From positions 28,057 to 92,056 of the forward strand of contig ONII01000019.1 in the NCBI GenBank assembly GCA_900317845.1: DNA of 64,000 nt. Direction: 5' to 3'. Within the stretch, counting starts at the first letter, position 1, and every line of letters begins with the position of its first letter. The notes beneath the pieces were generated by a model, which was not told the origin of the DNA, ran no database searches, and was given only the letters and a program-made list of their open reading frames with translations. A program made the translations under genes and the position numbers. Shown in pieces: positions 1 through 64,000 of this stretch. Origin of the DNA: an uncultured Bacteroidales bacterium (lineage in GTDB: Bacteria > Bacteroidota > Bacteroidia > Bacteroidales > UBA932).

Positions 1-1259
1 TCCTCGTAGCCGCGGTCGATCTGCTCAATGTTGTCGATGGTGGAAGTGCCTTTGGCGCTCATGGCGGCCAGCAGCATGGCAATACCCGCACGGATATCCG
101 GCGACACCAGCCGTGCGGCCTTGAGGGTGATGCGGTGGTCGTGGCCGATCACCACCGCGCGGTGCGGATCGCAGAGGATAATCTGCGCGCCCATGTCAAT
201 GAGGCGGTCCACAAAGAACAGGCGGCTCTCGAACATCTTCTGGTGAATGAGCACGCTGCCTTTGCACTGGGTGGCCACCACCAGCATCACGGACAAGAGG
301 TCCGGGGTGAGGCCCGGCCAGGGGGCGTCCGCAAGGGTCATGATGGACCCGTCCAGGAACGACTCAATCTCGTAGCTCTCCTGCGCGGGAACGTAAATAT
401 CGTCCCCCTGCTGCTCCAGCTTGATGCCCAGGCGGCGGAAGGCGTCCGGAATAATGCCCAGGTCATAGTAGGACACGTCCTTGATGGTGAGGCTGCTCTG
501 GCAGATGGCGGCCATGCCAATGAACGAGCCCACCTCGATCATGTCCGGCAGGATCTTATGCAAGGTGCCGTGCAACGACTCTACGCCATGGATGCGCAGA
601 AGGTTAGAGCCTACGCCGTCGATGTACGCGCCCATGCGGTTGAGCATTTTGCACAGTTGCTGGAGGTAGGGTTCGCAGGCGGCGTTGTAGATGGTGGTGG
701 TGCCTTTGGCCAGCACAGCGGCCATGACAATGTTGGCCGTACCGGTCACGGAGGCCTCGTCCAGGAGCATGTATCGGCCCACCAATCGGCCTTCCTGCGT
801 AAGGTGGAACGCGCGCCGCGAAGGGTCGTAGTCCATTTGGGCGCCCAGCTTCACCATGCCGTCCAGGTGGGTATCCACCCTTCTACGGCCGATTTTGTCG
901 CCGCCGGGCTTGGCGAACCACGCATGGCCGAACCGGCTCAAAAGCGGGCCCACAACCATCACCGAACCGCGCAGCTTGGCGCATTTTTGCACGAATTCCT
1001 CCGTCTCGATGTAGGCGGTGTCCACGGCATCGGCCTGGAAGGTGTACATACCCTTGGCCAGGCGCGTCACTTTTACGCCCATCTGCTGGAGCAGGTCGAT
1101 CAGGTTTTTCACATCCAGGATTTCCGGAATGTTGGAAATGGTGACCGGCTCGCTGGTGAGCAGCACGGCGCTGATTACTTCCAGGGCCTCGTTCTTGGCG
1201 CCCTGCGGGGTAATGGTGCCGGACAACTTGTGTCCGCCTTCGATGATAAATTTAGACAT
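1..1259 (-). CDS. murA: UDP-N-acetylglucosamine 1-carboxyvinyltransferase MurA (partial, C-terminus off the left edge)
   Basis: Catalyses the first committed step of peptidoglycan synthesis in the cytoplasm, transferring enolpyruvate from PEP to UDP-GlcNAc. Read on the minus strand it begins MSKFIIEGGHKLSGTITPQG and continues through the family motif GPLLSRFG to a segment near the edge resembling the conserved TSTIDNIEQIDRGYE close to the MurA C-terminus, so only a few residues are missing. The active-site loop reads KPGGDKIGRRR: the usual loop Cys (Cys115 in E. coli) is Asp (codon at 897-899). Asp here is known in naturally fosfomycin-resistant MurA proteins. The ATG overlaps the last 8 bases of murB, so the two are probably translationally coupled in an aspS-murB-murA transcript. 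Family assignment is secure; the resistance phenotype is inferred. Confidence 0.96.
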   Translation of the reverse strand, partial: MSKFIIEGGHKLSGTITPQGAKNEALEVISAVLLTSEPVTISNIPEILDVKNLIDLLQQMGVKVTRLAKGMYTFQADAVDTAYIETEEFVQKCAKLRGSVMVVGPLLSRFGHAWFAKPGGDKIGRRRVDTHLDGMVKLGAQMDYDPSRRAFHLTQEGRLVGRYMLLDEASVTGTANIVMAAVLAKGTTTIYNAACEPYLQQLCKMLNRMGAYIDGVGSNLLRIHGVESLHGTLHKILPDMIEVGSFIGMAAICQSSLTIKDVSYYDLGIIPDAFRRLGIKLEQQGDDIYVPAQESYEIESFLDGSIMTLADAPWPGLTPDLLSVMLVVATQCKGSVLIHQKMFESRLFFVDRLIDMGAQIILCDPHRAVVIGHDHRITLKAARLVSPDIRAGIAMLLAAMSAKGTSTIDNIEQIDRGYE

Positions 1260-2361
1260 GCTCTACCTCGGGATGAAGGGTGATACCGTATTTTTGTTCT
1301 ATGGTTTTGATAATTTGCTGTTCCAGGCCGATGATATCCTCCGGAGAAGCTGTACCTGAGGCATTTACAATCACCAGCGGCTGCTTTTGGTACACTTGGG
1401 CGCCGCCGCTGCGTGCGCCTTTGAACCCGCACTGCTCGATCATCCAGGCGGCGGGAACCTTGATGCTGTCCCCTACCTCGTAATGAGGCACCTGATAGTC
1501 AGGGCCGTTGTCTTCCCGGGCGATGGCCACAATGCGCTGGAAGTGCTCGCGGGAGATGACGGGGTTGCAGAAGAAGCTGCCCGCACTCCCCAGTTCCTCC
1601 ACCGCCGGCAGTTTCTGCTGCCGAATGCCGATGATAGCGTTGCGGATATCAGCAGGGCGAAGCGTAGTGGAGTTCCCCGGAACAGGCGCTTTCCCGCTTT
1701 CCTCCAATGCTTTACGGACGCCGCCATAGTCCAGGCGGGGCTGGGGGGTGCGGCTGAGGCGGTAGGTGACGGCGGTGATGACGTAGCGGCCTTTCCACTC
1801 GGTCTTGAACTTGGAGGTGCGGTAGCCGTACGCGCAGGTGGCCGGGTCGATGGTGACAAACTGCCCCGTGGTGCGGTCATAGGCCCGGATGGAGGCGATG
1901 ATATCCTTGGCCTCCACGCCGTAGGCGCCAATGTTCTGCACGGCACTGGCCCCCACCTCCCCGGGAATGAGCGAGAGGTTTTCCGGGCCCCAGAGGCCCT
2001 CCTCCGCCGCCCAGGCGCAGAATTCGTCAAAGACCACCCCGGCACCAAGGGTGACCAGGGTTGGAGATACGCTCGCTTCGCTCGGTATGACAGAGGAGAC
2101 AACCAGCTGGGCATCCTCGTCATTCCGAGGCCCGGAGGGCCGAGTGAATCTCATGCCGCAATGCAGCACGGTGCCGGGGAAATCCCGGGTGAAGAGGAGG
2201 TTGGAGCCGCCGCCCATCACCAGAACGGGCTGGGGCAGGGAGTCCCAGTCCAGGGCCGGGAGATCCGCCTCTTCCGTCACCTCCACATACAGGGCGCAGT
2301 GCACCTGCATCCGGAAGGTGTTCCGGGCGGAGAGGTCGTAGTTTGCAGTCTTCGTTACCAT
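1252..2361 (-). CDS. murB: UDP-N-acetylenolpyruvoylglucosamine reductase MurB with an in-frame repeat insertion
   Basis: FAD- and NADPH-dependent reductase that makes UDP-MurNAc, the step after MurA. Type I MurB signatures in order are NTFRM, GGGSNLLF (FAD loop), LSLIPGEVGASAVQNIGAYGVE, CAYGYRTSKFK, SAGSFFCNPVI (catalytic Ser) and the C-terminal glutamate region HPEVEHV. I chose the ATG at 2361 because it leads straight into YDLSARNTF; an upstream in-frame start at 2427 adds only poorly conserved residues. The product is about 369 aa. Between the FAD loop and the LGAGVVFDEF strand there is an extra stretch of about 30 residues (RPSGPRNDEDAQ... to ...VIPSEASVSPT). It is encoded by a palindromic repeat also found between genes in this window. 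The 3' end overlaps murA by 8 bp. Confidence 0.95.
   Translation of the reverse strand: MVTKTANYDLSARNTFRMQVHCALYVEVTEEADLPALDWDSLPQPVLVMGGGSNLLFTRDFPGTVLHCGMRFTRPSGPRNDEDAQLVVSSVIPSEASVSPTLVTLGAGVVFDEFCAWAAEEGLWGPENLSLIPGEVGASAVQNIGAYGVEAKDIIASIRAYDRTTGQFVTIDPATCAYGYRTSKFKTEWKGRYVITAVTYRLSRTPQPRLDYGGVRKALEESGKAPVPGNSTTLRPADIRNAIIGIRQQKLPAVEELGSAGSFFCNPVISREHFQRIVAIAREDNGPDYQVPHYEVGDSIKVPAAWMIEQCGFKGARSGGAQVYQKQPLVIVNASGTASPEDIIGLEQQIIKTIEQKYGITLHPEVEHV
2063..2152 (-). repeat. Composite GTCAT/ATCTC palindromic repeat inserted in murB
   Basis: Two facing units: GAGAT...ATGAC at 2064-2091 and GTCAT...ATCTC at 2119-2152, separated by 27 nt. Each unit has an internal dyad (CTCGC-TTCG-type and CGAGGCCC/GGGCCGAG). 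The whole spans 89 bp between outer GAGAT and ATCTC and is translated in frame inside MurB. The MBOAT gene carries the same GAGAT..ATGAC / GTCAT..ATCTC architecture, also 89 bp, at 21993-22081. Confidence 0.8.
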
Positions 2362-2389
2362 AGGCTCAGGGGCACTTGGAACTATTATT

Positions 2390-2446
2390 GCCCCGCACTG
2401 GGGCTTATTGGGTGCCTTCTGGGGCAAAAAAGGTCGATTTTGCCCC
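2390..2446 (-). other. Two hairpins in the aspS-murB gap
   Basis: The 92-bp gap holds GCCCC-GCACT-GGGGC (2390-2404) and a 9-bp stem GGGGCAAAA/TTTTGCCCC (2421-2446, 8-nt loop). Neither is followed by a convincing U-tract on the minus strand, so they look more like processing or attenuation hairpins than a full terminator. Function is unknown. Confidence 0.5.
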
Positions 2447-2453
2447 GCAACGC

Positions 2454-4226
2454 TTATTCTGCGGCGGGACGCAGGTCTATCTGGAGTTCGTCCAGCTGGG
2501 CCTGGTCGATCTCCGACGGGCTGTCAATCATCACATCCCTGCCCTGGTTGTTCTTGGGGAAGGCGATGTAGTCGCGGATGGTGTCCTGACCGCCCATGAG
2601 GGCGCACACGCGGTCGAAGCCGAAGGCCAGACCTCCGTGCGGCGGAGCACCGAACTTGAAGGCGTTGATGATGAAACCGAACTTGTACTCGGCCTCTTCC
2701 GGGCCGATGCCCAGGACCTCGAACATGCGCTTTTGCATATCGGCATTATGGATACGGATGCTGCCGCCACCCAGCTCGTTGCCGTTGAGCACGAAGTCGT
2801 AGGCGTTGGCGCATACGCGCTCCAGGTCTTCTTTCTTGTCGCTGTAGAACCAGGCCTCGTGCTCCGGCTTGGGTGCCGTGAAGGGATGGTGCATGGCGTA
2901 GAAGCGCTGGGTTTCGTCGTCCCATTCCAGGAGCGGGAAGTCCACAATCCACAGCGGAGCGAACTCCTTGGGGTTGCGGAGGCCCAGGCGGCCACCCATT
3001 TCCAGGCGCAGGACGCCCAGCATGGTTTGCACTTTGCGCTTGTTGGCGCCGCTCATCACCAGCATGAGGTCCCCGGGCTTGGCTTCGGCCTTGGCGGCCA
3101 GCAGGGCCAGGTCATCGGCCCCGTAAAACTTGTCGATGGAGCTTTTGAAGGTGCCGTCAGCGTTGACTTTCACGTAGATGAGGCCCTTGGCGCCCACCTG
3201 CGGACGCTTGACCCATTCGGTGAGCTCGTCCAGCTGCTTGCGGGTATATTCCGCGGCACCGGGCACGCAGATGGCGCCAATATAGGCGGCATCGTCCAGG
3301 ACGCTGAAGCCTTTGCCCTTGGCGGCCTCCGTGAGCTCATGAATGGTCATGCCAAAACGGACATCCGGTTTGTCCGAACCGTAGTTGTCCATGGCATCGT
3401 ACCAGCTCATGCGGGGCATGGGGTTGGGGATGTCCACGCCCAGGACGTTCTTGAAGATGGTGCGCATCATGCCCTCGAACATGTTCAGGACATCTTCCTG
3501 CTCCACGAAGGACATTTCGCAGTCTATCTGGGTGAATTCCGGCTGGCGGTCTGCGCGGAGGTCTTCGTCGCGGAAGCAGCGGACAATCTGGAAGTAGCGG
3601 TCATAGCCGGCCACCATCAGGAGCTGCTTGAAGGTCTGGGGGCTCTGCGGCAGGGCGTAGAACTGGCCGGGGTTCATGCGGGAAGGAACCACAAAGTCGC
3701 GGGCGCCTTCCGGGGTGCTCTTGATGAGGTACGGGGTTTCAATTTCCATGAAACCGTTGGCGTCCAGGTAGTTGCGAACCTCATGTGCCACCCGGTGACG
3801 AAGGGCCAGGGCGCGCTGCAGCGGGCCGCGGCGGAGGTCCAGGTAGCGGTATTTGGCGCGAAGGTCTTCGCCGCCGTCGCTCTCTTCCTCAATGGTGAAG
3901 GGCGGCGTAACGCTCTTGTTCAGGATGGTGATGGCTTCCAGTTTGATCTCAATGTCGCCGGTGGGCATCTTGGGGTTTTTGGCCTGACGCTCTACCACCT
4001 CACCCTTAGCTTGAATCACGAATTCGCGGCCCAGGGAGGTAGCCACCTCCACCAGCGCTGCGGGGGCGTCCGCCTCCACTACCAGCTGGGTAATCCCATA
4101 ACGGTCCCTGAGGTCGATAAAGGTCATGCCGCCCAGTTTACGGGCTTTCTGGACCCATCCAGCCAGGGTCACCTGCTGTCCTTTGTTCTCAATGCGGAGT
4201 TCCCCGCATGTGTGTGTTCTGTACAT
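2454..4226 (-). CDS. aspS: Aspartate--tRNA ligase
   Basis: Class II aminoacyl-tRNA synthetase that charges tRNA-Asp. At 590 aa it has the length typical of the bacterial type. The order is an N-terminal OB-fold anticodon-binding domain ([18 protein letters not shown]), motif 2 around [18 protein letters not shown], the bacterial GAD insertion in the middle, and motif 3 near the C-terminus ([16 protein letters not shown]). The start ATG follows a 5' region of AT-rich sequence. It is the first gene of a leftward group with murB and murA. Identity is secure; whether it aminoacylates Asn-tRNA as well cannot be judged here. Confidence 0.97.
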
Positions 4227-4253
4227 ATAGTTTACTTGATTTCTTTCAAACTA

Positions 4254-4261
4254 CAAATTTA
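4254..4261 (-). promoter_or_regulatory. Candidate -7 box for aspS
   Basis: On the minus strand this reads TAAATTTG, matching the Bacteroidetes TAnnTTTG -7 consensus, 28 bp upstream of the aspS ATG. No good -33 TTTG is seen at the expected distance. Confidence 0.45.
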
Positions 4262-4310
4262 CAAAAACTATTTGGATTATATGCCTCGACTCTTCTGAAG
4301 CGTAAATAAG

Positions 4311-4341
4311 TTGTATATTTATTAAACTTTGTTTATCTTTG
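4311..4341 (+). promoter_or_regulatory. Bacteroidetes-type promoter for the HTH-nucleotidyltransferase gene
   Basis: TTG at 4311-4313, a 20-bp spacer, then TATCTTTG at 4334-4341. The predicted transcript start is a few bases before the ATG at 4356, leaving a very short leader. Confidence 0.65.
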
Positions 4342-4355
4342 CAAAAAACAGAAGT

Positions 4356-4856
4356 ATGGTTGCACCCAACATCAAACGCATGCGCCTTGCCAGAGGGATG
4401 ACCCAGGAACAAGTTGGGATTCTCGCTGGCATGACTAAATCGCAAATCTCCCGCATGGAAAACGGGAAACTGGGAAGTGCGGAAACGTTCTCCAGGGTCT
4501 TGGATGCGCTTGGCTACCGTTCCGTGGTCACCTATATAGATGAGCGCCCCAGTACAAAACTGGATAAAGAAACGGTTTTAAGCCTGCTAAAAGTTTACTA
4601 TTTATACAACCGGGCGCATTTGGGCATTGAGCGTATTGGCCTGTTTGGCAGTTTTGCCCGGGACGAGGCCGGACCGCAGAGCGATATTGACATCCTGGTG
4701 TCTCTGAAAAGGCCCTCCTTGTTTTTATACCAGACCATCACCGAGCAACTGGGAACGGTCTTGGGACGCAAAATAGACCTTGTTTCGGCCAAATCCCGTT
4801 TCCGGGAAGGTTTTCTTGAAAACATCCAAAAAGACATCGTCTATGTTACAGACTGA
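4356..4856 (+). CDS. Xre-type HTH fused to MNT-family nucleotidyltransferase (MntA-like antitoxin)
   Basis: The protein is 166 aa from the ATG at 4356, chosen because it follows a good promoter and starts directly at the HTH (MVAPNIKRMRLARGMTQEQV). Residues 1-60 are a Cro/C1-type helix-turn-helix. The C-terminal half is a minimal nucleotidyltransferase with the GSX10DXD motif (GSFARDEAGPQSDID). In MntA/HepT pairs this enzyme class AMPylates and neutralises a HEPN RNase toxin. The partner would be the next gene, which overlaps by 14 bp but survives only as a 49-aa remnant. The fused HTH suggests autoregulation. It may be an orphan antitoxin or have another role; the catalytic motif appears intact. 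Confidence 0.8.
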   Translation: MVAPNIKRMRLARGMTQEQVGILAGMTKSQISRMENGKLGSAETFSRVLDALGYRSVVTYIDERPSTKLDKETVLSLLKVYYLYNRAHLGIERIGLFGSFARDEAGPQSDIDILVSLKRPSLFLYQTITEQLGTVLGRKIDLVSAKSRFREGFLENIQKDIVYVTD

Positions 4857-4992
4857 AGAACGCATAGCAACGCTCCTGGATGCCGCCATTCAGGAAATGG
4901 AACTCCTGGCTCAAATGAGTGCCGATATTACCCGCCCGGATGATTTTGTCTCCAGCCTTTACGGAATGACGGTTTACAGGGCTTACAGATAG
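4843..4992 (+). pseudogene. Truncated HEPN (DUF86/HepT-like) toxin remnant
   Basis: An ORF of 49 codons overlaps the nucleotidyltransferase stop by 14 bp, the usual geometry of an antitoxin-toxin operon. Its sequence (MLQTEERIATLLDAAIQEM, then DDFVSSLYGMTVYRA) resembles the first helices of DUF86/HEPN proteins. These families normally continue for about 60-90 more residues, including the RX4-6H ribonuclease motif. Here a TAG follows at once, and the ksgA ATG begins 5 bp later. The catalytic part is therefore missing and the fragment should be inactive. The family match comes from recognition of the N-terminal pattern and is moderate. Confidence 0.6.
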
Positions 4993-4996
4993 TAAC

Positions 4997-5809
4997 ATGG
5001 AAGTACGTGCAAAAAAAGCCCTCGGGCAGCATTTTCTCACCGACCAAAAGGTCGCCAGGGCCATTGTGGATGCCCTGTCATGCCCGGCCCCGACCGGGCA
5101 TCTCTTCCCCGTGCTGGAGGTTGGGCCAGGGATGGGTGTGTTGACCCAGTACCTGCTGGAGCGGGAAGACATCGACCTTAAACTCATTGAGATTGACTCG
5201 GAGAGCGTAGAGTACCTGCTCACCCACTTTGCGGGCATGCAGGGGCGGCTCATGGAGGGCGATTTCCTCACCCTCAAACTGGAGAAGCTGTTCCCGGAGC
5301 AGTTTGCCATTATCGGCAATTTTCCGTACAACATTTCCTCGCAGATTTTCTTTAAGGTGCTGGACTACAAGGACCAGATTCCGCAGGTGGTGGGCATGGT
5401 GCAGAAGGAAGTGGCGGAGCGCATTGCGGAAAAACCCGGCTCCAAGACGTACGGCATCCTGAGCGTGCTGCTGCAGGCCTGGTACGACATTGAATACCTG
5501 TTCACCGTGGGCTCCGGCTGCTTTGCGCCCCCGCCCAAGGTGGAGAGCGCCGTCATCCGCCTCACCCGCAATAGCCGCACGGACCTCGGTTGCGACGAGG
5601 CCTTATTCAAAACCGTGGTAAAAACCGCTTTCGGACAGCGCCGCAAGATGATGCGCAATCCTCTAAAGCCGCTGGCCCGCGCCAAGGCGGAACGCAGCGG
5701 CTGGTCCGAGGAACAGTTAGCGGATTTCCTGGCTCAGGAGGTCTTTTCCCTCCGCCCGGAACGCTTATCCGTAGAAGATTTCGTGGCGCTTACCAACTTA
5801 CTGGCATAA
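4997..5809 (+). CDS. rsmA: 16S rRNA dimethyladenosine transferase KsgA/RsmA with a small repeat-derived insertion
   Basis: Dimethylates two adjacent adenosines near the 3' end of 16S rRNA using S-adenosylmethionine, late in 30S assembly. At 270 aa it has normal family length. Motifs are KKALGQHFLTDQ at the N-terminus, the SAM-binding LEVGPGMGVLTQ, and the catalytic IIGNFPYNISSQI. Between the first helix (AIVDAL) and LEVGPG lies SCPAPTGHLFPV, encoded by a 28-bp palindromic repeat (5077-5104). Bacteroidetes homologues usually have a shorter link there. The ATG is 5 bp after the HEPN remnant stop, so it may be cotranscribed with that module. The 3' end overlaps the convergent GH31 gene by 20 bp. 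Confidence 0.95.
   Translation: MEVRAKKALGQHFLTDQKVARAIVDALSCPAPTGHLFPVLEVGPGMGVLTQYLLEREDIDLKLIEIDSESVEYLLTHFAGMQGRLMEGDFLTLKLEKLFPEQFAIIGNFPYNISSQIFFKVLDYKDQIPQVVGMVQKEVAERIAEKPGSKTYGILSVLLQAWYDIEYLFTVGSGCFAPPPKVESAVIRLTRNSRTDLGCDEALFKTVVKTAFGQRRKMMRNPLKPLARAKAERSGWSEEQLADFLAQEVFSLRPERLSVEDFVALTNLLA
5077..5104 (+). repeat. 28-bp GTCAT...ATCTC palindrome inside ksgA
   Basis: Arms ATGCCCGG and CCGGGCAT form a perfect 8-bp stem. The 28-mer matches the unit in the MBOAT gene (21993-22020, opposite strand) at 26 of 28 positions, but it is read in a different frame relative to the codons in the two genes. Confidence 0.8.
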
Positions 5810-8102
5810 CGCAAGCCTCATGGGTGGCGGCGTTGTACTGGCATTCCAGCGTGAGTCCGTTGAGCGTAGCCTGCGGACAGCGGGAAGCTCCGCCCAGTAC
5901 CAGCGAGAGTTTGCGACTTACGGGTTTCCCTGCATAAGAGCCCTCTGAAGGGCCGATTTCTACCGTCACGCCTGCAGCGTTGGCGGTTTTTTCGATGCGC
6001 GTGGAGGCATACTGCGTGGGATAGGCCTGGGAAACGCCATCGTCCTCATAGTGCACATAGCTGCTATGTCCTTTGCCGGGGGCGATGTAGATGCGCAGCT
6101 CGTCGGAGATGGACTGCAGGTGCTGGATGCCCTCGCCGGCCAGCGGCAGGATGGCGCCGGCCTTCACGAACCAGCAGTTCTGGTCGATGGAATAGGTCAG
6201 TTTCTGAACCGTGCCGCCTTTCAGGATCTTGTGATGGGCCATATCGTACCAGTCGGTGCCGGCGGGGAGCCACACATCGCGGTGGGCCAGGCCATCGGCC
6301 CCAACGGGTTCGCATACCGTTGCGGCCAGGATATTATCGCCAAAGAAGTATTCCTGCTTCCAGGTATAAGCCTCGGCCTTTTCCGGATATTCATAATAGA
6401 GCGGACGGCACAGGGAAATACCCTTCTCGTAGGCCTGGCGGGCCATATCATAGATATAAGGCGTAAGGGCGTAGCGTAGTTCCAGGGCCTCCTTCATGTA
6501 CTGATAGTGCTCCGGGAACATCCAGATGCGGCGTTCCAGGATGGCCGATGACGTGCTGTGTGTCTTGAAAATCGGGGAAAATACGCCGTACTGCAGCCAG
6601 CGGGTGAAGAGTTCGGGATCCGTGGGATTGTCTTCCCGCTGCATGTGGCCGCCCAGGTCGTGGCCCCAGTAGCCGTAGAGCACGTTGGAAGCCGTGGCGG
6701 TGAATTCCGGCAGATAGCCCAGTACTTCCCACTTGATGAAGGTGTCACCGGAGAAGCCCAGCTGATAGCGATGGCTGCCCAGGCCGCCCCAGCGGTGGTA
6801 GATGAGCGGACGCTCGGCCTGTTCGGGGGCCAGGCCGCGGGAACGGCGGATCTTGTCGTGGAAGAAGGTATGGTTCAGCCAGAAGGTGTTGCTCAGCCCC
6901 GGCACATACTTGCTTTCCTTCCACTGCTGCCAGTCCAGCCACCAGAAATCCACGCCCTGCTTCTCCAGGGGATGCAGCACGGAGTTGAAATAGGCATCGG
7001 CCCAGGCACGCTGGTCCATGCGGAAGGGCACGCTGGCATGATAGCCGTCGCGCTTCACATAGCCGCGGGGACCGTCATAGTCGTCGGTACGCGACAGGTA
7101 GTCCTTCACGAAAGCCGGATACACCTGCTCCCGCACCACGATGCCGGAAGCCGGGTGCAGGTTGAGGGAGGTCTTCAGGTTCATGCTATGCACCTGGTTC
7201 AAGAAGCCTTCGGGATCTTCGATGAGGTCCCGGTTCCAAGTGTAGCCGGTCCAGCCGATGCTCTGGCCGAACTCGTCCCTACGCTGGCGCCGGGCGGCAC
7301 CCCGCCACGTCTCGTGCCAGTCCATGTCGATCACCATCACGTCGATAGGCAGCTCCCGCTGACGGAATTCCTGGCCTAGGGCGATGAATTCCTTGTCAGT
7401 ATAGGCCCAGTAGCGGCTCCACCAGTAACCGAAGACGAACTTGGGAGGCATGGGGATGTTGCCGGCCACTTTGGCGTAATCGGCCAGGGCGGCCTTGTAG
7501 TCGTGACCATAGGCGAACAGGTACAGGTCCTGACGCTCCCCTTCCGGCCGGGCGGCCACCCAGGAGCCCCAGTCGCTGTCATCGTCCACAAACAGGTGAC
7601 GCTGGCTCTCGTCCACAACGGCCCAGCCGTCGCGGGACAGGATGCCCTTCTCCATGGGGTCGTTGAAGTTGATCTTTTCCGGACCCTGGCAGCCGTCCAG
7701 CGTACGGGCGGTGCCCATCAGGTTGCCTTTGTCCTCCATGCCGGGATGCCACTTGACGGCCTTTCCGTTCAGTTTGAAGGACACGGACAGGTTGTCGGCC
7801 GACAAAGGACCTTCCCCGCCCTTGTACACGAGGGTAAGGGACTTCGTTTTCAGGGTCAGGGCTCCGCCCGTGCGGGAAACGCTGAAGGCCGGCACCGGCA
7901 GGTCGCGGTTCACAATAGCGAGGGAGGCGTGGTCTTCGAACTGGCCGTCGGCCGCCCATTCCAGGCGCAGCAGACGGTCCGTGAGCACGGTGAAACGGGC
8001 TTTTCCTTCCACCACCTGGGCCTTGGGATTGGCCACGGGATTCTGTGCGAAGGCGGAGATACTTGCCAGCAGGAGGCAAAGGACAAATAATCGGGCTTTC
8101 AT
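5790..8102 (-). CDS. Exported glycoside hydrolase family 31 (alpha-glucosidase type)
   Basis: The protein is 770 aa with a signal peptide (MKARLFVLCLLLASISAFAQ). It has an N-terminal beta-sandwich, then the GH31 barrel: FGYWWSRYWAYTD, VMVIDMDWHE, the nucleophile Asp at about residue 390 in FWWLDWQ, the acid/base Asp at about 453 in FSGDTF, and GYWGHDLGGH. C-terminal beta domains follow. It probably removes glucose from alpha-glucan oligosaccharides in the periplasm, the role of the SusB enzyme in the classical Sus locus, which belongs to a different family (GH97). It lies downstream of the GH13 genes but has its own promoter inside the preceding terminator. Linkage specificity (alpha-1,4, alpha-1,6 or xyloside) cannot be read from sequence. 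Confidence 0.93.
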   Translation of the reverse strand: MKARLFVLCLLLASISAFAQNPVANPKAQVVEGKARFTVLTDRLLRLEWAADGQFEDHASLAIVNRDLPVPAFSVSRTGGALTLKTKSLTLVYKGGEGPLSADNLSVSFKLNGKAVKWHPGMEDKGNLMGTARTLDGCQGPEKINFNDPMEKGILSRDGWAVVDESQRHLFVDDDSDWGSWVAARPEGERQDLYLFAYGHDYKAALADYAKVAGNIPMPPKFVFGYWWSRYWAYTDKEFIALGQEFRQRELPIDVMVIDMDWHETWRGAARRQRRDEFGQSIGWTGYTWNRDLIEDPEGFLNQVHSMNLKTSLNLHPASGIVVREQVYPAFVKDYLSRTDDYDGPRGYVKRDGYHASVPFRMDQRAWADAYFNSVLHPLEKQGVDFWWLDWQQWKESKYVPGLSNTFWLNHTFFHDKIRRSRGLAPEQAERPLIYHRWGGLGSHRYQLGFSGDTFIKWEVLGYLPEFTATASNVLYGYWGHDLGGHMQREDNPTDPELFTRWLQYGVFSPIFKTHSTSSAILERRIWMFPEHYQYMKEALELRYALTPYIYDMARQAYEKGISLCRPLYYEYPEKAEAYTWKQEYFFGDNILAATVCEPVGADGLAHRDVWLPAGTDWYDMAHHKILKGGTVQKLTYSIDQNCWFVKAGAILPLAGEGIQHLQSISDELRIYIAPGKGHSSYVHYEDDGVSQAYPTQYASTRIEKTANAAGVTVEIGPSEGSYAGKPVSRKLSLVLGGASRCPQATLNGLTLECQYNAATHEACVMPVSW

Positions 8103-8118
8103 ATCAGTTATTTTTCTA

Positions 8119-8150
8119 CAAATTTAATAAAAAAGGGGATGTTATGCAAA
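8119..8150 (-). promoter_or_regulatory. Promoter for the GH31 gene
   Basis: On the minus strand, TTTG (8147-8150), a 20-bp spacer and TAAATTTG (8119-8126) make a full-consensus Bacteroidetes promoter 17 bp from the ATG at 8102. It overlaps the terminator hairpin of the upstream gene. Confidence 0.75.
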
Positions 8151-8157
8151 CACCCCC
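8129..8157 (-). terminator. Rho-independent terminator after the SusA-like gene
   Basis: On the minus strand, GGGGTGTTT, loop GCAT, AACATCCCC (one bulge), then TTTTTT. It ends the sus transcript before the GH31 gene. Confidence 0.7.
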
Positions 8158-8221
8158 TCGCTCCAATGGTACAAACTACACACTAATGAACATTGGATTC
8201 ACGCCGCCTCACGACGGTGTT

Positions 8222-10141
8222 TTATCGCTGGAACTCCACCACCAATGTGCTTAAAGCGGGTACGGTGGTTTCGTCCGTAAGGGTCATATTCTCTCCGGTG
8301 AGGACATTGCGTCCTGCGCCCAGCCTGGCAGAAATCTCCTTGAAGCGCGTCCAAGGCACTTTCTGCTCCTGCTGGGAATTGTTGATGAACACAAAGACCA
8401 CTTCCTTGTCATTGTAACGGAAATAGCCGTAAGTGTTGTCCTGGGGAATGAAATGCAGGGTTTTTCCGGAATGGATCACCTCCTTGCCCTTGCGCCACTG
8501 GAACAGCGTACGGGCATAGTCGTGCAGGTCTTTTGCATGGGCCCATTCCTCGGTGGCCGATGCCTTCACGCGCCCCTCCTCGGTAAACAGGTTCACCTTG
8601 TCACCAGCCCAGCCTCCCGGGAAGTCCATCCGCAGGCGTCCGTCGTCGCGGCGGGGGTTGCCGATGGTGAACATCATCTCGTCCCCGTAGAAAAACTGGG
8701 GAATGCCCCGGAGGGTAGCCAGTAACGTGAAAGCGATCTTCATGCGGCGAGGGTCCTGTCCGTAAGTGTCGCCAATGCGGGCGATGTCGTGATTGGACAG
8801 GAAGATGAGCATGTGGCTCAGGTCATGGTAAATTCCGTCATGTGACAAGGCGGTGTACACGGCCGATATGTCGGCCCTGCGGCGGCTGCGTCCCTGGGCA
8901 GGGGCGCTTTCCTCGGGAATGGGGGCCGACAGGGCCTGCGAGATGGCACCCTGCAGCGGGAAATCCATGATGCTGGGCAGGTGGGAATTAAATCCATCCG
9001 TATTGGGGTTGTCTTTTTGCCAATAGGCGCAGAAGTCCGGGCTGGCGTGCCAGTTTTCACCCACGATGTTAAAGTTGGGATACTCGTCGGTCACGGCCTT
9101 GGCCCACTGGGACATCGGCACTTTTTCGTTGTAGAACCAGGTGTCCACCCGGAAGCCGTCCAGGCCGGAATATTCGATCCACCAAACGGCCCACTGCTGG
9201 AAGTACTTGAGCATGTAGGGGTTATCCAGGTTCATATCCGGCATTCCGCGGGAGAACCAGCCCTCCTCCATCACGGCCAGGTCGGCCTTGGAAGCGTTGG
9301 GATCCAGGGCCAGGGACATGGTGTGGTTGGAGTTCACGTAAGGCTCGTTCATGTGCACCCAGTCCTTGAACGGGAGGTCCTTCATCCACCAGTGTTCCGT
9401 GCTGGCGTGGTTGGTGACCACATCCATGACAATCTTAATGCCCTTGGCATGGGCCGCCTCCACCAACTCCTTATACTTCTCATTGGTTCCGTAACGGGGG
9501 TCGATGTGATAATAGTCGGAGCAGGCATAGCCGTGATAGGAGCCGTGACGGGCGTTGTCCCCCAGCAGCGGCGTGCTCCAGAGGGCCGTAGCGCCCAGGT
9601 CGGCAATGTAATCCAGATGGTCGATGATACCCTGCACGTCGCCGCCGTGGCGGCCCATGGGTTGCTGCCGGTTGGCCTTTTCGTCCGTATCGGGCGTAGA
9701 GTCGATGGAAGGGTCTCCATCGGCAAAACGGTCGGGGACGATGAGGTAGATCAGGTCAGCGGTAGTGAAGCTCCCCCGCTGGGCGCTTCCTTTGGCCCGC
9801 TCGTAAATCTGGTATGGATAGCGTACGGTGATGCCGTCTTTCTTGAAAACGAAGGTATAGGTGTCCGGCTGGGCCTTGGCATCAATCTGCAGGTCGATGA
9901 AGAGGTAATTGGGACTGTCGGCCTTGTGCAGGGCCTTGATGGACACGCCGGCGGCTCCTTCCAGGGAGACATCAGCCTGGCTGATGTCCTGTCCGTGCAC
10001 CAGCAGCTGCAGCTCGGTGTTCATTCCGGTCCACCAGCAAAGAGGTTCTACCTGCTGGATTACCTTCTGGGCGTTCAGGGCCGTAACGGAACAAAGGATG
10101 CCGCAAACCAGCGCCAGGTATTTTTTAGCAATGCTTTTCAT
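8222..10141 (-). CDS. susA: SusA-like neopullulanase/cyclomaltodextrinase, GH13
   Basis: The protein is 639 aa with a signal peptide ending near residue 24 (LNAQ). Residues 25-115 look like the N-terminal beta-sandwich of cyclomaltodextrinases. The GH13 barrel follows: DVVTNH (about 240), the nucleophile in GFRVDTW (Asp 333), the acid/base in VGENWH (Glu 362) and the transition-state Asp in FLSNHD (452). The likely role is periplasmic hydrolysis of maltooligosaccharides or pullulan fragments imported by SusC/SusD. It is the last gene of the susC operon (3-bp gap from the upstream GH13 gene) and is followed by a terminator. The family is sure; the exact substrate is inferred from context. Confidence 0.92.
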   Translation of the reverse strand: MKSIAKKYLALVCGILCSVTALNAQKVIQQVEPLCWWTGMNTELQLLVHGQDISQADVSLEGAAGVSIKALHKADSPNYLFIDLQIDAKAQPDTYTFVFKKDGITVRYPYQIYERAKGSAQRGSFTTADLIYLIVPDRFADGDPSIDSTPDTDEKANRQQPMGRHGGDVQGIIDHLDYIADLGATALWSTPLLGDNARHGSYHGYACSDYYHIDPRYGTNEKYKELVEAAHAKGIKIVMDVVTNHASTEHWWMKDLPFKDWVHMNEPYVNSNHTMSLALDPNASKADLAVMEEGWFSRGMPDMNLDNPYMLKYFQQWAVWWIEYSGLDGFRVDTWFYNEKVPMSQWAKAVTDEYPNFNIVGENWHASPDFCAYWQKDNPNTDGFNSHLPSIMDFPLQGAISQALSAPIPEESAPAQGRSRRRADISAVYTALSHDGIYHDLSHMLIFLSNHDIARIGDTYGQDPRRMKIAFTLLATLRGIPQFFYGDEMMFTIGNPRRDDGRLRMDFPGGWAGDKVNLFTEEGRVKASATEEWAHAKDLHDYARTLFQWRKGKEVIHSGKTLHFIPQDNTYGYFRYNDKEVVFVFINNSQQEQKVPWTRFKEISARLGAGRNVLTGENMTLTDETTVPALSTLVVEFQR

Positions 10142-10144
10142 GGC

Positions 10145-11497
10145 TTATTTCCAGATTTGGAACTGATAGGCACTGAATTTCTGGGAGGTGGGGACACCGT
10201 TCTTGCCGGAAACGGGTTCCGGGAAGTACGCATCCACTTCGCTTCCGCTTACGTTGACAGCCACCAGGCCGCCGTTTTCATAGAGGACAAACAAGACGCG
10301 GCCGCTTTCGTACAGCTTGCAAGCGCCTTTCCGGTTCAGTTTGGAAACCGCCTGCATGGCCGCCTGGTATTTCTGGGTGAACTCAGGCATGGCGTTCCAG
10401 TTGAACGTTTGCGTGTTGAAGAAGTTGATGGTCTTGTTGTTACCAGCTTCCTGGCAACCGTAAATCATGGAGGAGCCATTGAGGCTGGCCATCAGGACAT
10501 AGGCGGCCAGGCTGCCGTCCAGGCTCTTGAACTGCCCGGCGGGCGTGGCCTCTGTGGCGTCATCGTGGTTGGTGATGAAATAAAGCTTGGTCTTGGGGGC
10601 GGGCGCTTTGTCCTGATCTCCCTTGTACCAAGTGGCGAAATTACTCAGGGATCCGCCACCCACCAAACTAATAACCTGGCGCTTCATGGCACGGTCGAAG
10701 ATAATGTCAAAGCCATTGTCGAACATACGGTCGAAGTCGCTTTCGGCCAGCATCACAAAGCCCGGTTTCAGTTCCTTGAGTTTGCCGATCGCCTCCTTCC
10801 AGAAGTCGTCCCGCACGCCGTGGGCATAGTCGCAGCGATAACCGTCGATACCCACTTCCGTCACCCAATATTCCAGGGCGTCTTCCATGGCGGCCCACAG
10901 TTCCTTCTTACCGTAGTCCAGCTGGGCCACGTCTTTCCATTCCCCGTCCTTGGTGGGCCAGGCGATGCTGCCATCGGCCTTATGCTCATACCACTCCGGG
11001 TGTTCCGTAATCCAGACGTTGTCCCAGGAAGTATGATTGGCCACCCAGTCGAACATCACCTTCATGCCTTTTGCATGGGCGGCGTTCACCAGGGCCTTAA
11101 GCTCGTCCAGAGTACCGTAACTGCTGTTCACCTCCTTGAAATTCTTGATGCAGTAAGGAGAGCCTATAGCCTTCTCCTTGCCTTCCGCATAGATGGGCAT
11201 CAGGTAGAAGAAGTCCGTTCCCAGGGCTTTGATGTCGTCCAGACGCTCCTGGATTTTGCCAAAAGCGCCGCTGTTGCCATACAGTTTGGGATTGACCTGG
11301 TAAATCTGCCAATGGTCACGTGCAGTGGCGGGCAGGGAAAGGATTTCCTTGGCGTAATTGCCGACAACGGGAAGGGTTTCTTCCCCACCGCCGGAACCGC
11401 CGGAGGGAATGATTTTGGCTTCCATGGGCTTGCTACAAGCACAGGCAGTGGCCAGCACAATGATAGAAGCAAGAATGGCGAATCTATTCTGTTTCAT
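10145..11497 (-). CDS. Surface alpha-amylase lipoprotein, GH13 (SusG-like)
   Basis: The protein is 450 aa from the ATG at 11497; a TTG two codons upstream is a less likely start. The N-terminus (SIIVLATACACS) has a lipobox and is followed by a Gly-rich linker, suggesting a lipid-anchored enzyme. GH13 motifs are FDWVANH, the nucleophile in GYRCDYAHG (Asp 223), the acid/base in LAESD (Glu 252) and FITNHDD (Asp 312). In the Sus paradigm such an enzyme cuts starch at the cell surface so that SusC/D can import the pieces. No separate carbohydrate-binding module is present in this protein; the binding modules are concentrated in the neighbouring lipoprotein. Confidence 0.9.
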   Translation of the reverse strand: MKQNRFAILASIIVLATACACSKPMEAKIIPSGGSGGGEETLPVVGNYAKEILSLPATARDHWQIYQVNPKLYGNSGAFGKIQERLDDIKALGTDFFYLMPIYAEGKEKAIGSPYCIKNFKEVNSSYGTLDELKALVNAAHAKGMKVMFDWVANHTSWDNVWITEHPEWYEHKADGSIAWPTKDGEWKDVAQLDYGKKELWAAMEDALEYWVTEVGIDGYRCDYAHGVRDDFWKEAIGKLKELKPGFVMLAESDFDRMFDNGFDIIFDRAMKRQVISLVGGGSLSNFATWYKGDQDKAPAPKTKLYFITNHDDATEATPAGQFKSLDGSLAAYVLMASLNGSSMIYGCQEAGNNKTINFFNTQTFNWNAMPEFTQKYQAAMQAVSKLNRKGACKLYESGRVLFVLYENGGLVAVNVSGSEVDAYFPEPVSGKNGVPTSQKFSAYQFQIWK

Positions 11498-11505
11498 AAG
11501 CAAAA

Positions 11506-11550
11506 GGTTTGGCAGGCCGGCGTCCGGTCAGGGGCGCCGACCCGAAAAGT
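11506..11550 (-). other. Intercistronic stem-loop element in the sus operon
   Basis: Between the SusE/F-like stop and the SusG-like start, the minus strand carries CTGACCGG-ACG-CCGGC, a short GC hairpin. The plus-strand pattern TTGGCA..CCGG..GTCCGG.TCAG resembles the gaps at 56587-56630 and 58776-58825. Confidence 0.5.
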
Positions 11551-11553
11551 TAA

Positions 11554-13995
11554 CTAGAAGACATTGACACCGGTAGCCGTCACCTTCAGGTAGTAAGCAT
11601 TCCGCTCATACTTGAGGGCATAGTCGGGCAACTGGGTGCCGCCGCCGTTGTTGTTGAAGATGAGATTCTCGGAGTTGCCGATAGCGTCCATCACTACAAA
11701 CGCCTTGGTATTGATCTCGTTGACAGTGGCGGTGCCGCTCACCGGTATGCCGGGCCAGCCGCCGCCCAGGTTGTTCACATCGCCCCACATATACAGGGTG
11801 ATGGCTTCCCAGCCGGTCTGGTCATCGACAAATACCACGGAAGCGGTAGGATTGTCGATAGGAGTCACCCCTGTATCGGTAACAGTCAGGAAATACTCAT
11901 TCTGTTCGAACTTGAGGGCATAGTCGGCCAACTGGGTGCCGCCGCCGTTGTTGTTGAAAATGAGGCTTTGGGAGAGTCCAAGGGCATCCTCATAGAAGAA
12001 CACCTTGTAATCGGTTTCGCCGATAGTAATGATGCCGCCGGGCTGTGCACCGGGCCAGCCGCCACCCAGGTTGTTCACGTTACCCCACTGGTACAGGGCG
12101 ATGGCGTCCCAACTGGTCTGGTCATCCACGAAGATGGCTATACGCTTCTTGTCAGCGCCGCGGGGGTTACCATCCACGGGGCCAAGCGAGTAGCTGGCGT
12201 TGATGGTCAGGAAGATTTCATCCTCCGGAACGGTGATGGCAAAGTCCTCCAGCTGCTTTCCGCCACCATTGTTGTTCACAATGAGGTTGATTACCTTGCC
12301 AGCCATATCGGCCGTGAGGCCGAAGACCAGGTATTCTACATCACCGACGGTTTCCACGTTGATGGGCGTGGCACCGGGCCAGCTACCGAAGGCTTCTGCG
12401 TCACCATAAGCATACAGAGCAATCTCTTCCCAGTCGGTCTTGTTCTGGATATAAATCCGGATGTCCGCCTGGGTAGGATCGATAACGGTTGCGACAATAT
12501 TTCCCGCACCGTCATCGGCCAGCTGGACGAATTGGACCTCTTCCAAGATGAGGGCCAGGTCGCCCGTCTGGGAGCCAGCACCATTGTTGTTGAAGATGAG
12601 GTTCTCGGAGCGTCCCAGGGCGTCCTTGAGCTCGAACACCTTATAGACTACCGTACCCACCTTCTGGGTTCCGGCCGGGGCAATGCCGGGCCAGCCACCA
12701 CAGAGGTCTTCACCGGCGACGTTCTTGTCACCCCAGGTATACAGGGCCAGTTCATCCCATCCGCTCAGATCCTGGACAAAGACAACCACGTCCTCCTTAG
12801 GTTGCTCGGGTTGGGGTTCGGGACCGGGGCCGGGATCTACACTGCCACCGCCGCCGCCAGGGCCATCCAGCAGCGTAGCGCCATCGGCCGTCACCTGGAA
12901 GAAGTAGTCCTTGACGCCTTCCTCGAAGGTAATGTTGTAGTCGGCCAGCTGGGTGCCACCGCCGTTGTTGTTGAAGATGAGGTTCTGGGCGAGGCCGAAA
13001 ATGTCGTCTCCATACTCGAAGTACTTGTACTCGATGCCGGCGAGGGTCTCGCTGCCAGCCACCTGTGCGCCGGGCCAGTCGCCGCCGAAGTTGTTCACGT
13101 CACCCCACTGGTACAGGGCAATCTCGTCCCAACCGGTCTGGTCGTCCACCCACACGCGTACGCCGTCGTGGTCGGGGATGACCACAGCGCCACCTTCTGC
13201 CGGGTTCGGGGCTTCGGACACGCCGTCGGCCGTCACCAGGAAGAAATAATCCTGGACACCCTCTGCGAAGGTGACGTTGTAGTCGGCCAGCTGCGTACCG
13301 CCGTTGTTGTTGTTGAAGATGAGGTTCTGGGAAAGGCCGAAAATTTCGTCGCCGTACTCGAAGTACTTGTACTCCTGACCGTCAGCGGTCCAGGTGCCGG
13401 CCACTGCTGCGCCGGGCCAGTCGCCGCCCAGGTTGTTCACGTCACCCCACTGGTACAGGGCGATGGCGTCCCAACCGGTCTGGTCGATGATGTAGATACG
13501 TACACCATCGTGCTCAGGCAGCACAATCTTGCCTTCGTCGGGATCGACAGGCAGGAAGTATTTCTCCCACTTGTCGGCATAGACGTTAGCCCATTGGCCG
13601 GCGCCGATGGTGAGGGTGTGTGAAACGGCCTCGTTGCGCGAGGAACGCTCATAACCCTGCTCTACATTATAAAAGGTAAAGCCGTCGGCCAGGGTTTTTC
13701 CGCCCTGGAACTGAGCGGGATCCAGATAGATACCCCACTTAGAGGTAATGGTCTCGGAGTGAGTCATCAGGTAAGAGGCGTTGCCGATGGCCGCTTCGCC
13801 GCCATTGAAGGCGCCTACGATGTAGATTTCATCCGTGGAGGCACTCGCCTGCGGCATGATAACCTCCAGCAGGATCTTATCACTTAGGGTCTTGAAGGCC
13901 TGCTGCTCGTGCGCGAAGTCAACGGGCTCCGTCTTTGCGCAGGAGGCGGCAAGGGCCAGGACCGGAAGTATCAGGTATGTAAAAAATCTTTTCAT
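11554..13995 (-). CDS. SusE/SusF-type surface lipoprotein with six CBM26-like starch-binding modules
   Basis: The protein is 813 aa and a lipoprotein (LALAASC, Cys 19). An N-terminal domain (20-150) is followed by six homologous modules at about 165-256, 279-372, 403-492, 512-602, 619-710 and 719-813. Each has the pattern DQTGW..IALYQWGD..N..GG.WPG, then ENLIFNNNGGGTQ and ..YFLTV, as in starch-binding CBM26-type folds with aromatic binding residues. A Pro/Gly linker (380-400) separates modules 2 and 3. SusE and SusF of Bacteroides carry two or three binding modules, so six is an expansion. The role is to hold starch at the cell surface for the amylase and SusCD. Modules 1, 2, 5 and 6 are close at DNA level, which points to recent tandem duplication. 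The stop of susD is 2 bp away. Confidence 0.85.
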   Translation of the reverse strand: MKRFFTYLILPVLALAASCAKTEPVDFAHEQQAFKTLSDKILLEVIMPQASASTDEIYIVGAFNGGEAAIGNASYLMTHSETITSKWGIYLDPAQFQGGKTLADGFTFYNVEQGYERSSRNEAVSHTLTIGAGQWANVYADKWEKYFLPVDPDEGKIVLPEHDGVRIYIIDQTGWDAIALYQWGDVNNLGGDWPGAAVAGTWTADGQEYKYFEYGDEIFGLSQNLIFNNNNGGTQLADYNVTFAEGVQDYFFLVTADGVSEAPNPAEGGAVVIPDHDGVRVWVDDQTGWDEIALYQWGDVNNFGGDWPGAQVAGSETLAGIEYKYFEYGDDIFGLAQNLIFNNNGGGTQLADYNITFEEGVKDYFFQVTADGATLLDGPGGGGGSVDPGPGPEPQPEQPKEDVVVFVQDLSGWDELALYTWGDKNVAGEDLCGGWPGIAPAGTQKVGTVVYKVFELKDALGRSENLIFNNNGAGSQTGDLALILEEVQFVQLADDGAGNIVATVIDPTQADIRIYIQNKTDWEEIALYAYGDAEAFGSWPGATPINVETVGDVEYLVFGLTADMAGKVINLIVNNNGGGKQLEDFAITVPEDEIFLTINASYSLGPVDGNPRGADKKRIAIFVDDQTSWDAIALYQWGNVNNLGGGWPGAQPGGIITIGETDYKVFFYEDALGLSQSLIFNNNGGGTQLADYALKFEQNEYFLTVTDTGVTPIDNPTASVVFVDDQTGWEAITLYMWGDVNNLGGGWPGIPVSGTATVNEINTKAFVVMDAIGNSENLIFNNNGGGTQLPDYALKYERNAYYLKVTATGVNVF

Positions 13996-13997
13996 GA

Positions 13998-15218
13998 CTA
14001 TTTGGCTACATAGTTAGGATTCTGTACAAGGCCCGGATTCACGGTAAGCGCAGCTTCCGGGAGCGGGAACCATTCATATTTGCGGTCGCGCTTGGCGGGA
14101 TAGGAGTCATCACCCTCGCCACGGCCGAAGAACCACCACTGGCCCTGGGTGAACTTGTCGAAGCGACGGAGGTCGGTGCGGCGACGGCGTCCCTCGCAAA
14201 GGAACTCCTTGCCCCACTCGTTCAGCATCCAGTCTTCGTCGAAGGCGGTGAAACCGGGACCGGGTTCATCCTTCTTGGTGTTCCAGTCGGCGGCGCTGAA
14301 ATAACGCTTGCGCACCTGGTTCACCAGATCCTTGGCACCGGCGCTGTCACCGGCGCGGAGCTTGCACTCGGCCAGCATGTAGTAAACCTCTGCCAGGCGG
14401 AATTCCACCTCGTCGATGTCGCGGAAGTCTACGCCGCAGACGTCAGGAAGCACGGGATAACGTACCAGGCGGTAGCCCGAGTTGGTTTCACCCCAGTGCG
14501 GGGACATCACGGGAGCCAGGTCGCGGCCCTTGTTCTGGAAGGTACCCACCTGGTCCACATAGACCAGATCCTGGCCCTCGCGGTCGGCGTCGGCAGGAAG
14601 GGCGGCACCAGTGTAGTAGTCCACCTGGGGACCCAGGAGGAAGAGGCCTTCCCAATTGCCGTCGGTATCGGCATGATAAGCCTTCTTACGGATATCCTTG
14701 TCGTCAAACCTATCCCAAACGGCACCCAGTTTGTCGCCGTAGTCGAAGATGAAGGACTTGCCGCCGGTGTCGGTACCGCCGGTAGGAAGCACCGTACCGG
14801 TATTGTCGTGGGACGGGGCAATAATCACGCAGTTCCATCGACCCTGGTCGTTGTTGGAGCCAAAGATGGACTCCGGATCACCGAAGGCGTTGTAGGGGAA
14901 GAAGGTGACGTCGCGGCAGTTGTAAGCGTTGCCATGGGACTTGCCATATTCTGAAGCCAGTGCGAACACAACCTCGGGGCAGCTGACATTGGTAATGTTG
15001 TAGATGTCCCGGAAGTCGCCGGCCAGGCTGTAGTTGCCAAAATCGCCGTTCAGGATGCTCTGGCACAGGGTGGCAGCCTCGGCATAGTGGTTTTCCTTGA
15101 TGAAAACCTCGGCGTTGAACAGCAGACGGGCCTTGAGCATACGGTTGGCGGCCTGGTTCATGCGGTTCACGTTCTGTACGGGAAGGTTCTCCAGGCTGGC
15201 ATCCAGCTCGTCAATCAT
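13998..15218 (-). CDS. susD: SusD-like starch-binding lipoprotein, C-terminal part (gene split by frameshift)
   Basis: This is the downstream 406 residues of a SusD protein: TPR-rich middle (AANRMLKARLLFNAEVF) and the typical SusD C-terminus with FRLAEVYYMLAECKLRAGD, VRKRYFSAADW, a GKEFLCEGRRRRTDLRRF segment and YEWFPLP. The reading frame continues upstream of the internal ATG at 15218 without that Met being a plausible start, since its natural N-terminus lies in the other frame (15211-15789). One extra C in the run at about 15260-15275 would explain the break. SusD caps the SusC channel and delivers oligosaccharides. Confidence 0.85.
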   Translation of the reverse strand: MIDELDASLENLPVQNVNRMNQAANRMLKARLLFNAEVFIKENHYAEAATLCQSILNGDFGNYSLAGDFRDIYNITNVSCPEVVFALASEYGKSHGNAYNCRDVTFFPYNAFGDPESIFGSNNDQGRWNCVIIAPSHDNTGTVLPTGGTDTGGKSFIFDYGDKLGAVWDRFDDKDIRKKAYHADTDGNWEGLFLLGPQVDYYTGAALPADADREGQDLVYVDQVGTFQNKGRDLAPVMSPHWGETNSGYRLVRYPVLPDVCGVDFRDIDEVEFRLAEVYYMLAECKLRAGDSAGAKDLVNQVRKRYFSAADWNTKKDEPGPGFTAFDEDWMLNEWGKEFLCEGRRRRTDLRRFDKFTQGQWWFFGRGEGDDSYPAKRDRKYEWFPLPEAALTVNPGLVQNPNYVAK

Positions 15219-15789
15219 GAACTGCCAGATTTTCTTGCAGGAAGTGTCGAAGTCGGGATCCCGGGGAGGTCACCTCCGTGTTCAGCGGCAAGGCGCCGCC
15301 CCATACTTCGAAGAGGTTGTAGTAGCACCAGGCGCGCAGGGTCTTCATCTCGTCGATGTACCGGGCCGCCTTCTCCTGGGTGACGCCGATGGCGGCAAGG
15401 TCAATGGTCTGCAGGTCGTGGATGATGCTGTTGCATTCGCCGATAGCGCCCCAGGTGTTGTTCCAGGCGTTCCTGATAATGACTGATTCCGAAGTCCAGG
15501 TGTGCGATGACAGCACGAACTTTTCGGCATTGTCCCAGCCCCACTGGCCGCCGTTCCAGACGCGCCAGGCAATCTGGTCGGCCGAGAACTCGTTCAGGTA
15601 GAAGAAATACTCGCCGAAGGAACCTTCCGCCGTGTAATACACAGAGGCGATAGCACCTTTCACACTGCCTTCGTTCTGGTAGAAATTTTCTTTCTCAATG
15701 CGGTTGAAGGCTTGCTCGGTGAGGTCGAAGCAGGCGGTAAGGCTAACAGCGGCAACCGCCATAATAAGGGTATTGAATATCTTTTTCAT
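15211..15789 (-). CDS. susD: SusD-like lipoprotein, N-terminal part (gene split by frameshift)
   Basis: The first 175 or so residues are a normal SusD start: the lipoprotein signal MKKIFNTLIMAVAAVSLTAC, FNRIEKENFYQNEGSVKGAI, SSHTWTSES and LRAWCYYNLFEVWGGALPLNTEVTS. After TS the frame runs into unrelated residues and a stop. Skipping one base in the CCCC run restores RDPDFDTSCKKIW and joins the second part exactly. Together they would give about 596 aa, the right size for SusD. This is either a sequencing error or a recent inactivating mutation. It lies 12 bp after the susC stop, in the same operon. Confidence 0.85.
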   Translation of the reverse strand: MKKIFNTLIMAVAAVSLTACFDLTEQAFNRIEKENFYQNEGSVKGAIASVYYTAEGSFGEYFFYLNEFSADQIAWRVWNGGQWGWDNAEKFVLSSHTWTSESVIIRNAWNNTWGAIGECNSIIHDLQTIDLAAIGVTQEKAARYIDEMKTLRAWCYYNLFEVWGGALPLNTEVTSPGSRLRHFLQENLAVHD

Positions 15790-15801
15790 AAGGCAGTCCG
15801 A

Positions 15802-18732
15802 TTAGAAGGTGACGGTGGCACCCAGGGTGACCACGCGAGTTTCAGGATAGCCGGTGCCATTGTCCACGCCCGGAGTGAGACCGTTGGTGCTCAGCAGGGC
15901 CGGGTCTGTGCCGGTGTAGCCGGTGAAGGTGTACAAATCCGATGCGGTGAGGAATACGCGCAGGCTCTGCAGGATGTCTTTCTGCCGGGGGACGAAGGTG
16001 TAGCCCAGCGTGACATTCTGGATTTTCATGAAGTCACCCTTCTCCAGGAAATAGGACGTAACCACACCGCCGTATTCACGGACATTCTTGTCGGTGGTGT
16101 ATGCACTGCGGAAGACGTTGGCATTACCGGAACTCTGCAGGTTGCCGGCGCGGCGGTTGTTGTAAATCATATGGCCGAAGGCGCCGTTCATGAAGATGTT
16201 CAAATCCCAGTTCTTGTAACGGATGGTGTTGTTCCAGGAGAGGAAGAGCTTGGGAATGGTGTTGCCGATATAACGCTTGAAAGCGGCATTGGCCGATGCA
16301 GCGGTAATGGTGTTGCCTTCATTGTCATACACCATCATATCGCCGTACTCGTTCACGCCGGCGGCCTGGTAACCATACAACTGGCCGATACGGCTGCCTT
16401 CCGTATAGCGATAATAGTAAGAGGTCTGTCCCAGGCCGCCGGTTCCCAGCATGTCAATGTAGGAAGCGCCGTAGATCTGGTTGGACAGGGTCACGATGCG
16501 GGAATAACCCACAGAGGCATTGATACCGGAAGTCCACTTTACAGCGGTCTTGGCAAAGATGTCTCCTTCAATGGAAAGTTCGGCGCCCAGGTTCTGGGTC
16601 TTACCTACGTTTACCAGGATGGAACTGTGGATGAACGGAGGCTGGGGGGCCGTGTAGTTGTACAGCAGGTCCGGGCTCTCGCGGTCGTACAGGTCCAAAC
16701 TACCGCGCAGGCGGTTGTTGAAGAAGGCGAAGTCCACACCGAAGTTGAGGGCCATCAGCTTCTCCCAGCGCAGTTCAGGGTTCTCGTTGGAGGCGGGACG
16801 ATAACCGATGATCCATTCGCCGTCCATATAATACTGACCGTGGCTGCCGTAAGTAGGACGGGAGACGTTGGAACCGCCGCGACGGCCGGTGATACCGAAG
16901 GAGAAGCGGGGCTTGAGGCTGTTCACCCAATGCGCGCCGCTCATAAAGCCCATGTTGGCGATTTCCCAAGCGATGGAAGCGGCAGGAAAATTACCCCACT
17001 TGTTCTTTTCACCAAAGTTGGTGGCGCCTTCCCGGCGGATGGAGGCCTGGACGAAAATCAAATTGTTCCAGTTATAGTTGACACGGGCCAGGAGGGCGAT
17101 GACCTTGGAGAGGGACTTGCCGGAGCTCATGCCGGCCTGGGCGGGATTTTCGGTACGGGCCGTACCGGAGCCGATATCGTTCCAGAGGATGGAGTCATAG
17201 GCGAAACCGCGGTTGGTCATGCCCATGTTCTCCGAATTGAAATCCTGATAGGAATAGCCAGCCACAGCATTGATGTGGTGGGCATCCTTGTGGAAGGAGT
17301 AGTTGAACAGCCATTCCAACTGGTTGCGCCAGTTCTTGGAATAGTTGAGCGAAGCGGTTCCTTCATAGCCGTTCCAATACTTGTCGTGGGACTCGATGGG
17401 CGTGTAATTGTTGCTCTTGTAGTCGTTATAATCCAGCGAGTACGTGATCGTGGAATTGAAATTATGGACGTCGTTCTTGATGAAGTTCGCCTTGAGGGAT
17501 ACGGCGCCGGTGGCAAACAGGCGCTGGCCGTTTGCGGTCTTGTTCAGCATGGCTTCCACCGGGTTGGTCGCGTTGGTGGGAGCGGTGGGCTGGTAATAGG
17601 AGCCATCCTCATTATAAATAGGGAAGGTGGGGTTGATGGTGAGGGCTGTACCGAAGGAACCGTCGTTACCATATTCCTCGTTCACGCGGCGTACGTTCAA
17701 GGAAACGTTGATCTGGAAGATGTCCTTGATGAGGCGCTGCTCCAAAGCGGCGCGGGCGCCGAATTCTTCACGGGCGTCCACCAGGTCCACACCCAGGGAG
17801 TTCTTGTAGTTGACAGAGGCGTTGTAGGAGCCCTTCTTGGTGCTTCCGTCCACGGACACATAGTGGCTGTGGCCATAGGAGAACTTGCGCAGCAGGGCTT
17901 TGTACCAGTCGGTGCGGTAACCGTAGTCCGTACCGCGGCGGGATCGTACCCACTCATCGGCCGTAAGTACAGGGATGGGATCCTTGGCGAAGTTCACGTT
18001 GAAAGCGCCGTCGTAGGTGACATGTGCAGTGCCGGGTTCATCCTTGGAGCCCTTTCTGGTGGTGATGAGAATCACACCGTTAGCACCGCTGGTGCCGTAG
18101 ATGGAGGCCGATGCCGCGTCCTTCAGGACGGTCATGGACTCGATGTCCTGGGGAGACAGGCTGCGGAGTTCACCGCCGGGAATGCCGTCGATCACCACCA
18201 GAGGTCCGTTGCCGGCGTTCAGGGAAGTGGCGCCACGGATCTGAAAGTCAGAGCCGGAGTTCGGGTTGGAACCCTGGCTGGTAACGACGTTGAGACCGGC
18301 CACTTTACCCGTGAGCATGGTCATGGGGTTGTTGGTGGTGCCCCGGAAGAAATCTTTGCTGTCGACCTGTACGACGGAGGCCGACAATTCCTTCTTGGAC
18401 AGGGTGCCGTAGCCAATCACGACTACGTCATCCAAAAATTCGCTGTCTTCTTCCAACCGGATGGTCGCAGGGACCTCCTTGGCAGGGAAAACCTGTGTTG
18501 CATAGCCGATGCAACTGATTTCCACCAGTGCTTCGGGGGAAGAGACGCGCAGGATGTAGTCGCCGTCCAGCCCGGTAGCCGTGCCATTGGACGTGCCCTG
18601 TTCCATGACAGTGGCGCCAATGACGGGTCCTTGGCTGTCTAAGACCACACCCTTCACCTGGTATCCGCCCTGGGCGAACACCATGACCGTCAGGCTGAGC
18701 CAGAGGGTCAAAGCGGAAATAATCCTTTTCAT
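15802..18732 (-). CDS. susC: SusC-like TonB-dependent outer-membrane transporter
   Basis: The product is about 976 aa from the ATG at 18732, chosen because it starts the signal peptide MKRIISALTLWLSLTVMVFAQ; an upstream start adds 19 non-signal residues. The order is a carboxypeptidase-like regulatory domain (VKGVVLDSQGPVIGATV), the plug domain (QIRGATSLNAGNGPLVVIDG, SIYGTSGANGVILITTRKG) and a 22-stranded barrel ending in TRVVTLGATVTF with a terminal Phe. It imports starch oligosaccharides through the outer membrane, powered by TonB, with the SusD lid encoded next. It is the first gene of the leftward operon susC-susD-susE/F-amylase-susA and is probably activated by the SusR homologue upstream. 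Confidence 0.96.
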   Translation of the reverse strand: MKRIISALTLWLSLTVMVFAQGGYQVKGVVLDSQGPVIGATVMEQGTSNGTATGLDGDYILRVSSPEALVEISCIGYATQVFPAKEVPATIRLEEDSEFLDDVVVIGYGTLSKKELSASVVQVDSKDFFRGTTNNPMTMLTGKVAGLNVVTSQGSNPNSGSDFQIRGATSLNAGNGPLVVIDGIPGGELRSLSPQDIESMTVLKDAASASIYGTSGANGVILITTRKGSKDEPGTAHVTYDGAFNVNFAKDPIPVLTADEWVRSRRGTDYGYRTDWYKALLRKFSYGHSHYVSVDGSTKKGSYNASVNYKNSLGVDLVDAREEFGARAALEQRLIKDIFQINVSLNVRRVNEEYGNDGSFGTALTINPTFPIYNEDGSYYQPTAPTNATNPVEAMLNKTANGQRLFATGAVSLKANFIKNDVHNFNSTITYSLDYNDYKSNNYTPIESHDKYWNGYEGTASLNYSKNWRNQLEWLFNYSFHKDAHHINAVAGYSYQDFNSENMGMTNRGFAYDSILWNDIGSGTARTENPAQAGMSSGKSLSKVIALLARVNYNWNNLIFVQASIRREGATNFGEKNKWGNFPAASIAWEIANMGFMSGAHWVNSLKPRFSFGITGRRGGSNVSRPTYGSHGQYYMDGEWIIGYRPASNENPELRWEKLMALNFGVDFAFFNNRLRGSLDLYDRESPDLLYNYTAPQPPFIHSSILVNVGKTQNLGAELSIEGDIFAKTAVKWTSGINASVGYSRIVTLSNQIYGASYIDMLGTGGLGQTSYYYRYTEGSRIGQLYGYQAAGVNEYGDMMVYDNEGNTITAASANAAFKRYIGNTIPKLFLSWNNTIRYKNWDLNIFMNGAFGHMIYNNRRAGNLQSSGNANVFRSAYTTDKNVREYGGVVTSYFLEKGDFMKIQNVTLGYTFVPRQKDILQSLRVFLTASDLYTFTGYTGTDPALLSTNGLTPGVDNGTGYPETRVVTLGATVTF

Positions 18733-18799
18733 AGGGTTGCGTGTGTTGGTTATAGTTTTGGAGTTGTGTTCCAATGTGTTGTGTACCAATGTGGTTTCG

Positions 18800-18807
18800 C
18801 AAAAGTA
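18800..18807 (-). promoter_or_regulatory. Candidate -7 box of the sus operon
   Basis: On the minus strand it reads TACTTTTG (TAnnTTTG), 68 bp before the susC ATG. No -33 TTTG stands at the usual 19-21 bp, which fits a promoter that needs an activator such as SusR. Confidence 0.5.
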
Positions 18808-18868
18808 CCCCCTTTCACGGGCGCGTCCTATTTAAATAAAGGAATTATAATGCCTAAACGCATAATAT

Positions 18869-18905
18869 TTTTGCCAACACACTGAATATCAGCGTATTGG
18901 CAAAA
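18869..18905. promoter_or_regulatory. Large dyad between susR and susC
   Basis: Arms TTTTGCCAA (18869-18877) and TTGGCAAAA (18897-18905) flank a 19-bp centre that itself contains CTGA-ATA-TCAG. It lies just after the susR stop and about 60 bp upstream of the sus -7 box. It may be the SusR operator or the susR transcript end; there is no clear U-tract for the latter. Confidence 0.5.
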
Positions 18906-18932
18906 TGAAAAAAAGAGAAAAATATAACGGGA

Positions 18933-20528
18933 TTATTTCCCTATTTGCATGATTTCCGCCTCAAAACGTTCGTTTTCCACCCAGGATTTGTTCTTTACAC
19001 GTGTTTTGTACGTATTGATGGTGTGTACAGAGTAGTCCAGGAAGCGGGCGATGCGTTCGGGTTCCTGGATGCCCAGACGGATAAGGGCGAAGATGCGCAT
19101 CTCGGGATTCAGCCCATGTGTGGGAAAAATCTGCTCCGTTTCAGGGAACAAGGCGTTGTAGTCGTTGACGAATGTGGGGAATATCTTGAGGAAGGTGTTG
19201 TCGAAGGACTCATACATGCTGTCCCTTTCCTTGTCCAACGTAGATTCTTTGAGGGAACGCCGAAGTTCATCGTACTGGCGCGTAACCAGCATGCGATCCA
19301 CCAGCTTGTATAGCTGGGACATCTTTTCAATGAATTCGGAATTGATATAGAACGAGTTGCCGATGTATTCCGCCTTGATGGCATTGGCTTCCGCCAGGCG
19401 GGCGTTGGCGTCCTCCAGCCGTCGGTTGCGCTCTTCAATGCCGGCCCGGGCCTCGTGCAGGCGGCGGTTCTGCCGGCGGAAAAACCAAAGGGATACCACG
19501 GCCGCCACGGCAATGATGACGGTGAGGATAATGCTGATTCCCATGAGCTTATGCTGCCGGCTCAGGCTGTCGTAGTGGTTTTTCTCTACCAGGGGGAGCA
19601 CTGCCCCCACCTCCAGTTTACGCAGGCGGGCATTGTAGAAATTAGCATCGTCGAAAGAAGCCCTCACGTAGCGGGTGGGCCGTTCTACCTCTCCGCGGCG
19701 GGAGAGGTATTCGGCCAGCATGCGCAGTGCAGTGGTTTCCTTGGTGGACGATTTGATATCGCAGATGGCCGATTCACAAATGGCCAGAAGCGCCTCATCT
19801 TCCCGTCCCAGGAGTTGGAGCATCCAGCCCATGGACGAGGCATAGATGGCGCGGGTGTGCAAATCCAGTCCCGGGCTTTCCAGCAGGGCGGCAAATTCTT
19901 CCACGCCTTCCTCAAACTGCCTGTTTTCCATCAGGAAATTGGCGTTATACTCATGCCAGATACGGGAATTTTCCGGAACGGTCTCCAGGACTTTTCGGCT
20001 GTAGTATTCTCCGGCCTGCGAGTACTGGTCCCAGTACGGCTCGGTTTGGGCGTATCCTCTGGCTGAGTAGTTGAGCCGCACCATCGTCCTGTAATAACTG
20101 AGCCGGGCGCGGGAAGAGAGCCGGTCTTCCGAGATTGTCGATGCCGTGTCGAAGGCTTCCTTGAACAGACCGGCGTTGATGAGGCAGATGACCTTGGCCA
20201 ATTCGGCCTCGGCTACCAAGTCCTGAATTGGTGAATTGGCCGCCATCTCGCCCAGGGCCAGCGCATAGTTGTAGGCCGAATCGTACTTATAACTGGCATA
20301 TTCCTCGTACAGGTGGAACGTGGCTTCCCAGCGGCTGCTTTCGTCCACGGCGTCGCGAAGGTCTCCCCTGAGCCGGTTGATCCTTTCCTCCTTACTGGCG
20401 TCATAATTAGCCTTTTCCTCCAGGGTAGCATCCACCTCCCGGAGTTTTTGCTCGATTTCGTGGTTGTGTCCCCATGCCGTACCCATCGACAGGCACAGGA
20501 AAAGCATAAGAAAAACAGGTCTGTTCAT
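18933..20528 (-). CDS. susR: SusR-like membrane-bound starch-responsive transcriptional activator
   Basis: The protein is 531 aa. A signal-like N-terminus (MNRPVFLMLFLCLSMGTAWG) is followed by an all-helical, TPR-like periplasmic region (about 25-320), one transmembrane helix (about 327-346, ISIILTVIIAVAAVVSLWF) and a cytoplasmic coiled coil (AGIEERNRRLEDANARLAEA). A C-terminal LuxR-like helix-turn-helix follows (ALIRLGIQEPERIARFLDYS, VHTINTYKTRVKNKS). This is the architecture of Bacteroides SusR, which senses maltose or maltooligosaccharides and switches on the sus genes. It is encoded divergently in function but on the same strand, upstream of susC, with about 200 bp between, where the dyad lies. 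The match is by architecture and context; the ligand is inferred. Confidence 0.88.
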   Translation of the reverse strand: MNRPVFLMLFLCLSMGTAWGHNHEIEQKLREVDATLEEKANYDASKEERINRLRGDLRDAVDESSRWEATFHLYEEYASYKYDSAYNYALALGEMAANSPIQDLVAEAELAKVICLINAGLFKEAFDTASTISEDRLSSRARLSYYRTMVRLNYSARGYAQTEPYWDQYSQAGEYYSRKVLETVPENSRIWHEYNANFLMENRQFEEGVEEFAALLESPGLDLHTRAIYASSMGWMLQLLGREDEALLAICESAICDIKSSTKETTALRMLAEYLSRRGEVERPTRYVRASFDDANFYNARLRKLEVGAVLPLVEKNHYDSLSRQHKLMGISIILTVIIAVAAVVSLWFFRRQNRRLHEARAGIEERNRRLEDANARLAEANAIKAEYIGNSFYINSEFIEKMSQLYKLVDRMLVTRQYDELRRSLKESTLDKERDSMYESFDNTFLKIFPTFVNDYNALFPETEQIFPTHGLNPEMRIFALIRLGIQEPERIARFLDYSVHTINTYKTRVKNKSWVENERFEAEIMQIGK

Positions 20529-20606
20529 GAGGTAAAGTTACTGATTTTCTTGCAAATACAAAAATAGTATTACTTTTACGCGAGTATATTATTGGATTCC
20601 GATGCC

Positions 20607-20676
20607 GTCATTGCCGGCTCTAACCCTCCTCATCCCGGGCTTGACACTCCTCATCCTGGGCTTGATCCGGGATCTC
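20607..20676. repeat. GTCAT...ATCTC palindromic repeat, intergenic copy
   Basis: Starts GTCATTGCCGG and ends CCGGGATCTCC, with two internal CTCATCC(C/T)GGGCTTGA tandem units. It is the same family as the copies inside murB, ksgA and the MBOAT gene. Confidence 0.65.
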
Positions 20677-20793
20677 CTTGCGCGAAGGTCCATCCCCTAG
20701 ACCTTCAGTACACTTTTCCTACACTTTTTTTGCGCGAAGGTCCACGCCTTAAGGACGAGACTAGGTTCTGATCCATCTCTCCTCCCATCACCG

Positions 20794-20987
20794 TTAAAGC
20801 ACACATACCCCGTCCTGGACTACCTCCAATGCATCACCCCGTGCTTTAACCACCCTTTAAACACCCCGTTAAAGCACACCTACCCCGTCCTGAGCCGCGT
20901 CCAGGGGCTCACCCCGTGCTTTAACAACCCTTTCCACCCCCGCCTAAAGCATACTTTCGGCCCCCTAGGATGCCGAGTGCGCTTTAA
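20794..20987. repeat. Tandem array of inverted TTAAAGCAC/GTGCTTTAA modules
   Basis: Three head-to-tail units of about 75 bp. Units 1 (20794-20849) and 2 (20869-20924) each open with TTAAAGCACAC.TACCCCGTCC and close with CACCCCGTGCTTTAA. The third (20945-20987) is decayed (TAAAGCATAC ... GCGCTTTAA). Each unit can fold on its 9-bp arms. No coding potential is seen. Confidence 0.65.
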
Positions 20988-21006
20988 TGCCGGAAGGAAA
21001 GCGGAA

Positions 21007-21043
21007 CCCTCTTGGGCCCTATAACGGAGCCCGAGAGGGTTTT
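21007..21043 (+). other. Terminator-like hairpin in the repeat-rich gap
   Basis: Stem CCCTCTTGGGC/GCCCGAGAGGG (11 bp, one G-T) followed by TTTT. Two further GC-rich hairpins follow at about 21050-21075 (CCGCCTTGC/GCAAGGCGG) and 21091-21121 (GCCGCCGCAC/GTGCGGCGGC). No gene upstream on this strand needs a terminator. Confidence 0.45.
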
Positions 21044-21132
21044 CGCTAGCCGCCTTGCCGCGTATTGCAAGGCGGTGGTTCCGTGTCCTGTCAGCCGCCG
21101 CACCTGGTTGCGTGCGGCGGCCACTCACCGGG

Positions 21133-21237
21133 CTGGTCGGTATCATGTTGACAATCAACACTTTACTCACTTTCCTCGGCTCTTTTTGCGCCGAGGATTA
21201 TCCGTAAGTAACTGACAATCTGCGCGTTATCGACCAG
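21133..21237. repeat. MITE-like palindrome, copy 1 (divergent)
   Basis: Ends are CTGGTCGGTATC and GTTATCGACCAG. The centre is CCTCGGC/GCCGAGG followed by ATTAT, matching the CCTCGTTC/GAACGAGG core of the other copies in layout and in length (105 bp). Confidence 0.6.
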
Positions 21238-21358
21238 TTGGATTTTCGATTATGCGTCCCTGGAACAGATTAGTTGCCGCCGGAACAGATTATGTGGCCT
21301 CTTGAATAGAGTGTGTGGACACCCGTCTGGTAAACCTTTTCAAGACAACACATTTTGT

Positions 21359-21464
21359 AATGATTCATAAAGTATTAATACACAGCAAGATACGCATAAT
21401 CCTCGTTCGTTTTTTAACGAGGATTATATAGTAACTGATTGATAGCCAATATTTTAGCCGTCAC
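21359..21464. repeat. MITE-like palindrome, copy 2 (left end degenerate)
   Basis: Core ATAATCCTCGTT/AACGAGGATTAT centred near 21411, with a right end TTAGCCGTCAC. The left terminal repeat is not recognisable, so that boundary is estimated from symmetry. Confidence 0.55.
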
Positions 21465-21482
21465 CCCTGACATCCTGGGCGT

Positions 21483-21589
21483 GTGACACTTAAGTAACTG
21501 ATTGTCTGCAACTTACACAACAATCCTCGTTCGAAAAGTGAACGAGGATTATATTGGAAGTTACTGTGGCTCAACGAGTTAGCGATCAG
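21483..21589. repeat. MITE-like palindrome, copy 3 (107 bp)
   Basis: Ends GTGACACTTAA and TTAGCGATCAG, core AATCCTCGTTC/GAACGAGGATT. It is exactly as long as the two copies flanking clpB and lies 12 bp past the MBOAT stop codon. Confidence 0.7.
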
Positions 21590-21603
21590 GCGCGACGAGA
21601 GGC

Positions 21604-23532
21604 CTAGAACTGGAAGTAGATGAAGGTCTGGAGGTCGGCGGTGATGAACTGGTAGAAGAAGACGATGATGAGCACCACCACCAGGGCCATGACGGGCAGC
21701 GGGAGGCGGGCGAAAACAATCCGGTAACGGCGTTTGAAGCGCTCCGGCAGCCAGTGGATGAGCATGCCCAGCAGAAAGACCAACAGCACGGCCCGGTGCT
21801 GCCAGGCCATCGCGGGCACCAGCGACAAATCCCACGCACCGCCAATCTGGTTCACCATGTTCTTGGCGGTGTTCCAGGCCTGCTCATTGGCCAGGGCCGG
21901 GTCCAGGTTGGAGCCGCTGCGGAAGAACAGGCGGGTGAAGGTGATGAACACGAAGGTCTGGAAGATGTCCCACGCGCGGGAGAGCCAGCGGAGAGATGCC
22001 CGGTCGGAGTCGGGCATGACAGAGGCGGAGCCGGGCATGACGGCCGCTCCTTCTGTCATTGCCGGCTTGACCGGCAATCTCCGGATAAGCGCTTTTACGA
22101 CCGTACCGGCCAGGATAATCAGGGTCCAGACAAAGAACATGTTCCACACGGGATAGTGCAGGGTGAAGGAGAGGGTGCCGCACAAGGCGGTGACCAGGCC
22201 GATGATCCCCAGCTTCTGTGTCATGGTCCGTTTGGTCCAGACCTTATAAATCACCATGCCCAGGCCGTTGAGGCCGCCCCAAATCATGAAATTCCAGCTG
22301 GCGCCGTGCCACAGGCCGCCCAGCAGCATGGTGTTCATGGAGTTGATGTTGGTGGTGATAAGTTTGCGGTCCCCCGGCCGCAGCCACGCCCAGAGGCCAA
22401 TGCCGGCCGCCACCACAAAAACGCCAAAGGCCACCCACCAGGAGCCGCTGAGGAAACTGCCGAATACCGCCACCGCCAGGATAATCACAAAGGTGGCCGG
22501 CGTGGCGTTGCGGTTACCGCCGAGGGGAATGTACAGGTAGTCCCGGAGCCAGCGGCTAAGCGACATGTGCCAGCGGCGCCAGAACTGCTGCGTGTTCACG
22601 GCCTTGTACGGCGAATCGAAGTTCTTGGGCAGGTAGAAGCCCATGAGCATGGCAACGCCCGTAGCGATGTCCGTGTAGCCGGAAAAATCGGCATAGACCT
22701 GCAGCGAATAGCAGAACAGGGCACTTAAATTCTCGAAGCCGCTGTACAGCAGCGGGTTCTCGAACACGCGGTCGCAGAAGTTCACCGCCAGATAGTCCGC
22801 CAGAATGAGCTTCTTGAGGAGGCCGTTCATGATCCAGAAAACGGCAATGCCGAACCAGCGACGGCTCAGGTTATACGGCTTATGCAGCTGTTCCACGAAC
22901 TCCACGGCACGGACGATAGGACCCGCTACCAGTTGCGGGAAAAAGCTCAGGTAGAAGCCAAAGTCCAGGAAGTTCCCCACCGGGGCAATCTTCCGCCGCT
23001 TGACGTCCACCACATAGCTCACCGCCTGGAAGGTAAAGAAAGAGATGCCTACCGGGAGAATGATGGCATCGACCCGGAAAACTTCCGCGCCAACAAGCAT
23101 ATTCAGCCATTCGCCCAGGACGTCGTGCACCTGCAGGTGCAGCCCCAACAGGTTATTCACAAAATCCGTAAGGAAGTACGCGTATTTGAAATAGGCCAGG
23201 ATGCCCAGGTCCACCACCACGCTCAGCGCCGTTACGGCCGAACGTCCCCTCTCGGATTTGAGACGATGCAACCACTTGGCTGCAAAGAAGTTATAGACAA
23301 TAACAAAGAGCAGGAGCGCCAGGAACACGCCACTGGTCTTGTAGTAGAAGAACAGCGACACGGCAAACAGATAGCCGTTGCGCAGCAGCACCTTGGAGTG
23401 GAAGAGCGAGAACACCGCAAATACCAGCGCAAAGAACGCCCAGAAGTAGAACTGGGTGAACAGCAGCGGATGGGCCTGGTCAAAGGAGAGCAGGCTCTGG
23501 AAAAAGTCCCGTATGATGTCCCACAGTGTCAT
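21604..23532 (-). CDS. MBOAT-family O-acyltransferase (AlgI/DltB-like)
   Basis: A 642-aa polytopic membrane protein with about 11-12 hydrophobic segments. Family landmarks are ILPVGISFFTFQAVSYVVDV, FFPQLVAGPIVR, YADFSGYTDIATG, FWRRWHMSLSRWLRDYLYIPLGGNR and the putative catalytic His in GGLWHGASWNF. Such enzymes move acetyl groups across the inner membrane for modification of extracellular polysaccharide. The start ATG overlaps the stop of the upstream SGNH gene (ATGA), so translation is coupled. Near residues 485-514 about 30 extra residues (PVKPAMTEGAA... ...VMPDSDRASL) are encoded by palindromic repeats, in a cytoplasmic or loop region before RWLSRAWDIFQTF. Substrate is unknown. Confidence 0.92.
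   Translation of the reverse strand: MTLWDIIRDFFQSLLSFDQAHPLLFTQFYFWAFFALVFAVFSLFHSKVLLRNGYLFAVSLFFYYKTSGVFLALLLFVIVYNFFAAKWLHRLKSERGRSAVTALSVVVDLGILAYFKYAYFLTDFVNNLLGLHLQVHDVLGEWLNMLVGAEVFRVDAIILPVGISFFTFQAVSYVVDVKRRKIAPVGNFLDFGFYLSFFPQLVAGPIVRAVEFVEQLHKPYNLSRRWFGIAVFWIMNGLLKKLILADYLAVNFCDRVFENPLLYSGFENLSALFCYSLQVYADFSGYTDIATGVAMLMGFYLPKNFDSPYKAVNTQQFWRRWHMSLSRWLRDYLYIPLGGNRNATPATFVIILAVAVFGSFLSGSWWVAFGVFVVAAGIGLWAWLRPGDRKLITTNINSMNTMLLGGLWHGASWNFMIWGGLNGLGMVIYKVWTKRTMTQKLGIIGLVTALCGTLSFTLHYPVWNMFFVWTLIILAGTVVKALIRRLPVKPAMTEGAAVMPGSASVMPDSDRASLRWLSRAWDIFQTFVFITFTRLFFRSGSNLDPALANEQAWNTAKNMVNQIGGAWDLSLVPAMAWQHRAVLLVFLLGMLIHWLPERFKRRYRIVFARLPLPVMALVVVLIIVFFYQFITADLQTFIYFQF
21993..22082 (-). repeat. 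Composite GTCAT/ATCTC palindromic repeat inserted in the MBOAT gene
   Basis: GAGAT...ATGAC (21993-22020) and GTCATTGCC...GGCAATCTC (22055-22081) face each other around a third partial unit (GCCGGGCATGAC, 22030-22041). The span is 89 bp from outer GAGAT to ATCTC, equal to the murB insertion. Confidence 0.8.
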
Positions 23533-24713
23533 CGCAGATAATAGGCCTCCATGATGGCGTCGAAGAGCAGGTCTCCCACCAGTTTATAGCCATTGGGGGT
23601 GAAGTGAATCTTGTCCGACTGGGCCAGCCCGGCCTCTTCCCACTGGGCCATAGAACCGTAGCCGCCCATCACCTGGTACCAGTCCCAGAACACGCCGCCG
23701 CATTCCTCCGCCAGTTCGCGGAAAGCGGTTTCTGCGGCCTCGGTGTGGGGATTCACGCCCCGCTTGCGCATCCAGCTGTCGTTGATGCCGCTCATCAGGA
23801 TGGCACAGTTCGGGTTCACGCGGTGCACCTGGGCAATGAGCTGGCGGTAGTTGGACTTGAAGCGGCGGACGTCAAAATCGGCCCCTTGGATGTCGTTAAT
23901 GCCGATGGAGAAAATGACCAGGTCCGGCATTACGCGGCGAAGCTCGCTTTCCCAGAGGTCGCAGCGGAGCCAGGCCTGCGTGGAGGCACCGTTCACCCCG
24001 GCCTCGCTGAGTGAAAAACCGCCGCCCGACTTGTCCAGGTACAGGCCCCGGAGGGCGTACTGGCCCTGCCCGCTGAAACAAAGCTGGATCCAGTCCGTGT
24101 AATGCGGCAGGTCAAAGTGGCGGAAGCCTTGTGCGCCCACCCCGTGCAGCGTATCGCGCCCATTGACCAGCAGGAGGGGCTCCAGCGTGCCGTCGCCCAG
24201 GATATCGACCCGGTTGAAGGTGTATCGCTGCTGAAGGGTTGTGCGCTCGCGCGGTGCCAGGTCAATGATGACCCGGGCCGATGTATCCCGCGCCAGGGCC
24301 GCCATGCCGGTAAGGCCCAGGGGCTCGTCGGCAGGCTTGAGGCAGTTCGCGCTTTCCCAATGGCCAATGTAGGAGCTGTTGTAGCTGACGGGCGTATTGG
24401 TGCCTGCCGTGGCGAAGGGGAACACCAGACCCCGGCCGCCCTCAATGCCGTATCGGAGGCTCAGGAAGCGGCGGCGGAGACGGTCACTGAAGGTGCCGCC
24501 CTGCACATGGGAGCCGCCTACGTGGAGGACACGGACATCGCCACCGCCGGTGACGAGCAGGGTGTCCAGCTTCCGGCAAAAGCGCTGGAAATCGGCCGAT
24601 TCTCCCTGCAGCACGTTTTTATCCGTGCGGATGAAGGGATAACGCGGCAGACGGCGGCCCTCCAGCGGGAGCAGCGTCAATAGCAGAAGGATGGCTAGTA
24701 ATGCCCGCTTCAT
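23529..24713 (-). CDS. Exported SGNH/GDSL-family hydrolase or acetyltransferase (second of pair)
   Basis: The protein is 394 aa with a cleavable signal peptide (MKRALLAILLLLTLLPLEG). SGNH blocks visible are HVGGSHVQGG (nucleophile Ser), FSIGINDIQGADF, and the C-terminal DKIHFTPNGY carrying the Asp-x-x-His pair. It overlaps the MBOAT start by 4 bp and its own start overlaps the previous SGNH gene. In MBOAT-SGNH pairs the periplasmic SGNH protein puts the acetyl group on, or removes it from, a surface polysaccharide. It shares GGYGSMAQWEEAGL-like and HFTP segments with its neighbour, suggesting an old duplication. Confidence 0.85.
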   Translation of the reverse strand: MKRALLAILLLLTLLPLEGRRLPRYPFIRTDKNVLQGESADFQRFCRKLDTLLVTGGGDVRVLHVGGSHVQGGTFSDRLRRRFLSLRYGIEGGRGLVFPFATAGTNTPVSYNSSYIGHWESANCLKPADEPLGLTGMAALARDTSARVIIDLAPRERTTLQQRYTFNRVDILGDGTLEPLLLVNGRDTLHGVGAQGFRHFDLPHYTDWIQLCFSGQGQYALRGLYLDKSGGGFSLSEAGVNGASTQAWLRCDLWESELRRVMPDLVIFSIGINDIQGADFDVRRFKSNYRQLIAQVHRVNPNCAILMSGINDSWMRKRGVNPHTEAAETAFRELAEECGGVFWDWYQVMGGYGSMAQWEEAGLAQSDKIHFTPNGYKLVGDLLFDAIMEAYYLR

Positions 24714-26134
24714 GGCCGCATGGCGTTTTGCACCCGCTGGGCCGGAAGGGTTTTCCGGAGGGTGTAGAAGTCATAATAGGTAAGGAAGGAGCGCGACAGG
24801 GCGTCGCCCACCTTCTGGGCACCGGCGGGGGTGAAGTGAATGTAGTCCGGACCGGCATAGGGCGGATTGTGGCGCACCCACTGGGCCATGGAGTTTTCTC
24901 CGCCCATCATGCGGTAGAGGTCCCAGTAGGCGGCATCGTTCCGTAAGGCGGTGGCTTTCAGGGAGTCCACCAGTTCCGGCAGGTGCGGCCAGGTGACCAC
25001 GCGGCCATTCACGCTTTTGCCCATGTCGGACGGGCCGATAAAGAGGATTTTGGCCTGGGGTGCTACCTCGTGGAAATAGGCGATTTGTTTGGCGATTTGC
25101 TCCTGGTAGGGTTCAATCTGTTTGGCGCCGCGGATCATGGGCATCATGTTGCCGCCAAACTGCAGGATAATGAGGCGGGTGTCCGTTAGGGCGAAACTGT
25201 CTGTCATTAGCGGCTTGCTGATGCGGGTAAAAATGGTGCCCGAGCAGCCTCTGAGGGGCACATTGTCCACCGCTACGCCGGCGTTGCCATCGGCCCCGAT
25301 TCCATAGAGTTCTGCATTGCCCTGGAAGGTAAGGGTGGCTTTTTCCACCGGCTGGCTAAAGCGCCAGGTGAGGAGCGTTGTGCCATTGTCTCCTTTCCGG
25401 ACCTCCGGCTCGGGTTTGTCGGTGCCGGATGCCGCTTTTACCACCAAATTTTCCCCCTTGCCGTATAAAACGGAAACGCTTTCAAACGTTTTTACGCCTT
25501 CGCGTGCATTTTTGTTCTTGCTGCCGCGAAGGGTAAGGGTGCCGCTGCCCGTGAGCTGCACCACCTGCGCCAGGATGCCGTAGCGGTTGTGTCCGGCCCG
25601 CTGGGTGGTGGAATCGCCATACATGGTATACTGGGTGAAACTGCCGCTAGCCGCCTTGGAAATACTGGCCGAAGGAACGTTGCCCAGCGCCGGGAAAAGG
25701 CCCGTGCCGCTGCCGCCAAAGCGCTCCTGAAGGGCCTCCCGGAGGTCCTGGCTGATGCGGTCCAGCTCAATCTGGGAGTCTCCGTAGTGCACTACGCGCA
25801 CCAGGTGGTCCGTGGCCCCTTCCATCTGCCGGAAAACAGGGTCGAAGAAGCGGTAATCGTCACCGGGGAGGAAAATACGGTCCGGATTCTCGTAGAAGAA
25901 ACGACGGTAATAGCTGAGGGTATCGGCCTCCATCTTGAAACGGCTCTCTACGGCCATCAGGACGGAATCCACGTCCACTTTTTGCTCATGGGCGTCCCGC
26001 AGCGTGCGCTGGTAGGAAGCGAAACGCAGGTTCAGCGGTCCCAGATTAACACCGTCGGCCGGGGTTACCAACCACAGCAACCCCAGCAGCGCCATCACGC
26101 CCGCAATAAACGCCAGTACTTCCTTTGCCTTCAT
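24710..26134 (-). CDS. Membrane-anchored SGNH/GDSL-family hydrolase or acetyltransferase (first of pair)
   Basis: The protein is 474 aa with an uncleaved N-terminal membrane anchor (VLAFIAGVMALLGLLWLV). SGNH features are VVHYGDSQIE (nucleophile Ser), a central carbohydrate-binding-like beta region, LIILQFGGN (block III Asn), FIGPSDM, and DYIHFTPAGA near the C-terminus (Asp-x-x-His). It heads a three-gene cassette (SGNH-SGNH-MBOAT) with 4-bp overlaps throughout. The family is clear; whether it acts as transferase or esterase is not visible. Confidence 0.85.
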   Translation of the reverse strand: MKAKEVLAFIAGVMALLGLLWLVTPADGVNLGPLNLRFASYQRTLRDAHEQKVDVDSVLMAVESRFKMEADTLSYYRRFFYENPDRIFLPGDDYRFFDPVFRQMEGATDHLVRVVHYGDSQIELDRISQDLREALQERFGGSGTGLFPALGNVPSASISKAASGSFTQYTMYGDSTTQRAGHNRYGILAQVVQLTGSGTLTLRGSKNKNAREGVKTFESVSVLYGKGENLVVKAASGTDKPEPEVRKGDNGTTLLTWRFSQPVEKATLTFQGNAELYGIGADGNAGVAVDNVPLRGCSGTIFTRISKPLMTDSFALTDTRLIILQFGGNMMPMIRGAKQIEPYQEQIAKQIAYFHEVAPQAKILFIGPSDMGKSVNGRVVTWPHLPELVDSLKATALRNDAAYWDLYRMMGGENSMAQWVRHNPPYAGPDYIHFTPAGAQKVGDALSRSFLTYYDFYTLRKTLPAQRVQNAMRP

Positions 26135-26220
26135 AGAAGTGCAAAGGTACGGAAATTAATTGTAGCTACCAAAGGTGATGCGCTGGTTGCGGATGGTGTA
26201 GGGTACCGGCTTGCCGTCTT

Positions 26221-26973
26221 TCATGGCTGGGTGAGGACGCGGATGAGTTCCTTGGAAAAGTCCTCGTCCGTGGAGGAGAGGATGTGGATGTCCCGCAGCT
26301 TGCCGTCCTCCCCTACCGTGAACTCGTACTCCACCGTGGCTATTTTGTCTGCCATGGACTCCGAGTAGCGGAAGTTGGGGTGGATATAGACCTGGAAGAA
26401 GGAGGCGCCCTTGCCAAAAGTGGCCGGGGTATCGTAGGCGCCGTAGCCCAGGCTTTGCAGGAAGGCTTCGTCCTCCGCGGTTAGCGGCAAGGCGGGTTTC
26501 TGCGGCCGGGTGAGCTTGGCGGCATCGGCACTTTTGTAGGTTTTGCCCTGCTTGGTGGCTCCGCCGTTTTGCATAACGCCGATAAACACTTTACCGTCAG
26601 GATAATACAGCGTGTCCAGGCCATTGGCGCGGCCGCTGGAGAACTCTCCGCAAATGACAGCGCCTGTTGCCATGAACAGCCGGCCATAGCCCCGATACGC
26701 TCCCCGGACAAAGTTGCCCGTGTACACGCTGCCGTCGGCCTGGATGTGGATGCCCTTCCCGGAAGGGACCACTTTGTCGAATGTGCCCATGAACAGGCCC
26801 CGCTCCTTGTGGTACAGCTTCCCTTGCCCGGCGGGAAGTTCCCCTATATAGGTTCCCCAGTCCAAGCGCAAGGTATCCTGTGCGGGTGCGGGCTGTACCT
26901 CCTCCTGTAGCGGGGCCGCCTGCGCCGGGGTGGCGAGGACTGTGCAAACCAGCAGAATGACGAGCAGTGACAT
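26221..26973 (-). CDS. MORN-repeat protein with TonB-like C-terminus, frameshifted at the end
   Basis: The protein is 250 aa with a signal peptide (LLVILLVCTVLATPAQA). Residues 40-145 hold MORN-type repeats (GELPAGQGKLYHKERGLFMG, YTGNFVRGAYRGYGRLF, GEFSSGRANGLDTLYY). The last 60 residues (YIHPNFRYSESMADKIATVE, YEFTVGEDGKLRDIHIL) resemble the TonB C-terminal fold. It stops at LTQP just where that fold should continue. In the next frame the sequence carries on as MKDGKPVPYTIRNQRITF to a stop at 26156-26158, a good end for this domain. One base appears to be missing near 26224. Function is unknown. Confidence 0.75.
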   Translation of the reverse strand: MSLLVILLVCTVLATPAQAAPLQEEVQPAPAQDTLRLDWGTYIGELPAGQGKLYHKERGLFMGTFDKVVPSGKGIHIQADGSVYTGNFVRGAYRGYGRLFMATGAVICGEFSSGRANGLDTLYYPDGKVFIGVMQNGGATKQGKTYKSADAAKLTRPQKPALPLTAEDEAFLQSLGYGAYDTPATFGKGASFFQVYIHPNFRYSESMADKIATVEYEFTVGEDGKLRDIHILSSTDEDFSKELIRVLTQP

Positions 26974-26989
26974 AAGCGTTTCGTTTTTG

Positions 26990-27020
26990 CAAACTTACAA
27001 CTATTCTTCTACATTTCCAA
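26990..27020 (-). promoter_or_regulatory. Promoter for the MORN gene
   Basis: Minus strand: TTG (27018-27020), 20-bp spacer, TAAGTTTG (26990-26997), 17 bp before the ATG. Confidence 0.65.
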
Positions 27021-27359
27021 CCCGGCATCTCCTTACGCATTTTGCCCCCATTTCGCGTAATGCCATGCGGTTACCGCAACGGAGGACCGCTGTGGGCACG
27101 GTTTGGGGGTTAAACGCGCCGCTGGCGGGCCTAAAGGTCCGCCAGTGCTACGATTTGCCAGGGAAATGCGCCCGCAGCGGGCCTGTCCCGGGGAGATACA
27201 CTCGGCCTTTGGCCTCGGTATGACAAGGGTCATGCCCCGTCGGAGCGAAGCGACAAACGTGAGCACCTCGGGCACAAAAGCCCCTTCCCCGAGGGAAGGG
27301 GTTGGGGATGGGGTAACGTGAACGAAGTTGCGAAGCGAGGGGTTGTGCGATAGCGCAAC
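27021..27359. repeat. Gene-free gap with palindromic repeats
   Basis: No credible gene is seen. At 27193-27224 lies GAGATACACTCGGCC-TTT-GGCCTCGGTATGAC, facing a GTCATGCC unit at 27229 onward: an intergenic version of the composite repeat found inside murB. The rest holds short dyads such as CCCTTCCCC/GGGGAAGG-type runs (27281-27302) and GTTGTGCGATAGCGCAAC just downstream of the hppA stop. Confidence 0.6.
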
Positions 27360-29546
27360 TTAGTGCAGCATGACGGTGAGGCCGGCCATCACGATGCTCA
27401 CCATGCTCATGAGCTTGATGAGGATGTTCAGGGAAGGGCCGGAGGTGTCTTTGAAGGGGTCGCCCACGGTGTCGCCCACAATGGTGGCTTTATGGGCCGG
27501 GGAGTTTTTACCGCCATGGTGGCCTTCTTCCACGTACTTCTTGGCATTGTCCCAGGCACCGCCGGAGTTGGCCAGGAAGATGGCCAGCACAAAGCCTGCA
27601 CCCAGGCCGCCGGCCAGAAGGCCGATTACGCCCGCAGGACCCAGCAGCAAGCCCACAATCATGGGAACCACGATGGCCAACAGGGACGGGAAGATCATCT
27701 CGTGCTGGGCCGCCTTGGTGGAGATGCGCACGCAGGAAGTGTAGTCCGGGCGCTGCTTGCCTTCCAGGATACCCGCTATCTCGCGGAACTGCCGGCGCAC
27801 CTCAATCACCATTTTGGCAGCGGCGCGGCCCACGGCCTGCATGGTGAGGCCGCAGAACAGGAAGGCCATCATGGAGCCCACAAATATGCCCACCAGCACC
27901 TTGGGGTTCATCAGGGAGATGTCGTACATCTCTACAATGTCCGTAATGCTGGCGTTCATGGTGTCTACCGTGCGTCCGCCAATTTCCAGGACATGGCGTC
28001 CCACATGCTGCAGGCCAATCTTGAGTTCCTCGATGTAGGAAGCCAAGAGGGCCAGGGCGGTAAGTGCTGCGGAACCGATGGCAAAGCCCTTGCCGGTAGC
28101 GGCCGTGGTATTGCCCAGGGCATCCAGCACGTCGGTCTTTTCGCGCACGGAAGGATCCAGTTCGCTCATCTGGGCGTTGCCGCCGGCATTGTCTGCAATG
28201 GGACCGTAAGCGTCTGTGGCCAAGGTGATTCCCAGCGTGGAGAGCATGCCCACCGCCGCGATGGAGATGCCGTACAGACCCAGGCTCAGGGTCTCTGTGG
28301 AGAACACGAAGTCCGTAGCAAAGCCATAGGCCAGGAGGATGGCGGCGCAGATGGTGATTACGGGAATGGCCGTTGAGCGCATGCCCAGGCCCACGCCGTT
28401 GATTACCACGGTAGCGGAGCCCGTCTGTGCAGCCTCTGCCAGCTTTTGCGTGGGTTTATAGGAATGGGAGGTATAGAATTCCGTGATTTTGCCGATGATA
28501 ACGCCTGACAGCAGGCCGCTCACTACGCTCAGGGAGAGTTTCCACCAGTTGGGGAAGCCCAGCATGTAGAACACGCCGAACGAGAGCACGGCGATGAGCA
28601 CGGCCGCCAGGTTGGTGCCCACGGACAGAGACTTGAGGAGGTCCATCAGGCCGGCGCCTTCCTTGGTGCGTACCACGTAAATACCGATGATAGAGAGCAC
28701 TACGCCGATGGCAGCAATCACCATCGGAGCCAGAATGGCCCGCATCTGCACATCCGTACCCTCCGTAAAGAAGGCCGATGCGCCCAGCGCCATGGTGGCC
28801 AGGATGGAGCCGCAGTAGCTCTCGTACAGGTCTGCGCCCATACCGGCTACATCGCCCACGTTGTCGCCCACATTATCGGCAATGGTGGCGGGGTTGCGAG
28901 GGTCGTCCTCCGGGATGTCCTGTTCCACTTTACCCACAATGTCGGCCCCTACGTCGGCCGCTTTGGTATAGATGCCGCCGCCCACGCGGGCAAAGAGCGC
29001 CTGCGTGGAAGCGCCCATCCCGAAGGTGAGCATGGTGGTGGTGATGATGACCAGGTTCTGCGCATCCGTAGGGTCGTAGAAAATCTGGAGCACGCTCCAC
29101 CAGATGGCAATGTCCAGCAGGCCCAGGCCCACCACGGTGAGGCCCATGACGGCACCGCTGCGGAAGGCAATCTTAAGGCCGGCATTGAGGCTGCGCATGG
29201 TGGCATTGGCCGTGCGGGCCGATGCATACGTAGCGGTTTTCATGCCCACGAAGCCGGCCAGGCCGCTGAAGAAGCCGCCCGTAAGGAAGGCAAACGGCAC
29301 CCAGGGGTTCTGTACGCCAAAGCCATAGGCCAGCACGGCAAAAAGCGCCGCCAGGACAACGAAAACAATGATGACAACTTTGTACTGCTGCTTGAGGTAC
29401 GCCATGGCGCCCTCGCGCACGTACTGCGCGATTTCTTTCATGGTGGGCGTGCCTTCGCTTTCCTTCATCATCTGACGGAAGAAAATCCAGGCAAAAAGCA
29501 GCGCTATTACCGCTGCCACCGGCACCAGATAAAACAATGTGGTCAT
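27360..29546 (-). CDS. hppA: Membrane-bound pyrophosphatase, ion-pumping (K+-dependent type)
   Basis: The protein is 728 aa with about 16 membrane helices. It couples pyrophosphate hydrolysis to export of Na+ and/or H+ across the inner membrane. The substrate site is clear: DVGADIVGKVEQDIPEDDPRNPATIADNVGDNVGD, here split as DVGADIVGKVEQ and the DDPRNPATIADNVGDNVGD block, plus TDAYGPIADNAGG and a C-terminal NSGGAWDNAKKY and GDTVGDPFKDT. The cation-determining segment reads GNTTAATGKGFAIG: Ala rather than Lys at the key position marks the K+-dependent class. It lies 26 bp downstream of the dipeptidase gene and may share its transcript. Whether it pumps Na+ or H+ cannot be decided here. Confidence 0.96.
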   Translation of the reverse strand: MTTLFYLVPVAAVIALLFAWIFFRQMMKESEGTPTMKEIAQYVREGAMAYLKQQYKVVIIVFVVLAALFAVLAYGFGVQNPWVPFAFLTGGFFSGLAGFVGMKTATYASARTANATMRSLNAGLKIAFRSGAVMGLTVVGLGLLDIAIWWSVLQIFYDPTDAQNLVIITTTMLTFGMGASTQALFARVGGGIYTKAADVGADIVGKVEQDIPEDDPRNPATIADNVGDNVGDVAGMGADLYESYCGSILATMALGASAFFTEGTDVQMRAILAPMVIAAIGVVLSIIGIYVVRTKEGAGLMDLLKSLSVGTNLAAVLIAVLSFGVFYMLGFPNWWKLSLSVVSGLLSGVIIGKITEFYTSHSYKPTQKLAEAAQTGSATVVINGVGLGMRSTAIPVITICAAILLAYGFATDFVFSTETLSLGLYGISIAAVGMLSTLGITLATDAYGPIADNAGGNAQMSELDPSVREKTDVLDALGNTTAATGKGFAIGSAALTALALLASYIEELKIGLQHVGRHVLEIGGRTVDTMNASITDIVEMYDISLMNPKVLVGIFVGSMMAFLFCGLTMQAVGRAAAKMVIEVRRQFREIAGILEGKQRPDYTSCVRISTKAAQHEMIFPSLLAIVVPMIVGLLLGPAGVIGLLAGGLGAGFVLAIFLANSGGAWDNAKKYVEEGHHGGKNSPAHKATIVGDTVGDPFKDTSGPSLNILIKLMSMVSIVMAGLTVMLH

Positions 29547-29572
29547 AGTTATAGGTTATTAGTTGGTTTGTG

Positions 29573-31369
29573 CTATTTGTTCGCAGGCACCTTGATTACA
29601 TCGCCGTGCTCCTGCGCCACGGTATTTTTCCACAGTTCCGTGTAGCCGGGCCATTCCACGTGCGCCGGGATGCCCTCCGAGTATTCCGAGTGCTTGAAGG
29701 AACCGTCCTCGTTCTGCGGCTTCACATTACCGTCCATGAACTTCACCAGCAGCTCCGTTTCCAGGTTACGCCAGGCCACAAACTGCTCCTGGGCTGTTTT
29801 GATGCTGTAATCGCTCACATACTTAATCACCTTGGCGAAAGGCTGGCGGGACACCATTACATTGCCCTTAGCAGAGAGTTTCTTCTGCATCTTCACCGCC
29901 ACCTGGTTGTACATGACCACGGCCATGCTGTCTACCGAATGCACGCGGCGCTCCATCTGGTCGTACTCGAAGGCATCGGCCTTGGCGCGCACGTACGGCG
30001 CCATGATATTGTACATCTTGTAGCAGGCGTTGGAGATGCGGTTGTTAATCCAGAAAGAGGCGTCGGCCGAATAATGCAGCAGGTCTCCGTTGCCCACGCG
30101 GAAACAGTCCGGAACCTCCTGGATGGTGGTGTAGATGGGGGTGAGGTACGAGGTGGCGGCGTCGTCCGTGCCGAACCACAGGATGCCGCCCACCACGTCC
30201 GGGACGTAGTTGCGGGCCTGTCCCACCATCCAGAAACCGGTTTGCTGGGTGGCGATGGCGCGCTCATTGACGTAGGTGTTGCCTTCCGGATCCTGGAATT
30301 CCATGGGACGCCAGCGGTACGGAAGGGCGTTGCCGCCGGCACCGATGTCCTGGGTCATGTCCATGGGGGTGCCCTCGAAGTGGTCGCGCATGACATCGGC
30401 CACTTCCTTTACGCCCACCTTCTTGCGCGGGTACACGAACAGCGGGAAGTCGCCCTCCAAGTTGTTGCCCATCACGTAGTCCAGATACGCAAAGGCATCC
30501 CGCGTGACGGCGTTGCCGTTCTCGTCGTAGAAGGAGAACCAGCCCTGCGTGAGAATGTTGAAAGCGCTCCAGGCGCGGGCGTCGCAGCCGCGGACCGTGC
30601 CAAAATCGGCCGGATTATAGGCCTTCTTGAAGCTGAACTCGCTGTCCAGGCCGTCGAAGTAGCCCTTGCGGCGGGCAAACGTGATCACATCCGGGGCGTA
30701 GAGGCAGTTGTCGGGATCGTCCATGGGGAACTTGCCGATACGGGCCTGGTTGGCATGCGCGCAAATGGCGCCGTCCGGCACGCGGCGGGCCACCCAGACG
30801 ATGCCCTTGTTCATGTTGATGCCGTTGCGCATGCTCATGCCTTTGCCGATGAGTTCCATGATCCAGGCCTCGTTCTTATCGGCAATGGAGAAGGTTTCCC
30901 CCTCCGAGGCGTAGCCGTATTCATTGGCCAGCGCAACAATGATGTCGATGGCTTCGCGGGCCGTCTTGGCGCGCTGCAGGGTGATGTAGATGAGCGAACC
31001 GTAGTCGATACCGCCGTTTTTATCCATCAGTTCCTCGCGGCCGCCCCAGGTGGTTTCCGTGATGATGAGCTGGAACTCGTTCATGTTGCCCACCGTCTGG
31101 TAGGTGTGCGGAACCTGCTCAATTTCACCCAGATAGCGGTTGGTGTCCCACTCATAGACGGGGAGCATGGAACCAGCCTTCCAGTCTGCCGCGGGTTTGT
31201 AATAGAGTTCCCCGAACAGGTAATGGGAGTCTGCCGCGTAAGAGACCAGCACGGAGCCGTCCTTGCTGGCGCCGCGGCTCACGATTACGTTGGTGCAGGT
31301 GCTGCCTTCCACGGTGCCAAGGACCACGGCCAGGGCGGAAACGAACAATTTCAGGAGCGATTTTCTCAT
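29573..31369 (-). CDS. Exported C69-family dipeptidase
   Basis: The protein is 598 aa, an Ntn-hydrolase of peptidase family C69 (PepD-like). A signal-like N-terminus is followed by STCTNVIVSRGASKDGS; Cys 25 is the predicted catalytic nucleophile exposed after processing. Other family landmarks are NEFQLIITETTWGGREEL, EGETFSIADKNEAWIMELIG, and WVARRVPDGAICAHANQARI. It cleaves dipeptides, probably in the periplasm, supplying amino acids to a peptide-using bacterium. It is transcribed leftward, divergent from the small exported protein at 31432, and is followed 26 bp later by hppA. Confidence 0.92.
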   Translation of the reverse strand: MRKSLLKLFVSALAVVLGTVEGSTCTNVIVSRGASKDGSVLVSYAADSHYLFGELYYKPAADWKAGSMLPVYEWDTNRYLGEIEQVPHTYQTVGNMNEFQLIITETTWGGREELMDKNGGIDYGSLIYITLQRAKTAREAIDIIVALANEYGYASEGETFSIADKNEAWIMELIGKGMSMRNGINMNKGIVWVARRVPDGAICAHANQARIGKFPMDDPDNCLYAPDVITFARRKGYFDGLDSEFSFKKAYNPADFGTVRGCDARAWSAFNILTQGWFSFYDENGNAVTRDAFAYLDYVMGNNLEGDFPLFVYPRKKVGVKEVADVMRDHFEGTPMDMTQDIGAGGNALPYRWRPMEFQDPEGNTYVNERAIATQQTGFWMVGQARNYVPDVVGGILWFGTDDAATSYLTPIYTTIQEVPDCFRVGNGDLLHYSADASFWINNRISNACYKMYNIMAPYVRAKADAFEYDQMERRVHSVDSMAVVMYNQVAVKMQKKLSAKGNVMVSRQPFAKVIKYVSDYSIKTAQEQFVAWRNLETELLVKFMDGNVKPQNEDGSFKHSEYSEGIPAHVEWPGYTELWKNTVAQEHGDVIKVPANK

Positions 31370-31374
31370 CGTAT

Positions 31375-31406
31375 TTTGGACTTTTTCTGTTTATTGCGTA
31401 ATTTTG
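31375..31406 (+). promoter_or_regulatory. Promoter for the 31432-32897 genes
   Basis: TTTG (31375-31378), 20-bp spacer, TAATTTTG (31399-31406); transcription should start about 20 nt before the ATG at 31432. Confidence 0.7.
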
Positions 31407-31431
31407 TCACTTGACATTAGACTACAAAGGT

Positions 31432-31860
31432 ATGAAATTTTATCATTTATTGAGCGCTGTGCTTGCTTTATGCCTGTCGGTTTTGTCGGCAAAGGCCCAA
31501 AATGCCGGCCCCCAGACCCCTGAACAACAGGAAAAGCAAATGCTGGAGTTTGTGGACAAGGAGGTGCAGCGCCTGAGCACAATGCTGGAATTGGAGTACT
31601 GGCAGGAGTTCTATGTGGATTCCACCCTCACCCATGACCTCAAAGCCATGTCGGCAGAGCTGGAAAGCATGCAAAAAGCCAAAGTGGAAAACCGGGACCT
31701 GTACGTAACGGTGCAGGACAAGTGGATGCAGCAGATAGACAACAGCTACAAACGCTTTTTCACTCCGGAGCAGTGGGCCAAGTACTGGAAGAGCGGCGGC
31801 AAACGCGCCCAGGAAGCAAGAGACAAAAGAAACAACAAGAATACCAAGAAGAAAAAATAG
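31432..31860 (+). CDS. Small exported protein of unknown function upstream of pheS
   Basis: The protein is 142 aa from the ATG at 31432, which starts a signal peptide (MKFYHLLSAVLALCLSVLSAKAQ). The mature part is helical and highly charged: QQEKQMLEFVDKEVQRLSTM, then LELEYWQEFYVDSTLTHDLKAMS, and a Lys/Arg-rich tail (RAQEARDKRNNKNTKKKK). It resembles small periplasmic chaperone-like or Spy/CpxP-type helical proteins in composition, but I do not recognise a family. It sits 2 bp before pheS and shares its promoter, an arrangement worth noting for expression control of pheS. Confidence 0.75.
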   Translation: MKFYHLLSAVLALCLSVLSAKAQNAGPQTPEQQEKQMLEFVDKEVQRLSTMLELEYWQEFYVDSTLTHDLKAMSAELESMQKAKVENRDLYVTVQDKWMQQIDNSYKRFFTPEQWAKYWKSGGKRAQEARDKRNNKNTKKKK

Positions 31861-31862
31861 GC

Positions 31863-32897
31863 ATGAAAGAAGCGATTGAACAAATTTTCAAAGAGCTGGA
31901 AGAGCTCAAAGCGTCCTCCGCCAAGGAAGTGGAAGAAGCCCGTATCCGTTTTCTGGGCAAGAAGGGCGAAATTACCGCCCTTATGGATGAGTTCCGCACC
32001 GTAGCGCCGGAGCTCAAACGCGAGTATGGCCAGCGCCTGAACGAACTCAAAAAAACGGCAGCGGCCCGCATCGAGGAGCTCAAGGCCGCCGCGGAGGAAG
32101 CGGTGGTATCGGCCCTCCCCAAAGAGGACCTGAGTATGCCCGGCGACGCCCTTCCGCTGGGGTCCCGTCATCCGGTATCCATTGTGCGTCAGCAGATTGT
32201 GGACATTTTCCGCAAATTCGGCTACGACGTAGCGGAGGGTCCCGAGATTGAGGACGACTATCACGTATTCGAGGCCCTGAACTTCCCGCCCAACCATCCG
32301 GCCCGCGAGATGCAGGATACCTTCTTTGTGAGCACCGGCCACCTCAATCCCCTGCTCCTGCGCACGCACACCTCTTCCGTGCAGGTGCGCACCATGGAGT
32401 CCCAGTCCCTGCCCATCCGCGTGGTGTGCCCGGGACGCGTGTTCCGCAACGAGGCCATATCGGCCCGTGCCCACTGCATCTTCCACCAGGTGGAGGGCCT
32501 CTACATTGACAAGGACGTTACCTTTGCCGATCTCAAGCAGGCCATCCTGCTCTTTGCGCGGGAGATGTTCGGCCCGGACACCCAGATTCGCATGCGCCCC
32601 TCCTACTTCCCCTTCACGGAGCCGTCGGCAGAGGTAGACGTGAGCTGCAACATTTGCAAGGGCAAGGGCTGCAACATTTGCAAGGGTACCGGCTGGCTGG
32701 AGATTATGGGCTGCGGCATGGTAGACCCTAATGTGCTCAAAGCCAGCGGGATAGACCCGTCGCAGTATAGCGGCTTTGCCTTTGGGATGGGCGTGGAGCG
32801 CATTGCCATGCTCAAGTGGCAGGTGAACGACCTCAGGCACTACTTCGAGAACGACATGCGCTTCCTCTCCGAGTTCGCCACCGCAACGGAAGTGTAA
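31863..32897 (+). CDS. pheS: Phenylalanine--tRNA ligase alpha subunit
   Basis: The protein is 344 aa; with the beta subunit (pheT, not in this window) it forms the tetramer that charges tRNA-Phe. The N-terminal coiled coil (KEAIEQIFKELEELKASSAK) is followed by the class II core: motif 1 region VRQQIVDIFRKFGYDVAEGP, motif 2 VFRNEAISARAHCIFHQVEG, and motif 3 GFAFGMGVERIAMLKW. Before motif 3 there is a Cys-rich insertion, CNICKGKGCNICKGTGW, a probable zinc ribbon common in Bacteroidetes PheS. I chose the ATG at 31863 since upstream in-frame sequence overlaps the previous gene. Confidence 0.96.
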   Translation: MKEAIEQIFKELEELKASSAKEVEEARIRFLGKKGEITALMDEFRTVAPELKREYGQRLNELKKTAAARIEELKAAAEEAVVSALPKEDLSMPGDALPLGSRHPVSIVRQQIVDIFRKFGYDVAEGPEIEDDYHVFEALNFPPNHPAREMQDTFFVSTGHLNPLLLRTHTSSVQVRTMESQSLPIRVVCPGRVFRNEAISARAHCIFHQVEGLYIDKDVTFADLKQAILLFAREMFGPDTQIRMRPSYFPFTEPSAEVDVSCNICKGKGCNICKGTGWLEIMGCGMVDPNVLKASGIDPSQYSGFAFGMGVERIAMLKWQVNDLRHYFENDMRFLSEFATATEV

Positions 32898-32899
32898 GG

Positions 32900-34147
32900 A
32901 TGAAAAAACTTTTCCTTCTTTTACTGGCTGGGCTGGCAGGTGTTACTGCGTTTGCCCAGCCTTTTTCCGCTTATCAGGAGGTGATGGCGGATGTGGAGCG
33001 CGCCGGCGGCGTGCACCGGATGTATCCCACGGACCAGCCCAGGCCTACGGCGGCCCCCAATGGATATAAACCATTCTATGTGAGCCATTTGGGCCGGCAT
33101 GGCGCCCGCTTTGCGCTGGGACATACCGTGTACGAGGACATCCTGGCCGTGTGGGAGAATGCCCGTGAAAAGGGTTGGCTCACCCCGGAAGGAGAACAGT
33201 TTTATAAGGAGTATGTGAGCATCTATCCCCTCCTGGCCAAGCGCGAGGGGCAGCTCACCTTGAAAGGCCAGGCACAGCATCGTTTTATTGCAGACCAACT
33301 GTACCGGAACTACCCGGCGGTGTTCAAAGGGAAAACCCGCGCCAGCGCCGTGTCTACGGTGAGTCACCGGGTCATCGTGAGCATGTTCTCCTTCCTGAGC
33401 GAGGTGTCGGAACTGGACAAGGATGTAACCTTTGAGGCCGACTACAGCTACCCCTACCAGACGTACCTGCTGCCGGAACTGATTGACTCGCCGGAAGGCC
33501 GGGGCGGCGAGGCCCTCACCAAGTACCAGCACTTCCGCGACAGCCTGGTGGACTCGAAGGCCATCCTGCACCACTGGTTCACCCATCCGTCCAAACTGGT
33601 GAAGGACCCGTACGGCTTTGTCTTTGACATGCACACCATGGTGAGCACGCTGGACAACATGGACTTCCCCGTTCCGGAGCATCTGTACAGCCTGTTTACG
33701 GCAGAGGAACGGTATGCGCTCTGGCGGGTGAACAACTTCCGGGACTACCAGCTGCTGGGCCGTTCACCGGACACGGGCGGCATCCGCGTAGAGGTCATGA
33801 AGGCGCTGTATCAGGACTTTGTGGACAAGGCCGATGCCGACTGGAAGGACGGGGTGCAGCTGCGCCTGCGCTTCTCCCATGACTCCTGCCTCATGCCCTT
33901 CCTGTCCTATCTGGGCGTGAATGGCATGGATGCCCGCGTGGAGAACCCGCTGGAGGTGGAGAAGGTGTGGCGCAACTACCATGTGCCCATGGCCTGCAAC
34001 CTGCAGCTGGTATTCTTCCGCAGCAAGCGCAACACGGACATCCTGTTCCAGCTGCTCCTGAACGGCCGCGAGGCCACCCTGCCGCTGCCCATGGCCGCCC
34101 CCGGCTCCTTCTACCGCTGGGAAGACTTCAAGACCCTGGTACACTAG
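32900..34147 (+). CDS. Exported histidine-phosphatase-superfamily protein (MINPP/phytase-like), paralogue 1
   Basis: The protein is 415 aa from the ATG at 32900, with signal peptide MKKLFLLLLAGLAGVTAFAQ. The catalytic signature is VSHLGRHGARF (RHGxR) at about residues 66-76. A distal region (RLRFSHDSCLMPFLSYLGV) supplies the second His with Asp, as in branch 2 acid phosphatases. Eukaryotic and Bacteroides MINPP enzymes with this layout dephosphorylate inositol phosphates. Two paralogues occur at 43318 and 53188; all three share the GYKPFYVSH..RHG block and a C-terminal CNLQLVFFRSK-type strand. It begins 2 bp after the pheS stop. Substrate is inferred. Confidence 0.88.
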   Translation: MKKLFLLLLAGLAGVTAFAQPFSAYQEVMADVERAGGVHRMYPTDQPRPTAAPNGYKPFYVSHLGRHGARFALGHTVYEDILAVWENAREKGWLTPEGEQFYKEYVSIYPLLAKREGQLTLKGQAQHRFIADQLYRNYPAVFKGKTRASAVSTVSHRVIVSMFSFLSEVSELDKDVTFEADYSYPYQTYLLPELIDSPEGRGGEALTKYQHFRDSLVDSKAILHHWFTHPSKLVKDPYGFVFDMHTMVSTLDNMDFPVPEHLYSLFTAEERYALWRVNNFRDYQLLGRSPDTGGIRVEVMKALYQDFVDKADADWKDGVQLRLRFSHDSCLMPFLSYLGVNGMDARVENPLEVEKVWRNYHVPMACNLQLVFFRSKRNTDILFQLLLNGREATLPLPMAAPGSFYRWEDFKTLVH

Positions 34148-34222
34148 CAGCCGTCCACCGTCGTCGAAGGTCCACCCGCTGGCCCCTAAGCGATAGCCTC
34201 ACTGAATCATGGGCAACCCCGA

Positions 34223-34329
34223 GTGGCGGCTAAGTGCTTGATTCATAGGCGATAACACAATAATCCTCGTTCAAAATCTGAACGAGGATTATATTATAAC
34301 TCACTCTGGAGCAGCGAGTTAGCTGTCAC
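34223..34329. repeat. MITE-like palindrome, copy 4 (107 bp, left of clpB)
   Basis: Ends GTGGCGGCTAA and TTAGCTGTCAC, core TAATCCTCGTTC/GAACGAGGATTA with a 7-nt loop, second dyad TAACTC/GAGTTA on its right half. It lies 6 bp beyond the clpB stop codon. Confidence 0.75.
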
Positions 34330-34369
34330 GCGAGATTACCGCACCACCACTTCGCCACCGGCGGCGTCC
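34261..34369 (+). repeat. Left arm of the inverted repeat flanking clpB
   Basis: 34261-34332 is a perfect 72-bp inverted match to 36629-36700, and 34336-34369 (the last 11 clpB codons including the stop) is a perfect 34-bp inverted match to 36594-36627. Only 3 versus 1 bases differ between the two blocks. The similarity continues outward, less perfectly, to about 34223. Confidence 0.9.
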
Positions 34370-36498
34370 ACGGTGATCACCGAGTCCTTGTGCACGGTGC
34401 CGTCCAGGATGCTCTTGGCGAGGAGGTTCACCAGTTCCCGCTGCATCACGCGCTTCACCGGGCGGGCGCCGTAGGCCGGGTCGTAGCCGTGCTCCACCAT
34501 GTGGTCCTCGAAGGCCGGGGTGAACTGCACGGTAATGCCGCTGTCCGCCAGCTTGTGCTGCAGGTCCGCCTCCTGGATGTGCAGGATGTCGCGGATATCG
34601 GCCTTGGTAAGCGGGTCGAACATGATGATCTCGTCAATGCGGTTTAGGAACTCCGGCCGAACGGTCATCTTGAGCACGTCCAGCACCTTGCGGGAGCATT
34701 CGTCCAGGAGGGAGCGGCGCGTGGCGATGGCCTGCATGTCCACGCCGTTCACTTCCGGGAGCTTCTCCATGTAGGACTGGATGATATCGGCCCCGGCATT
34801 GGAGGTCATGATGAGGATGGTGTTCTTGAAGTCCACCGTCCGGCCTTTGTTGTCCGTGAGGCGGCCGTCGTCCAGTACCTGCAGCAGCACGTTGAACACG
34901 TCCGGGTGGGCCTTTTCGATTTCGTCCAGCAGCACCACGGAGTAGGGCTTGCGCCGCACAGCCTCGGTGAGCTGACCACCTTCGTCGTAGCCTACGTATC
35001 CCGGAGGCGCGCCCACCAGGCGGGAAACGGTGTGCCGCTCCTGGTATTCGCTCATGTCGATTCGGGTCATCATGTTCTCGTCGTTGAACAGGAACGCCGC
35101 CAGCGCCTTGGCCAGCTCCGTCTTGCCCACGCCGGTGGTTCCCATGAACAGGAAACTGCCGATGGGCCGCTTCTCGCTGGAAAGGCCCGCGCGATTCCGG
35201 CGGACGGCATCGGCCACGGCACGGATGGCCTCGTCCTGGCCGACAACCCGTTTGTGGAGTTCCGCCTCCATGCGCAGGAGCTTGTCCTTCTCGCTTTCCA
35301 GCATCCGCTTCACGGGGATGCCAGTCCACTTGGCCACTACCTCGGCAATGTCTTCTGGTGTAACTGCCTCAGTGACAAGCGGCTCCTTGATGGACTCCGC
35401 CTTGGCGGTGAGTTCGTCAATCCGCTTTTGCAGGGCAGCCATGCGGCCGTAACGGATCTCCGCCACCTTGGCATAGTCGCCGTTACGCTCGGCGGTCTTG
35501 GCCTGGAGGTTCAGGTCTTCCATCTCCTGGCGGGCCGTCTGCAGGCCGCCCAGGGTGTCTTTTTCCTCGTTCCAGCGCTTCATGAGGCCTTCACGCTTGC
35601 CTTGCAGCTCCTTGAGCTCGGCCTCCAGCTTCTCCAGTTTCACGGATACGCCTTCGCGCTTAATCGCCTCACGCTCAATCTCTTTCTGCCGAATGGCGGA
35701 GTTGAGCTCGTCGATGGGCTCCGGCACGGAATTCATCTCCAGGCGCAGTTTGGAGGCAGCTTCGTCCACCAGGTCGATGGCCTTGTCCGGCAGGAATCGG
35801 CTTGTGATGTAACGGTGACTCAGGTTTACGGCGGCGATAAGGGCGTCGTCCTCGATGCGCACCTTGTGGTGGTTCTCGTAGCGTTCCTTCAGGCCGCGCA
35901 GGATGGCGATGCTCTCTGCCGGCGACGGCTCGTCCACCATCACCATCTGGAATCGGCGCTCCAGGGCTTTATCGGCCTCAAAGTACTTCTGGTACTCGTC
36001 CAGGGTAGTTGAGCCGATGGTGCGGAGCTCGCCGCGGGCCAGGGCCGGCTTGAGGATGTTGGAGGCATCCATGGCACCGGAACTGCGGCCGGCGCCCACC
36101 AGCGTATGGATTTCGTCGATGAACAGGATAATCTCACCGGCGCTGTCCACCACTTCCTTTACTACGCCCTTGAGGCGTTCCTCGAACTCACCTTGATATT
36201 TCGCGCCCGCGATCAGGGCACCCATGTCCAGGGAGTAGACTTTTTTCGATTTTAGATTTTCCGGCACCTGCCCGTTCACAATGTTCTGGGCGATGCCCTC
36301 AGAGATGGCGGTCTTGCCCACGCCGGGCTCGCCCACCAGGATAGGGTTGTTCTTGGTTCTGCGGGAAAGAATTTGCAGAACACGGCGGATTTCATCGTCC
36401 CGGCCAATCACGGGGTCCAGTTTGCCCTGGGCCGCGCGCTCGTTCAGGTTGATGGCAAAGCGCTCCAAAAAGCTGTTGTTGTTATTGTTTTCTGCCAT
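34336..36498 (-). CDS. clpB: ClpB disaggregase lacking the N-terminal domain
   Basis: A 720-aa AAA+ unfoldase that rescues aggregated proteins with DnaK. It has NBD1 with Walker A GEPGVGKT and Walker B LFIDEIHT; a full coiled-coil M domain (about 260-390, [15 protein letters not shown] to AAEIRYGR-like); then NBD2 with [23 protein letters not shown] and the C-terminal [15 protein letters not shown]. Usual ClpB is about 860 aa. Here the protein starts [20 protein letters not shown], right before [14 protein letters not shown], so the Clp_N domain (about 140 aa) is absent, and nothing upstream encodes it. E. coli makes a similar short form from an internal start. The gene sits between inverted repeats; see the findings. 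Confidence 0.93.
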
Positions 36499-36631
36499 AG
36501 TTCATTTCTCCTTTTGCATGAGCTATGGCAATCTCCGTTCCGTTCCCGTTTTCCTGCCATTTTGGCAGAAGCGGGGTCGCTCGGCCGAACCGAGGACGCC
36601 GCCGGTGGCGAAGTGGTGGTGCGGTAAACGC
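36499..36631. other. clpB upstream region with an inverted copy of the clpB 3' end
   Basis: 36594-36627 reads on the plus strand as the last codons of clpB ([10 protein letters not shown] and TAA), a duplicate in opposite orientation to the gene. 36552-36567 holds a CTGCCA-TTT-TGGCAG hairpin. No clear TAnnTTTG box for clpB was found in this stretch. Confidence 0.75.
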
Positions 36632-36700
36632 GTGACAGCTAACTCGCTGCTCCAGAGTGAGTTATAATATAATCCTCGTTCAGATTTTGAACGAGGATTA
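36594..36700 (-). repeat. Right arm of the inverted repeat flanking clpB
   Basis: Mirror of 34261-34369; begins 96 bp upstream of the clpB start codon. Confidence 0.9.
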
Positions 36701-36738
36701 TATTGTTATACGCTGTATATCAGGCATTTAGCTGCCAC
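36632..36738. repeat. MITE-like palindrome, copy 5 (107 bp, right of clpB)
   Basis: Ends GTGACAGCTAA and TTAGCTGCCAC; same core and same length as the copy at 34223-34329 but in opposite orientation. Confidence 0.75.
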
Positions 36739-36800
36739 CCTGCCAGAACGCGACAAAGCCGCCTGCGGAGGGCAAGCGGCTGAAAGGTCGATGAAGGGGG

Positions 36801-36824
36801 TGCCTGGCCGGGCCAGGCATGACA
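36801..36824. repeat. GTCAT-family palindrome downstream of secG
   Basis: TGCCTGGCC-G-GGCCAGGCA, a perfect 9-bp-arm dyad, followed by TGACAG, the end typical of the GTCAT/ATCTC family. It abuts the secG stop. A weaker hairpin AGCCGC/GCGGCT lies at 36758-36783. Confidence 0.6.
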
Positions 36825-36829
36825 GAGGA

Positions 36830-37180
36830 TTACTCTGCGACTTCCGGGTTTTCCTGGGAGATAGGGAAAGCGGGGGCCTCTTCGGGGGCCTGCTCTGCCT
36901 GGTTCAGGATTTCCGTGCTGATGGCCTCGTTGGAACCACTGCGGGTGTTGCCGCGGCCCACGAACACGGTGATAACGGAAACAACCAGGATGAAGGCCAC
37001 AAGATACCAGGTGGCTTTTTCCAGGATGGTGGCCGTCTGGCGCACACCCAGGGTCTGGTTGGCGGAAGTGAAGTTGGTTGCCAGGCCGCCGTCCTTGCCG
37101 TTCTGGAGGAGGACAACCGCAATCAGGAGAATGGCCGCGATGATGATGAGAACGACCAAAACTGTAAACGCTGCGTTCAT
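36830..37180 (-). CDS. secG: Preprotein translocase subunit SecG
   Basis: A 116-aa protein with two membrane helices (LVVLIIIAAILLIAVVLLQ and ATWYLVAFILVVSVITVFV) joined by the conserved loop LLQNGKDGGLATNF. It assists the SecYE channel. An acidic C-terminal tail (EQAPEEAPAFPISQENPEVAE without function known) is longer than in E. coli but usual for Bacteroidetes. It is the last gene of the sigma-54 activator-lptE-TPR-secG group, 13 bp after its neighbour. Confidence 0.92.
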   Translation of the reverse strand: MNAAFTVLVVLIIIAAILLIAVVLLQNGKDGGLATNFTSANQTLGVRQTATILEKATWYLVAFILVVSVITVFVGRGNTRSGSNEAISTEILNQAEQAPEEAPAFPISQENPEVAE

Positions 37181-37193
37181 ATATTTTACCTTA

Positions 37194-37781
37194 TTAATTA
37201 TCTAACTTGTCGATAAGGGTTGCAAAGTAAGCACTTTTTTCCGGGATTTCCAAAATCAGACGCGAATAAATGCGTCGGGCTTCCTCTATCCGGCCCTGTT
37301 CCTGGAAGATGCGCGCAAGGGTTTCGGTGGCGAAACGGTCGGCCATTTGGGCACCGGCCTGATCCTCTGAGGCACTCTCCGGCCGGGCTTGTGCCGCAAA
37401 ACGGGAGAAGATATTGTCTCCGCTCTGGCGCACGTTGTCGTACTGGGCCTGCGAAAAATAATCGCCCCCCACAGCACGCACCTGGTGCTCCTGTACCTCT
37501 TCCGGGGCCGATGGTTCCATATAGGACGACAGCAGCGCACTCAAGTCCTTATCTGAGCAGTCCGTCTGGCGCCCCTGGCGCAGCAGGACGGCCACTTTGC
37601 CGCGATCCGGGACAAACAGCGCCTCCGCCGCATACTGGTCCTCCCCCCAGTCTTCCCCCATGAGGGCCATGCGCCGGCACAGTTCCACGCGGGCGGCCCC
37701 GTACCAGGGGTACAGGTTCACCACCCCCGCCAGTTCGTCCAGCGTGAGCGTATGGATGTTGATATAAGAGGAGCCTACCAC
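37194..37781 (-). CDS. Conserved protein of unknown function with a C-terminal TPR-like helix pair
   Basis: A 195-aa soluble protein with no signal peptide. The N-terminus (INIHTLTLDELAGVVNLYPW, YGAARVELCRRM) and the C-terminal segment (FATETLARIFQEQGRIEEAR, RIYSRLILEIPEKSAYFATL) look helical. The latter matches one TPR-like hairpin. The middle is acidic and probably disordered. It overlaps lptE by 7 bp and is 13 bp from secG. The gene order is one I recognise from other Bacteroidetes. A role in envelope assembly is possible from context only. Confidence 0.75.
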   Translation of the reverse strand: MVGSSYINIHTLTLDELAGVVNLYPWYGAARVELCRRMALMGEDWGEDQYAAEALFVPDRGKVAVLLRQGRQTDCSDKDLSALLSSYMEPSAPEEVQEHQVRAVGGDYFSQAQYDNVRQSGDNIFSRFAAQARPESASEDQAGAQMADRFATETLARIFQEQGRIEEARRIYSRLILEIPEKSAYFATLIDKLDN

Positions 37782-38281
37782 TGTGCTACGGTTGCGTTGA
37801 AGATGTCTTCTACAATTTTATCCACGATGGTTTCGCAGAGGGTGCCCTCCACGGAATCCAGCGTAAGGGTGGCGTCAAAGTCCTCGTAGGCGCTGAAGGA
37901 CTTGTTTTCCACGTTGTCTTCCGGGTATTTCTTGTTGGTGAAATCCACCTTCACGGTAACGGTGAGACGGCTCTGGGAAGCCATTTCGTCGGCCGTAACG
38001 GCCGTGGCTTTTACATCGTAGCCGGTGATTTCGCACACCAGTTCCAGGTCTCCGTCCGTTTCTACCTGCTCCAGGCTGGTGAGTTTGCGGAATTTCTCCT
38101 GCAGGGCCTCCGTGAGCTGGCCGGACAGGGCCGGGTTTACGCGCAGGGCTTTGTACTCCACGTACGGGATGGTGATACTCTTCACGTCCGGCTGGATGGA
38201 GGTGCCGGAGAAAGAGTAGATGCCGCAGGCGGCCACCAGACAGCCGGTCAGGACAGCGAATATAAGAGCCTTCAGTTTCAT
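37775..38281 (-). CDS. lptE: LptE-family LPS-assembly lipoprotein
   Basis: The protein is 168 aa with a lipobox (LTGCLVAACGIYSFSG, Cys 19). The start YSFSGTSIQPDVKSITIPYV and the strand pattern LTEALQEKFRKLTSLEQVET, DLELVCEITGYDVKATAV are typical of the Bacteroidetes LptE/LptE-like family that plugs LptD in the outer membrane. The ATG overlaps the stop of the sigma-54 regulator (4 bp). Assignment is by pattern and gene context. Confidence 0.82.
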   Translation of the reverse strand: MKLKALIFAVLTGCLVAACGIYSFSGTSIQPDVKSITIPYVEYKALRVNPALSGQLTEALQEKFRKLTSLEQVETDGDLELVCEITGYDVKATAVTADEMASQSRLTVTVKVDFTNKKYPEDNVENKSFSAYEDFDATLTLDSVEGTLCETIVDKIVEDIFNATVAQW

Positions 38282-39486
38282 TTCTTGCGGTATTCTGCGG
38301 GTAATTTACGATACAGGGTGCGTTCGCTCATGCCCAGTTCCTCTGCGGCCTTTTTGCGGTTGCCGTGGTACTTTTCCAGCGCCTGGCGAATGAGGTCTTC
38401 CTCGTTGCGCCGTACGCTCAGCGTCTCCTCGTGGGCGGGAATATCCTCGTGCACAAAATGCTGATTTTCAGGTTCTTCCTCCTGCTCCTGCCATTCTGCC
38501 TCCTCCTGCACAGCCGCTGCAGGACCGGGGCCCGGCAGCTCCCGGCGGTCCAGACGGGCCTTCAGGGCATCCACCTCCTGCTTCAGGTCAAAAATAGCCT
38601 TGAAAATGGCCTGCCGCTCCTCCGTATTAAAGGCCGATGACGGCTGCGGGCCGTCGTAGAGCGCAGGCAGCGGCTCCCCTTCCTCCCGCGGCATATACGG
38701 TTCCAGCTCCTGGGCGCTGAGTTCTATGCGCTGCACAGCGGGCGTCACCTTTACCGACACCAGGGCCGACAGTGACTGCGTAAAGCCCTGTAACTGACGG
38801 ATATTGCCCGGCCAGCGGTAGCTCTCCAAGAGGCGGATGGCGTCTGGCCGGAGGGAGATTTTGCACATGCCGTTTACCTCCGAGAAGTCCGAGGTGAACT
38901 TACGGAACAGCAGGTAAATGTCCGATTTGCGGTCCCTCAAGGGCGGAATGCGGATTTGGGCGGCGCTGAGGCGGAAGTACAGGTCCTCGCGGAACTTGCC
39001 CCGCTTGACAGCCTCATACAAGTGGACATTGGTAGCAGCGACAACGCGTACGTCCGTGTGTTCCACCTTGTTGGAGCCCACCTTGCGGTATTCCCCGCTT
39101 TGCAGTACGCGAAGAAGCAGTGCCTGTGACTCCAGGGGAAGTTCTGCAATCTCGTCCAGGAACAGGGTGCCGCCGTCCGCTTCCTCGAAATAGCCCTTAC
39201 GGTTATCCGAAGCGCCTGTAAAAGAGCCCTTTACGTGGCCGAACAGTTCCGAATTCACCAGTTCCCGGGGCAGCGCGCCGCAGTTCACGGCAAAAAACGA
39301 TCCTTGCCGGCGGGCGCTGTACTGATGGATGATGCGCGCAAAACTTTCCTTACCCACGCCGCTCTCCCCCTGGATGAGGACGCTAAGGCCGGTGGGCGCA
39401 AACTTCACCGCCGTTTCCAGCGCTTCATTGAGCGCGGGATCGTTGCCGATGATATCGTATTTGTTTTTTAACGCCTGTAAATCCAT
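38278..39486 (-). CDS. Sigma-54-dependent transcriptional activator without receiver domain
   Basis: The protein is 402 aa. It begins almost directly with the AAA+ domain: Walker A GESGVGKE, the sigma-54 loop as GSFTGA (Ser replaces the usual Ala, as in other Bacteroidetes members), Walker B GGTLFLDEIAEL, and RFREDLYFRL with the YRWPGNIRQL motif. A Gln/Glu-rich linker follows and then a Fis-type helix-turn-helix at the C-terminus (EKYHGNRKKAAEELGMSERT). With no receiver or sensor domain it may be controlled by level or partner. It is the first gene in a run with lptE and secG, suggesting a link to envelope functions. Confidence 0.92.
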   Translation of the reverse strand: MDLQALKNKYDIIGNDPALNEALETAVKFAPTGLSVLIQGESGVGKESFARIIHQYSARRQGSFFAVNCGALPRELVNSELFGHVKGSFTGASDNRKGYFEEADGGTLFLDEIAELPLESQALLLRVLQSGEYRKVGSNKVEHTDVRVVAATNVHLYEAVKRGKFREDLYFRLSAAQIRIPPLRDRKSDIYLLFRKFTSDFSEVNGMCKISLRPDAIRLLESYRWPGNIRQLQGFTQSLSALVSVKVTPAVQRIELSAQELEPYMPREEGEPLPALYDGPQPSSAFNTEERQAIFKAIFDLKQEVDALKARLDRRELPGPGPAAAVQEEAEWQEQEEEPENQHFVHEDIPAHEETLSVRRNEEDLIRQALEKYHGNRKKAAEELGMSERTLYRKLPAEYRKK

Positions 39487-39493
39487 AGTTCTG

Positions 39494-39501
39494 CAAAGAT
39501 A
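39494..39501 (-). promoter_or_regulatory. Candidate -7 box for the sigma-54 activator gene
   Basis: Minus strand TATCTTTG, 8 bp before the ATG at 39486. This would leave an extremely short leader or none. No -33 match was seen. Confidence 0.5.
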
Positions 39502-39524
39502 CTCATTTTTTCAATAAAAATGTG

Positions 39525-39532
39525 TATATTTG
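39525..39532 (+). promoter_or_regulatory. Candidate -7 box for the OmpA/TPR lipoprotein gene
   Basis: TATATTTG, 38 bp before the ATG at 39570; the expected -33 position is T-rich but lacks TTG. Confidence 0.5.
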
Positions 39533-39569
39533 TCCTCTAGCGGTTAGCTATTAAACCTTATTCTATAAC

Positions 39570-41216
39570 ATGAAGAAGACTCTTAAATTCTTTGCAGTTG
39601 CTGCCCTGGCCATCGCGGCCGCAGCCTGCGCCTCTCCGGAGAAAATGGCCAAGATGGCCGAGAATGTAAAGGTGGAATGCGTCACCCCGGTGCTGGAAGT
39701 GGTGAACGGCACCATCGACGCCACCGTTTCCGTCACCTACCCTAAGGGATATTTCAATCCCAAGGTTATCCTGGAAGCCACCCCTGTCATTGTTTACCAG
39801 GGCGGTGAGGCTGCCATGAAGCCCTTCAAGTATCAGGGCGAAGACGTCCGCGACAACTACAAAGTAGTGTCGGCAGACGGCCAGAAAGTCACCGAAAAAA
39901 TCCACTTCGACTATGTGCCCGGCATGGAGCAGTGCTACCTGGAGCTCCGCGGCAAAGTATCGGCCGGCAAAAAGAGCGTGAACCTGCCCGTGAAAAAAGT
40001 GGCGGACGGCGCCAACACCACCTACATGCTGGTCAAGAAAGCCGGTGCGGTGTCCTTCAAGGCCGATAACTACCAGGAGGTCATCTCCAGCACCACCGAA
40101 GGCCAGATCAAGTACCTGGTGAACAGTTCGGAGGTGCGCGGCTCGGAACTCAAAGGCGAATCCGTGAAGGAATTCCTGGCCCGCCTGGACGAGATTTCCG
40201 CCAACGAGCGCACCAAGGTCACCAGCACGGAAATCGTGGCCTATGCCTCTCCGGAAGGAGACACCGGCAAGAACGAAAAACTCTCGGACAACCGTTCGGA
40301 GAGCGCCAATAAGGCCTGGAAGCAGGTCACCAAGGGCCACGAGGCCACGGATCCTACCGTCCGCAGCGTAGGCGAGGACTGGGACGGCTTCCAGCAGCTG
40401 GTTGCCCAGAGCAACCTGGAAGACAAAGAGCTCATCCTCCGCGTCCTGTCCATGTACAGCGACCCTGCCGTGCGTGAGAACGAGATTCGCAACATGTCCC
40501 AGGTATACACCGCCCTTAAGGGCGAAGTACTCCCGGAACTGCGCCGTGCCCGCCTCATCGCCAACGTGGAATTCAAGAACTACAGCAACGAGGAACTCCT
40601 GGACCTGCTGGAGAACAACGCCAATCTCCTGGACGAGGAAGCCCTTCTGAGAGTAGCCTCCCTGGTACGTAAACCCGCCCAGAAGGAAGAAATCTACAAG
40701 CGTGCCATCGGCCGTTTCAACAGTGCCCGCGCCATGTTCAACCTGGCCGCCCTGTACCTGATGCAGGGCCAGGACGCCAAGGCCGAAGCCGGCCTGGCAG
40801 AACTGGACGCCAAAGACCCGGATGTGGTTAACGCCAAGGGCGTGCTTGCCCTCCACAAAGAGGACTACAAAACCGCAGAAACCGCTTTCCGCACCGCCGG
40901 AACGGAGGATGCCAAAGCCAATCTGGGCGTAGTGCTCATCCTTACCGGCCGCTATGAAGAGGCCGCCCAGGCCCTCAAGGACGTCAAGGGCTGCTGCCAC
41001 AACACCACCCTGGCCTACATCCTTACGGACCAGCTGGACAAAGCCGCCAAAAGCGCCAAGTGCAAAGACCCCAAGGTCTCTTACCTGAAGGCCATCATCG
41101 CCGCCCGTCAGGGCAACGCAGACGGCGTCAAATCCAACCTGGAGGCTGCTTTCAAGAACGAAAGCCTGAAGGAGCGTGCCGCCCGCGACATTGAGTTCGC
41201 CGGTTATCAATTTTAA
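39570..41216 (+). CDS. Outer-membrane lipoprotein with OmpA-like and TPR regions
   Basis: The protein is 548 aa with lipobox (AAAACASPEK, Cys 20). N-terminal beta-rich region to about 165 (VTPVLEVVNGTIDATVSVTY, YVPGMEQCYLELRGKV). A segment at about 180-270 resembles a degenerate OmpA-type peptidoglycan-binding domain (STEIVAYASPEGDTGKNEKL, SDNRSESANKAW). The C-terminal half is TPR-like (FNLAALYLMQGQDAKAEAGL, NAKGVLALHKEDYKTAETAF). I recognise the type from Bacteroidetes but not a named function; it may link the outer membrane to the cell wall. The LytTR regulator follows after 9 bp. Confidence 0.82.
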   Translation: MKKTLKFFAVAALAIAAAACASPEKMAKMAENVKVECVTPVLEVVNGTIDATVSVTYPKGYFNPKVILEATPVIVYQGGEAAMKPFKYQGEDVRDNYKVVSADGQKVTEKIHFDYVPGMEQCYLELRGKVSAGKKSVNLPVKKVADGANTTYMLVKKAGAVSFKADNYQEVISSTTEGQIKYLVNSSEVRGSELKGESVKEFLARLDEISANERTKVTSTEIVAYASPEGDTGKNEKLSDNRSESANKAWKQVTKGHEATDPTVRSVGEDWDGFQQLVAQSNLEDKELILRVLSMYSDPAVRENEIRNMSQVYTALKGEVLPELRRARLIANVEFKNYSNEELLDLLENNANLLDEEALLRVASLVRKPAQKEEIYKRAIGRFNSARAMFNLAALYLMQGQDAKAEAGLAELDAKDPDVVNAKGVLALHKEDYKTAETAFRTAGTEDAKANLGVVLILTGRYEEAAQALKDVKGCCHNTTLAYILTDQLDKAAKSAKCKDPKVSYLKAIIAARQGNADGVKSNLEAAFKNESLKERAARDIEFAGYQF

Positions 41217-41225
41217 GTTTCGACC

Positions 41226-42005
41226 GTGAAAACCGGTCTCATCCTGGACATCATCTTCGGCGCGCTTATGCTGCCGGGGATGATGTTTCTTTTCCCGGTT
41301 GCCGAATGGCTGCAGTGGCATCCGGGCTATGTGCTTGCATACGGCATCTGGCTCTATGCGGTGTGGCTGCTGTGCCGCCGCTTCCTGGGGCCGCAGTTGT
41401 ACCTGGGCTGGCGTGGCATCATCTCTGTGGGCTCCGTCCTTTTCCTGATAGCCGCCGTCACGTTCCTGATGACCCTCACGCCGGTGGAGTTCCCGGGCGT
41501 AACCACGGAAATGGGCACCATGGGTCTTCACCAGCGCGCCATGTGGATCCTTCTCATCGCCGTAGTAGCCAACGGCATCCCCGTGGGTTACTGGCGGGCA
41601 CAGGCAAAAGACCTGCAGGAGACCCGGGAGGTAGCCCGGGCCGTGGACAACGCCCGCGAGGCGCTGGAAACCCGCCGGGCAGAGGCCGAGACCGGCGAGG
41701 AAATCCAGGTGAAAGCCGGGTACAAGACCCAGCACATCCCCGTATCGGCCATCCAATTCATTGAAGGGCGGAACAATTACGCCTGTTTCCACCTGGACCA
41801 CCGCGAGGATATTGTCTCAAAAATTCCGCTCAAGGATGTGCTGCCCCTGCTGCCGGAGGGTGCGTTTGTACGCATCCACCGCTCGTATATTGTCCCGCTG
41901 TGGCGCATCGAGAAACGCTCTTCCGCAGCCGTAAAACTCATGGGAATGGACGAGGCCCTTCCGGTGGGACGCGCCTACAAAGACGTACTGAAGAACAATG
42001 GCTAA
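41226..42005 (+). CDS. Membrane-anchored LytTR-family transcriptional regulator (GTG start)
   Basis: The protein is 259 aa. Four hydrophobic helices occupy residues 1-125 (LILDIIFGALMLPGMMFLF to MWILLIAVVANGIPVGYW), then a short coiled coil (REVARAVDNAREALETRRAE). A C-terminal LytTR DNA-binding domain follows (IPVSAIQFIEGRNNYACFHL, EGAFVRIHRSYIVPLWRIEK). The only start that includes the first helix is a GTG at 41226. It is likely a one-component regulator that senses something in the membrane. The last codons overlap the symporter ATG by 8 bp, so the symporter may be a target or partner. Confidence 0.83.
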   Translation: MKTGLILDIIFGALMLPGMMFLFPVAEWLQWHPGYVLAYGIWLYAVWLLCRRFLGPQLYLGWRGIISVGSVLFLIAAVTFLMTLTPVEFPGVTTEMGTMGLHQRAMWILLIAVVANGIPVGYWRAQAKDLQETREVARAVDNAREALETRRAEAETGEEIQVKAGYKTQHIPVSAIQFIEGRNNYACFHLDHREDIVSKIPLKDVLPLLPEGAFVRIHRSYIVPLWRIEKRSSAAVKLMGMDEALPVGRAYKDVLKNNG

Positions 42006-43311
42006 AGACTTTTATGCAACCCGGTCCACCGCCTGGTGGAAGGTGGCTATCGCCATGATTGGCAGCTGCCTGTCCGGCGTCACCTTTGTGTCGGTGCCCG
42101 GCATGGTGGGCAGCGTGGGATTCGGCTACCTGCAAATGTGCGTGGGCTTTTTCCTGGGCTATCTGGTGATAGCCTTCGTGCTCACGCCGCTGTATTTCCG
42201 CCTCAACGTGGTGTCTGTGTACCAATACCTGGAACAGCGCTTTGGGGTATCGGCCCACAAAACGGGCGCCTGGTTTTTCTTTCTCTCCAAGATGCTGGGC
42301 GCGGCGGTGCGGCTGTTCCTGATGATTGCTACGCTGCAGCTGCTGGTGGCCAGCCCGGCGGGCATCCCCTTCTGGGTAACGGTGCTGGTGGTGATGCTGC
42401 TGGAATGGCTGTACACCGTGCGCGGGGGCGTAAAAGCCGTTATCGGCCTGGACATGGTAAAAACCCTGTCCATGGTGGTGGCGGTGGCGCTGTGCCTGGT
42501 GCTCATCGCCCGGGAAGTGGGCGCGCCGGACACCTCGCTCATGCGGGTTTTCTATTTTGACGATGTGAACCACCCGCAGTTCTTCTGGAAACAGCTGGTG
42601 GGCGGCCTGTTCACCGTGGTGGCCACCACCGGCATGGACCAGGACATGATGCAGCGCACCCTGGCCTGCAAAAGCGTCCGGGACTCGCAGAAGAACCTCA
42701 TCGTGAGCGTGTGCCTGCAAATTGTCACCATCGCCCTGTTCCTGTTCCTGGGCGTGTACTTGTATCAGTTTGCGGCCCTTCATGGCCTGGAAGCCAAGGG
42801 AGACACCCTCTTCCCGGCCGTTGCCTGGAGCGGGCTCCTGCCGGCCTCGGGGCTGGTAGCAACGCTGTTCATCGTGGGGCTGGTGATGGCGGGCTTTCCG
42901 GCCGGCGGAAGCGCGTTAACCTCCTTAACTACGTCGTTTACCATCGACATTCTGGGTGGGAAAGACAGCAAACGCAGCTGGATTCATACCGGAATGGCGA
43001 TCCTGATGGCCGTGTGCATCCTGGTGTTCAACGCCCTTAACAGCACCTCCGTGATAGACGCCGTGTACCGGCTGGCCAGCTATACGTACGGCCCCATTCT
43101 GGGCCTGTTCAGCTTTGGTCTTTGCTGCAAGGCGCGGGTGCGGGACAAGTGGGTGCCGGCGGTGGCCGTGGCCGCTCCCCTGCTGTGCCTGGTGCTGGAT
43201 ATGAACTCCGTACGCTGGTTCGGCGGCTACCACTTCAGTTACGAGCTTCTGCTGATGAACGCCGTCTTCACCATGCTGGGGCTTTGCCTTCTGATTCGCA
43301 AAAAACAATAG
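41998..43311 (+). CDS. Sodium:solute symporter family protein, N-terminally short
   Basis: A 437-aa SSS-family transporter: GMVGSVGFGYLQMCVGFFLG, FRLNVVSVYQYLEQRFG, a conserved ATTGMDQDMMQRTLACKSVR loop and GLVMAGFPAGGSALTSLTTS. About 11-12 membrane segments are visible. Family members usually have one more helix before the segment that here opens the protein (FYATRSTAWWKVAIAMIGSC). In this gene that helix is missing because the ATG at 41998 lies within the end of the LytTR gene, with no in-frame extension. It could be a loss or an unusual but functional form. Substrate is unknown. Confidence 0.85.
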   Translation: MAKDFYATRSTAWWKVAIAMIGSCLSGVTFVSVPGMVGSVGFGYLQMCVGFFLGYLVIAFVLTPLYFRLNVVSVYQYLEQRFGVSAHKTGAWFFFLSKMLGAAVRLFLMIATLQLLVASPAGIPFWVTVLVVMLLEWLYTVRGGVKAVIGLDMVKTLSMVVAVALCLVLIAREVGAPDTSLMRVFYFDDVNHPQFFWKQLVGGLFTVVATTGMDQDMMQRTLACKSVRDSQKNLIVSVCLQIVTIALFLFLGVYLYQFAALHGLEAKGDTLFPAVAWSGLLPASGLVATLFIVGLVMAGFPAGGSALTSLTTSFTIDILGGKDSKRSWIHTGMAILMAVCILVFNALNSTSVIDAVYRLASYTYGPILGLFSFGLCCKARVRDKWVPAVAVAAPLLCLVLDMNSVRWFGGYHFSYELLLMNAVFTMLGLCLLIRKKQ

Positions 43312-43317
43312 GTCGAT

Positions 43318-44604
43318 ATGAAAAAAACGCTCTCTCTCCTTCTTCTTCTCGCCCTCTGCCTGGGTGCGCAGGCCCAAATTCCGCAAAAGGAAGCGTTGCT
43401 GCAGGACTTCCACGAGCGCCTGTACCGCGTGGGCATGAACATGGACCCGTACGAGTACCTTCCGGGGCCGCAAACGCCCGCTCCCAAGGGCTATAAACCC
43501 TTCTATATCAGCCATTACGGCCGGCACGGCTCCCGCAGCAACTGGGCGGGCGACCTTTATGCCCAAATTCAGGCCAAGTACCAGCGGGCCGCAGACGCCG
43601 GGCTCCTCACGGAGGAAGGCCTGCGGACCAAGGAGACTATCGACCGGCTCATTGCCCTCCACGACAACATGGACGGCCGACTGACGCCGCTTGGGGCAGA
43701 GGAGCATCGGCAAATTGCCGGACGCATGTATGCGAACTACGCGCGCGTATTCAAGAAGGGAAGCAAAAAAGTGACGGCCCGCTCCAGCGTTGTGCCCCGC
43801 GTACTGGTGAGTATGACCGCCTTCACGGGAGAGCTCCTGAGCCGCCAAAGCGACCTGGAGATTAGCTGGGACACCGGCGAGGAAATCATGAAGCTGGTGA
43901 GCACGGATTCCCCCCGCCCCGTCACCAAGGCCGTTTGGGACATCATCCATCGGCATCAGGACAAGCATACGCCGGACACGCTGGATTTTCAGCGCCGGGT
44001 ATTCCTGCGCACAGACCCGTCCGTCACGGGCAGCACCAAAACCTTTATGTCACAGACCTTTGACATGGCTGTAGGCTGCGCCGCCTTTGAACTGGGGGAC
44101 CGCATCTTCCGTCTGTTCACGGACGAGGACCTGCTGGCCTACAACCAGATTCACGTCCTGAGCTTCTACCTTCGCCAGTGCAACTCCGTGGAGTACGGCG
44201 ACGACCGCATGCCGTCCGTGAATCCCACCATCGAGGATATCATTGAACGGGCCGATGCCGCCATCGCCACAGGCGAAACCGCCGCCGACCTCCGCTTTGG
44301 CCACGACTACCACGTGCTGGCGCTGGGCTCCCGCCTGGGGCTGAAGGGGATTGCGGAGCGCATGACGGCCGAGGAATGCCTGTACTGGCCCGGCTGGCGC
44401 TATACCCCTTTTGCCGCCAACATCCAGCTCATTTTCTACAAGAACAAGCAGGGTGACGTCCTGGTGAAGCCCCTCCTGAACGAGCGGGAGACGCCCGTCC
44501 TGGGCCTGGAAGGCGGCCCGTACTACTCCTGGGAAGCCTACAAGGCCTGGCTCTATGCCCACTGGCCCAAGCCCACGCAAATGGAAACCGTGAATACGTT
44601 TTAA
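43318..44604 (+). CDS. Exported histidine-phosphatase-superfamily protein (MINPP/phytase-like), paralogue 2
   Basis: The protein is 428 aa with signal peptide MKKTLSLLLLLALCLGAQAQ. Catalytic motif ISHYGRHGSRSNW (RHGxR) at about residues 60-72, and distal RFGHDYHVLALGSRLGL supplying the second catalytic His-Asp. The protein also has SFYLRQCNSVEYGDDRMPSV and the shared CNLQL-like strand as NIQLIFYKNKQGDVLVKPLL. It follows the symporter by 6 bp, so regulator, symporter and phosphatase may be one transcript, ended by the terminator at 44610. The link suggests uptake of a product released by the phosphatase, but that is inference. Confidence 0.88.
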   Translation: MKKTLSLLLLLALCLGAQAQIPQKEALLQDFHERLYRVGMNMDPYEYLPGPQTPAPKGYKPFYISHYGRHGSRSNWAGDLYAQIQAKYQRAADAGLLTEEGLRTKETIDRLIALHDNMDGRLTPLGAEEHRQIAGRMYANYARVFKKGSKKVTARSSVVPRVLVSMTAFTGELLSRQSDLEISWDTGEEIMKLVSTDSPRPVTKAVWDIIHRHQDKHTPDTLDFQRRVFLRTDPSVTGSTKTFMSQTFDMAVGCAAFELGDRIFRLFTDEDLLAYNQIHVLSFYLRQCNSVEYGDDRMPSVNPTIEDIIERADAAIATGETAADLRFGHDYHVLALGSRLGLKGIAERMTAEECLYWPGWRYTPFAANIQLIFYKNKQGDVLVKPLLNERETPVLGLEGGPYYSWEAYKAWLYAHWPKPTQMETVNTF

Positions 44605-44609
44605 CACAA

Positions 44610-44636
44610 AAAAAGACCGGCAAGTCCGGTCTTTTT
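44610..44636. terminator. Bidirectional rho-independent terminator
   Basis: AAAAAGACCGG, loop CAAGT, CCGGTCTTTTT. It ends the plus-strand phosphatase transcript and, in the other direction, the small lipoprotein gene. Confidence 0.9.
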
Positions 44637-44678
44637 GATGTTGTGCGACATTTGCGCAATAGAATTCACACGACAGTA

Positions 44679-45035
44679 CTATCGTTTGTATTCCTTTACT
44701 GTTGTCTTGGGAGCCTTACTGGAATCTTCTGCGGCAGCCTGGAAATAGAGGATATAGTCATATTTCGAGCTGGCTTTCCATTTCTCCCACACGGCGTCGC
44801 ATGCAGCAATGGCCTTTTGGTCGTTCGTGGCATTCCTGTAGACAATACCGTCGCCAAAAGCTTCCCGCAAAGCAGCGTTAAACTGCAAATTAATGGTTGC
44901 GTCGTACGTCTCTGTGGTGTTGGCCCTGACATAGTAACCGCCGGCGTTTGCGCCGGTGTCGGTCTTGGAGCAGGATGCGGCCAGAAGGGCCACGGCTGCG
45001 ACTGCGATAGCAGCGAAAATAGCTTTGATCTTCAT
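44679..45035 (-). CDS. Small lipoprotein of unknown function
   Basis: The protein is 118 aa: lipoprotein signal peptide with lipobox LLAASCSK (Cys 22), then a mature domain of about 95 residues (GYYVRANTTETYDATINLQF, AIAACDAVWEKWKASSKYDY). I do not recognise the family. It has its own consensus promoter (45078-45109) and shares the bidirectional terminator, so it is a single-gene transcript. Confidence 0.75.
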   Translation of the reverse strand: MKIKAIFAAIAVAAVALLAASCSKTDTGANAGGYYVRANTTETYDATINLQFNAALREAFGDGIVYRNATNDQKAIAACDAVWEKWKASSKYDYILYFQAAAEDSSKAPKTTVKEYKR

Positions 45036-45077
45036 AATTAAAAAAATTTAAAAGTTAACGTTCTTCTTTCGTGGTCG

Positions 45078-45109
45078 CAAACTTACGGTTTTTATTTTAC
45101 AATTACAAA
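45078..45109 (-). promoter_or_regulatory. Promoter of the small lipoprotein gene
   Basis: Minus strand TTTG (45106-45109), 20-bp spacer, TAAGTTTG (45078-45085), about 43 bp from the ATG. Confidence 0.75.
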
Positions 45110-45112
45110 CCC

Positions 45113-45141
45113 TTGGACCATAAGTTTTTTTGCTATCTTTG
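45113..45141 (+). promoter_or_regulatory. Promoter of the PAP2-VanX gene, giving a nearly leaderless mRNA
   Basis: TTG (45113-45115), 18-bp spacer, TATCTTTG (45134-45141). The ATG lies at 45148, six bases after the box, so transcription should begin at or next to the start codon. Confidence 0.6.
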
Positions 45142-45147
45142 TAGGTT

Positions 45148-46482
45148 ATGAGAACAATAAAGAACTTTTGGCTACTTGCAGCCGTCCTGTTTTTGGGCTG
45201 CAACACAGCCCTTTGGGGCCAAAACGCAAAGGCATACATCCCCGTAGAACAATTGCCGGACCTTATCCAGTGCATCCCGCCGCCCCCGGCCAAGGACTCC
45301 CCGGCATTCCAGTATGACAAACAGCGCTACAAGTGGGGCAAGCAGCAGCGGAAAAACGCGGAGCGGGCCGCCATTGCCAAGCGAGATGCCGTATGGACCG
45401 ACGAAGCCCTGATGACGGAATTCTCCGTGCCGTTCGGGATGGAACTATCGGCCCGGGAAACGCCGGCCATCTGGAACGTGGTGGTGCGCGGATACCGCAC
45501 CGTGAACCAGATGCGGGTGGCGCCCAAGGCTCATTATCAGCGCATCCGTCCGTTTGTTTACTTTAAGGAACCTACGCTTACCGGCGAGGACGATGCCCTC
45601 CGCGGAGAAGGCAGTTACCCCTCCGGACACACGCTGCGCGCCACTGCTGCGGCACTCATCCTGGCGCAAATCAACCCGGCGGCGGCCAACGCCATCTTCG
45701 CCCGCGCCTGGGAGGCCGGGGAAAGCCGTGTCATTGCCGGCTGCCACTGGCAGAGCGACGTGGATGCCACCCGCGTAGGGGCCGGTTTCGGGGTGTCGGT
45801 CCTGCAGACCTGCCCGGAATTCCAGGCCGATCTTGCCAAGGCCCGGGAGGAGTTCCAGCGCCTTTCCATCGGCAGGGATTATTTTGTGTCCGTGACGGAT
45901 GTGGTGCCGGACGTAATTCTGGAAATCCGCTATTTTGGCACCTATAATTTTGTGGGAGAACGCATCGACGGGTACAAGGCCCCGACAGCCCTTCTCACCA
46001 AAGAGGCTGCCGCTGCGTTGAAGGCGGTCAGTGACGATGTAAAAGCGCAAGGCTACAGGCTCAAGATTTACGACGCCTACCGTCCGCAGTGCGCCGTGGA
46101 CCATTTTGTGCGCTGGGCCGCCAGCCTTCCCGACACCCGCATGAAGCCGTACTTCTATCCGGATCTGGACAAGAGCGTCCTCTTCGACCAGGAGTACATC
46201 ATGGCCAAAAGCGGCCACACACGTGGTTCTACGGTGGATTTGACGCTCTTTGACATGCGCACGGAGAAGGAAGTGGACATGGGCGGCACCTTTGACTGGT
46301 TTGGCCCGGAGAGCCATCCGGACTACAAAGAAGGCCTTACCCCGGAGCAATACGCCAACCGCATGATCCTCCGGGAAGCCATGCTCCGCCACGGCTTTAA
46401 GCCGCTGGAGACCGAATGGTGGCACTTCACCCTGGGCGAAGAACCTTTCCCGGACCGTTATTTCAACTTCCCGGTAGAATAA
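45148..46482 (+). CDS. Exported fusion of class A (PAP2) acid phosphatase and VanX-type D-Ala-D-Ala dipeptidase
   Basis: The protein is 444 aa with an N-terminal signal. Residues 30-225 carry every element of the class A acid phosphatase signature: Lys127-x6-Arg-Pro, PSGH at 158-161, and SR-x5-H-x3-D from 193 to 204. Residues 240-444 are an M15D peptidase: AYRP (Arg 312), SGHTRGSTVD with zinc ligands His 357 and Asp 364, and EWWHF with catalytic Glu 423 and ligand His 426. VanX-type enzymes hydrolyse D-Ala-D-Ala; the PAP2 half may act on lipid or nucleotide phosphates. Both active sites look intact. Its 3' end is 1 bp from the convergent outer-membrane protein gene. Confidence 0.9.
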   Translation: MRTIKNFWLLAAVLFLGCNTALWGQNAKAYIPVEQLPDLIQCIPPPPAKDSPAFQYDKQRYKWGKQQRKNAERAAIAKRDAVWTDEALMTEFSVPFGMELSARETPAIWNVVVRGYRTVNQMRVAPKAHYQRIRPFVYFKEPTLTGEDDALRGEGSYPSGHTLRATAAALILAQINPAAANAIFARAWEAGESRVIAGCHWQSDVDATRVGAGFGVSVLQTCPEFQADLAKAREEFQRLSIGRDYFVSVTDVVPDVILEIRYFGTYNFVGERIDGYKAPTALLTKEAAAALKAVSDDVKAQGYRLKIYDAYRPQCAVDHFVRWAASLPDTRMKPYFYPDLDKSVLFDQEYIMAKSGHTRGSTVDLTLFDMRTEKEVDMGGTFDWFGPESHPDYKEGLTPEQYANRMILREAMLRHGFKPLETEWWHFTLGEEPFPDRYFNFPVE

Positions 46483-46483
46483 A

Positions 46484-47824
46484 CTACTTCCACTTCTTGG
46501 AGAAGAGGGTGGGAGAAACCACCAGCGAGAACCAGCCCCAGTGGGCGTGCTGGCCCACACCTTCCTGCTTGAGCCGGGCCATGGTCTCGGTGCCCATCAT
46601 GTAGGTGTAGCCCACCGACAGGGAGATGAAGCTGTTGAAGGTGTAGCCCAGCTGCACATCTACGCTGTGACCCAGCGTGCTGCCCAGGTCCTTGAGCTGG
46701 GTGGCCACGGCCAGGTAGTGGTAGGTGATACCGCAGTCCAGCCCCTTCCAGGGCTTGCCGGATGCGCCGATGAAGGCGTTCTGCAGACCGGGCGTGAAGC
46801 CGTTGATATAGGCACTCTCATAAAAATAGTCCAGCAGGCCATAGAACTTGGTGCGGGAACCGGTGATGGGGGAAAAACCGCGAATGACATCGTGGTGCAC
46901 CATCCCGAGCTTTCCGCCGTAAATCACCGGGACATAGTCGTCGCCGCTCAGGTAGTCATAGCCCAGCACAAAGCCATAGCGGCTTGAGGGGTTGATGGAG
47001 GCCTTGGCGCTGGCCATCCAGGCCTGAATGGGAATGGCGCCCATACCTTCACCTACCCACCTGCCTGACTGCCGGTAATAGGCGCCCTCTACGGTCACAT
47101 ATTTGGGATGGTAGTTCAGGTAGCCGCCGTACATTTGCTGGTACACCGTGCGGGGAGGGTTGTACACACTCCCCTCTTCCCCGGCCTGCAGGCCCATATT
47201 CATGAAAAGAAGCGATACGCCCAGCGGGAACACAGGGATATCATAGTGATACCAAAGCGTTTGCATGCTTTTATAGGGCTGTGCGCCGCCCACGTAATAA
47301 GTGCCATAATACACGTTGCCGCCGTTCTGGTTAAAGGACAGGATGGCGTGCACCTTGTGCCCGTACCCTTCATAGCCCACGCGGAGGGCGTCGTGCGAAC
47401 GGGACGCATTGGCAAAGTCGTTGGTGCCGATGATACGTTCATCGTCATAGGAAAGGGCAATGCGGCCCACCTGCGCAAACAGGCCGAAGGGCGCCGTTGC
47501 CTTTACCCAGCCCTCGTACAAGCCCACGGACAGGTTGCCGTTCATGCCCCAGACAGCGTTGTTCTGGAGGGTCAGGTGCGTCTGGAACCACTGTTTGTAC
47601 TGGTAGTCTGCAAGAACACGGACGCGGCCCATGATAAAGGCAGAGCGGCCCTCCGTGGACAGGCTGGCGCGGGGCAGGCCGCCGGCGCAAATTTCACCGT
47701 GTGTAAGGAAGTGAAGGCCCACGTTGAGGCTATGCTTCACTGAGTCTGCCTGGGTGCCTGTCTGGGCGAACGCCATGCTGCCCGCCAGCAGCAGCGCTAT
47801 GGCACTGATTATTAGTTTTTTCAT
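46484..47824 (-). CDS. Predicted outer-membrane beta-barrel protein
   Basis: The protein is 446 aa with signal peptide MKKLIISAIALLLAGSMAFAQ. The mature part alternates short amphipathic strands rich in Tyr, Gly and Trp (AFIMGRVRVLADYQYKQWFQ, YGGYLNYHPKYVTVEGAYYR, SVDVQLGYTFNSFISLSVGY), as in porin or alginate-export-like barrels. It contains NNAVWGMNGNLSVGLYEGWV and IGRIALSYDDERIIG-type strands. I cannot name a ligand. It is transcribed toward the PAP2-VanX gene and starts 81 bp from a divergent small exported protein. Confidence 0.78.
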   Translation of the reverse strand: MKKLIISAIALLLAGSMAFAQTGTQADSVKHSLNVGLHFLTHGEICAGGLPRASLSTEGRSAFIMGRVRVLADYQYKQWFQTHLTLQNNAVWGMNGNLSVGLYEGWVKATAPFGLFAQVGRIALSYDDERIIGTNDFANASRSHDALRVGYEGYGHKVHAILSFNQNGGNVYYGTYYVGGAQPYKSMQTLWYHYDIPVFPLGVSLLFMNMGLQAGEEGSVYNPPRTVYQQMYGGYLNYHPKYVTVEGAYYRQSGRWVGEGMGAIPIQAWMASAKASINPSSRYGFVLGYDYLSGDDYVPVIYGGKLGMVHHDVIRGFSPITGSRTKFYGLLDYFYESAYINGFTPGLQNAFIGASGKPWKGLDCGITYHYLAVATQLKDLGSTLGHSVDVQLGYTFNSFISLSVGYTYMMGTETMARLKQEGVGQHAHWGWFSLVVSPTLFSKKWK

Positions 47825-47846
47825 GCGACACGTGTTTAGCTAAATG

Positions 47847-47854
47847 CAAATATA
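47847..47854 (-). promoter_or_regulatory. Candidate -7 box for the outer-membrane barrel gene
   Basis: Minus strand TATATTTG, 23 bp from the ATG; no -33 match. Confidence 0.5.
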
Positions 47855-47875
47855 CGTATTATGCGGAATTATTTG

Positions 47876-47883
47876 TACATTTG
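47876..47883 (+). promoter_or_regulatory. Candidate -7 box for the small exported protein at 47905
   Basis: TACATTTG, 22 bp before the ATG; no clear -33. Confidence 0.5.
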
Positions 47884-47904
47884 CCTCAACGAAAACAATT
47901 TGCC

Positions 47905-48351
47905 ATGAAAGCACTCAAATCCATTCTTGCATTTGCGCTTGGGCTGGTTTGCACCGTAGCGCTGGCCCAAGACTCCCTGAAAGAAGTGGTAGCCTCCGGA
48001 AACAAGGTCTATGTCCGGATTGTGAACGACCAGGAGCATCCCATCCCGGCCGATGAAATTGAGGACGTCACCCGGGAATTTGCCGCCGCCGGCGCCTGGG
48101 AGCGCGTAGAAGAGGCCTCCGAGGCCGATTTCATCCTCAACGTGGAGGCCAAAAAGAAGATGGTCTTCAACAGCCCCCGTACCTGGCTCACTCCTTCCGT
48201 AGTGGACAAGGACGGCAACGTGCTCTGGAAAGGCGACACCTACAAGGCCGATGCCACCATGTTCAACGGCTACCGCGCCACCAACACCTGCATCAAGAAG
48301 GTCATCGAAAAGGGGTTCCAGGGGAACCTGTTCAAGAAGGCCGGGAGGTAA
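47905..48351 (+). CDS. Small exported protein of unknown function
   Basis: The protein is 148 aa from the ATG at 47905, which starts a signal peptide (MKALKSILAFALGLVCTVALAQ). The mature domain (SGNKVYVRIVNDQEHPIPADEIEDV shortened here to KVYVRIVNDQEHPIPADEIE, then FAAAGAWERVEEASEADFIL) has the alternating pattern of a small alpha/beta lipid- or curli-associated domain, but no family is certain. Its end at 48351 runs into a repeat-rich gap before the integrase remnant. Confidence 0.7.
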   Translation: MKALKSILAFALGLVCTVALAQDSLKEVVASGNKVYVRIVNDQEHPIPADEIEDVTREFAAAGAWERVEEASEADFILNVEAKKKMVFNSPRTWLTPSVVDKDGNVLWKGDTYKADATMFNGYRATNTCIKKVIEKGFQGNLFKKAGR

Positions 48352-48587
48352 TCCGGCTGCTTGCCCGCTTGCCGGGCCCGGCCGTGGAGTCCCCCACTGT
48401 TTAGGTGCTGAAGGCCCATCCTCTGGACCCTCAGCCCCCCTGGGCCGCAAAAGGTTGGCGGCCATTTTGTCAAAGGTTGGGCGAAACGGGCGTCTCGTCC
48501 TCAAAAACGGGGCAAAACAAGAACGAGATACCGCTTCGCGGCATCTGTGTCGTCTCGGAGGGCCCGCTCCCTCGGCATCCCCCCCCC
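48352..48587. other. Gene-free gap with GC dyads
   Basis: No gene seen. At about 48537-48580 there are units resembling the GTCAT/ATCTC family (GAGATACCGCTTCGCGGCAT, then CTCGGAGGGCCCGCTCCCTC). The C8 run directly before 48588 marks the broken edge of the integrase fragment. Confidence 0.5.
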
Positions 48588-48701
48588 AGTGTAGTCATGA
48601 AATGGACCGGCCATAGCGACTACAAAGCCATGAAACCCTACATTGACATAGTGGATTCCATCAAAGCTGAGTCTATGACCAAATTCAACAATTTATTTTA
48701 G
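48588..48701 (+). pseudogene. C-terminal remnant of a tyrosine recombinase (phage/ICE-type integrase)
   Basis: The fragment reads SVVMKWTGHSDYKAMKPYID and ends ESMTKFNNLF with a TAG. This is the last catalytic box of Bacteroidetes tyrosine integrases, keeping the GH (box His) and the nucleophilic Tyr in KPY. Nothing upstream in any frame continues the protein; it is replaced by GC-rich repeat sequence. It is a scar of an integrated element near tRNA-Ser. Confidence 0.75.
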
Positions 48702-48733
48702 GTTTTGGGCAAAGAATCGCTATCTTAGCGAAA

Positions 48734-49660
48734 ATGTTTGAACCTATGGCAAAGAAGGAAATAATTGTGAAGGAGTCCTCTGAGGTTATCGCAAATTGCG
48801 ACAACCTACCGCAGGGCGTCGTGGAAAGCCGTATTTTTACAATCAGGGGTGTTGAAGTTATCCTGGACCGAGACCTTGCAGAGTTCTACTCTGTTCCGAC
48901 ATCCAGATTGAACGAACAGGCCAAACGCAATCAGCGGCGCTTCCCAACTAGATTTCGTTTCCAGTTGACCCCTCAGGAAACCGCAGAGGTTATCGCAAAC
49001 TGCGATAGGCTGGCTCCACTGAAATTTAGTCCGACGCAACCTTATGCATATACCGAGCAAGGGGTTGCCATGCTATCAGCTGTTTTACACAGCAAGGACG
49101 CTGAGGACATCAGCGTGAGAATTATGGATGGCTTCGTGGCAATGCGGCGCTTCCTTGCGTCTAACGCCCAAGTGTTTCAGCGATTAGAACAGATAGAGTA
49201 TAAATTACTGGAAGACGACCATAAATTTGAACAGATTTTTTCAAAGCTTGAGGAAAAATCTTTGGAGCCCAAACAGGGCATCTTCTATGATGGCCAAATA
49301 TACGACTCCTACACATTTGTTAACTCTCTCATCAAAGCTGCCACAAAGAGCATCGTTTTGATAGACAACTACGTCGATGAAACCGTACTGACCATGCTGG
49401 ACAAACGGGAAACCGGGGTTGATGCGACCATCTATACTTTCAAGATTTCCAACCAGTTCAAATTAGATATTGCCAAGCATGATGCGCAGTACCCCGCCAT
49501 TCCGGTAAAGGTATTCACAAAAGCACATGACCGTTTCCTTGTTATTGATGATAAAGTGTATCACATTGGTGCCTCGCTCAAAGACCTGGGAAAGAAATGG
49601 TTCGCGTTTTCTTTGATGGAGAACCTGTCTCCGAGTGACTTGATCAGCCGCCTTATTTAG
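48734..49660 (+). CDS. ORF6N-domain DNA-binding protein with PLD-like C-terminus
   Basis: The protein is 308 aa. Residues 25-115 are an ORF6N/KilA-N-type domain of phage origin (GVEVILDRDLAEFYSVPTSR, LNEQAKRNQRRFPTRFRFQL, TEQGVAMLSAVL). A coiled region follows, and the C-terminus (LIKAATKSIVLIDNYVDETV, AHDRFLVIDDKVYHIGASLK) resembles the PLD-like module with HDRF in place of the usual HxK motif. Such proteins are common on mobile elements of Bacteroidetes; their function is unclear (antirepressor or defence-related). Lower GC than neighbours (many AT-rich codons) supports transfer. The ATG at 48734 is used; a second at 48746 is possible. Confidence 0.85.
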   Translation: MFEPMAKKEIIVKESSEVIANCDNLPQGVVESRIFTIRGVEVILDRDLAEFYSVPTSRLNEQAKRNQRRFPTRFRFQLTPQETAEVIANCDRLAPLKFSPTQPYAYTEQGVAMLSAVLHSKDAEDISVRIMDGFVAMRRFLASNAQVFQRLEQIEYKLLEDDHKFEQIFSKLEEKSLEPKQGIFYDGQIYDSYTFVNSLIKAATKSIVLIDNYVDETVLTMLDKRETGVDATIYTFKISNQFKLDIAKHDAQYPAIPVKVFTKAHDRFLVIDDKVYHIGASLKDLGKKWFAFSLMENLSPSDLISRLI

Positions 49661-49715
49661 CGAATTTGTCAGCATACTGACAAATCACCATTCCCCTTTC
49701 TTTTTCACGCCAATA

Positions 49716-49745
49716 GCCGAATGCCTTATGGCTTTCGGCCTTTTG
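49716..49745 (+). terminator. Rho-independent terminator after the ORF6N gene
   Basis: GCCGAATGCC, loop TTAT, GGCTTTCGGC, then CTTTTG. Confidence 0.8.
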
Positions 49746-49954
49746 TTGGGGGCGTTTGAGTTGATAAAACGCTGATTCTGGAAAATGAACTAAGATGCGT
49801 CAAAATCGGCCTTCCATGGGCCTGTAGTGCATTTCGTTTTGGTACTTTTTGAGGGGGAATTTTGGCCAAAAGCGCCTTCCGAAATTTGGAGTTCAAAAAT
49901 TATGCATTGAGCCAAAAAAATAATTTTTGGGATAACATTTGGGGTAACATTTAT
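49746..49954. other. AT-rich gap beside tRNA-Ser with direct repeats
   Basis: No gene seen. 49929-49952 holds two adjacent 12-bp repeats, GGGATAACATTT and GGGGTAACATTT, about 40 bp from the tRNA 3' end. These could be integrase arm sites of the lost element, but this is a guess. Confidence 0.4.
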
Positions 49955-49956
49955 GA

Positions 49957-49990
49957 AAAATGCCCCCTACACTACTGTAGAAGGCATTTT
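49957..49990 (-). terminator. Terminator of the tRNA-Ser gene
   Basis: On the minus strand the stem AAAATGCC/GGCATTTT encloses a second stem CTACA-loop-TGTAG and is followed by TTC. It begins at the tRNA CCA end. Confidence 0.75.
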
Positions 49991-50081
49991 GGCGGAGGGG
50001 ACGAGATTCGAACTCGTGGTACAGAATAACCCGTACGGCAGTTTAGCAAACTGCTGGTTTCAGCCACTCACCCACCCCTCC
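49990..50081 (-). tRNA. tRNA-Ser(GCU)
   Basis: Ninety-two nt including an encoded CCA. The acceptor arms GGAGGGG/CCCCTCC pair fully, the anticodon stem GCAGT/ACTGC encloses the loop TTGCTAA (anticodon GCT), a long variable arm with GTAC/GTAC pairing marks it as class II, and the T arm is ACGAG-TTCGAAT-CTCGT. It reads AGC and AGU serine codons. The neighbouring integrase remnant suggests the gene once served as an integration site. Confidence 0.97.
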
Positions 50082-50143
50082 GGGCTTAAAGCGAAAGAAA
50101 CGCACCGGGACTAGCCCGGGCTCCGTCACAAAGGACGGGACTG

Positions 50144-50173
50144 CAAAGATACGGATTTTTTGACAATTCACAA
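50144..50173 (-). promoter_or_regulatory. Promoter of tRNA-Ser
   Basis: Minus strand TTG (50171-50173), 19-bp spacer, TATCTTTG (50144-50151). It overlaps the divergent promoter of the YhhN gene. Confidence 0.7.
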
Positions 50174-50190
50174 GACTTTTCTTATATTTG
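50159..50190 (+). promoter_or_regulatory. Promoter of the YhhN gene
   Basis: TTTG (50159-50162), 20-bp spacer, TATATTTG (50183-50190), 20 bp before the ATG at 50211. It overlaps the tRNA promoter. Confidence 0.75.
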
Positions 50191-50210
50191 TGTGAGTAAT
50201 CCAGCATATT

Positions 50211-50891
50211 ATGAAAGCAAATCGTTCCTTCTGGACCATCCCTGCCGTATTTTTCCTGGTAGCAGCAGGGCTGAATGTGTATGGTAAGCTGCATGGCCTG
50301 GGCATCGCCAGCACCGTGAAACCCGCCCTGATGCCGCTTCTGGCCGTGGCCACCCTGGCGGCGGCCGGCAGCCCGGACTCCCGTGGCATCAAATTGCTTA
50401 TCCTGGCCCAGCTGCTGGGCTGCGTGGGCGATACCCTCCTTTTGTTCACAGGATTTAAGCCGTTCCTCGGCGGCATGGTGGCCTTCCTGCTGGGACACCT
50501 TTGCTACATCTCACTCTTTGGACGCCAGTCCTGGAAGGGGATGGGCCTGAGGACCTGGCTTCCGGCCCTCCTGGTCATGGGCGGCCTGGTAGCCGGACTC
50601 GTATATGGAATTGGTGTAGAAGGGGACTTCCTCATCCCCATGTGCGTGTACGGGATGGTGCTGATGCTCCTGATTTTCAGCGGCCTTGCCGGGCTCTTCC
50701 GCTGCCGGGAAAACGCCTGGTGGCTCATCCTTGCGGGTGCCCTCCTCTTCACCTTCTCGGACAGCCTCATCGCCCTGGAAACCTTCTCCGAAGAGCCCAT
50801 AAGCTGGGCTCCCGCCACCATCATGGCCACGTACCTGACAGCCCAAAGCCTCCTGGCTATAGGCGCCCTGCACATCAAGTCCTCCAAATAG
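50211..50891 (+). CDS. YhhN/TMEM86-family membrane protein (lysoplasmalogenase-like)
   Basis: The protein is 226 aa with seven to eight membrane helices. Family landmarks are TVKPALMPLLAV (conserved KP), QLLGCVGDTLLLF (conserved GD), LLGHLCYISLF and FTFSDSLIALETF (conserved SD). Animal TMEM86 proteins hydrolyse lysoplasmalogen; the role of the bacterial form is unknown. It is a single-gene transcript from a full-consensus promoter, divergent from tRNA-Ser. Confidence 0.88.
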   Translation: MKANRSFWTIPAVFFLVAAGLNVYGKLHGLGIASTVKPALMPLLAVATLAAAGSPDSRGIKLLILAQLLGCVGDTLLLFTGFKPFLGGMVAFLLGHLCYISLFGRQSWKGMGLRTWLPALLVMGGLVAGLVYGIGVEGDFLIPMCVYGMVLMLLIFSGLAGLFRCRENAWWLILAGALLFTFSDSLIALETFSEEPISWAPATIMATYLTAQSLLAIGALHIKSSK

Positions 50892-50969
50892 GCGCCGCCT
50901 GCGCTTATTGGGTGTATATTCACGCAAAAAGCGAAAACAAGTATCTGTTCCTCCGCTTACTTTGTAAAC

Positions 50970-53177
50970 ATGAAACAGATCCTAACCACCCTCTTTTGCT
51001 TTGTTTCCGTTATGCTCTCCTGCGAGAAGCCCGCTGACGGAATCGTCATAAACCCGCCCACAAAGCCTACAACCCCCACGACGCCAACCACGCCGGAAAC
51101 CCCGGAGACGCCGGAAAACCCCGAACAGCCTCAAGACCCGGGAACACCCGTCGTGGCCCCAGACGGCTATGTCATTGTGGGCTATGTCACTTCCTGGGGA
51201 AACCGGATGCCGGATCCCACGTACCTCACGCATATCAACTATGCCTTTGGCAAGGTGGACTCCGATTTCGAGACCCTCAAAATCAGCGGGGAATCCCGCC
51301 TGAAGAAGATTGTCGCGCTCAAATCCAGCCATCCCAACCTGAAGGTGGTGCTTTCCATCGGCGGCTGGGGCGCCGGCAACTTCAGCGAAATGGCGGCCGA
51401 TGAAGCCCATCGCAAGAAATTCTGCCAAAACTGCCTGAACGCCGTCAAGAAGTTCAACCTGGACGGTATTGACCTGGACTGGGAGTATCCCACCAGCAGC
51501 AGCGCCGGCATATCGTCCTCCCCTGCCGATAAACAGAACTTCACCCTCCTGGTGAAGGACCTGCGGGCGGTGCTGGGCAGCGACAAACTGCTCACCATGG
51601 CTTCGTCGTCCAGCGCCAAGTACGTGAATTTCAAGGACTTCATTGAGTACATGAACTTCGTGAACCTCATGACCTACGACATGGGCGACCCGCCGTATCA
51701 CAACGCAGGCCTGTACAAGAGCGGCAAAACCCGGCGCAGCTGCGACGAGTCGGTCACCCTGCACTATCAGGCCGGCGTTCCCTACGACAAAATAGTCCTG
51801 GGCATGCCCTTCTACGGCCGTGACGACGAGAAAACCAAGCCCTTCACCGCCGGAGACGACGACAACTTCGTCTATTACTGCGACATTGCCAAAGGCGACT
51901 ACACGGAATGCTGGGACGCCACGGCCATGGTTCCGTACCTGACCGACGCGGCCGGCACCATGATGCTCAGCTACGACAACGAGACTTCCATAGGCCTCAA
52001 GGCCGATTATGTAAAGCAGAAGGGTCTCAAGGGCGCCATGTACTGGGCCATCGAGGGCGACGACAGCAACTGGACCCTCTCCAAGGCCATTGCCGGCCGC
52101 CTGATTGGCTGGACGGACCCCAATCCTCCGCAGCAGCAGGAGGCCTTCCTGGCCACCAACCCGTACGTAGAAAAGTTCCTGGAAGAGGTGAACTACCCCT
52201 GCACCAACAATCCGGATACGGACAAAGAATACTCCTACTCCAGCGTCATCGGCTACCCCGGCGGCGGCCCCAGCGAGAACAATATTGAGATTCCCCCCAC
52301 CTACACCATCACCTGGACGGCGGCAGAAAGCAGCCAGAAACTCCGCGTATGGGAAGGCAGCTGGAGCCGTGAGTACTCCCTTTCCGGCGGCGTAGGCAGC
52401 CAGGACATCACCAACCTGGTTCCCGGCACCACCTACAACTGGCAGGTAACCGCCTCCGGCAACGCCGTCGTCGCATCTGGCACGTTCGACACCCGCGGCC
52501 TCCTGCATCAGGTGTACTTTACCCCCAATGTGCGCAACGGCCGCGACCTGGGCGGCTACAAAGGCTTTGGCGGAAAAACGACCGTGTACCACAAGCTCTA
52601 CCGCGGCGGCCGCATCGACAAGAAATACTGCAACGAGGAAGGCCGGAAGGAGATGCTGGCCGAAGGCATCCGGGCCGAGGTAGACCTCCGCGAGGCCTCC
52701 GACGTTCCTTCCAGCTCACCCCTGGGCAGCAGCGTGGCCTTCTATGCCCCCGGCTTTGACAGCGGCTACAACCACATGGTCCGGGACAATCCGGAAAAGG
52801 TGAAAAATACCTTCTGCTGGGTGGTGGCCCGCCTCAGGGAAAACAAGCCCGTCTATTTCCACTGCGCCGCCGGCCGTGACCGCACCGCCACCCTGGCCGT
52901 CCTGCTGGAAGGCGCCCTGGGTGTGAGCGAAAACGACATGGCCAAGGACTACGAGCTCACCTACTTCTCGCCCGCAGACTGGGGCATGTCCACCGACGAC
53001 AACGGGAACCCGTACTACGGTCATGTGCGCACCACCTACAGCTACAAGTCCATCCGCAAGACCATCTTTAACCAGACGGACAGCGGCACCTACCAGGAGC
53101 GCATCGTCAAGTACCTCCTGAAAATAGGTGTTCCGCAGAAGGATATTGACGATCTGCGGAACATCATGCTCAAATAA
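50970..53177 (+). CDS. Surface lipoprotein fusing a GH18 glycosidase to a tyrosine-phosphatase-type domain
   Basis: The protein is 735 aa. Lipobox VMLSCEK (Cys 18) and a Thr/Pro repeat linker (30-60) suggest surface display. GH18 domain (about 66-380): VLSIGGWG, catalytic DGIDLDWE with Glu 172, MTYDMGD, and GAMYWAIEGD. A fibronectin-like beta domain (about 440-510) follows. Residues 517-735 are a dual-specificity or tyrosine phosphatase of the secreted bacterial type: NGRDLGGY entry motif and the P-loop HCAAGRDR (Cys 632, Arg 638). Both active sites look complete. GH18 enzymes cut chitin-like or N-glycan GlcNAc linkages; the phosphatase target is unknown. It converges on the phosphatase gene at 53188 with a 10-bp gap. 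Confidence 0.9.
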   Translation: MKQILTTLFCFVSVMLSCEKPADGIVINPPTKPTTPTTPTTPETPETPENPEQPQDPGTPVVAPDGYVIVGYVTSWGNRMPDPTYLTHINYAFGKVDSDFETLKISGESRLKKIVALKSSHPNLKVVLSIGGWGAGNFSEMAADEAHRKKFCQNCLNAVKKFNLDGIDLDWEYPTSSSAGISSSPADKQNFTLLVKDLRAVLGSDKLLTMASSSSAKYVNFKDFIEYMNFVNLMTYDMGDPPYHNAGLYKSGKTRRSCDESVTLHYQAGVPYDKIVLGMPFYGRDDEKTKPFTAGDDDNFVYYCDIAKGDYTECWDATAMVPYLTDAAGTMMLSYDNETSIGLKADYVKQKGLKGAMYWAIEGDDSNWTLSKAIAGRLIGWTDPNPPQQQEAFLATNPYVEKFLEEVNYPCTNNPDTDKEYSYSSVIGYPGGGPSENNIEIPPTYTITWTAAESSQKLRVWEGSWSREYSLSGGVGSQDITNLVPGTTYNWQVTASGNAVVASGTFDTRGLLHQVYFTPNVRNGRDLGGYKGFGGKTTVYHKLYRGGRIDKKYCNEEGRKEMLAEGIRAEVDLREASDVPSSSPLGSSVAFYAPGFDSGYNHMVRDNPEKVKNTFCWVVARLRENKPVYFHCAAGRDRTATLAVLLEGALGVSENDMAKDYELTYFSPADWGMSTDDNGNPYYGHVRTTYSYKSIRKTIFNQTDSGTYQERIVKYLLKIGVPQKDIDDLRNIMLK

Positions 53178-53187
53178 TAGCAGCTGG

Positions 53188-54468
53188 CTATTCCAGCCCT
53201 ACGTTGGCTTCCTTTAATTTGGTCCGATAGTACTTCTTAACATCGGACCAGTGATAGTACGGATAACAGTCCGTGCCAAGCGGAATGGCGGTCTCGTTCT
53301 CGTTCATGAGGAACTTCACCAGGATGTCCTTGGATTTGGGCTTCCGGAAGAAAATGAGCTGAATGTTCGCCCCCATGGGGATGAGGCGGAAGATGGAGAA
53401 TTGCAGGTGCAGGTTCTCCATGTCGTCCGTGGCGTTTACGGCCTCCGGGAAGCCCAGGACATAGGAGAAGGGCAGCACCACGCTGTCGTGGCCAAAACGC
53501 AGCCGGACGCCACGTCCGCCGGCGGCGATGACGGAATCGGCCTCGTCCACCACATTCTTCAGCAGCGGAAGCACGCGCAGCCAGCTTTGCCGGGCACCGG
53601 GCATCAGGCCCTCCCAAAGGCACCAACTGGCATTATAGGCCCGGAAACCGTCTATCATACCCTCTTCCCCGAAAAGGTCCGTAAAATCCAGTTTCAGCTC
53701 CGGCAGGCAGTACATGTCGGAGGTCATGTGGTACAGGTCGTCGGCCAACTCATACGGGTCGATAAACGCCTTGGCCCGCTCCACATCCGTGAACAGCGCC
53801 GCCATCTGCGGCTCGCCGCTCAGCATCTTGTGTTTGAACTTCTTGAGCTTCCTGTACAGGGCATCGTCCGTCTCCGACTCCGGCACCGGGATGCTCTTGT
53901 CCGGCTTCACAATGCGCTGCTCCGCCTCCGTGGCCGTCATCGTGATGTCCAGGGACGGGTTCAGTTCCTTCAGCTCCGCGCAGAAATTCTCCATGCTGCG
54001 CATCACGCGGCCGGTGGTAGATGACATGGCCCGCACCGTAAGCGGCTCACTGAGGAGCGCCTCATAGTTCCCGTACATTCTCCGGGCAATGGCCTTGTGC
54101 TGTTTGGCACCCAGCTCCGTCAGTTTTCCGGCCCGGCCCCGGGCATCGGCCGCCGCCAGCATCACGCGATGGCGCACGTCCTTGCCGTATTCGGTCAGAA
54201 TGCCCAGTTTTAAGGCCGAATCCAGCTGTTTGCACAGCCGGCGGTACTGTTTGTCACCCGTCATGTACCGCGCGCCGTGGCGGCCGTAATGGCTGATGTA
54301 AAAGGGCTCATAACCCTTGGGAGCCGGCGTGAGGCGGCCGGTGGGCAGCGGGTAATTGACATAGTTCCCCGCCGTAAGCTCCAGGTGCGAGAGTAACTCC
54401 TCCCGCGAGGTCTGTGCCGCTGCAGGAAGCGCCAGCAGGAGGCACACATAGAAAAGTACGCGTTTCAT
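53188..54468 (-). CDS. Exported histidine-phosphatase-superfamily protein (MINPP/phytase-like), paralogue 3
   Basis: The protein is 426 aa with signal peptide MKRVLFYVCLLLALPAAAQ. Catalytic motif ISHYGRHGARYM (RHGxR) at about residues 58-69; distal RFGHDSVVLPFSYVLGF with the second catalytic His-Asp. It ends with the same NIQLIFFRKPKSKDILVKFL strand as paralogues 1 and 2. The start lies 2 bp after the stop of the GH18-propeller gene, making it the last gene of the surface operon. Its position suggests removal of phosphate from material released by the GH18 enzyme, but this is inferred. Confidence 0.88.
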   Translation of the reverse strand: MKRVLFYVCLLLALPAAAQTSREELLSHLELTAGNYVNYPLPTGRLTPAPKGYEPFYISHYGRHGARYMTGDKQYRRLCKQLDSALKLGILTEYGKDVRHRVMLAAADARGRAGKLTELGAKQHKAIARRMYGNYEALLSEPLTVRAMSSTTGRVMRSMENFCAELKELNPSLDITMTATEAEQRIVKPDKSIPVPESETDDALYRKLKKFKHKMLSGEPQMAALFTDVERAKAFIDPYELADDLYHMTSDMYCLPELKLDFTDLFGEEGMIDGFRAYNASWCLWEGLMPGARQSWLRVLPLLKNVVDEADSVIAAGGRGVRLRFGHDSVVLPFSYVLGFPEAVNATDDMENLHLQFSIFRLIPMGANIQLIFFRKPKSKDILVKFLMNENETAIPLGTDCYPYYHWSDVKKYYRTKLKEANVGLE

Positions 54469-54470
54469 GA

Positions 54471-56564
54471 CTATAGATTGCTGAATTCTACTTTGTGGAG
54501 CCAGGACGGGTTGCCGCTGTCGCAGTCGTCGCCAATCCAGATGCAGTTATTCTTGTGGTCCACGCAAACGGCCTCGGGGTTCCAGTTGGCGAAGTCGCCA
54601 ATGTAGTAGGTATTGAGAAGCTTGGAGCCGTCCCCGTTGAACAGGTACAGGGTATAGGGCAGGTACTCTGGTCGGTCCTTGTTGGAGTTGGAGTCTATCA
54701 CCCACAGGTAGTCGCTCACCGGGTCGTAGCACAGGTCACCTACCTCGGAGATGGTGGACGTCACGTCGCGGAGGCTCCGCTTCCACAGCTGCGTGCCATC
54801 CAGCGTATACTCAAACAGGCGGGCGCCCGTCTGCGTGCCAAAGTACAGGTTCCCCTTGTGCCAGGCAATGCCCTCCACGCCGGAGTTGCCCATGCTCTCT
54901 GCGCCCTCCACCACAAAGCCAATGGACTCGTGGCTGTTGTAATTCGGGGCGGCAATCTTGTAGGCCGACTTGGAAGAGCTCTCCAGGCCCACATACAGGT
55001 TACCCGTAGCCGGGTCGATGGTGATGCCCTCGAAATCGGCTTCATGATAGTACTGCTGCTCGAAGGTTCCGTCGAAGTTGATCCGGAACAGAGTGCCCTT
55101 GTCGTGGATACCCCAGAGGAAGTCTTCGTCCTTGGACAGGCACAGGCCCGACAGTTCCTGAACCATCGGCCCGCCCTTGGCGCCCAGGACGAACTTGGTC
55201 ACCTTACCCATCACAGGAAGCTCGCGCGGCTTATCAGGGTCGATATTCTCGTCCGGACGCTCGTATCGGCCCGGTGCATCCGGGTTGCCGTCCATGGCGT
55301 GCTTCACAGCGTGGCGCAGGGTACCGGCGTCGTTATCGTGCCGATATTCCCAAATCATGACGCCCAGCATGTTGCGGCTCTTGGCATATTCCACCTTGGC
55401 GTTCAGGGACTCGATGTCCTCATAAGAGGCGTACATGCGGCCCAGCGCGTCACCCAAGTAAGGAACCTTGGCGACATCGTCCCAAATGCGGTAGTTTACG
55501 CCCTTGACGTCGTAGCCGTCGCAGGTGCCTTTGAAGAAGATGTCTTCCAGCTTGCTGTAGTCCACGGAAGAGGGGTAGCGGTTGCCCACCGTCTGCTTGT
55601 AGCCGTCGCCGTGCCCGTAGAAGGCCAGGCCGAAGTTCATCATCTGGTACGGGATGCCCTGCTTGCCATGGAAAATGTCGTCGATGGCCTCTGCGCAGCA
55701 CCGGCTGCCGGTCACCTTGCTGCGGTACAGCGAGGAGTTGTGGTAGGGCGGATTGCCCTGGTCGTAGGTCATCACGTTGATGTAGTCAATGTACGGCAGC
55801 ACGCCAAAGTTATCCGTGTACTTGCCGCTGTCGGAGGCCGCGTAGGAGAGGACCTTGTCCGGCATGGCTTCGCGCATTTCCTTGAACAGCGTGACAAAGT
55901 TCTCCCAGTCGGCCGGGGAGGCACCGTTCACGTGGTCGCCATCCTTGGCGGCATAGGTGGGATACTCCCAGTCAATGTCGAAGCCGTCTACGCCGTACTG
56001 CTCGCAAATTTGCACGCACTCGTCCACGAAGGCCTTGCGCTTCTGAGGGTCGCGGGCCATCTGGGACCAGCCGTCGGCATTCTTGCCCCAGCCGCCCATC
56101 TGGAGTTTCACCTTGAGCTCCGGGTACTGGGCCTTGTAGGCCACAAATTTCTGCACCAGCGGAATGGTCTTGGCATCAATCTCAATCCCTTCGCCGGTGT
56201 CCTTGTTCACAAAGCGCACGTGGCCCACGTTGATGTGGGTGAAGTTGCGCACCTCTTCCAGGGACGGGAAGAGGTCCGTACGGGTGTACTCGGTGTAGTA
56301 TATCTCAATGATGGGGGTAATGCCCAGGCGCGCGAGGCGTTCAGGGTTGTTGACGATGGCGTCCATGGGGTCGCCGGGGTCCGGCACGTCGGGACCCACG
56401 GGGGCATCCGGATTGAAGGGATCGCCTCCGGGGATGGTGCCGGTTGTGGGCTTGGTATTGGGATTCGGGACCACCATGCCCATCACTTTGTCGGGCGAGC
56501 AGGCCCCTGCAAGGCCTATGCCGGCGCTCAGCAGCGCAACTAACAGGATTCTCGATGTTTTCAT
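54471..56564 (-). CDS. Surface lipoprotein fusing GH18 to an SdiA-regulated/phytase-like beta-propeller
   Basis: The protein is 697 aa: lipoprotein signal (GIGLAGACSPD, Cys 22), a Pro/Gly/Asp linker to about 68, then a GH18 domain (about 80-420) with KLQMGGWGKN, catalytic DGFDIDWE (Glu 200), VMTYDQGN and GVMIWEYRHD. The C-terminal 240 residues form repeated blades (LSGLCLSKDEDFLWGIHDKG, FEGITIDPATGNLYVGLESS, GVEGIAWHKGNLYFGTQTGA) of the SdiA-regulated or esterase-like phytase type. Upstream lie the FISUMP lipoproteins, downstream the phosphatase, all leftward with small gaps. The propeller may bind or hydrolyse phosphorylated ligands; that is not proven by sequence. Confidence 0.88.
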   Translation of the reverse strand: MKTSRILLVALLSAGIGLAGACSPDKVMGMVVPNPNTKPTTGTIPGGDPFNPDAPVGPDVPDPGDPMDAIVNNPERLARLGITPIIEIYYTEYTRTDLFPSLEEVRNFTHINVGHVRFVNKDTGEGIEIDAKTIPLVQKFVAYKAQYPELKVKLQMGGWGKNADGWSQMARDPQKRKAFVDECVQICEQYGVDGFDIDWEYPTYAAKDGDHVNGASPADWENFVTLFKEMREAMPDKVLSYAASDSGKYTDNFGVLPYIDYINVMTYDQGNPPYHNSSLYRSKVTGSRCCAEAIDDIFHGKQGIPYQMMNFGLAFYGHGDGYKQTVGNRYPSSVDYSKLEDIFFKGTCDGYDVKGVNYRIWDDVAKVPYLGDALGRMYASYEDIESLNAKVEYAKSRNMLGVMIWEYRHDNDAGTLRHAVKHAMDGNPDAPGRYERPDENIDPDKPRELPVMGKVTKFVLGAKGGPMVQELSGLCLSKDEDFLWGIHDKGTLFRINFDGTFEQQYYHEADFEGITIDPATGNLYVGLESSSKSAYKIAAPNYNSHESIGFVVEGAESMGNSGVEGIAWHKGNLYFGTQTGARLFEYTLDGTQLWKRSLRDVTSTISEVGDLCYDPVSDYLWVIDSNSNKDRPEYLPYTLYLFNGDGSKLLNTYYIGDFANWNPEAVCVDHKNNCIWIGDDCDSGNPSWLHKVEFSNL

Positions 56565-56586
56565 ATCGATACGTTTTAGTGTTTTC

Positions 56587-56630
56587 TATCTTGGCACCCG
56601 GGGTCCGGGTCAGCGGGCCCTGGATGAAAA
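56587..56630 (-). other. Intercistronic stem-loop element in the surface operon, copy 1
   Basis: After the FISUMP stop, the minus strand has CTGACCCGG-ACC-CCGGGTGCCA, a perfect 6-bp GC hairpin. About 38 of 48 positions match the gap at 58776-58825. Confidence 0.55.
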
Positions 56631-56633
56631 ATG

Positions 56634-58595
56634 TTATTCGGCAATGCCTACGCAGCGAACATTTGCACCGCTTGCCTTAACAGGTTGCTCGTTCTTTGTT
56701 GTGCCGTCCGATTTTAAGCGAAGTGCATATGCGATAGTATCACTTCCCTTGTGAGCAGTCCAGATATAGGCTTCAGTTCCAGACTGATCATATCCACCGC
56801 TCTTATAAATATAACCGGCTATCGGGAACACAACAGGGTTCGGAGTTCCAACCTTAAACCAATAATGAGTTGCGTCAAGGCCCCAAGACGCCTCTCCGAC
56901 AAGCGATGTGCCGCTCCATAATCTCAACGATGTTTTACGCTGAGGAACTCTGTATCCGGGAGGGCAGGGATCAGATATAGACTTAGCTTTATCATCAGAG
57001 TCGGCCCAAATGTCATTATTGACAACAGTTGACCAGTCACCATTATATGCAATAAAGACGGTGGGGTTCTGAATGGTCCATGCTTCTGTCTTCTGCTCTG
57101 TGACATTTGTCTTGGCCGTTCCGTTCACTGTTGCGGCTGAGTTGGTACCAAAAGCACTGGGGCCCATAAATGGATCTTTGCGTCCCCACTGATACATTAA
57201 ACCTGCAGATTGAATACTGGCATCAGCAGCAGAAGGACTTGTAACGACCAATGCTCCCAGATTTCGATCCAATATTCCAGCTTGCGCCATTCCCCCAACG
57301 CCAGTAGCATCTGCCGTTACCGAGGTCTCCGGCACCCAAATGTGCCAGCTCCAAAGGATGTTGCCACCGGCATCCTTGGCGGCGATGAGGGCATTACCGG
57401 CATGGAGCGTGGCGGGCATCTTGAAGACCATGGTGTAGTAGTCATTGGCCTCCTGCTTGTCGAAATCAACGGCTGCAATCACAGAATTGGCCGTAACGGT
57501 CTCTGCGTTGTTATAGGTTTCCCAGAGGATTGCAGTAGATGCAATAGTGCCTACACCTACGGCGCTATTGCCCTTGTAGGCCTTAAAGGTGAAGACCTTC
57601 TCCGCATTGGCAGCCACGCTGCCGTCAACAATATAGCAGTTGGCATTGCCGCTGCCATCCAGGGCCGTAGCGCCCGCCATGTCAATGCTGGAATCATGTG
57701 TCGAAGGGGCTACATAATCGGCTATATAGGACTCGGGAAGGAGGCCCAGGTTAACACCATGGCCATGGACCAGGTGAAGCGGGGCATTGGAAGAGATAAT
57801 TTTCTTGATCTCTCCGCCCTGCTTGAACTGGATGGTAAAACCATTCGTAAAATTAACCTCGTTCTGGAAATAAACGGCGTGTAACGTAGTACCGTCGGCC
57901 GTAACAGGGCCGGACAGACTTGTGACAGGATCCAGCGTACCATAAGTTTCCGCGCCAAGTTTTGCCAGGAAATTCGGTATGGCATTGTTTATTTCCACGA
58001 GATACTTGTCATATCCCAGGACCTCTTCGTTTTTGCCAATGATCGTATACGAATCGACAAGCCCGTCAAGGCTGGCCGGGACTTTGAAAAACAATACGGC
58101 CGTCACATGCACCAGTTCGATGGCGCTCCCGTTAATATAGCCGGCCATCAACAGACGGTTAGTGGCGCCGGTAAAACGGCTGCGGCCATACGTGTGGCTG
58201 GAGGAATAGGAAGACCAGACGCCGGCAGGATAGGCGACATTGATCTCATAAGGCGTGCTTTCATCCTTTACAAGAGATGACAAATCTACCGTGATGACCG
58301 CGGTCTTGGGATCGGTAATCTCAGAGGCTGTTAAGGTGTGGACCACCGGCGCAACGGATGCGCCTCCATCCTTCGGGCAACCTTGGAAAACAAGTTGGTC
58401 TCCTTCTTCCCAACCGACGGTACCCAGATTGTTGCTGACCTTTGTGGCAGCACCGTCCATTTCGGGGAAAGACAGGGTAAAGGTTTGGAGTCTTTGCTCC
58501 TGTGCAGGGTTGACTACCTCGGGGGCTTTCTGACAAGAGAATACAGTCGCCATCATGCAGAGGATGGCAGAAGAATAAATCAAAATCTTTTTCAT
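56634..58595 (-). CDS. Fimbrillin-like lipoprotein with a C-terminal FISUMP domain
   Basis: The protein is 653 aa from the ATG at 58595, which opens a lipoprotein signal (ILCMMATVFSCQKAP, Cys 21) and follows an AAGGAGG Shine-Dalgarno sequence, unusual in this phylum. The N-terminal half is fimbrillin-like (LQTFTLSFPEMDGAATKVSN, WEEGDQLVF). The C-terminal half is the FISUMP module: ILWSWHIWVPETS, GILDRNLGALVV, GLMYQWGRKDPFMG, DPCPPGYRVP and ANVRCVGIAE at the end. FISUMP modules are found on surface proteins of Fibrobacter and Bacteroidetes. Adhesion or matrix binding is the usual guess. It is part of the leftward operon and is preceded by a 47-aa peptide gene. Confidence 0.83.
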   Translation of the reverse strand: MKKILIYSSAILCMMATVFSCQKAPEVVNPAQEQRLQTFTLSFPEMDGAATKVSNNLGTVGWEEGDQLVFQGCPKDGGASVAPVVHTLTASEITDPKTAVITVDLSSLVKDESTPYEINVAYPAGVWSSYSSSHTYGRSRFTGATNRLLMAGYINGSAIELVHVTAVLFFKVPASLDGLVDSYTIIGKNEEVLGYDKYLVEINNAIPNFLAKLGAETYGTLDPVTSLSGPVTADGTTLHAVYFQNEVNFTNGFTIQFKQGGEIKKIISSNAPLHLVHGHGVNLGLLPESYIADYVAPSTHDSSIDMAGATALDGSGNANCYIVDGSVAANAEKVFTFKAYKGNSAVGVGTIASTAILWETYNNAETVTANSVIAAVDFDKQEANDYYTMVFKMPATLHAGNALIAAKDAGGNILWSWHIWVPETSVTADATGVGGMAQAGILDRNLGALVVTSPSAADASIQSAGLMYQWGRKDPFMGPSAFGTNSAATVNGTAKTNVTEQKTEAWTIQNPTVFIAYNGDWSTVVNNDIWADSDDKAKSISDPCPPGYRVPQRKTSLRLWSGTSLVGEASWGLDATHYWFKVGTPNPVVFPIAGYIYKSGGYDQSGTEAYIWTAHKGSDTIAYALRLKSDGTTKNEQPVKASGANVRCVGIAE

Positions 58596-58608
58596 AACGC
58601 GTCCCTCC

Positions 58609-58752
58609 TTACAAAATACTCTCCCAACCAGGAACATAACCATCCATTTCATAATCCGGCACTCCCCCGGATAGAGCCAGGCACACAGGCTCGGCGTAGT
58701 TCAACTCCAGTACTTCCGACTGGGGTGAAGAATAGAGTTCTTTTTTCGTCAT
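58609..58752 (-). CDS. Conserved short Bacteroidetes peptide upstream of a fimbrillin-like gene
   Basis: A 47-codon ORF starting MTKKELYSSPQSEVLELNYA and ending PGWESIL. Short proteins of the form K..Y..P..E...L....VL..S sit before many surface-protein genes in Bacteroidetes; this one fits (SPQSEVLEL, CLALSGG). It has no signal peptide and ends 13 bp before the next ATG, with that gene's Shine-Dalgarno sequence overlapping its stop, which suggests translational coupling. Function is unknown. Confidence 0.6.
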   Translation of the reverse strand: MTKKELYSSPQSEVLELNYAEPVCLALSGGVPDYEMDGYVPGWESIL

Positions 58753-58775
58753 GGCTTCGTTTTTAATGTTATAAT

Positions 58776-58825
58776 TTGGTTCAGTGGCACCCAGGGGCAG
58801 GGTCAGCCACCCCCGGATGAAAAAA
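58776..58825 (-). other. Intercistronic stem-loop element in the surface operon, copy 2
   Basis: Lies directly after the stop of the 1065-aa gene. The minus strand carries GGTGGCTGACCC ... GGGTGCCAC, with GTGGC/GCCAC and ACCC/GGGT pairing. It is similar to the gap at 56587-56630 and, less so, 11506-11550. Confidence 0.55.
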
Positions 58826-58828
58826 AGG

Positions 58829-61800
58829 TTATTCCGCTACGCAGCGGACGGAGCCCGCCTTGGCCTTGTGGAACTTCTGGGAGTAGTACTTGTTCTCCTT
58901 GTCCCCACGATAATACAGGCAGTTACTGCGCTCACTATCATACTTCTTGGCCGCCCAGATATGGGTTCTTTCACCCACCTTGGCATAGCCGGGGGTCCAG
59001 CAGTCAATGTAGCCGCAAACCGGGAAGACAATGGCTCCATAGCTGAAACGCTTGGCATCCACATCGATGGTCCAGCTGTCGTCGAAGCTGCCCTTCCACA
59101 TGGGCAGGGAGCTGTCGTACAGCGGCACCCTGTAGCCCACCGGGCAGGGGTCGTAGATGGTCTTGAGGTCGCCTTCTGCATTCCACAGATCGGCAGGATC
59201 GTCCTTGTTCCAAACACCTTCATCCACGTTGGGAACGTGGATATACTCCGTGGGGTGTGCGACAGCATACGCCGTGTCTTCCGTGGTGCCATGCGCCGTC
59301 CAGGCCGTTCCAGCCACGGCTGCACCGGTATTGGAAGACATCGAAGCCATGCCCGGGAACGGGTCTTTGCGGCCCCACTGGTAGTAAAGGCCGATGGACA
59401 GCGGATCTACATCGCCGGTAGCGGCGGTAGCAACCAGGGCACCCAGGTTGCGGTCCATGATAGCGGCTCCGCAGAGGGCGGCGCCGTCCTGAATGGCAAT
59501 CTCCGACGCCGGAATCCAGATGTGCCAGCTCCAGAGAATGGTTCCTTCGGCGTCCTTTACGGCAATGAGGGCATTACCGGCCTTCAGGGTCTCGGGCGTG
59601 GAGAAGGTCACATACCCTTCTTCGTAGGAGACGGAAGCAATGATGCTGCCAGCCTCGGGAGCGGTTTCCGTGTTTTCGGTTTCCCAAAGAATCTCGGCAG
59701 AGGCGACTGTGCCCACGGATTCCTCGGAGTTGCCCTTCACCGTCTTGAACGTATAGTTACCGGCGGCGGTCACAATATAGTTGTTGGCTGTGCCTTGGGC
59801 GCTCAGGTCAATGGCGGAGGATACAACCTCACCACCACCCTCTGTGGGCGTAGGCGGAACAATGGCAGCCTCGTTGACCACAACGCAGCGGACAGAGGCG
59901 CCACGGGACTTACCGGCGCTGCCCAGCTTGTGCGCATTGCCGCCGGAGGTGGTTTCGCGGACATTCATGCCATAGGCCGTTTCGTCGTCGTTCTTGTGCG
60001 CCGTCCAGTACAGTGCACGAAGGCCATTCTTAGCCACGCCGCTTGCGGGATCGTAGTCGTCCAGGTAACCGGCGAACGGGAACACGGCCACCGGGTCACC
60101 CATACCGAAGATGTGGAAATCCTTGCTCTCCGTCCAACCGGTCACGGCCGTATAATCACTCCCGTGGAGAGGCTGTTCGGCATCTCTTGCAGGGACACGG
60201 TAGCCCGGAGGGCAGGGGTCGTAGATGGTCTTGGATTCGTCCAGCCAGAGTTCATTGTTGGCCGGGGTAATCCAGCCCTTGTTGTTCATGCGGCCCATCA
60301 GGAGCGGATTCTGGATAGACTGTTCCAGCGTAATCTTACAGGCCTCGGTTGCACCGTCTCCGGAAAGCTGGGACGGAGCGGGACCGGACGTCTTGGCAAA
60401 TGCGCTGCCGGACACGGCTGCAGGGCCCGGGAACGGGTCTTTACGGCCCCACTGGTACAGGAAGCCGTAGGACTCTACCGGAGCCTCGGCCGTGGCCGTG
60501 GCTGCCACCAGGGCGCCCAGGTTGCGATCCATCATGGGCAGACTGTAAAGGCTATAGGTGTTGTTGACAATTTCCGTGGCGGGCACCCAGATGTGCCAGC
60601 TCCAGAGGATGATGTCATTGGCATCCTTGGCGGCGATAACGGCGTTACCGGGCAGGAGGGTTTCCGGGGTGGCAAAGACGATGAAACCGTCGGCATATGC
60701 GACCGAAGCAATTACGCTGCCAACTACCACTTCCTGATCGTTGTTGTAGGTTTCCCACAGAACTTCGGCCTTGGCAACCTCACCTACGCTCTCTTCGCTG
60801 TTACCCTTCACAGCCTTGAACTTGTATTCGCCGGGGGCATAGACAAGGTAGCTGTTGGCGCTTTCCTTCTTGCTCAGGTTGGCCGGGCCTTCCTCTTTTT
60901 CGGCAGCCAGCTGGCCGATGATAATGGTCTGGAGCACCTCCTCGGTTCCCTTCTTGAGGATATTCACCATACCGGTACGGACCTCGCCGGTGGTATTGTC
61001 GTCCAGGGACAGGGTTACGGTATAGGCCGTAGCCTTCACATCTACCAGGTGAATCCACTCGTCAACGGGCTTCACCTCGGGATTTACGTTGGAAACAATG
61101 TGCGCAGTAACAGTACCGCCTTCGCCCTCGGCCATGTAGTCAACCGTCTCGCTGAAGGGTGTATCCACCACCTTCAAGCCTTCCGGCTCTACCAGGAGGG
61201 TGGCGGTGGAAACCAGGCCGATACCGGAATCGGCCACAATGAGCAGCTGGGTGGCAGCGCCCGGGGTCAGGGGCGTAATCTCAATGATTTTATCCTCGTT
61301 GTTGACCACGATGGAGAACTCGAACGGATTGTAGCCGCCTACGCGGACTACAGTACCGGCAGTTGCAGCTGTAAGCGCGTAGTGTACGGGGATGGGCTCC
61401 GCAGCGGTATATACGCAGCTGTCCAGCATGAGCTCAATCTTGAAGGCCTCGGCGAAGGGGATGTTCACCACGGTGTTGTCGGACAGGGTGAGGACCACTT
61501 TGTCCTGCTCCACCTTGATATTGGTGAAGATGCCGTCTACCAGGGTGGCGCCTTCGTTCTGCACCTGGCCCAGTTTGGTCTTCTTGCCATCCACCTCTAC
61601 CCAGAGGTTGCCGTCGTCGTCAATGGTGAAGACGGGGGTCTGATACACGGGAACTTCTTCGCCGTCGATCAGGATAGCGACACCGTCGATGGCCCATACC
61701 AGCGCACCGGAGCCGCTCTGGATAACACCCAGCACAGGAGCGTCAACATCGTCCTTGGGACTAATCTGGAAGTACTTCACGTCACCGTTGGTGTAGGTGA

Positions 61801-62026
61801 CGGTGACACCGATGGTTTTACCGGTGTCCGGGTCCGCGTATTCCTGGACCTTGGCCACGAACACACCCTCGCCAATGGCGGACTGCAGCGCCTGCACATT
61901 GGACTCCAGCGCCGTGACACGGGTTTCCAGGGCACTGACGCGCTCCTTCAGGCCGGAGTCGTCATACTCCTTGGCGCAGCCAACCAGGAGCAGCGCCATA
62001 GCAACACTTGTCAATAACTTTTTCAT
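58829..62026 (-). CDS. DUF4988/BACON-type lipoprotein with two tandem FISUMP domains
   Basis: The protein is 1065 aa: lipobox ALLLVGCAKEY (Cys 17), a short coiled coil (LKERVSALETRVTALESNVQ) and a DUF4988-like region (VQEYADPDTGKTIGVTVTYT, DDDGNLWVEVDGKKTKLGQV). A BACON-like Ig domain follows (about 280-375, SNVNPEVKPVDEWIHLVDVK). Then come two FISUMP modules, about 390-710 and 735-1065. Each has ILWETxN, ILWSWHIWxPA, MDRNLGAL, YQWGRKDPFPG, TIYDPCPxGYRVP and SVRCV. The module order suggests internal duplication. It is probably surface exposed and extended. It is flanked by single-module relatives on both sides in the same operon. Confidence 0.85.
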   Translation of the reverse strand: MKKLLTSVAMALLLVGCAKEYDDSGLKERVSALETRVTALESNVQALQSAIGEGVFVAKVQEYADPDTGKTIGVTVTYTNGDVKYFQISPKDDVDAPVLGVIQSGSGALVWAIDGVAILIDGEEVPVYQTPVFTIDDDGNLWVEVDGKKTKLGQVQNEGATLVDGIFTNIKVEQDKVVLTLSDNTVVNIPFAEAFKIELMLDSCVYTAAEPIPVHYALTAATAGTVVRVGGYNPFEFSIVVNNEDKIIEITPLTPGAATQLLIVADSGIGLVSTATLLVEPEGLKVVDTPFSETVDYMAEGEGGTVTAHIVSNVNPEVKPVDEWIHLVDVKATAYTVTLSLDDNTTGEVRTGMVNILKKGTEEVLQTIIIGQLAAEKEEGPANLSKKESANSYLVYAPGEYKFKAVKGNSEESVGEVAKAEVLWETYNNDQEVVVGSVIASVAYADGFIVFATPETLLPGNAVIAAKDANDIILWSWHIWVPATEIVNNTYSLYSLPMMDRNLGALVAATATAEAPVESYGFLYQWGRKDPFPGPAAVSGSAFAKTSGPAPSQLSGDGATEACKITLEQSIQNPLLMGRMNNKGWITPANNELWLDESKTIYDPCPPGYRVPARDAEQPLHGSDYTAVTGWTESKDFHIFGMGDPVAVFPFAGYLDDYDPASGVAKNGLRALYWTAHKNDDETAYGMNVRETTSGGNAHKLGSAGKSRGASVRCVVVNEAAIVPPTPTEGGGEVVSSAIDLSAQGTANNYIVTAAGNYTFKTVKGNSEESVGTVASAEILWETENTETAPEAGSIIASVSYEEGYVTFSTPETLKAGNALIAVKDAEGTILWSWHIWIPASEIAIQDGAALCGAAIMDRNLGALVATAATGDVDPLSIGLYYQWGRKDPFPGMASMSSNTGAAVAGTAWTAHGTTEDTAYAVAHPTEYIHVPNVDEGVWNKDDPADLWNAEGDLKTIYDPCPVGYRVPLYDSSLPMWKGSFDDSWTIDVDAKRFSYGAIVFPVCGYIDCWTPGYAKVGERTHIWAAKKYDSERSNCLYYRGDKENKYYSQKFHKAKAGSVRCVAE

Positions 62027-62052
62027 AAGAGGTTATATTTTTAGTTTATCCT

Positions 62053-63873
62053 TTATTCTACTACGCAACGTACAGAGCCCAGACGGGCCTTGGGAGCCGA
62101 GCCAAAGGTATAGGCTTTGTCGGAACGGAGGTCTGCGCCGGCCGCCTTGGCATCGTCCGTGGCGCGGGCGAACCAGTACAGGGTACGGACACCCACCTTG
62201 GCCATGCCGCCCACGCTGTAGTCGTCGCGGTAACCGGCAATGGGGAATACGGCGGACGGGGAGCCCAGTTTGAGCCAGCCGGCGGCCACATTCACGCCCC
62301 ATCCGGTTTGGGCGGTGAGGTCGCTCGTCCAGAAATCGCCGGTGCGGTTGGGCACGCGGTATCCGGGCGGGCAGGGGTCGTAGATGGTCTTTTCCAGCTC
62401 GTTCCAATACTCGTTATTGGGAATATCGGCCCAGTCACCATTGTTGATATGACCCAGCAGGCGGGGATGGGCGATGGACTCTTCCAGGCTGATCTGCATG
62501 GCGGCCACTTCCTCGGGCTCACCGGCGTAGGTAGCCTGCGTGCTGGAGTTGAAGGAGCCGGCGGCCGTGAACGGGTCTTTGCGGCCCCACTGGTATACCA
62601 TGCCGTAGGAGAGAATATCTATCTGGCTGTCCGTGGCGGCGGTAGCCACCAGGGCGCCCAGGTTACGGTCCATCAGGTCTGCGCCCATGATGCCGCCGTA
62701 TGCGGCTGTCTCAATGGGCGTCGCGGGAATCCAGATGTGCCAGCTCCAGAGAATGTCCCCATCCTCATTCAGAACGGCGACCACGGCGTTTCCGGGGTGG
62801 AGCGTCTCCGGGGTATGGATGATGACAAAGTCCTCTGCATAGGACGCGCTTGCGAGCACGCTGCCCGGAGTAACTTCAGAGTCATCGTTCCAGGTTTCCC
62901 AGAGCACTTGGGCGTCTGCGGGCTCTTCCACAAACAGCAGCGGGTTGTTTCCCTTGACGGCCTTGAACTTGTAGCCACCGGCCTCGGTGACGATATAGCA
63001 GTTGGCGCTTCCCTCCGTATCCAAATCCAGGATATCCGCGCTGAACGGGTTGTCGTATTGCTGCAGCTCGGCGGTAATGTCGCCAATCTCCTCCAGGGTG
63101 CCGCGGCCGATATCGACCGGTTCGGTGTGCTTGTAAATCTTGGTATAGTCGCCGTCTTCCATGAGTTTGAGGGTAAAACCGCCCGCAAGCGTGGTTCCGT
63201 CGGGCACATACACCAGAATTTCGGAGCCGGTAAGTTCCTCTTCTATCTGCAGGACGGGGTCTCCTTTATACTGGGTATAGAGCTGCTCCTTGTCCGTGAG
63301 TTTCACCTGCAGGAATTCGTAGCCCAGCGCCTCCTTCTTGGGGGTGGACAGCAGGTAGCCTTCGTAGTCCCCCTCCACGGAAATGGACAGGATGCCGCAC
63401 AGGCGGTGGAACTGGAAGGTATCTCCACTGTTACTGGCCGCCATGATGTCGGCGTTGGTGGTGGAAAACTTGCTGTAGAAGAAGCAGTGCTTGAGGTTGT
63501 CGGACAGGGACGCCGGGTAAGAGGCATACAGCGTGCTGCTGCAGTCTTCCCGCTTGTAAGGGTAAAGGTTGTCCACGGTAACGGTGGCCGATTTGCCGTC
63601 GGCGGAAATGTCTCCGGCCGCGAGGGTCACGGTTACCTGGTTTTTGGCATATTCGCCGTGCACCACAATCTGGTCGCCGGCCACCCAGGCGGTCTTCATG
63701 GCCGCAGGGGCTTCTTCGCCCTCCTCCAGAACAATTTCGGGGAGGACGAAGGTGAGCGTGCGGGTTTCCGGCTTGACCTCGGGAGTCACGGGCTCCGGAG
63801 TAACAGGCTTCTGGCTGCAGGACGCCGCCAGGGCCAGGATGCAAAGGATCGCTATTTTATCGATTGTCTTCAT
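62053..63873 (-). CDS. Fimbrillin-like lipoprotein with one FISUMP domain
   Basis: The protein is 606 aa with lipobox LALAASCSQK (Cys 19), a Pro/Glu-rich stretch (PVTPEPVTPEVKPETRTLTF), a fimbrillin-like region to about 280 (WVAGDQIVVHGEYAKNQVTV, FFYSKFSTTNADIMAASNSG), then FISUMP: AQVLWETWND, ILWSWHIWIPATP, LMDRNLGALVA, GMVYQWGRKDPF, DPCPPGYRVP and LGSVRCVVE. It lies 26 bp upstream of the 1065-aa gene and 28 bp downstream of the partial gene at the window edge. Function is inferred as surface adhesion. Confidence 0.83.
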   Translation of the reverse strand: MKTIDKIAILCILALAASCSQKPVTPEPVTPEVKPETRTLTFVLPEIVLEEGEEAPAAMKTAWVAGDQIVVHGEYAKNQVTVTLAAGDISADGKSATVTVDNLYPYKREDCSSTLYASYPASLSDNLKHCFFYSKFSTTNADIMAASNSGDTFQFHRLCGILSISVEGDYEGYLLSTPKKEALGYEFLQVKLTDKEQLYTQYKGDPVLQIEEELTGSEILVYVPDGTTLAGGFTLKLMEDGDYTKIYKHTEPVDIGRGTLEEIGDITAELQQYDNPFSADILDLDTEGSANCYIVTEAGGYKFKAVKGNNPLLFVEEPADAQVLWETWNDDSEVTPGSVLASASYAEDFVIIHTPETLHPGNAVVAVLNEDGDILWSWHIWIPATPIETAAYGGIMGADLMDRNLGALVATAATDSQIDILSYGMVYQWGRKDPFTAAGSFNSSTQATYAGEPEEVAAMQISLEESIAHPRLLGHINNGDWADIPNNEYWNELEKTIYDPCPPGYRVPNRTGDFWTSDLTAQTGWGVNVAAGWLKLGSPSAVFPIAGYRDDYSVGGMAKVGVRTLYWFARATDDAKAAGADLRSDKAYTFGSAPKARLGSVRCVVE

Positions 63874-63901
63874 AATCAGATGCGTTTAAAGGTCCTTTGT
63901 G

Positions 63902-64000
63902 TTATTCGTCCCAGTTCATCGGGGCCGTGTACTCGTACCATTCGCAGATGGCGCTGCCGCCCACGTCTACGCCGAAGTACATGTTGATGCCGGCGTTCCA
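63902..64000 (-). CDS. C-terminal end of an unidentified protein (partial)
   Basis: Only the last 32 codons are in the window, reading WNAGINMYFGVDVGGSAICE and ending TAPMNWDE with TAA. Same strand and tight spacing suggest it is an upstream member of the FISUMP operon. Too little remains to name it. Confidence 0.6.
   Translation of the reverse strand, partial: WNAGINMYFGVDVGGSAICEWYEYTAPMNWDE

Follow-up and report, generated by a model that had tools for sequence, protein, structure and literature searches.

The window, that is, the whole 64-kb stretch of DNA from a gut bacterium that was analysed, harbours murB, ksgA and the gene of an MBOAT-family O-acyltransferase, all three of which contain short palindromic units inside their coding sequence (Table 1). 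Units were called by a strict rule (GTCAT...ATCT[CT] or ATCCC, with at least 4 contiguous outer pairs), adopted in place of an earlier 8-position stem rule that overlooked the CGAG type. Six strict units were found in the window, versus a mean of 0.29 and a maximum of 3 in 100 dinucleotide shuffles, and five of them lie in frame within the three genes. The initial annotation had seen the repeats both between and inside genes, as we also observed; among its three intergenic copies, one passes the strict rule, and a decayed cluster and a tail-less partial unit fail it.

Table 1. Genes and repeat units located in the window.
Feature	Position	Strand	Remarks
murB	1255..2361	-	369 aa from internal Met; FAD_binding_4 and MurB_C
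murB site 2 stretch, probable family 2 remnant	1657..1683	-	resembles part of family 2 (by eye)
CGTC-type unit GTCATACCGAGCGAAGCGAGCGTATCTC in murB	2064..2091	-	read VIPSEASVS, phase 0
CGTC-type unit GTCATTCCGAGGCCCGGAGGGCCGAGTGAATCTC in murB	2119..2152	+	faces the 2064..2091 unit; antisense reading RFTRPSGPRND
ksgA	4997..5806	+	270 aa; RrnaAD 4-231 spans the unit
CGTC-type unit GTCATGCCCGGCCCCGACCGGGCATCTC in ksgA	5077..5104	+	single; read SCPAPTGHL, phase 1
Decayed unit cluster ending GATCCGGGATCTC	20607..20676	+	intergenic; fails strict rule
MBOAT-family O-acyltransferase	21607..23532	-	642 aa
CGTC-type unit GTCATGCCCGACTCCGACCGGGCATCTC in MBOAT gene	21993..22020	-	read VMPDSDRAS, phase 0
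Partial third unit in MBOAT gene	about 22022-22041
CGTC-type unit GTCATTGCCGGCTTGACCGGCAATCTC in MBOAT gene	22055..22081	+	faces the 21993..22020 unit; antisense reading RLPVKPAM
CGTC-type unit GTCATACCGAGGCCAAAGGCCGAGTGTATCTC	27193..27224	-	intergenic; passes strict rule
Partial unit TGTCATGCCTGGCCCGGCCAGGCA	36801..36824	-	intergenic; without ATCTC tail; fails strict rule

As previously proposed, the frames stay open through all units in the three genes, and the repeat-coded residues are 70-100 of MurB (counted from the internal Met), 27-36 of KsgA and 484-514 of the MBOAT protein. The additions of about 30, 10 and 30 residues reported for them describe the length of the repeat-coded stretch and not a net gain, because unit-free relatives carry a loop of their own at the site. 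Between the same motifs, the murB loop measures 156 nt in the source genome and 102 nt in most unit-free relatives compared, and the MBOAT loop 192 nt and 123 to 228 nt, respectively. The murB and MBOAT pairs each span 89 bp with their tags facing inward, as annotated, except that the MBOAT pair (21993-22081) had been extended one base too far, to 22082. The 28-mer of ksgA and the minus-strand 28-mer of the MBOAT gene are identical except at 2 of 28 bases, and their reading phases differ; the suggestion that their common ancestor was DNA rather than peptide was corroborated by 50 intragenic units that cover all six orientation/phase classes. Structure models of MurB and KsgA place both inserts in loops. 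In the KsgA model the unit forms the loop joining helix 17-26 to strand 37-42, and in that of MurB runs of at least 3 residues with pLDDT below 50 occur only within residues 70-100 (79-91 and 93-96).

The repeats extend far beyond the window. The genome-wide excess anticipated in the initial annotation was recovered with the patterns GTCATNCCNGNN{6,24}ATCTC (42 matches) and GTCATNYCGANN{6,28}ATCTC (50 matches), each with 1 match in the reversed control. The loose pattern GTCATN{13,33}ATCTC gave 181 matches versus 24, a control that understates chance and was therefore dropped for significance; the loose-pattern rows listed for two other genomes were nearly all stemless by eye. Sampling covered the first 100 of the 181 loose-pattern rows (complete to C28:74454) together with the later rows of the 42-match pattern, so that C36:16877, C37:29981 and CGAG-type places after C28:74454 fall outside it. 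Within this sample, 41 of 74 unit clusters lie within open coding frames, in 35 ORFs (L001 and L002, in the same gene, being counted once); the clusters are not all independent, as several fall in one gene together. A Pfam match at E ≤ 0.001 was obtained for 33 of these ORFs, and in 18 of the 35 the best stretch of the family runs across an insertion. Thus, in over half of the places examined the units lie within apparently working genes, and the three genes first named, although correct, were too few against 33 Pfam-backed ones in the sampled part of the genome. DNA repair genes are among them by Pfam: UvrA (three clusters), MutL and MutY. These counts include the ksgA cluster, near the start codon and reassigned by hand from weak to in-gene; L020 and L032, scored open without a Pfam match, whose 3 units are among the 50; and L031, which satisfies the 4-pair rule yet resembles chance.

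Orthologous loops were compared among related genomes. In ksgA, the type found in the source genome is also present in G053 and G019, a third type in G067 and G073, and no unit in the orthologues of G070, G044 and G003. The sister species G005 carries another type, read in another frame, between flanks that are 98% (80 nt, upstream) and 92% (150 nt) identical to those of the source genome, with 1 further nucleotide different before the unit and 2 after it. For the MBOAT loop, 106 loci were examined; the site is present in 105, of which 100 have at least 62% identity and 90 remain after removal of identical rows. Units are present in 22 of the 45 rows of its clade, which was picked after the tree was seen, and farther relatives are without units by the rule used here, in line with the homologue comparison called for at the outset. 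Occupancy changes numbered 15 on the clade's tree and 15.1 on average with shuffled labels, that is, the tree explains the occupancy of this loop no better than it does permuted labels. Here L098 and L103, overlooked by the script, were set to occupied by hand, degenerate remnants such as L161 were scored as empty, and L164 and L193, which both carry two types, were set to CGAG in the type test. The loop holds CCGG, CGAG, CTGAG and other types, several of them with a common 3' junction (ESPA/QSPA/KSPA, by eye), and is occupied in MAGs from separate studies.

A second repeat family (family 2), pseudoknotted according to its predicted structure, occupies the same loops as the CGTC units, and relatives carry it at murB site 2. 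Its pair count covers 16 of the 32 sequences found, with the structure drawn on that same alignment, and Rfam gave no match near the gathering score. At the family 2 loci no clean empty allele was seen that would reveal an inverted target duplication behind the arms. Comparison shows gain, loss or change of units among orthologues, open frames through the units, non-random frame use and repeated change at the same loops, and at the loops compared units were gained, lost or switched in type repeatedly, not once. The units fill surface loops which related species fill, empty and refill, and the inserts would be translated into protein.

Peptides encoded by the units have a net charge of −0.96, compared with 0.13 expected (0 of 20,000 draws as low), and 0.14 aromatic plus cysteine residues, compared with 0.52. 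The charge bias exceeds all 10,000 draws in which pyrimidine at the codon positions was weighted in, and charge is below expectation in the 34 units of phase 0 (p = 0.001) as well as in the 16 of the other phases (p = 0.04). Cysteine alone was not significantly depleted (p = 0.07). Hydropathy, which showed no bias (p = 0.18), was rejected as a peptide filter. Phase 0 accounts for 34 of the 50 intragenic units, an excess that could in part be an insertion-phase effect. Genes thus read the units in frames that yield acidic, aromatic-poor peptides, which points to a filter at the peptide level.

The GTCAT and ATCTC ends of the units are constant and the bodies vary. The base preceding GTC is T in 48, C in 39 and G in 3 of 90 units. 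Among 25 GTC-tagged stems of at least 7 bp the tag is CGTC in 22, TGTC in two and GGTC in one; the AT stem ends belonged to the search pattern. Contiguous pairs number 7-8 in the CCGG type and 4 in the CGAG type (window units). The tail of the same 25 stems, from loci mostly chosen via the ATCTC pattern, is CTC in 23, CTA in one, CCC in one and CCA in none. According to pattern counts the commonest type varies among close genomes, with CGA/CCNG values of 50/42 in the source genome, 71/12 in G005, 62/3 in G073, 0/60 in G070, 0/32 in G044 and 3/36 in G019. Scored by hand, with the source genome excluded as mixed and 3 cases not scorable, units at the three loops are of the commoner type in 9 of 13 cases, the exceptions being ksgA and MBOAT in G053 and murB and MBOAT in G067.

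With regard to mobilisation, 17 of 46 genomes with Y1_Tnp and 0 of 15 without it have at least 20 pattern units (Fisher p = 0.006, a value that ignores phylogeny and MAG completeness). Three Y1_Tnp-like ORFs are present in the source genome, one of them reaching E 0.001 in hmmscan. Among 63 Y1_Tnp ORFs examined out of 138 matches, three have a unit within 400 bp, one of these an odd sequence; none has units on both flanks, and by eye their tree contains no clade common to all unit-rich genomes. A RAYT link was negative for flanks and tree and weakly positive for copy number. No strain-level pair of empty and filled alleles was seen at the loci compared.

Our preferred reading, to which we assign a probability of about 0.77, is that these are CGTC-tagged REPs, non-autonomous and mobile as DNA, kept in permissive loops after filtering at the peptide level. 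The units would be hairpins, mostly of 27-40 nt, with (C/T)GTC at one foot, and genic copies would persist if they lay in a surface loop or linker, kept the frame and encoded an acidic peptide in which aromatic residues or cysteines are scarce. Since survival would be confined to a tolerated loop, frame and peptide, permissive loops would be struck or overwritten repeatedly, often by the commonest unit type of the lineage. Units may move as single-stranded hairpins with a Y1 (RAYT-like) transposase helping in trans, and a change of type in an occupied loop may represent exchange or re-insertion at that place.

The strongest competitor is that old insertions, one hit per loop, were altered in place, and that gene conversion or template switching from other copies afterwards replaced their hairpin bodies, without new transposition. 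Constant ends around differing bodies, the 3' junction common to several MBOAT types and the agreement with the commoner genomic type would all be expected from it, and it retains a substantial minority chance; however, the G005 ksgA differences reach beyond the body on both sides, occupancy itself switches among close relatives and a second family sits in the same loops. That the loops are hit since their local DNA bears a target motif is unlikely: the pyrimidine ahead of GTC (87 of 90 units) and the re-use of the same positions in ksgA, murB and MBOAT suggest such a motif, but this pyrimidine may be the unit's own, CGTC/TGTC being the described tag, and two families with different ends share the loops. 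That the encoded peptides or RNA hairpins are selected for a role in their host genes is improbable, given that MBOAT occupancy lacks phylogenetic persistence, unit-free orthologues are common, the peptides vary in sequence, frame and orientation, and a filter against harm accounts for the non-random frame use that, with the repeated occupation of some loops, might speak for it. Chance or assembly error, conceivable for a single metagenome-derived genome in 39 contigs whose named relatives are uncultured and mostly MAGs, is scarcely credible against the excess over shuffles and the occupation of the same loop in MAGs of different studies.

The preferred reading of filtered mobile REPs can be carried further, although this is doubtful: loops of conserved enzymes in the genus might be shared docking sites at which CGTC units and family 2, pseudoknotted and with locus-specific complementary arms, are swapped in frame faster than speciation by an active single-strand system in trans, with the peptide as sole filter. 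If so, such a loop would be a DNA-driven part of the protein, continually rewritten. In this lineage, with dozens of sequenced relatives, in-frame palindromes can be traced loop by loop, which makes re-insertion versus in-place change testable at an orthologous site, a matter undecided for Rickettsia, as well as what mobilises CGTC REPs, left unanswered in the 2013 account (PMC3733652). The results also point to peptide-level selection acting on repeat-coded sequence, and caution against reading loops of such enzymes, which can be mobile DNA, as conserved protein features.

The repeats fit the CGTC-tagged REP superfamily, and their kind is not new: against the novelty suggested initially, CGTC palindromes from five phyla including Bacteroidetes were described in 2013 by Di Nocera et al. 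(PMC3733652), who also noted intragenic REPs already known in several species. In the open-licence literature searched, which included a paper on Porphyromonas repeats and a review of MITEs, we came across no report of Bacteroidales copies lying in frame, as far as these sources were available; within that literature the scale and behaviour of the in-gene units are described nowhere. The described elements (PMC3733652) have a CGTC tag, often altered to TGTC or CCTC, and a stem of 8-9 bp that starts with AT. Shared with them are the (C/T)GTC tag, AT at the base of the stem (here part of the search pattern), a short unpaired tail, frequent pairing, in-frame copies in genes including those of DNA repair and, among the 63 Y1_Tnp ORFs examined, the lack of a dedicated flanking transposase; stem length (7-8 bp) and loop length (5-6 nt) of the CCGG type further resemble theirs. 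Unlike those, of which 'most' end in CCA, an ending that is thus not strictly defining, ours end in CTC (23/25, partly by search design), and CGAG-type units in the window show 4 outer pairs in a row. Tags-outward (HH) dimers predominate there, as a tendency rather than a definition, whereas 11 of 16 neighbouring pairs here face inward, 2 outward and 3 are in tandem; the described copies are mostly intergenic, whereas over half of the clusters sampled here are genic. GTAG REPs with RAYTs are likewise small hairpins with a tetranucleotide tag, frequently paired and thought to travel as single strands via Y1 enzymes (PMC6006769), but the tag here is not GTAG and none of the 63 Y1_Tnp genes examined is a REP-flanked RAYT, which sets our units apart from GTAG REPs and REPtrons. 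Rickettsia RPEs, proposed in the initial annotation, are indeed the right comparison, since palindromes lie in frame in protein genes in both. RPE-4, RPE-6 and RPE-7 contain ATGAC, the reverse complement of GTCAT, and are inserted in frame, and one orthologous place can hold differing RPE groups or none (PMC3767692, PMC10969869), with hotspot versus common origin left undecided by the source (PMC3767692); RPE-4/6 belong to the CGTC-tagged superfamily (PMC3733652). The named relatives here are Bacteroidota, mostly uncultured Bacteroidales, and not Rickettsiales; hence the units act like RPE-4/6/7 but are not classed as RPE. In contrast to the Rickettsia elements, they belong to another phylum, can be followed through 45 rows of a single clade at one loop, and share their loops with an unrelated repeat family.

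The GTCAT...ATCTC hairpin units that the initial annotation had placed in murB, ksgA and the MBOAT gene were real in the window sequence, which held six strict units (at least four contiguous outer pairs), all but one of them within genes; 100 dinucleotide shuffles averaged 0.29 such units and never gave more than 3. Of the intergenic copies listed with them, 27193-27224 (-) was a good unit, 20607-20676 was decayed and 36801-36824 (-) was partial. The proposed repeat family was also in excess genome-wide, since patterns for two unit body types, CCNG and CGA, matched the own genome (2.41 Mb, 39 contigs, with the window at C38:28057-92056) 42 and 50 times, respectively, versus once each in the reversed control.

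Repeat units and loci of the second repeat family (window positions unless a contig is given; L numbers are loci)
Feature	Position or loci	Remark
murB unit pair, facing each other	2064-2091 (-), 2119-2152 (+)	strict rule
ksgA single unit	5077-5104	
MBOAT gene, two units and one partial	21993-22081	
Family 2, own genome	L287-L300	e.g. G000:C38:27429-27476, just outside the window
Family 2, further loci	L049, L050, L073, L077, L088, L092, L274, L278, L283	

We sampled the unit-like rows of a loose-pattern list (complete to C28:74454) and the later CCNG-pattern places except two, which gave 90 units in 74 clusters of strict units less than 150 nt apart. Clusters were scored as in-gene where the frame was open across the unit and codon scores were positive on both sides. 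By this rule 40 clusters lay in an open coding frame, 23 were intergenic, 10 weak and 1 at an edge; transfer of ksgA by hand from the weak class brought the in-gene clusters to 41 of 74. They fell in 35 ORFs (L001 and L002, being one gene, were counted once), 33 of which matched a Pfam family at E <= 0.001, and in 18 of the 35 the insertion was spanned by a family's best stretch. According to Pfam, UvrA, an alpha-2-macroglobulin and a hybrid sensor kinase carried three clusters each, and further targets were MutL, MutY, DnaX, MnmA, MetG, RsmE, RlmN, TatD, one MFS transporter and two ketoacyl synthases. Although below random, because long ORFs (34) take up about 87% of the window, this in-gene share is far from the extragenic habit behind the name REP.

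The 50 intragenic units used all six orientation/phase classes unevenly, with 34 in phase 0 against an expectation of 16.4 (uniform among open frames) or 19.9 (pyrimidine-weighted). When frames were picked at random among those open in each unit, both the net charge of the unit peptides (-0.96 versus 0.13 expected) and their aromatic plus Cys content (0.14 versus 0.52) lay beyond all 20,000 draws. The charge bias persisted at one unit per locus (-1.23 versus 0.12; 30 loci), in phase 0 taken alone (p = 0.001) and under the pyrimidine-weighted null, where the charge lay outside all of 10,000 draws; hydropathy (p = 0.18) and cysteine alone (p = 0.07) did not differ significantly from random frame choice. 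Unit length modulo 3 was 1 in 29, 0 in 21 and 2 in none of the intragenic units, versus 14, 8 and 7, respectively, of 29 intergenic ones. Selection against harm, acting on inserts that are presumably translated, would leave such a bias in frame and length.

All named relatives belonged to Bacteroidota; most by far were uncultured members of Bacteroidales or Bacteroidia, and many came from ruminants. Comparison of ksgA at the nucleotide level in nine species showed one unit type common to the own genome and G053, and the own type in G019. In G005, whose flanks match the own ones at 98% (80 nt upstream) and 92% (150 nt downstream) identity, a different unit type had extra bases at both junctions, so that the frame inside the unit is shifted and that of the gene kept. 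Another type was found in G067, with a G067-like one in G073, and a long insert of another kind in G054; G070, G044 and G003 had no unit. The murB loop held other units in G005, G054, G067, G003, G073 and G048, and a second, pseudoknotted repeat (family 2) instead in G053, G007 and G050. In the AlphaFold model of MurB (mean pLDDT 85.7), the only runs under pLDDT 50 fell within repeat-coded residues 70-100, which lie between strands 61-68 and 101-106 and start with a short strand (73-75); in that of KsgA (mean pLDDT 94.1), residues 27-36 form the loop from helix 17-26 to strand 37-42. In KsgA of G017 (L055), a peptide that looks repeat-coded (PGRIHSRFAAAECGLS / PGRVHSRSAAAECGLS) is present once behind the GPGMGVLTQYL motif and again in the C-terminal part, which suggests yet another in-frame repeat family.

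Raw CGA/CCNG matches (a few of them by chance; CTGAG type left out) across 61 genus genomes were 50/42 in the own genome, 53/34 in G053, 71/12 in G005, 62/3 in G073, 42/13 in G067, 0/60 in G070, 0/32 in G044, 3/36 in G019, 11/43 in G003 and 89/2 in G006. The loop unit was of the genome's commoner type in 9 of 13 hand-scored cases (ksgA, murB, MBOAT), the disagreements being in G053 (ksgA, MBOAT) and G067 (murB, MBOAT). Lineage-typical types could come from bursts of one type or from conversion. The MBOAT site was present in 105 of 106 loci; units occurred in 22 rows of one 45-row clade, and by script in none of the 45 rows outside it. Parsimony within the clade gave 15 occupancy and 20 type changes, close to the means of 300 label shuffles (15.1 and 20.1; quick trees), so turnover at this loop is saturated on the tree used. 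Several MBOAT units of differing types had a common 3' junction, read ESPA, QSPA or KSPA, which favours replacement between fixed ends, and the junction differences in ksgA favour re-insertion; either process may be at work.

As for a mobiliser, the own genome had three genes like Y1_Tnp, a RAYT-like transposase family, and the one above the family cut-off was the sole ORF to reach E 0.001 in hmmscan. At least one Y1_Tnp match was found in 46 of 61 genus genomes, and a summed pattern count of at least 20 in 17 of these versus 0 of the 15 others (Fisher p = 0.006; rank test p = 0.014; Spearman 0.31), with no correction for phylogeny or completeness. A unit lay within 400 bp of just 3 of 63 Y1_Tnp ORFs (from 138 matches), and by eye their 63-row tree showed no clade common to all unit-rich genomes. 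This agrees with Di Nocera (2013; PMC3733652), according to whom no dedicated transposase goes with CGTC-tagged REPs. At L011, a Y1_Tnp-like gene lies between two copies (887-926 and 2014-2053) of a TTTTACATAA..GATAATCAGC repeat that does not resemble the CGTC units; these copies may be the ends of that gene's own element.

Family 2 is a longer element, found in the same loops of relatives and at 14 own-genome places (pattern control 0), of which codon scores put 9 in open coding frames, two of these by a narrow margin; its core pattern matched 38 of 61 genus genomes. Its inverted arms, 10-31 nt long with one mismatch allowed, differ from locus to locus. They surround a core with a CATGGCC/GGCCGTG hairpin, the CCCTC loop of which pairs with a downstream GAGGG, and this pseudoknot covaries (CCCTC/GAGGG, CCCGT/ACGGG, CCCAT/ATGGG, CCCAC/GTGGG). 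Among 16 aligned copies, two-sided changes occurred in 5 of 12 pairs, where shuffles averaged 3.4 and 13 of 500 reached that number, and in 23 cells versus 5.8 (0 of 500 as high), with all pseudoknot pairs kept; the number of pair types was not raised (8 versus 9.0). Rfam gave no match near the gathering score. A putative aminotransferase gene, taken by motif, has a single site that carries one family or the other depending on the species. Elsewhere in the window, AT-rich inverted copies around AATCCTCGTTC..GAACGAGGATTATATT (34223-34332, 36629-36738) flank the ORF at 34336-36498, with a further occurrence downstream of the MBOAT gene (21475-21592). The intergenic stretch 20791-20940 contains a 75-nt tandem duplication with CCGTTAAAGCACAC..CCCCGTGCTTTAA, its two copies being 81% alike.

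Among the literature matches listed, which included Di Nocera (2013) and a paper on Porphyromonas repeats, there was no Bacteroidales account of in-frame copies, and passages of the Porphyromonas paper do not describe any. In Rickettsia, genes of R. conorii contain 44 RPE insertions according to a review (PMC10969869), and R. japonica orthologues reportedly have different RPE groups at one place, with hotspot versus common origin left open there (PMC3767692). CGTC REPs are reported from five phyla including Bacteroidetes (PMC3733652); the tag has become TGTC or CCTC in many, stems have AT at their base and most tails are CCA. Over half of the intragenic ones come as dimers or groups that encode 20-30 residues, and many of them lie in repair genes. 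The window units fit within this superfamily and differ in pair orientation, in in-gene share and probably in tail.
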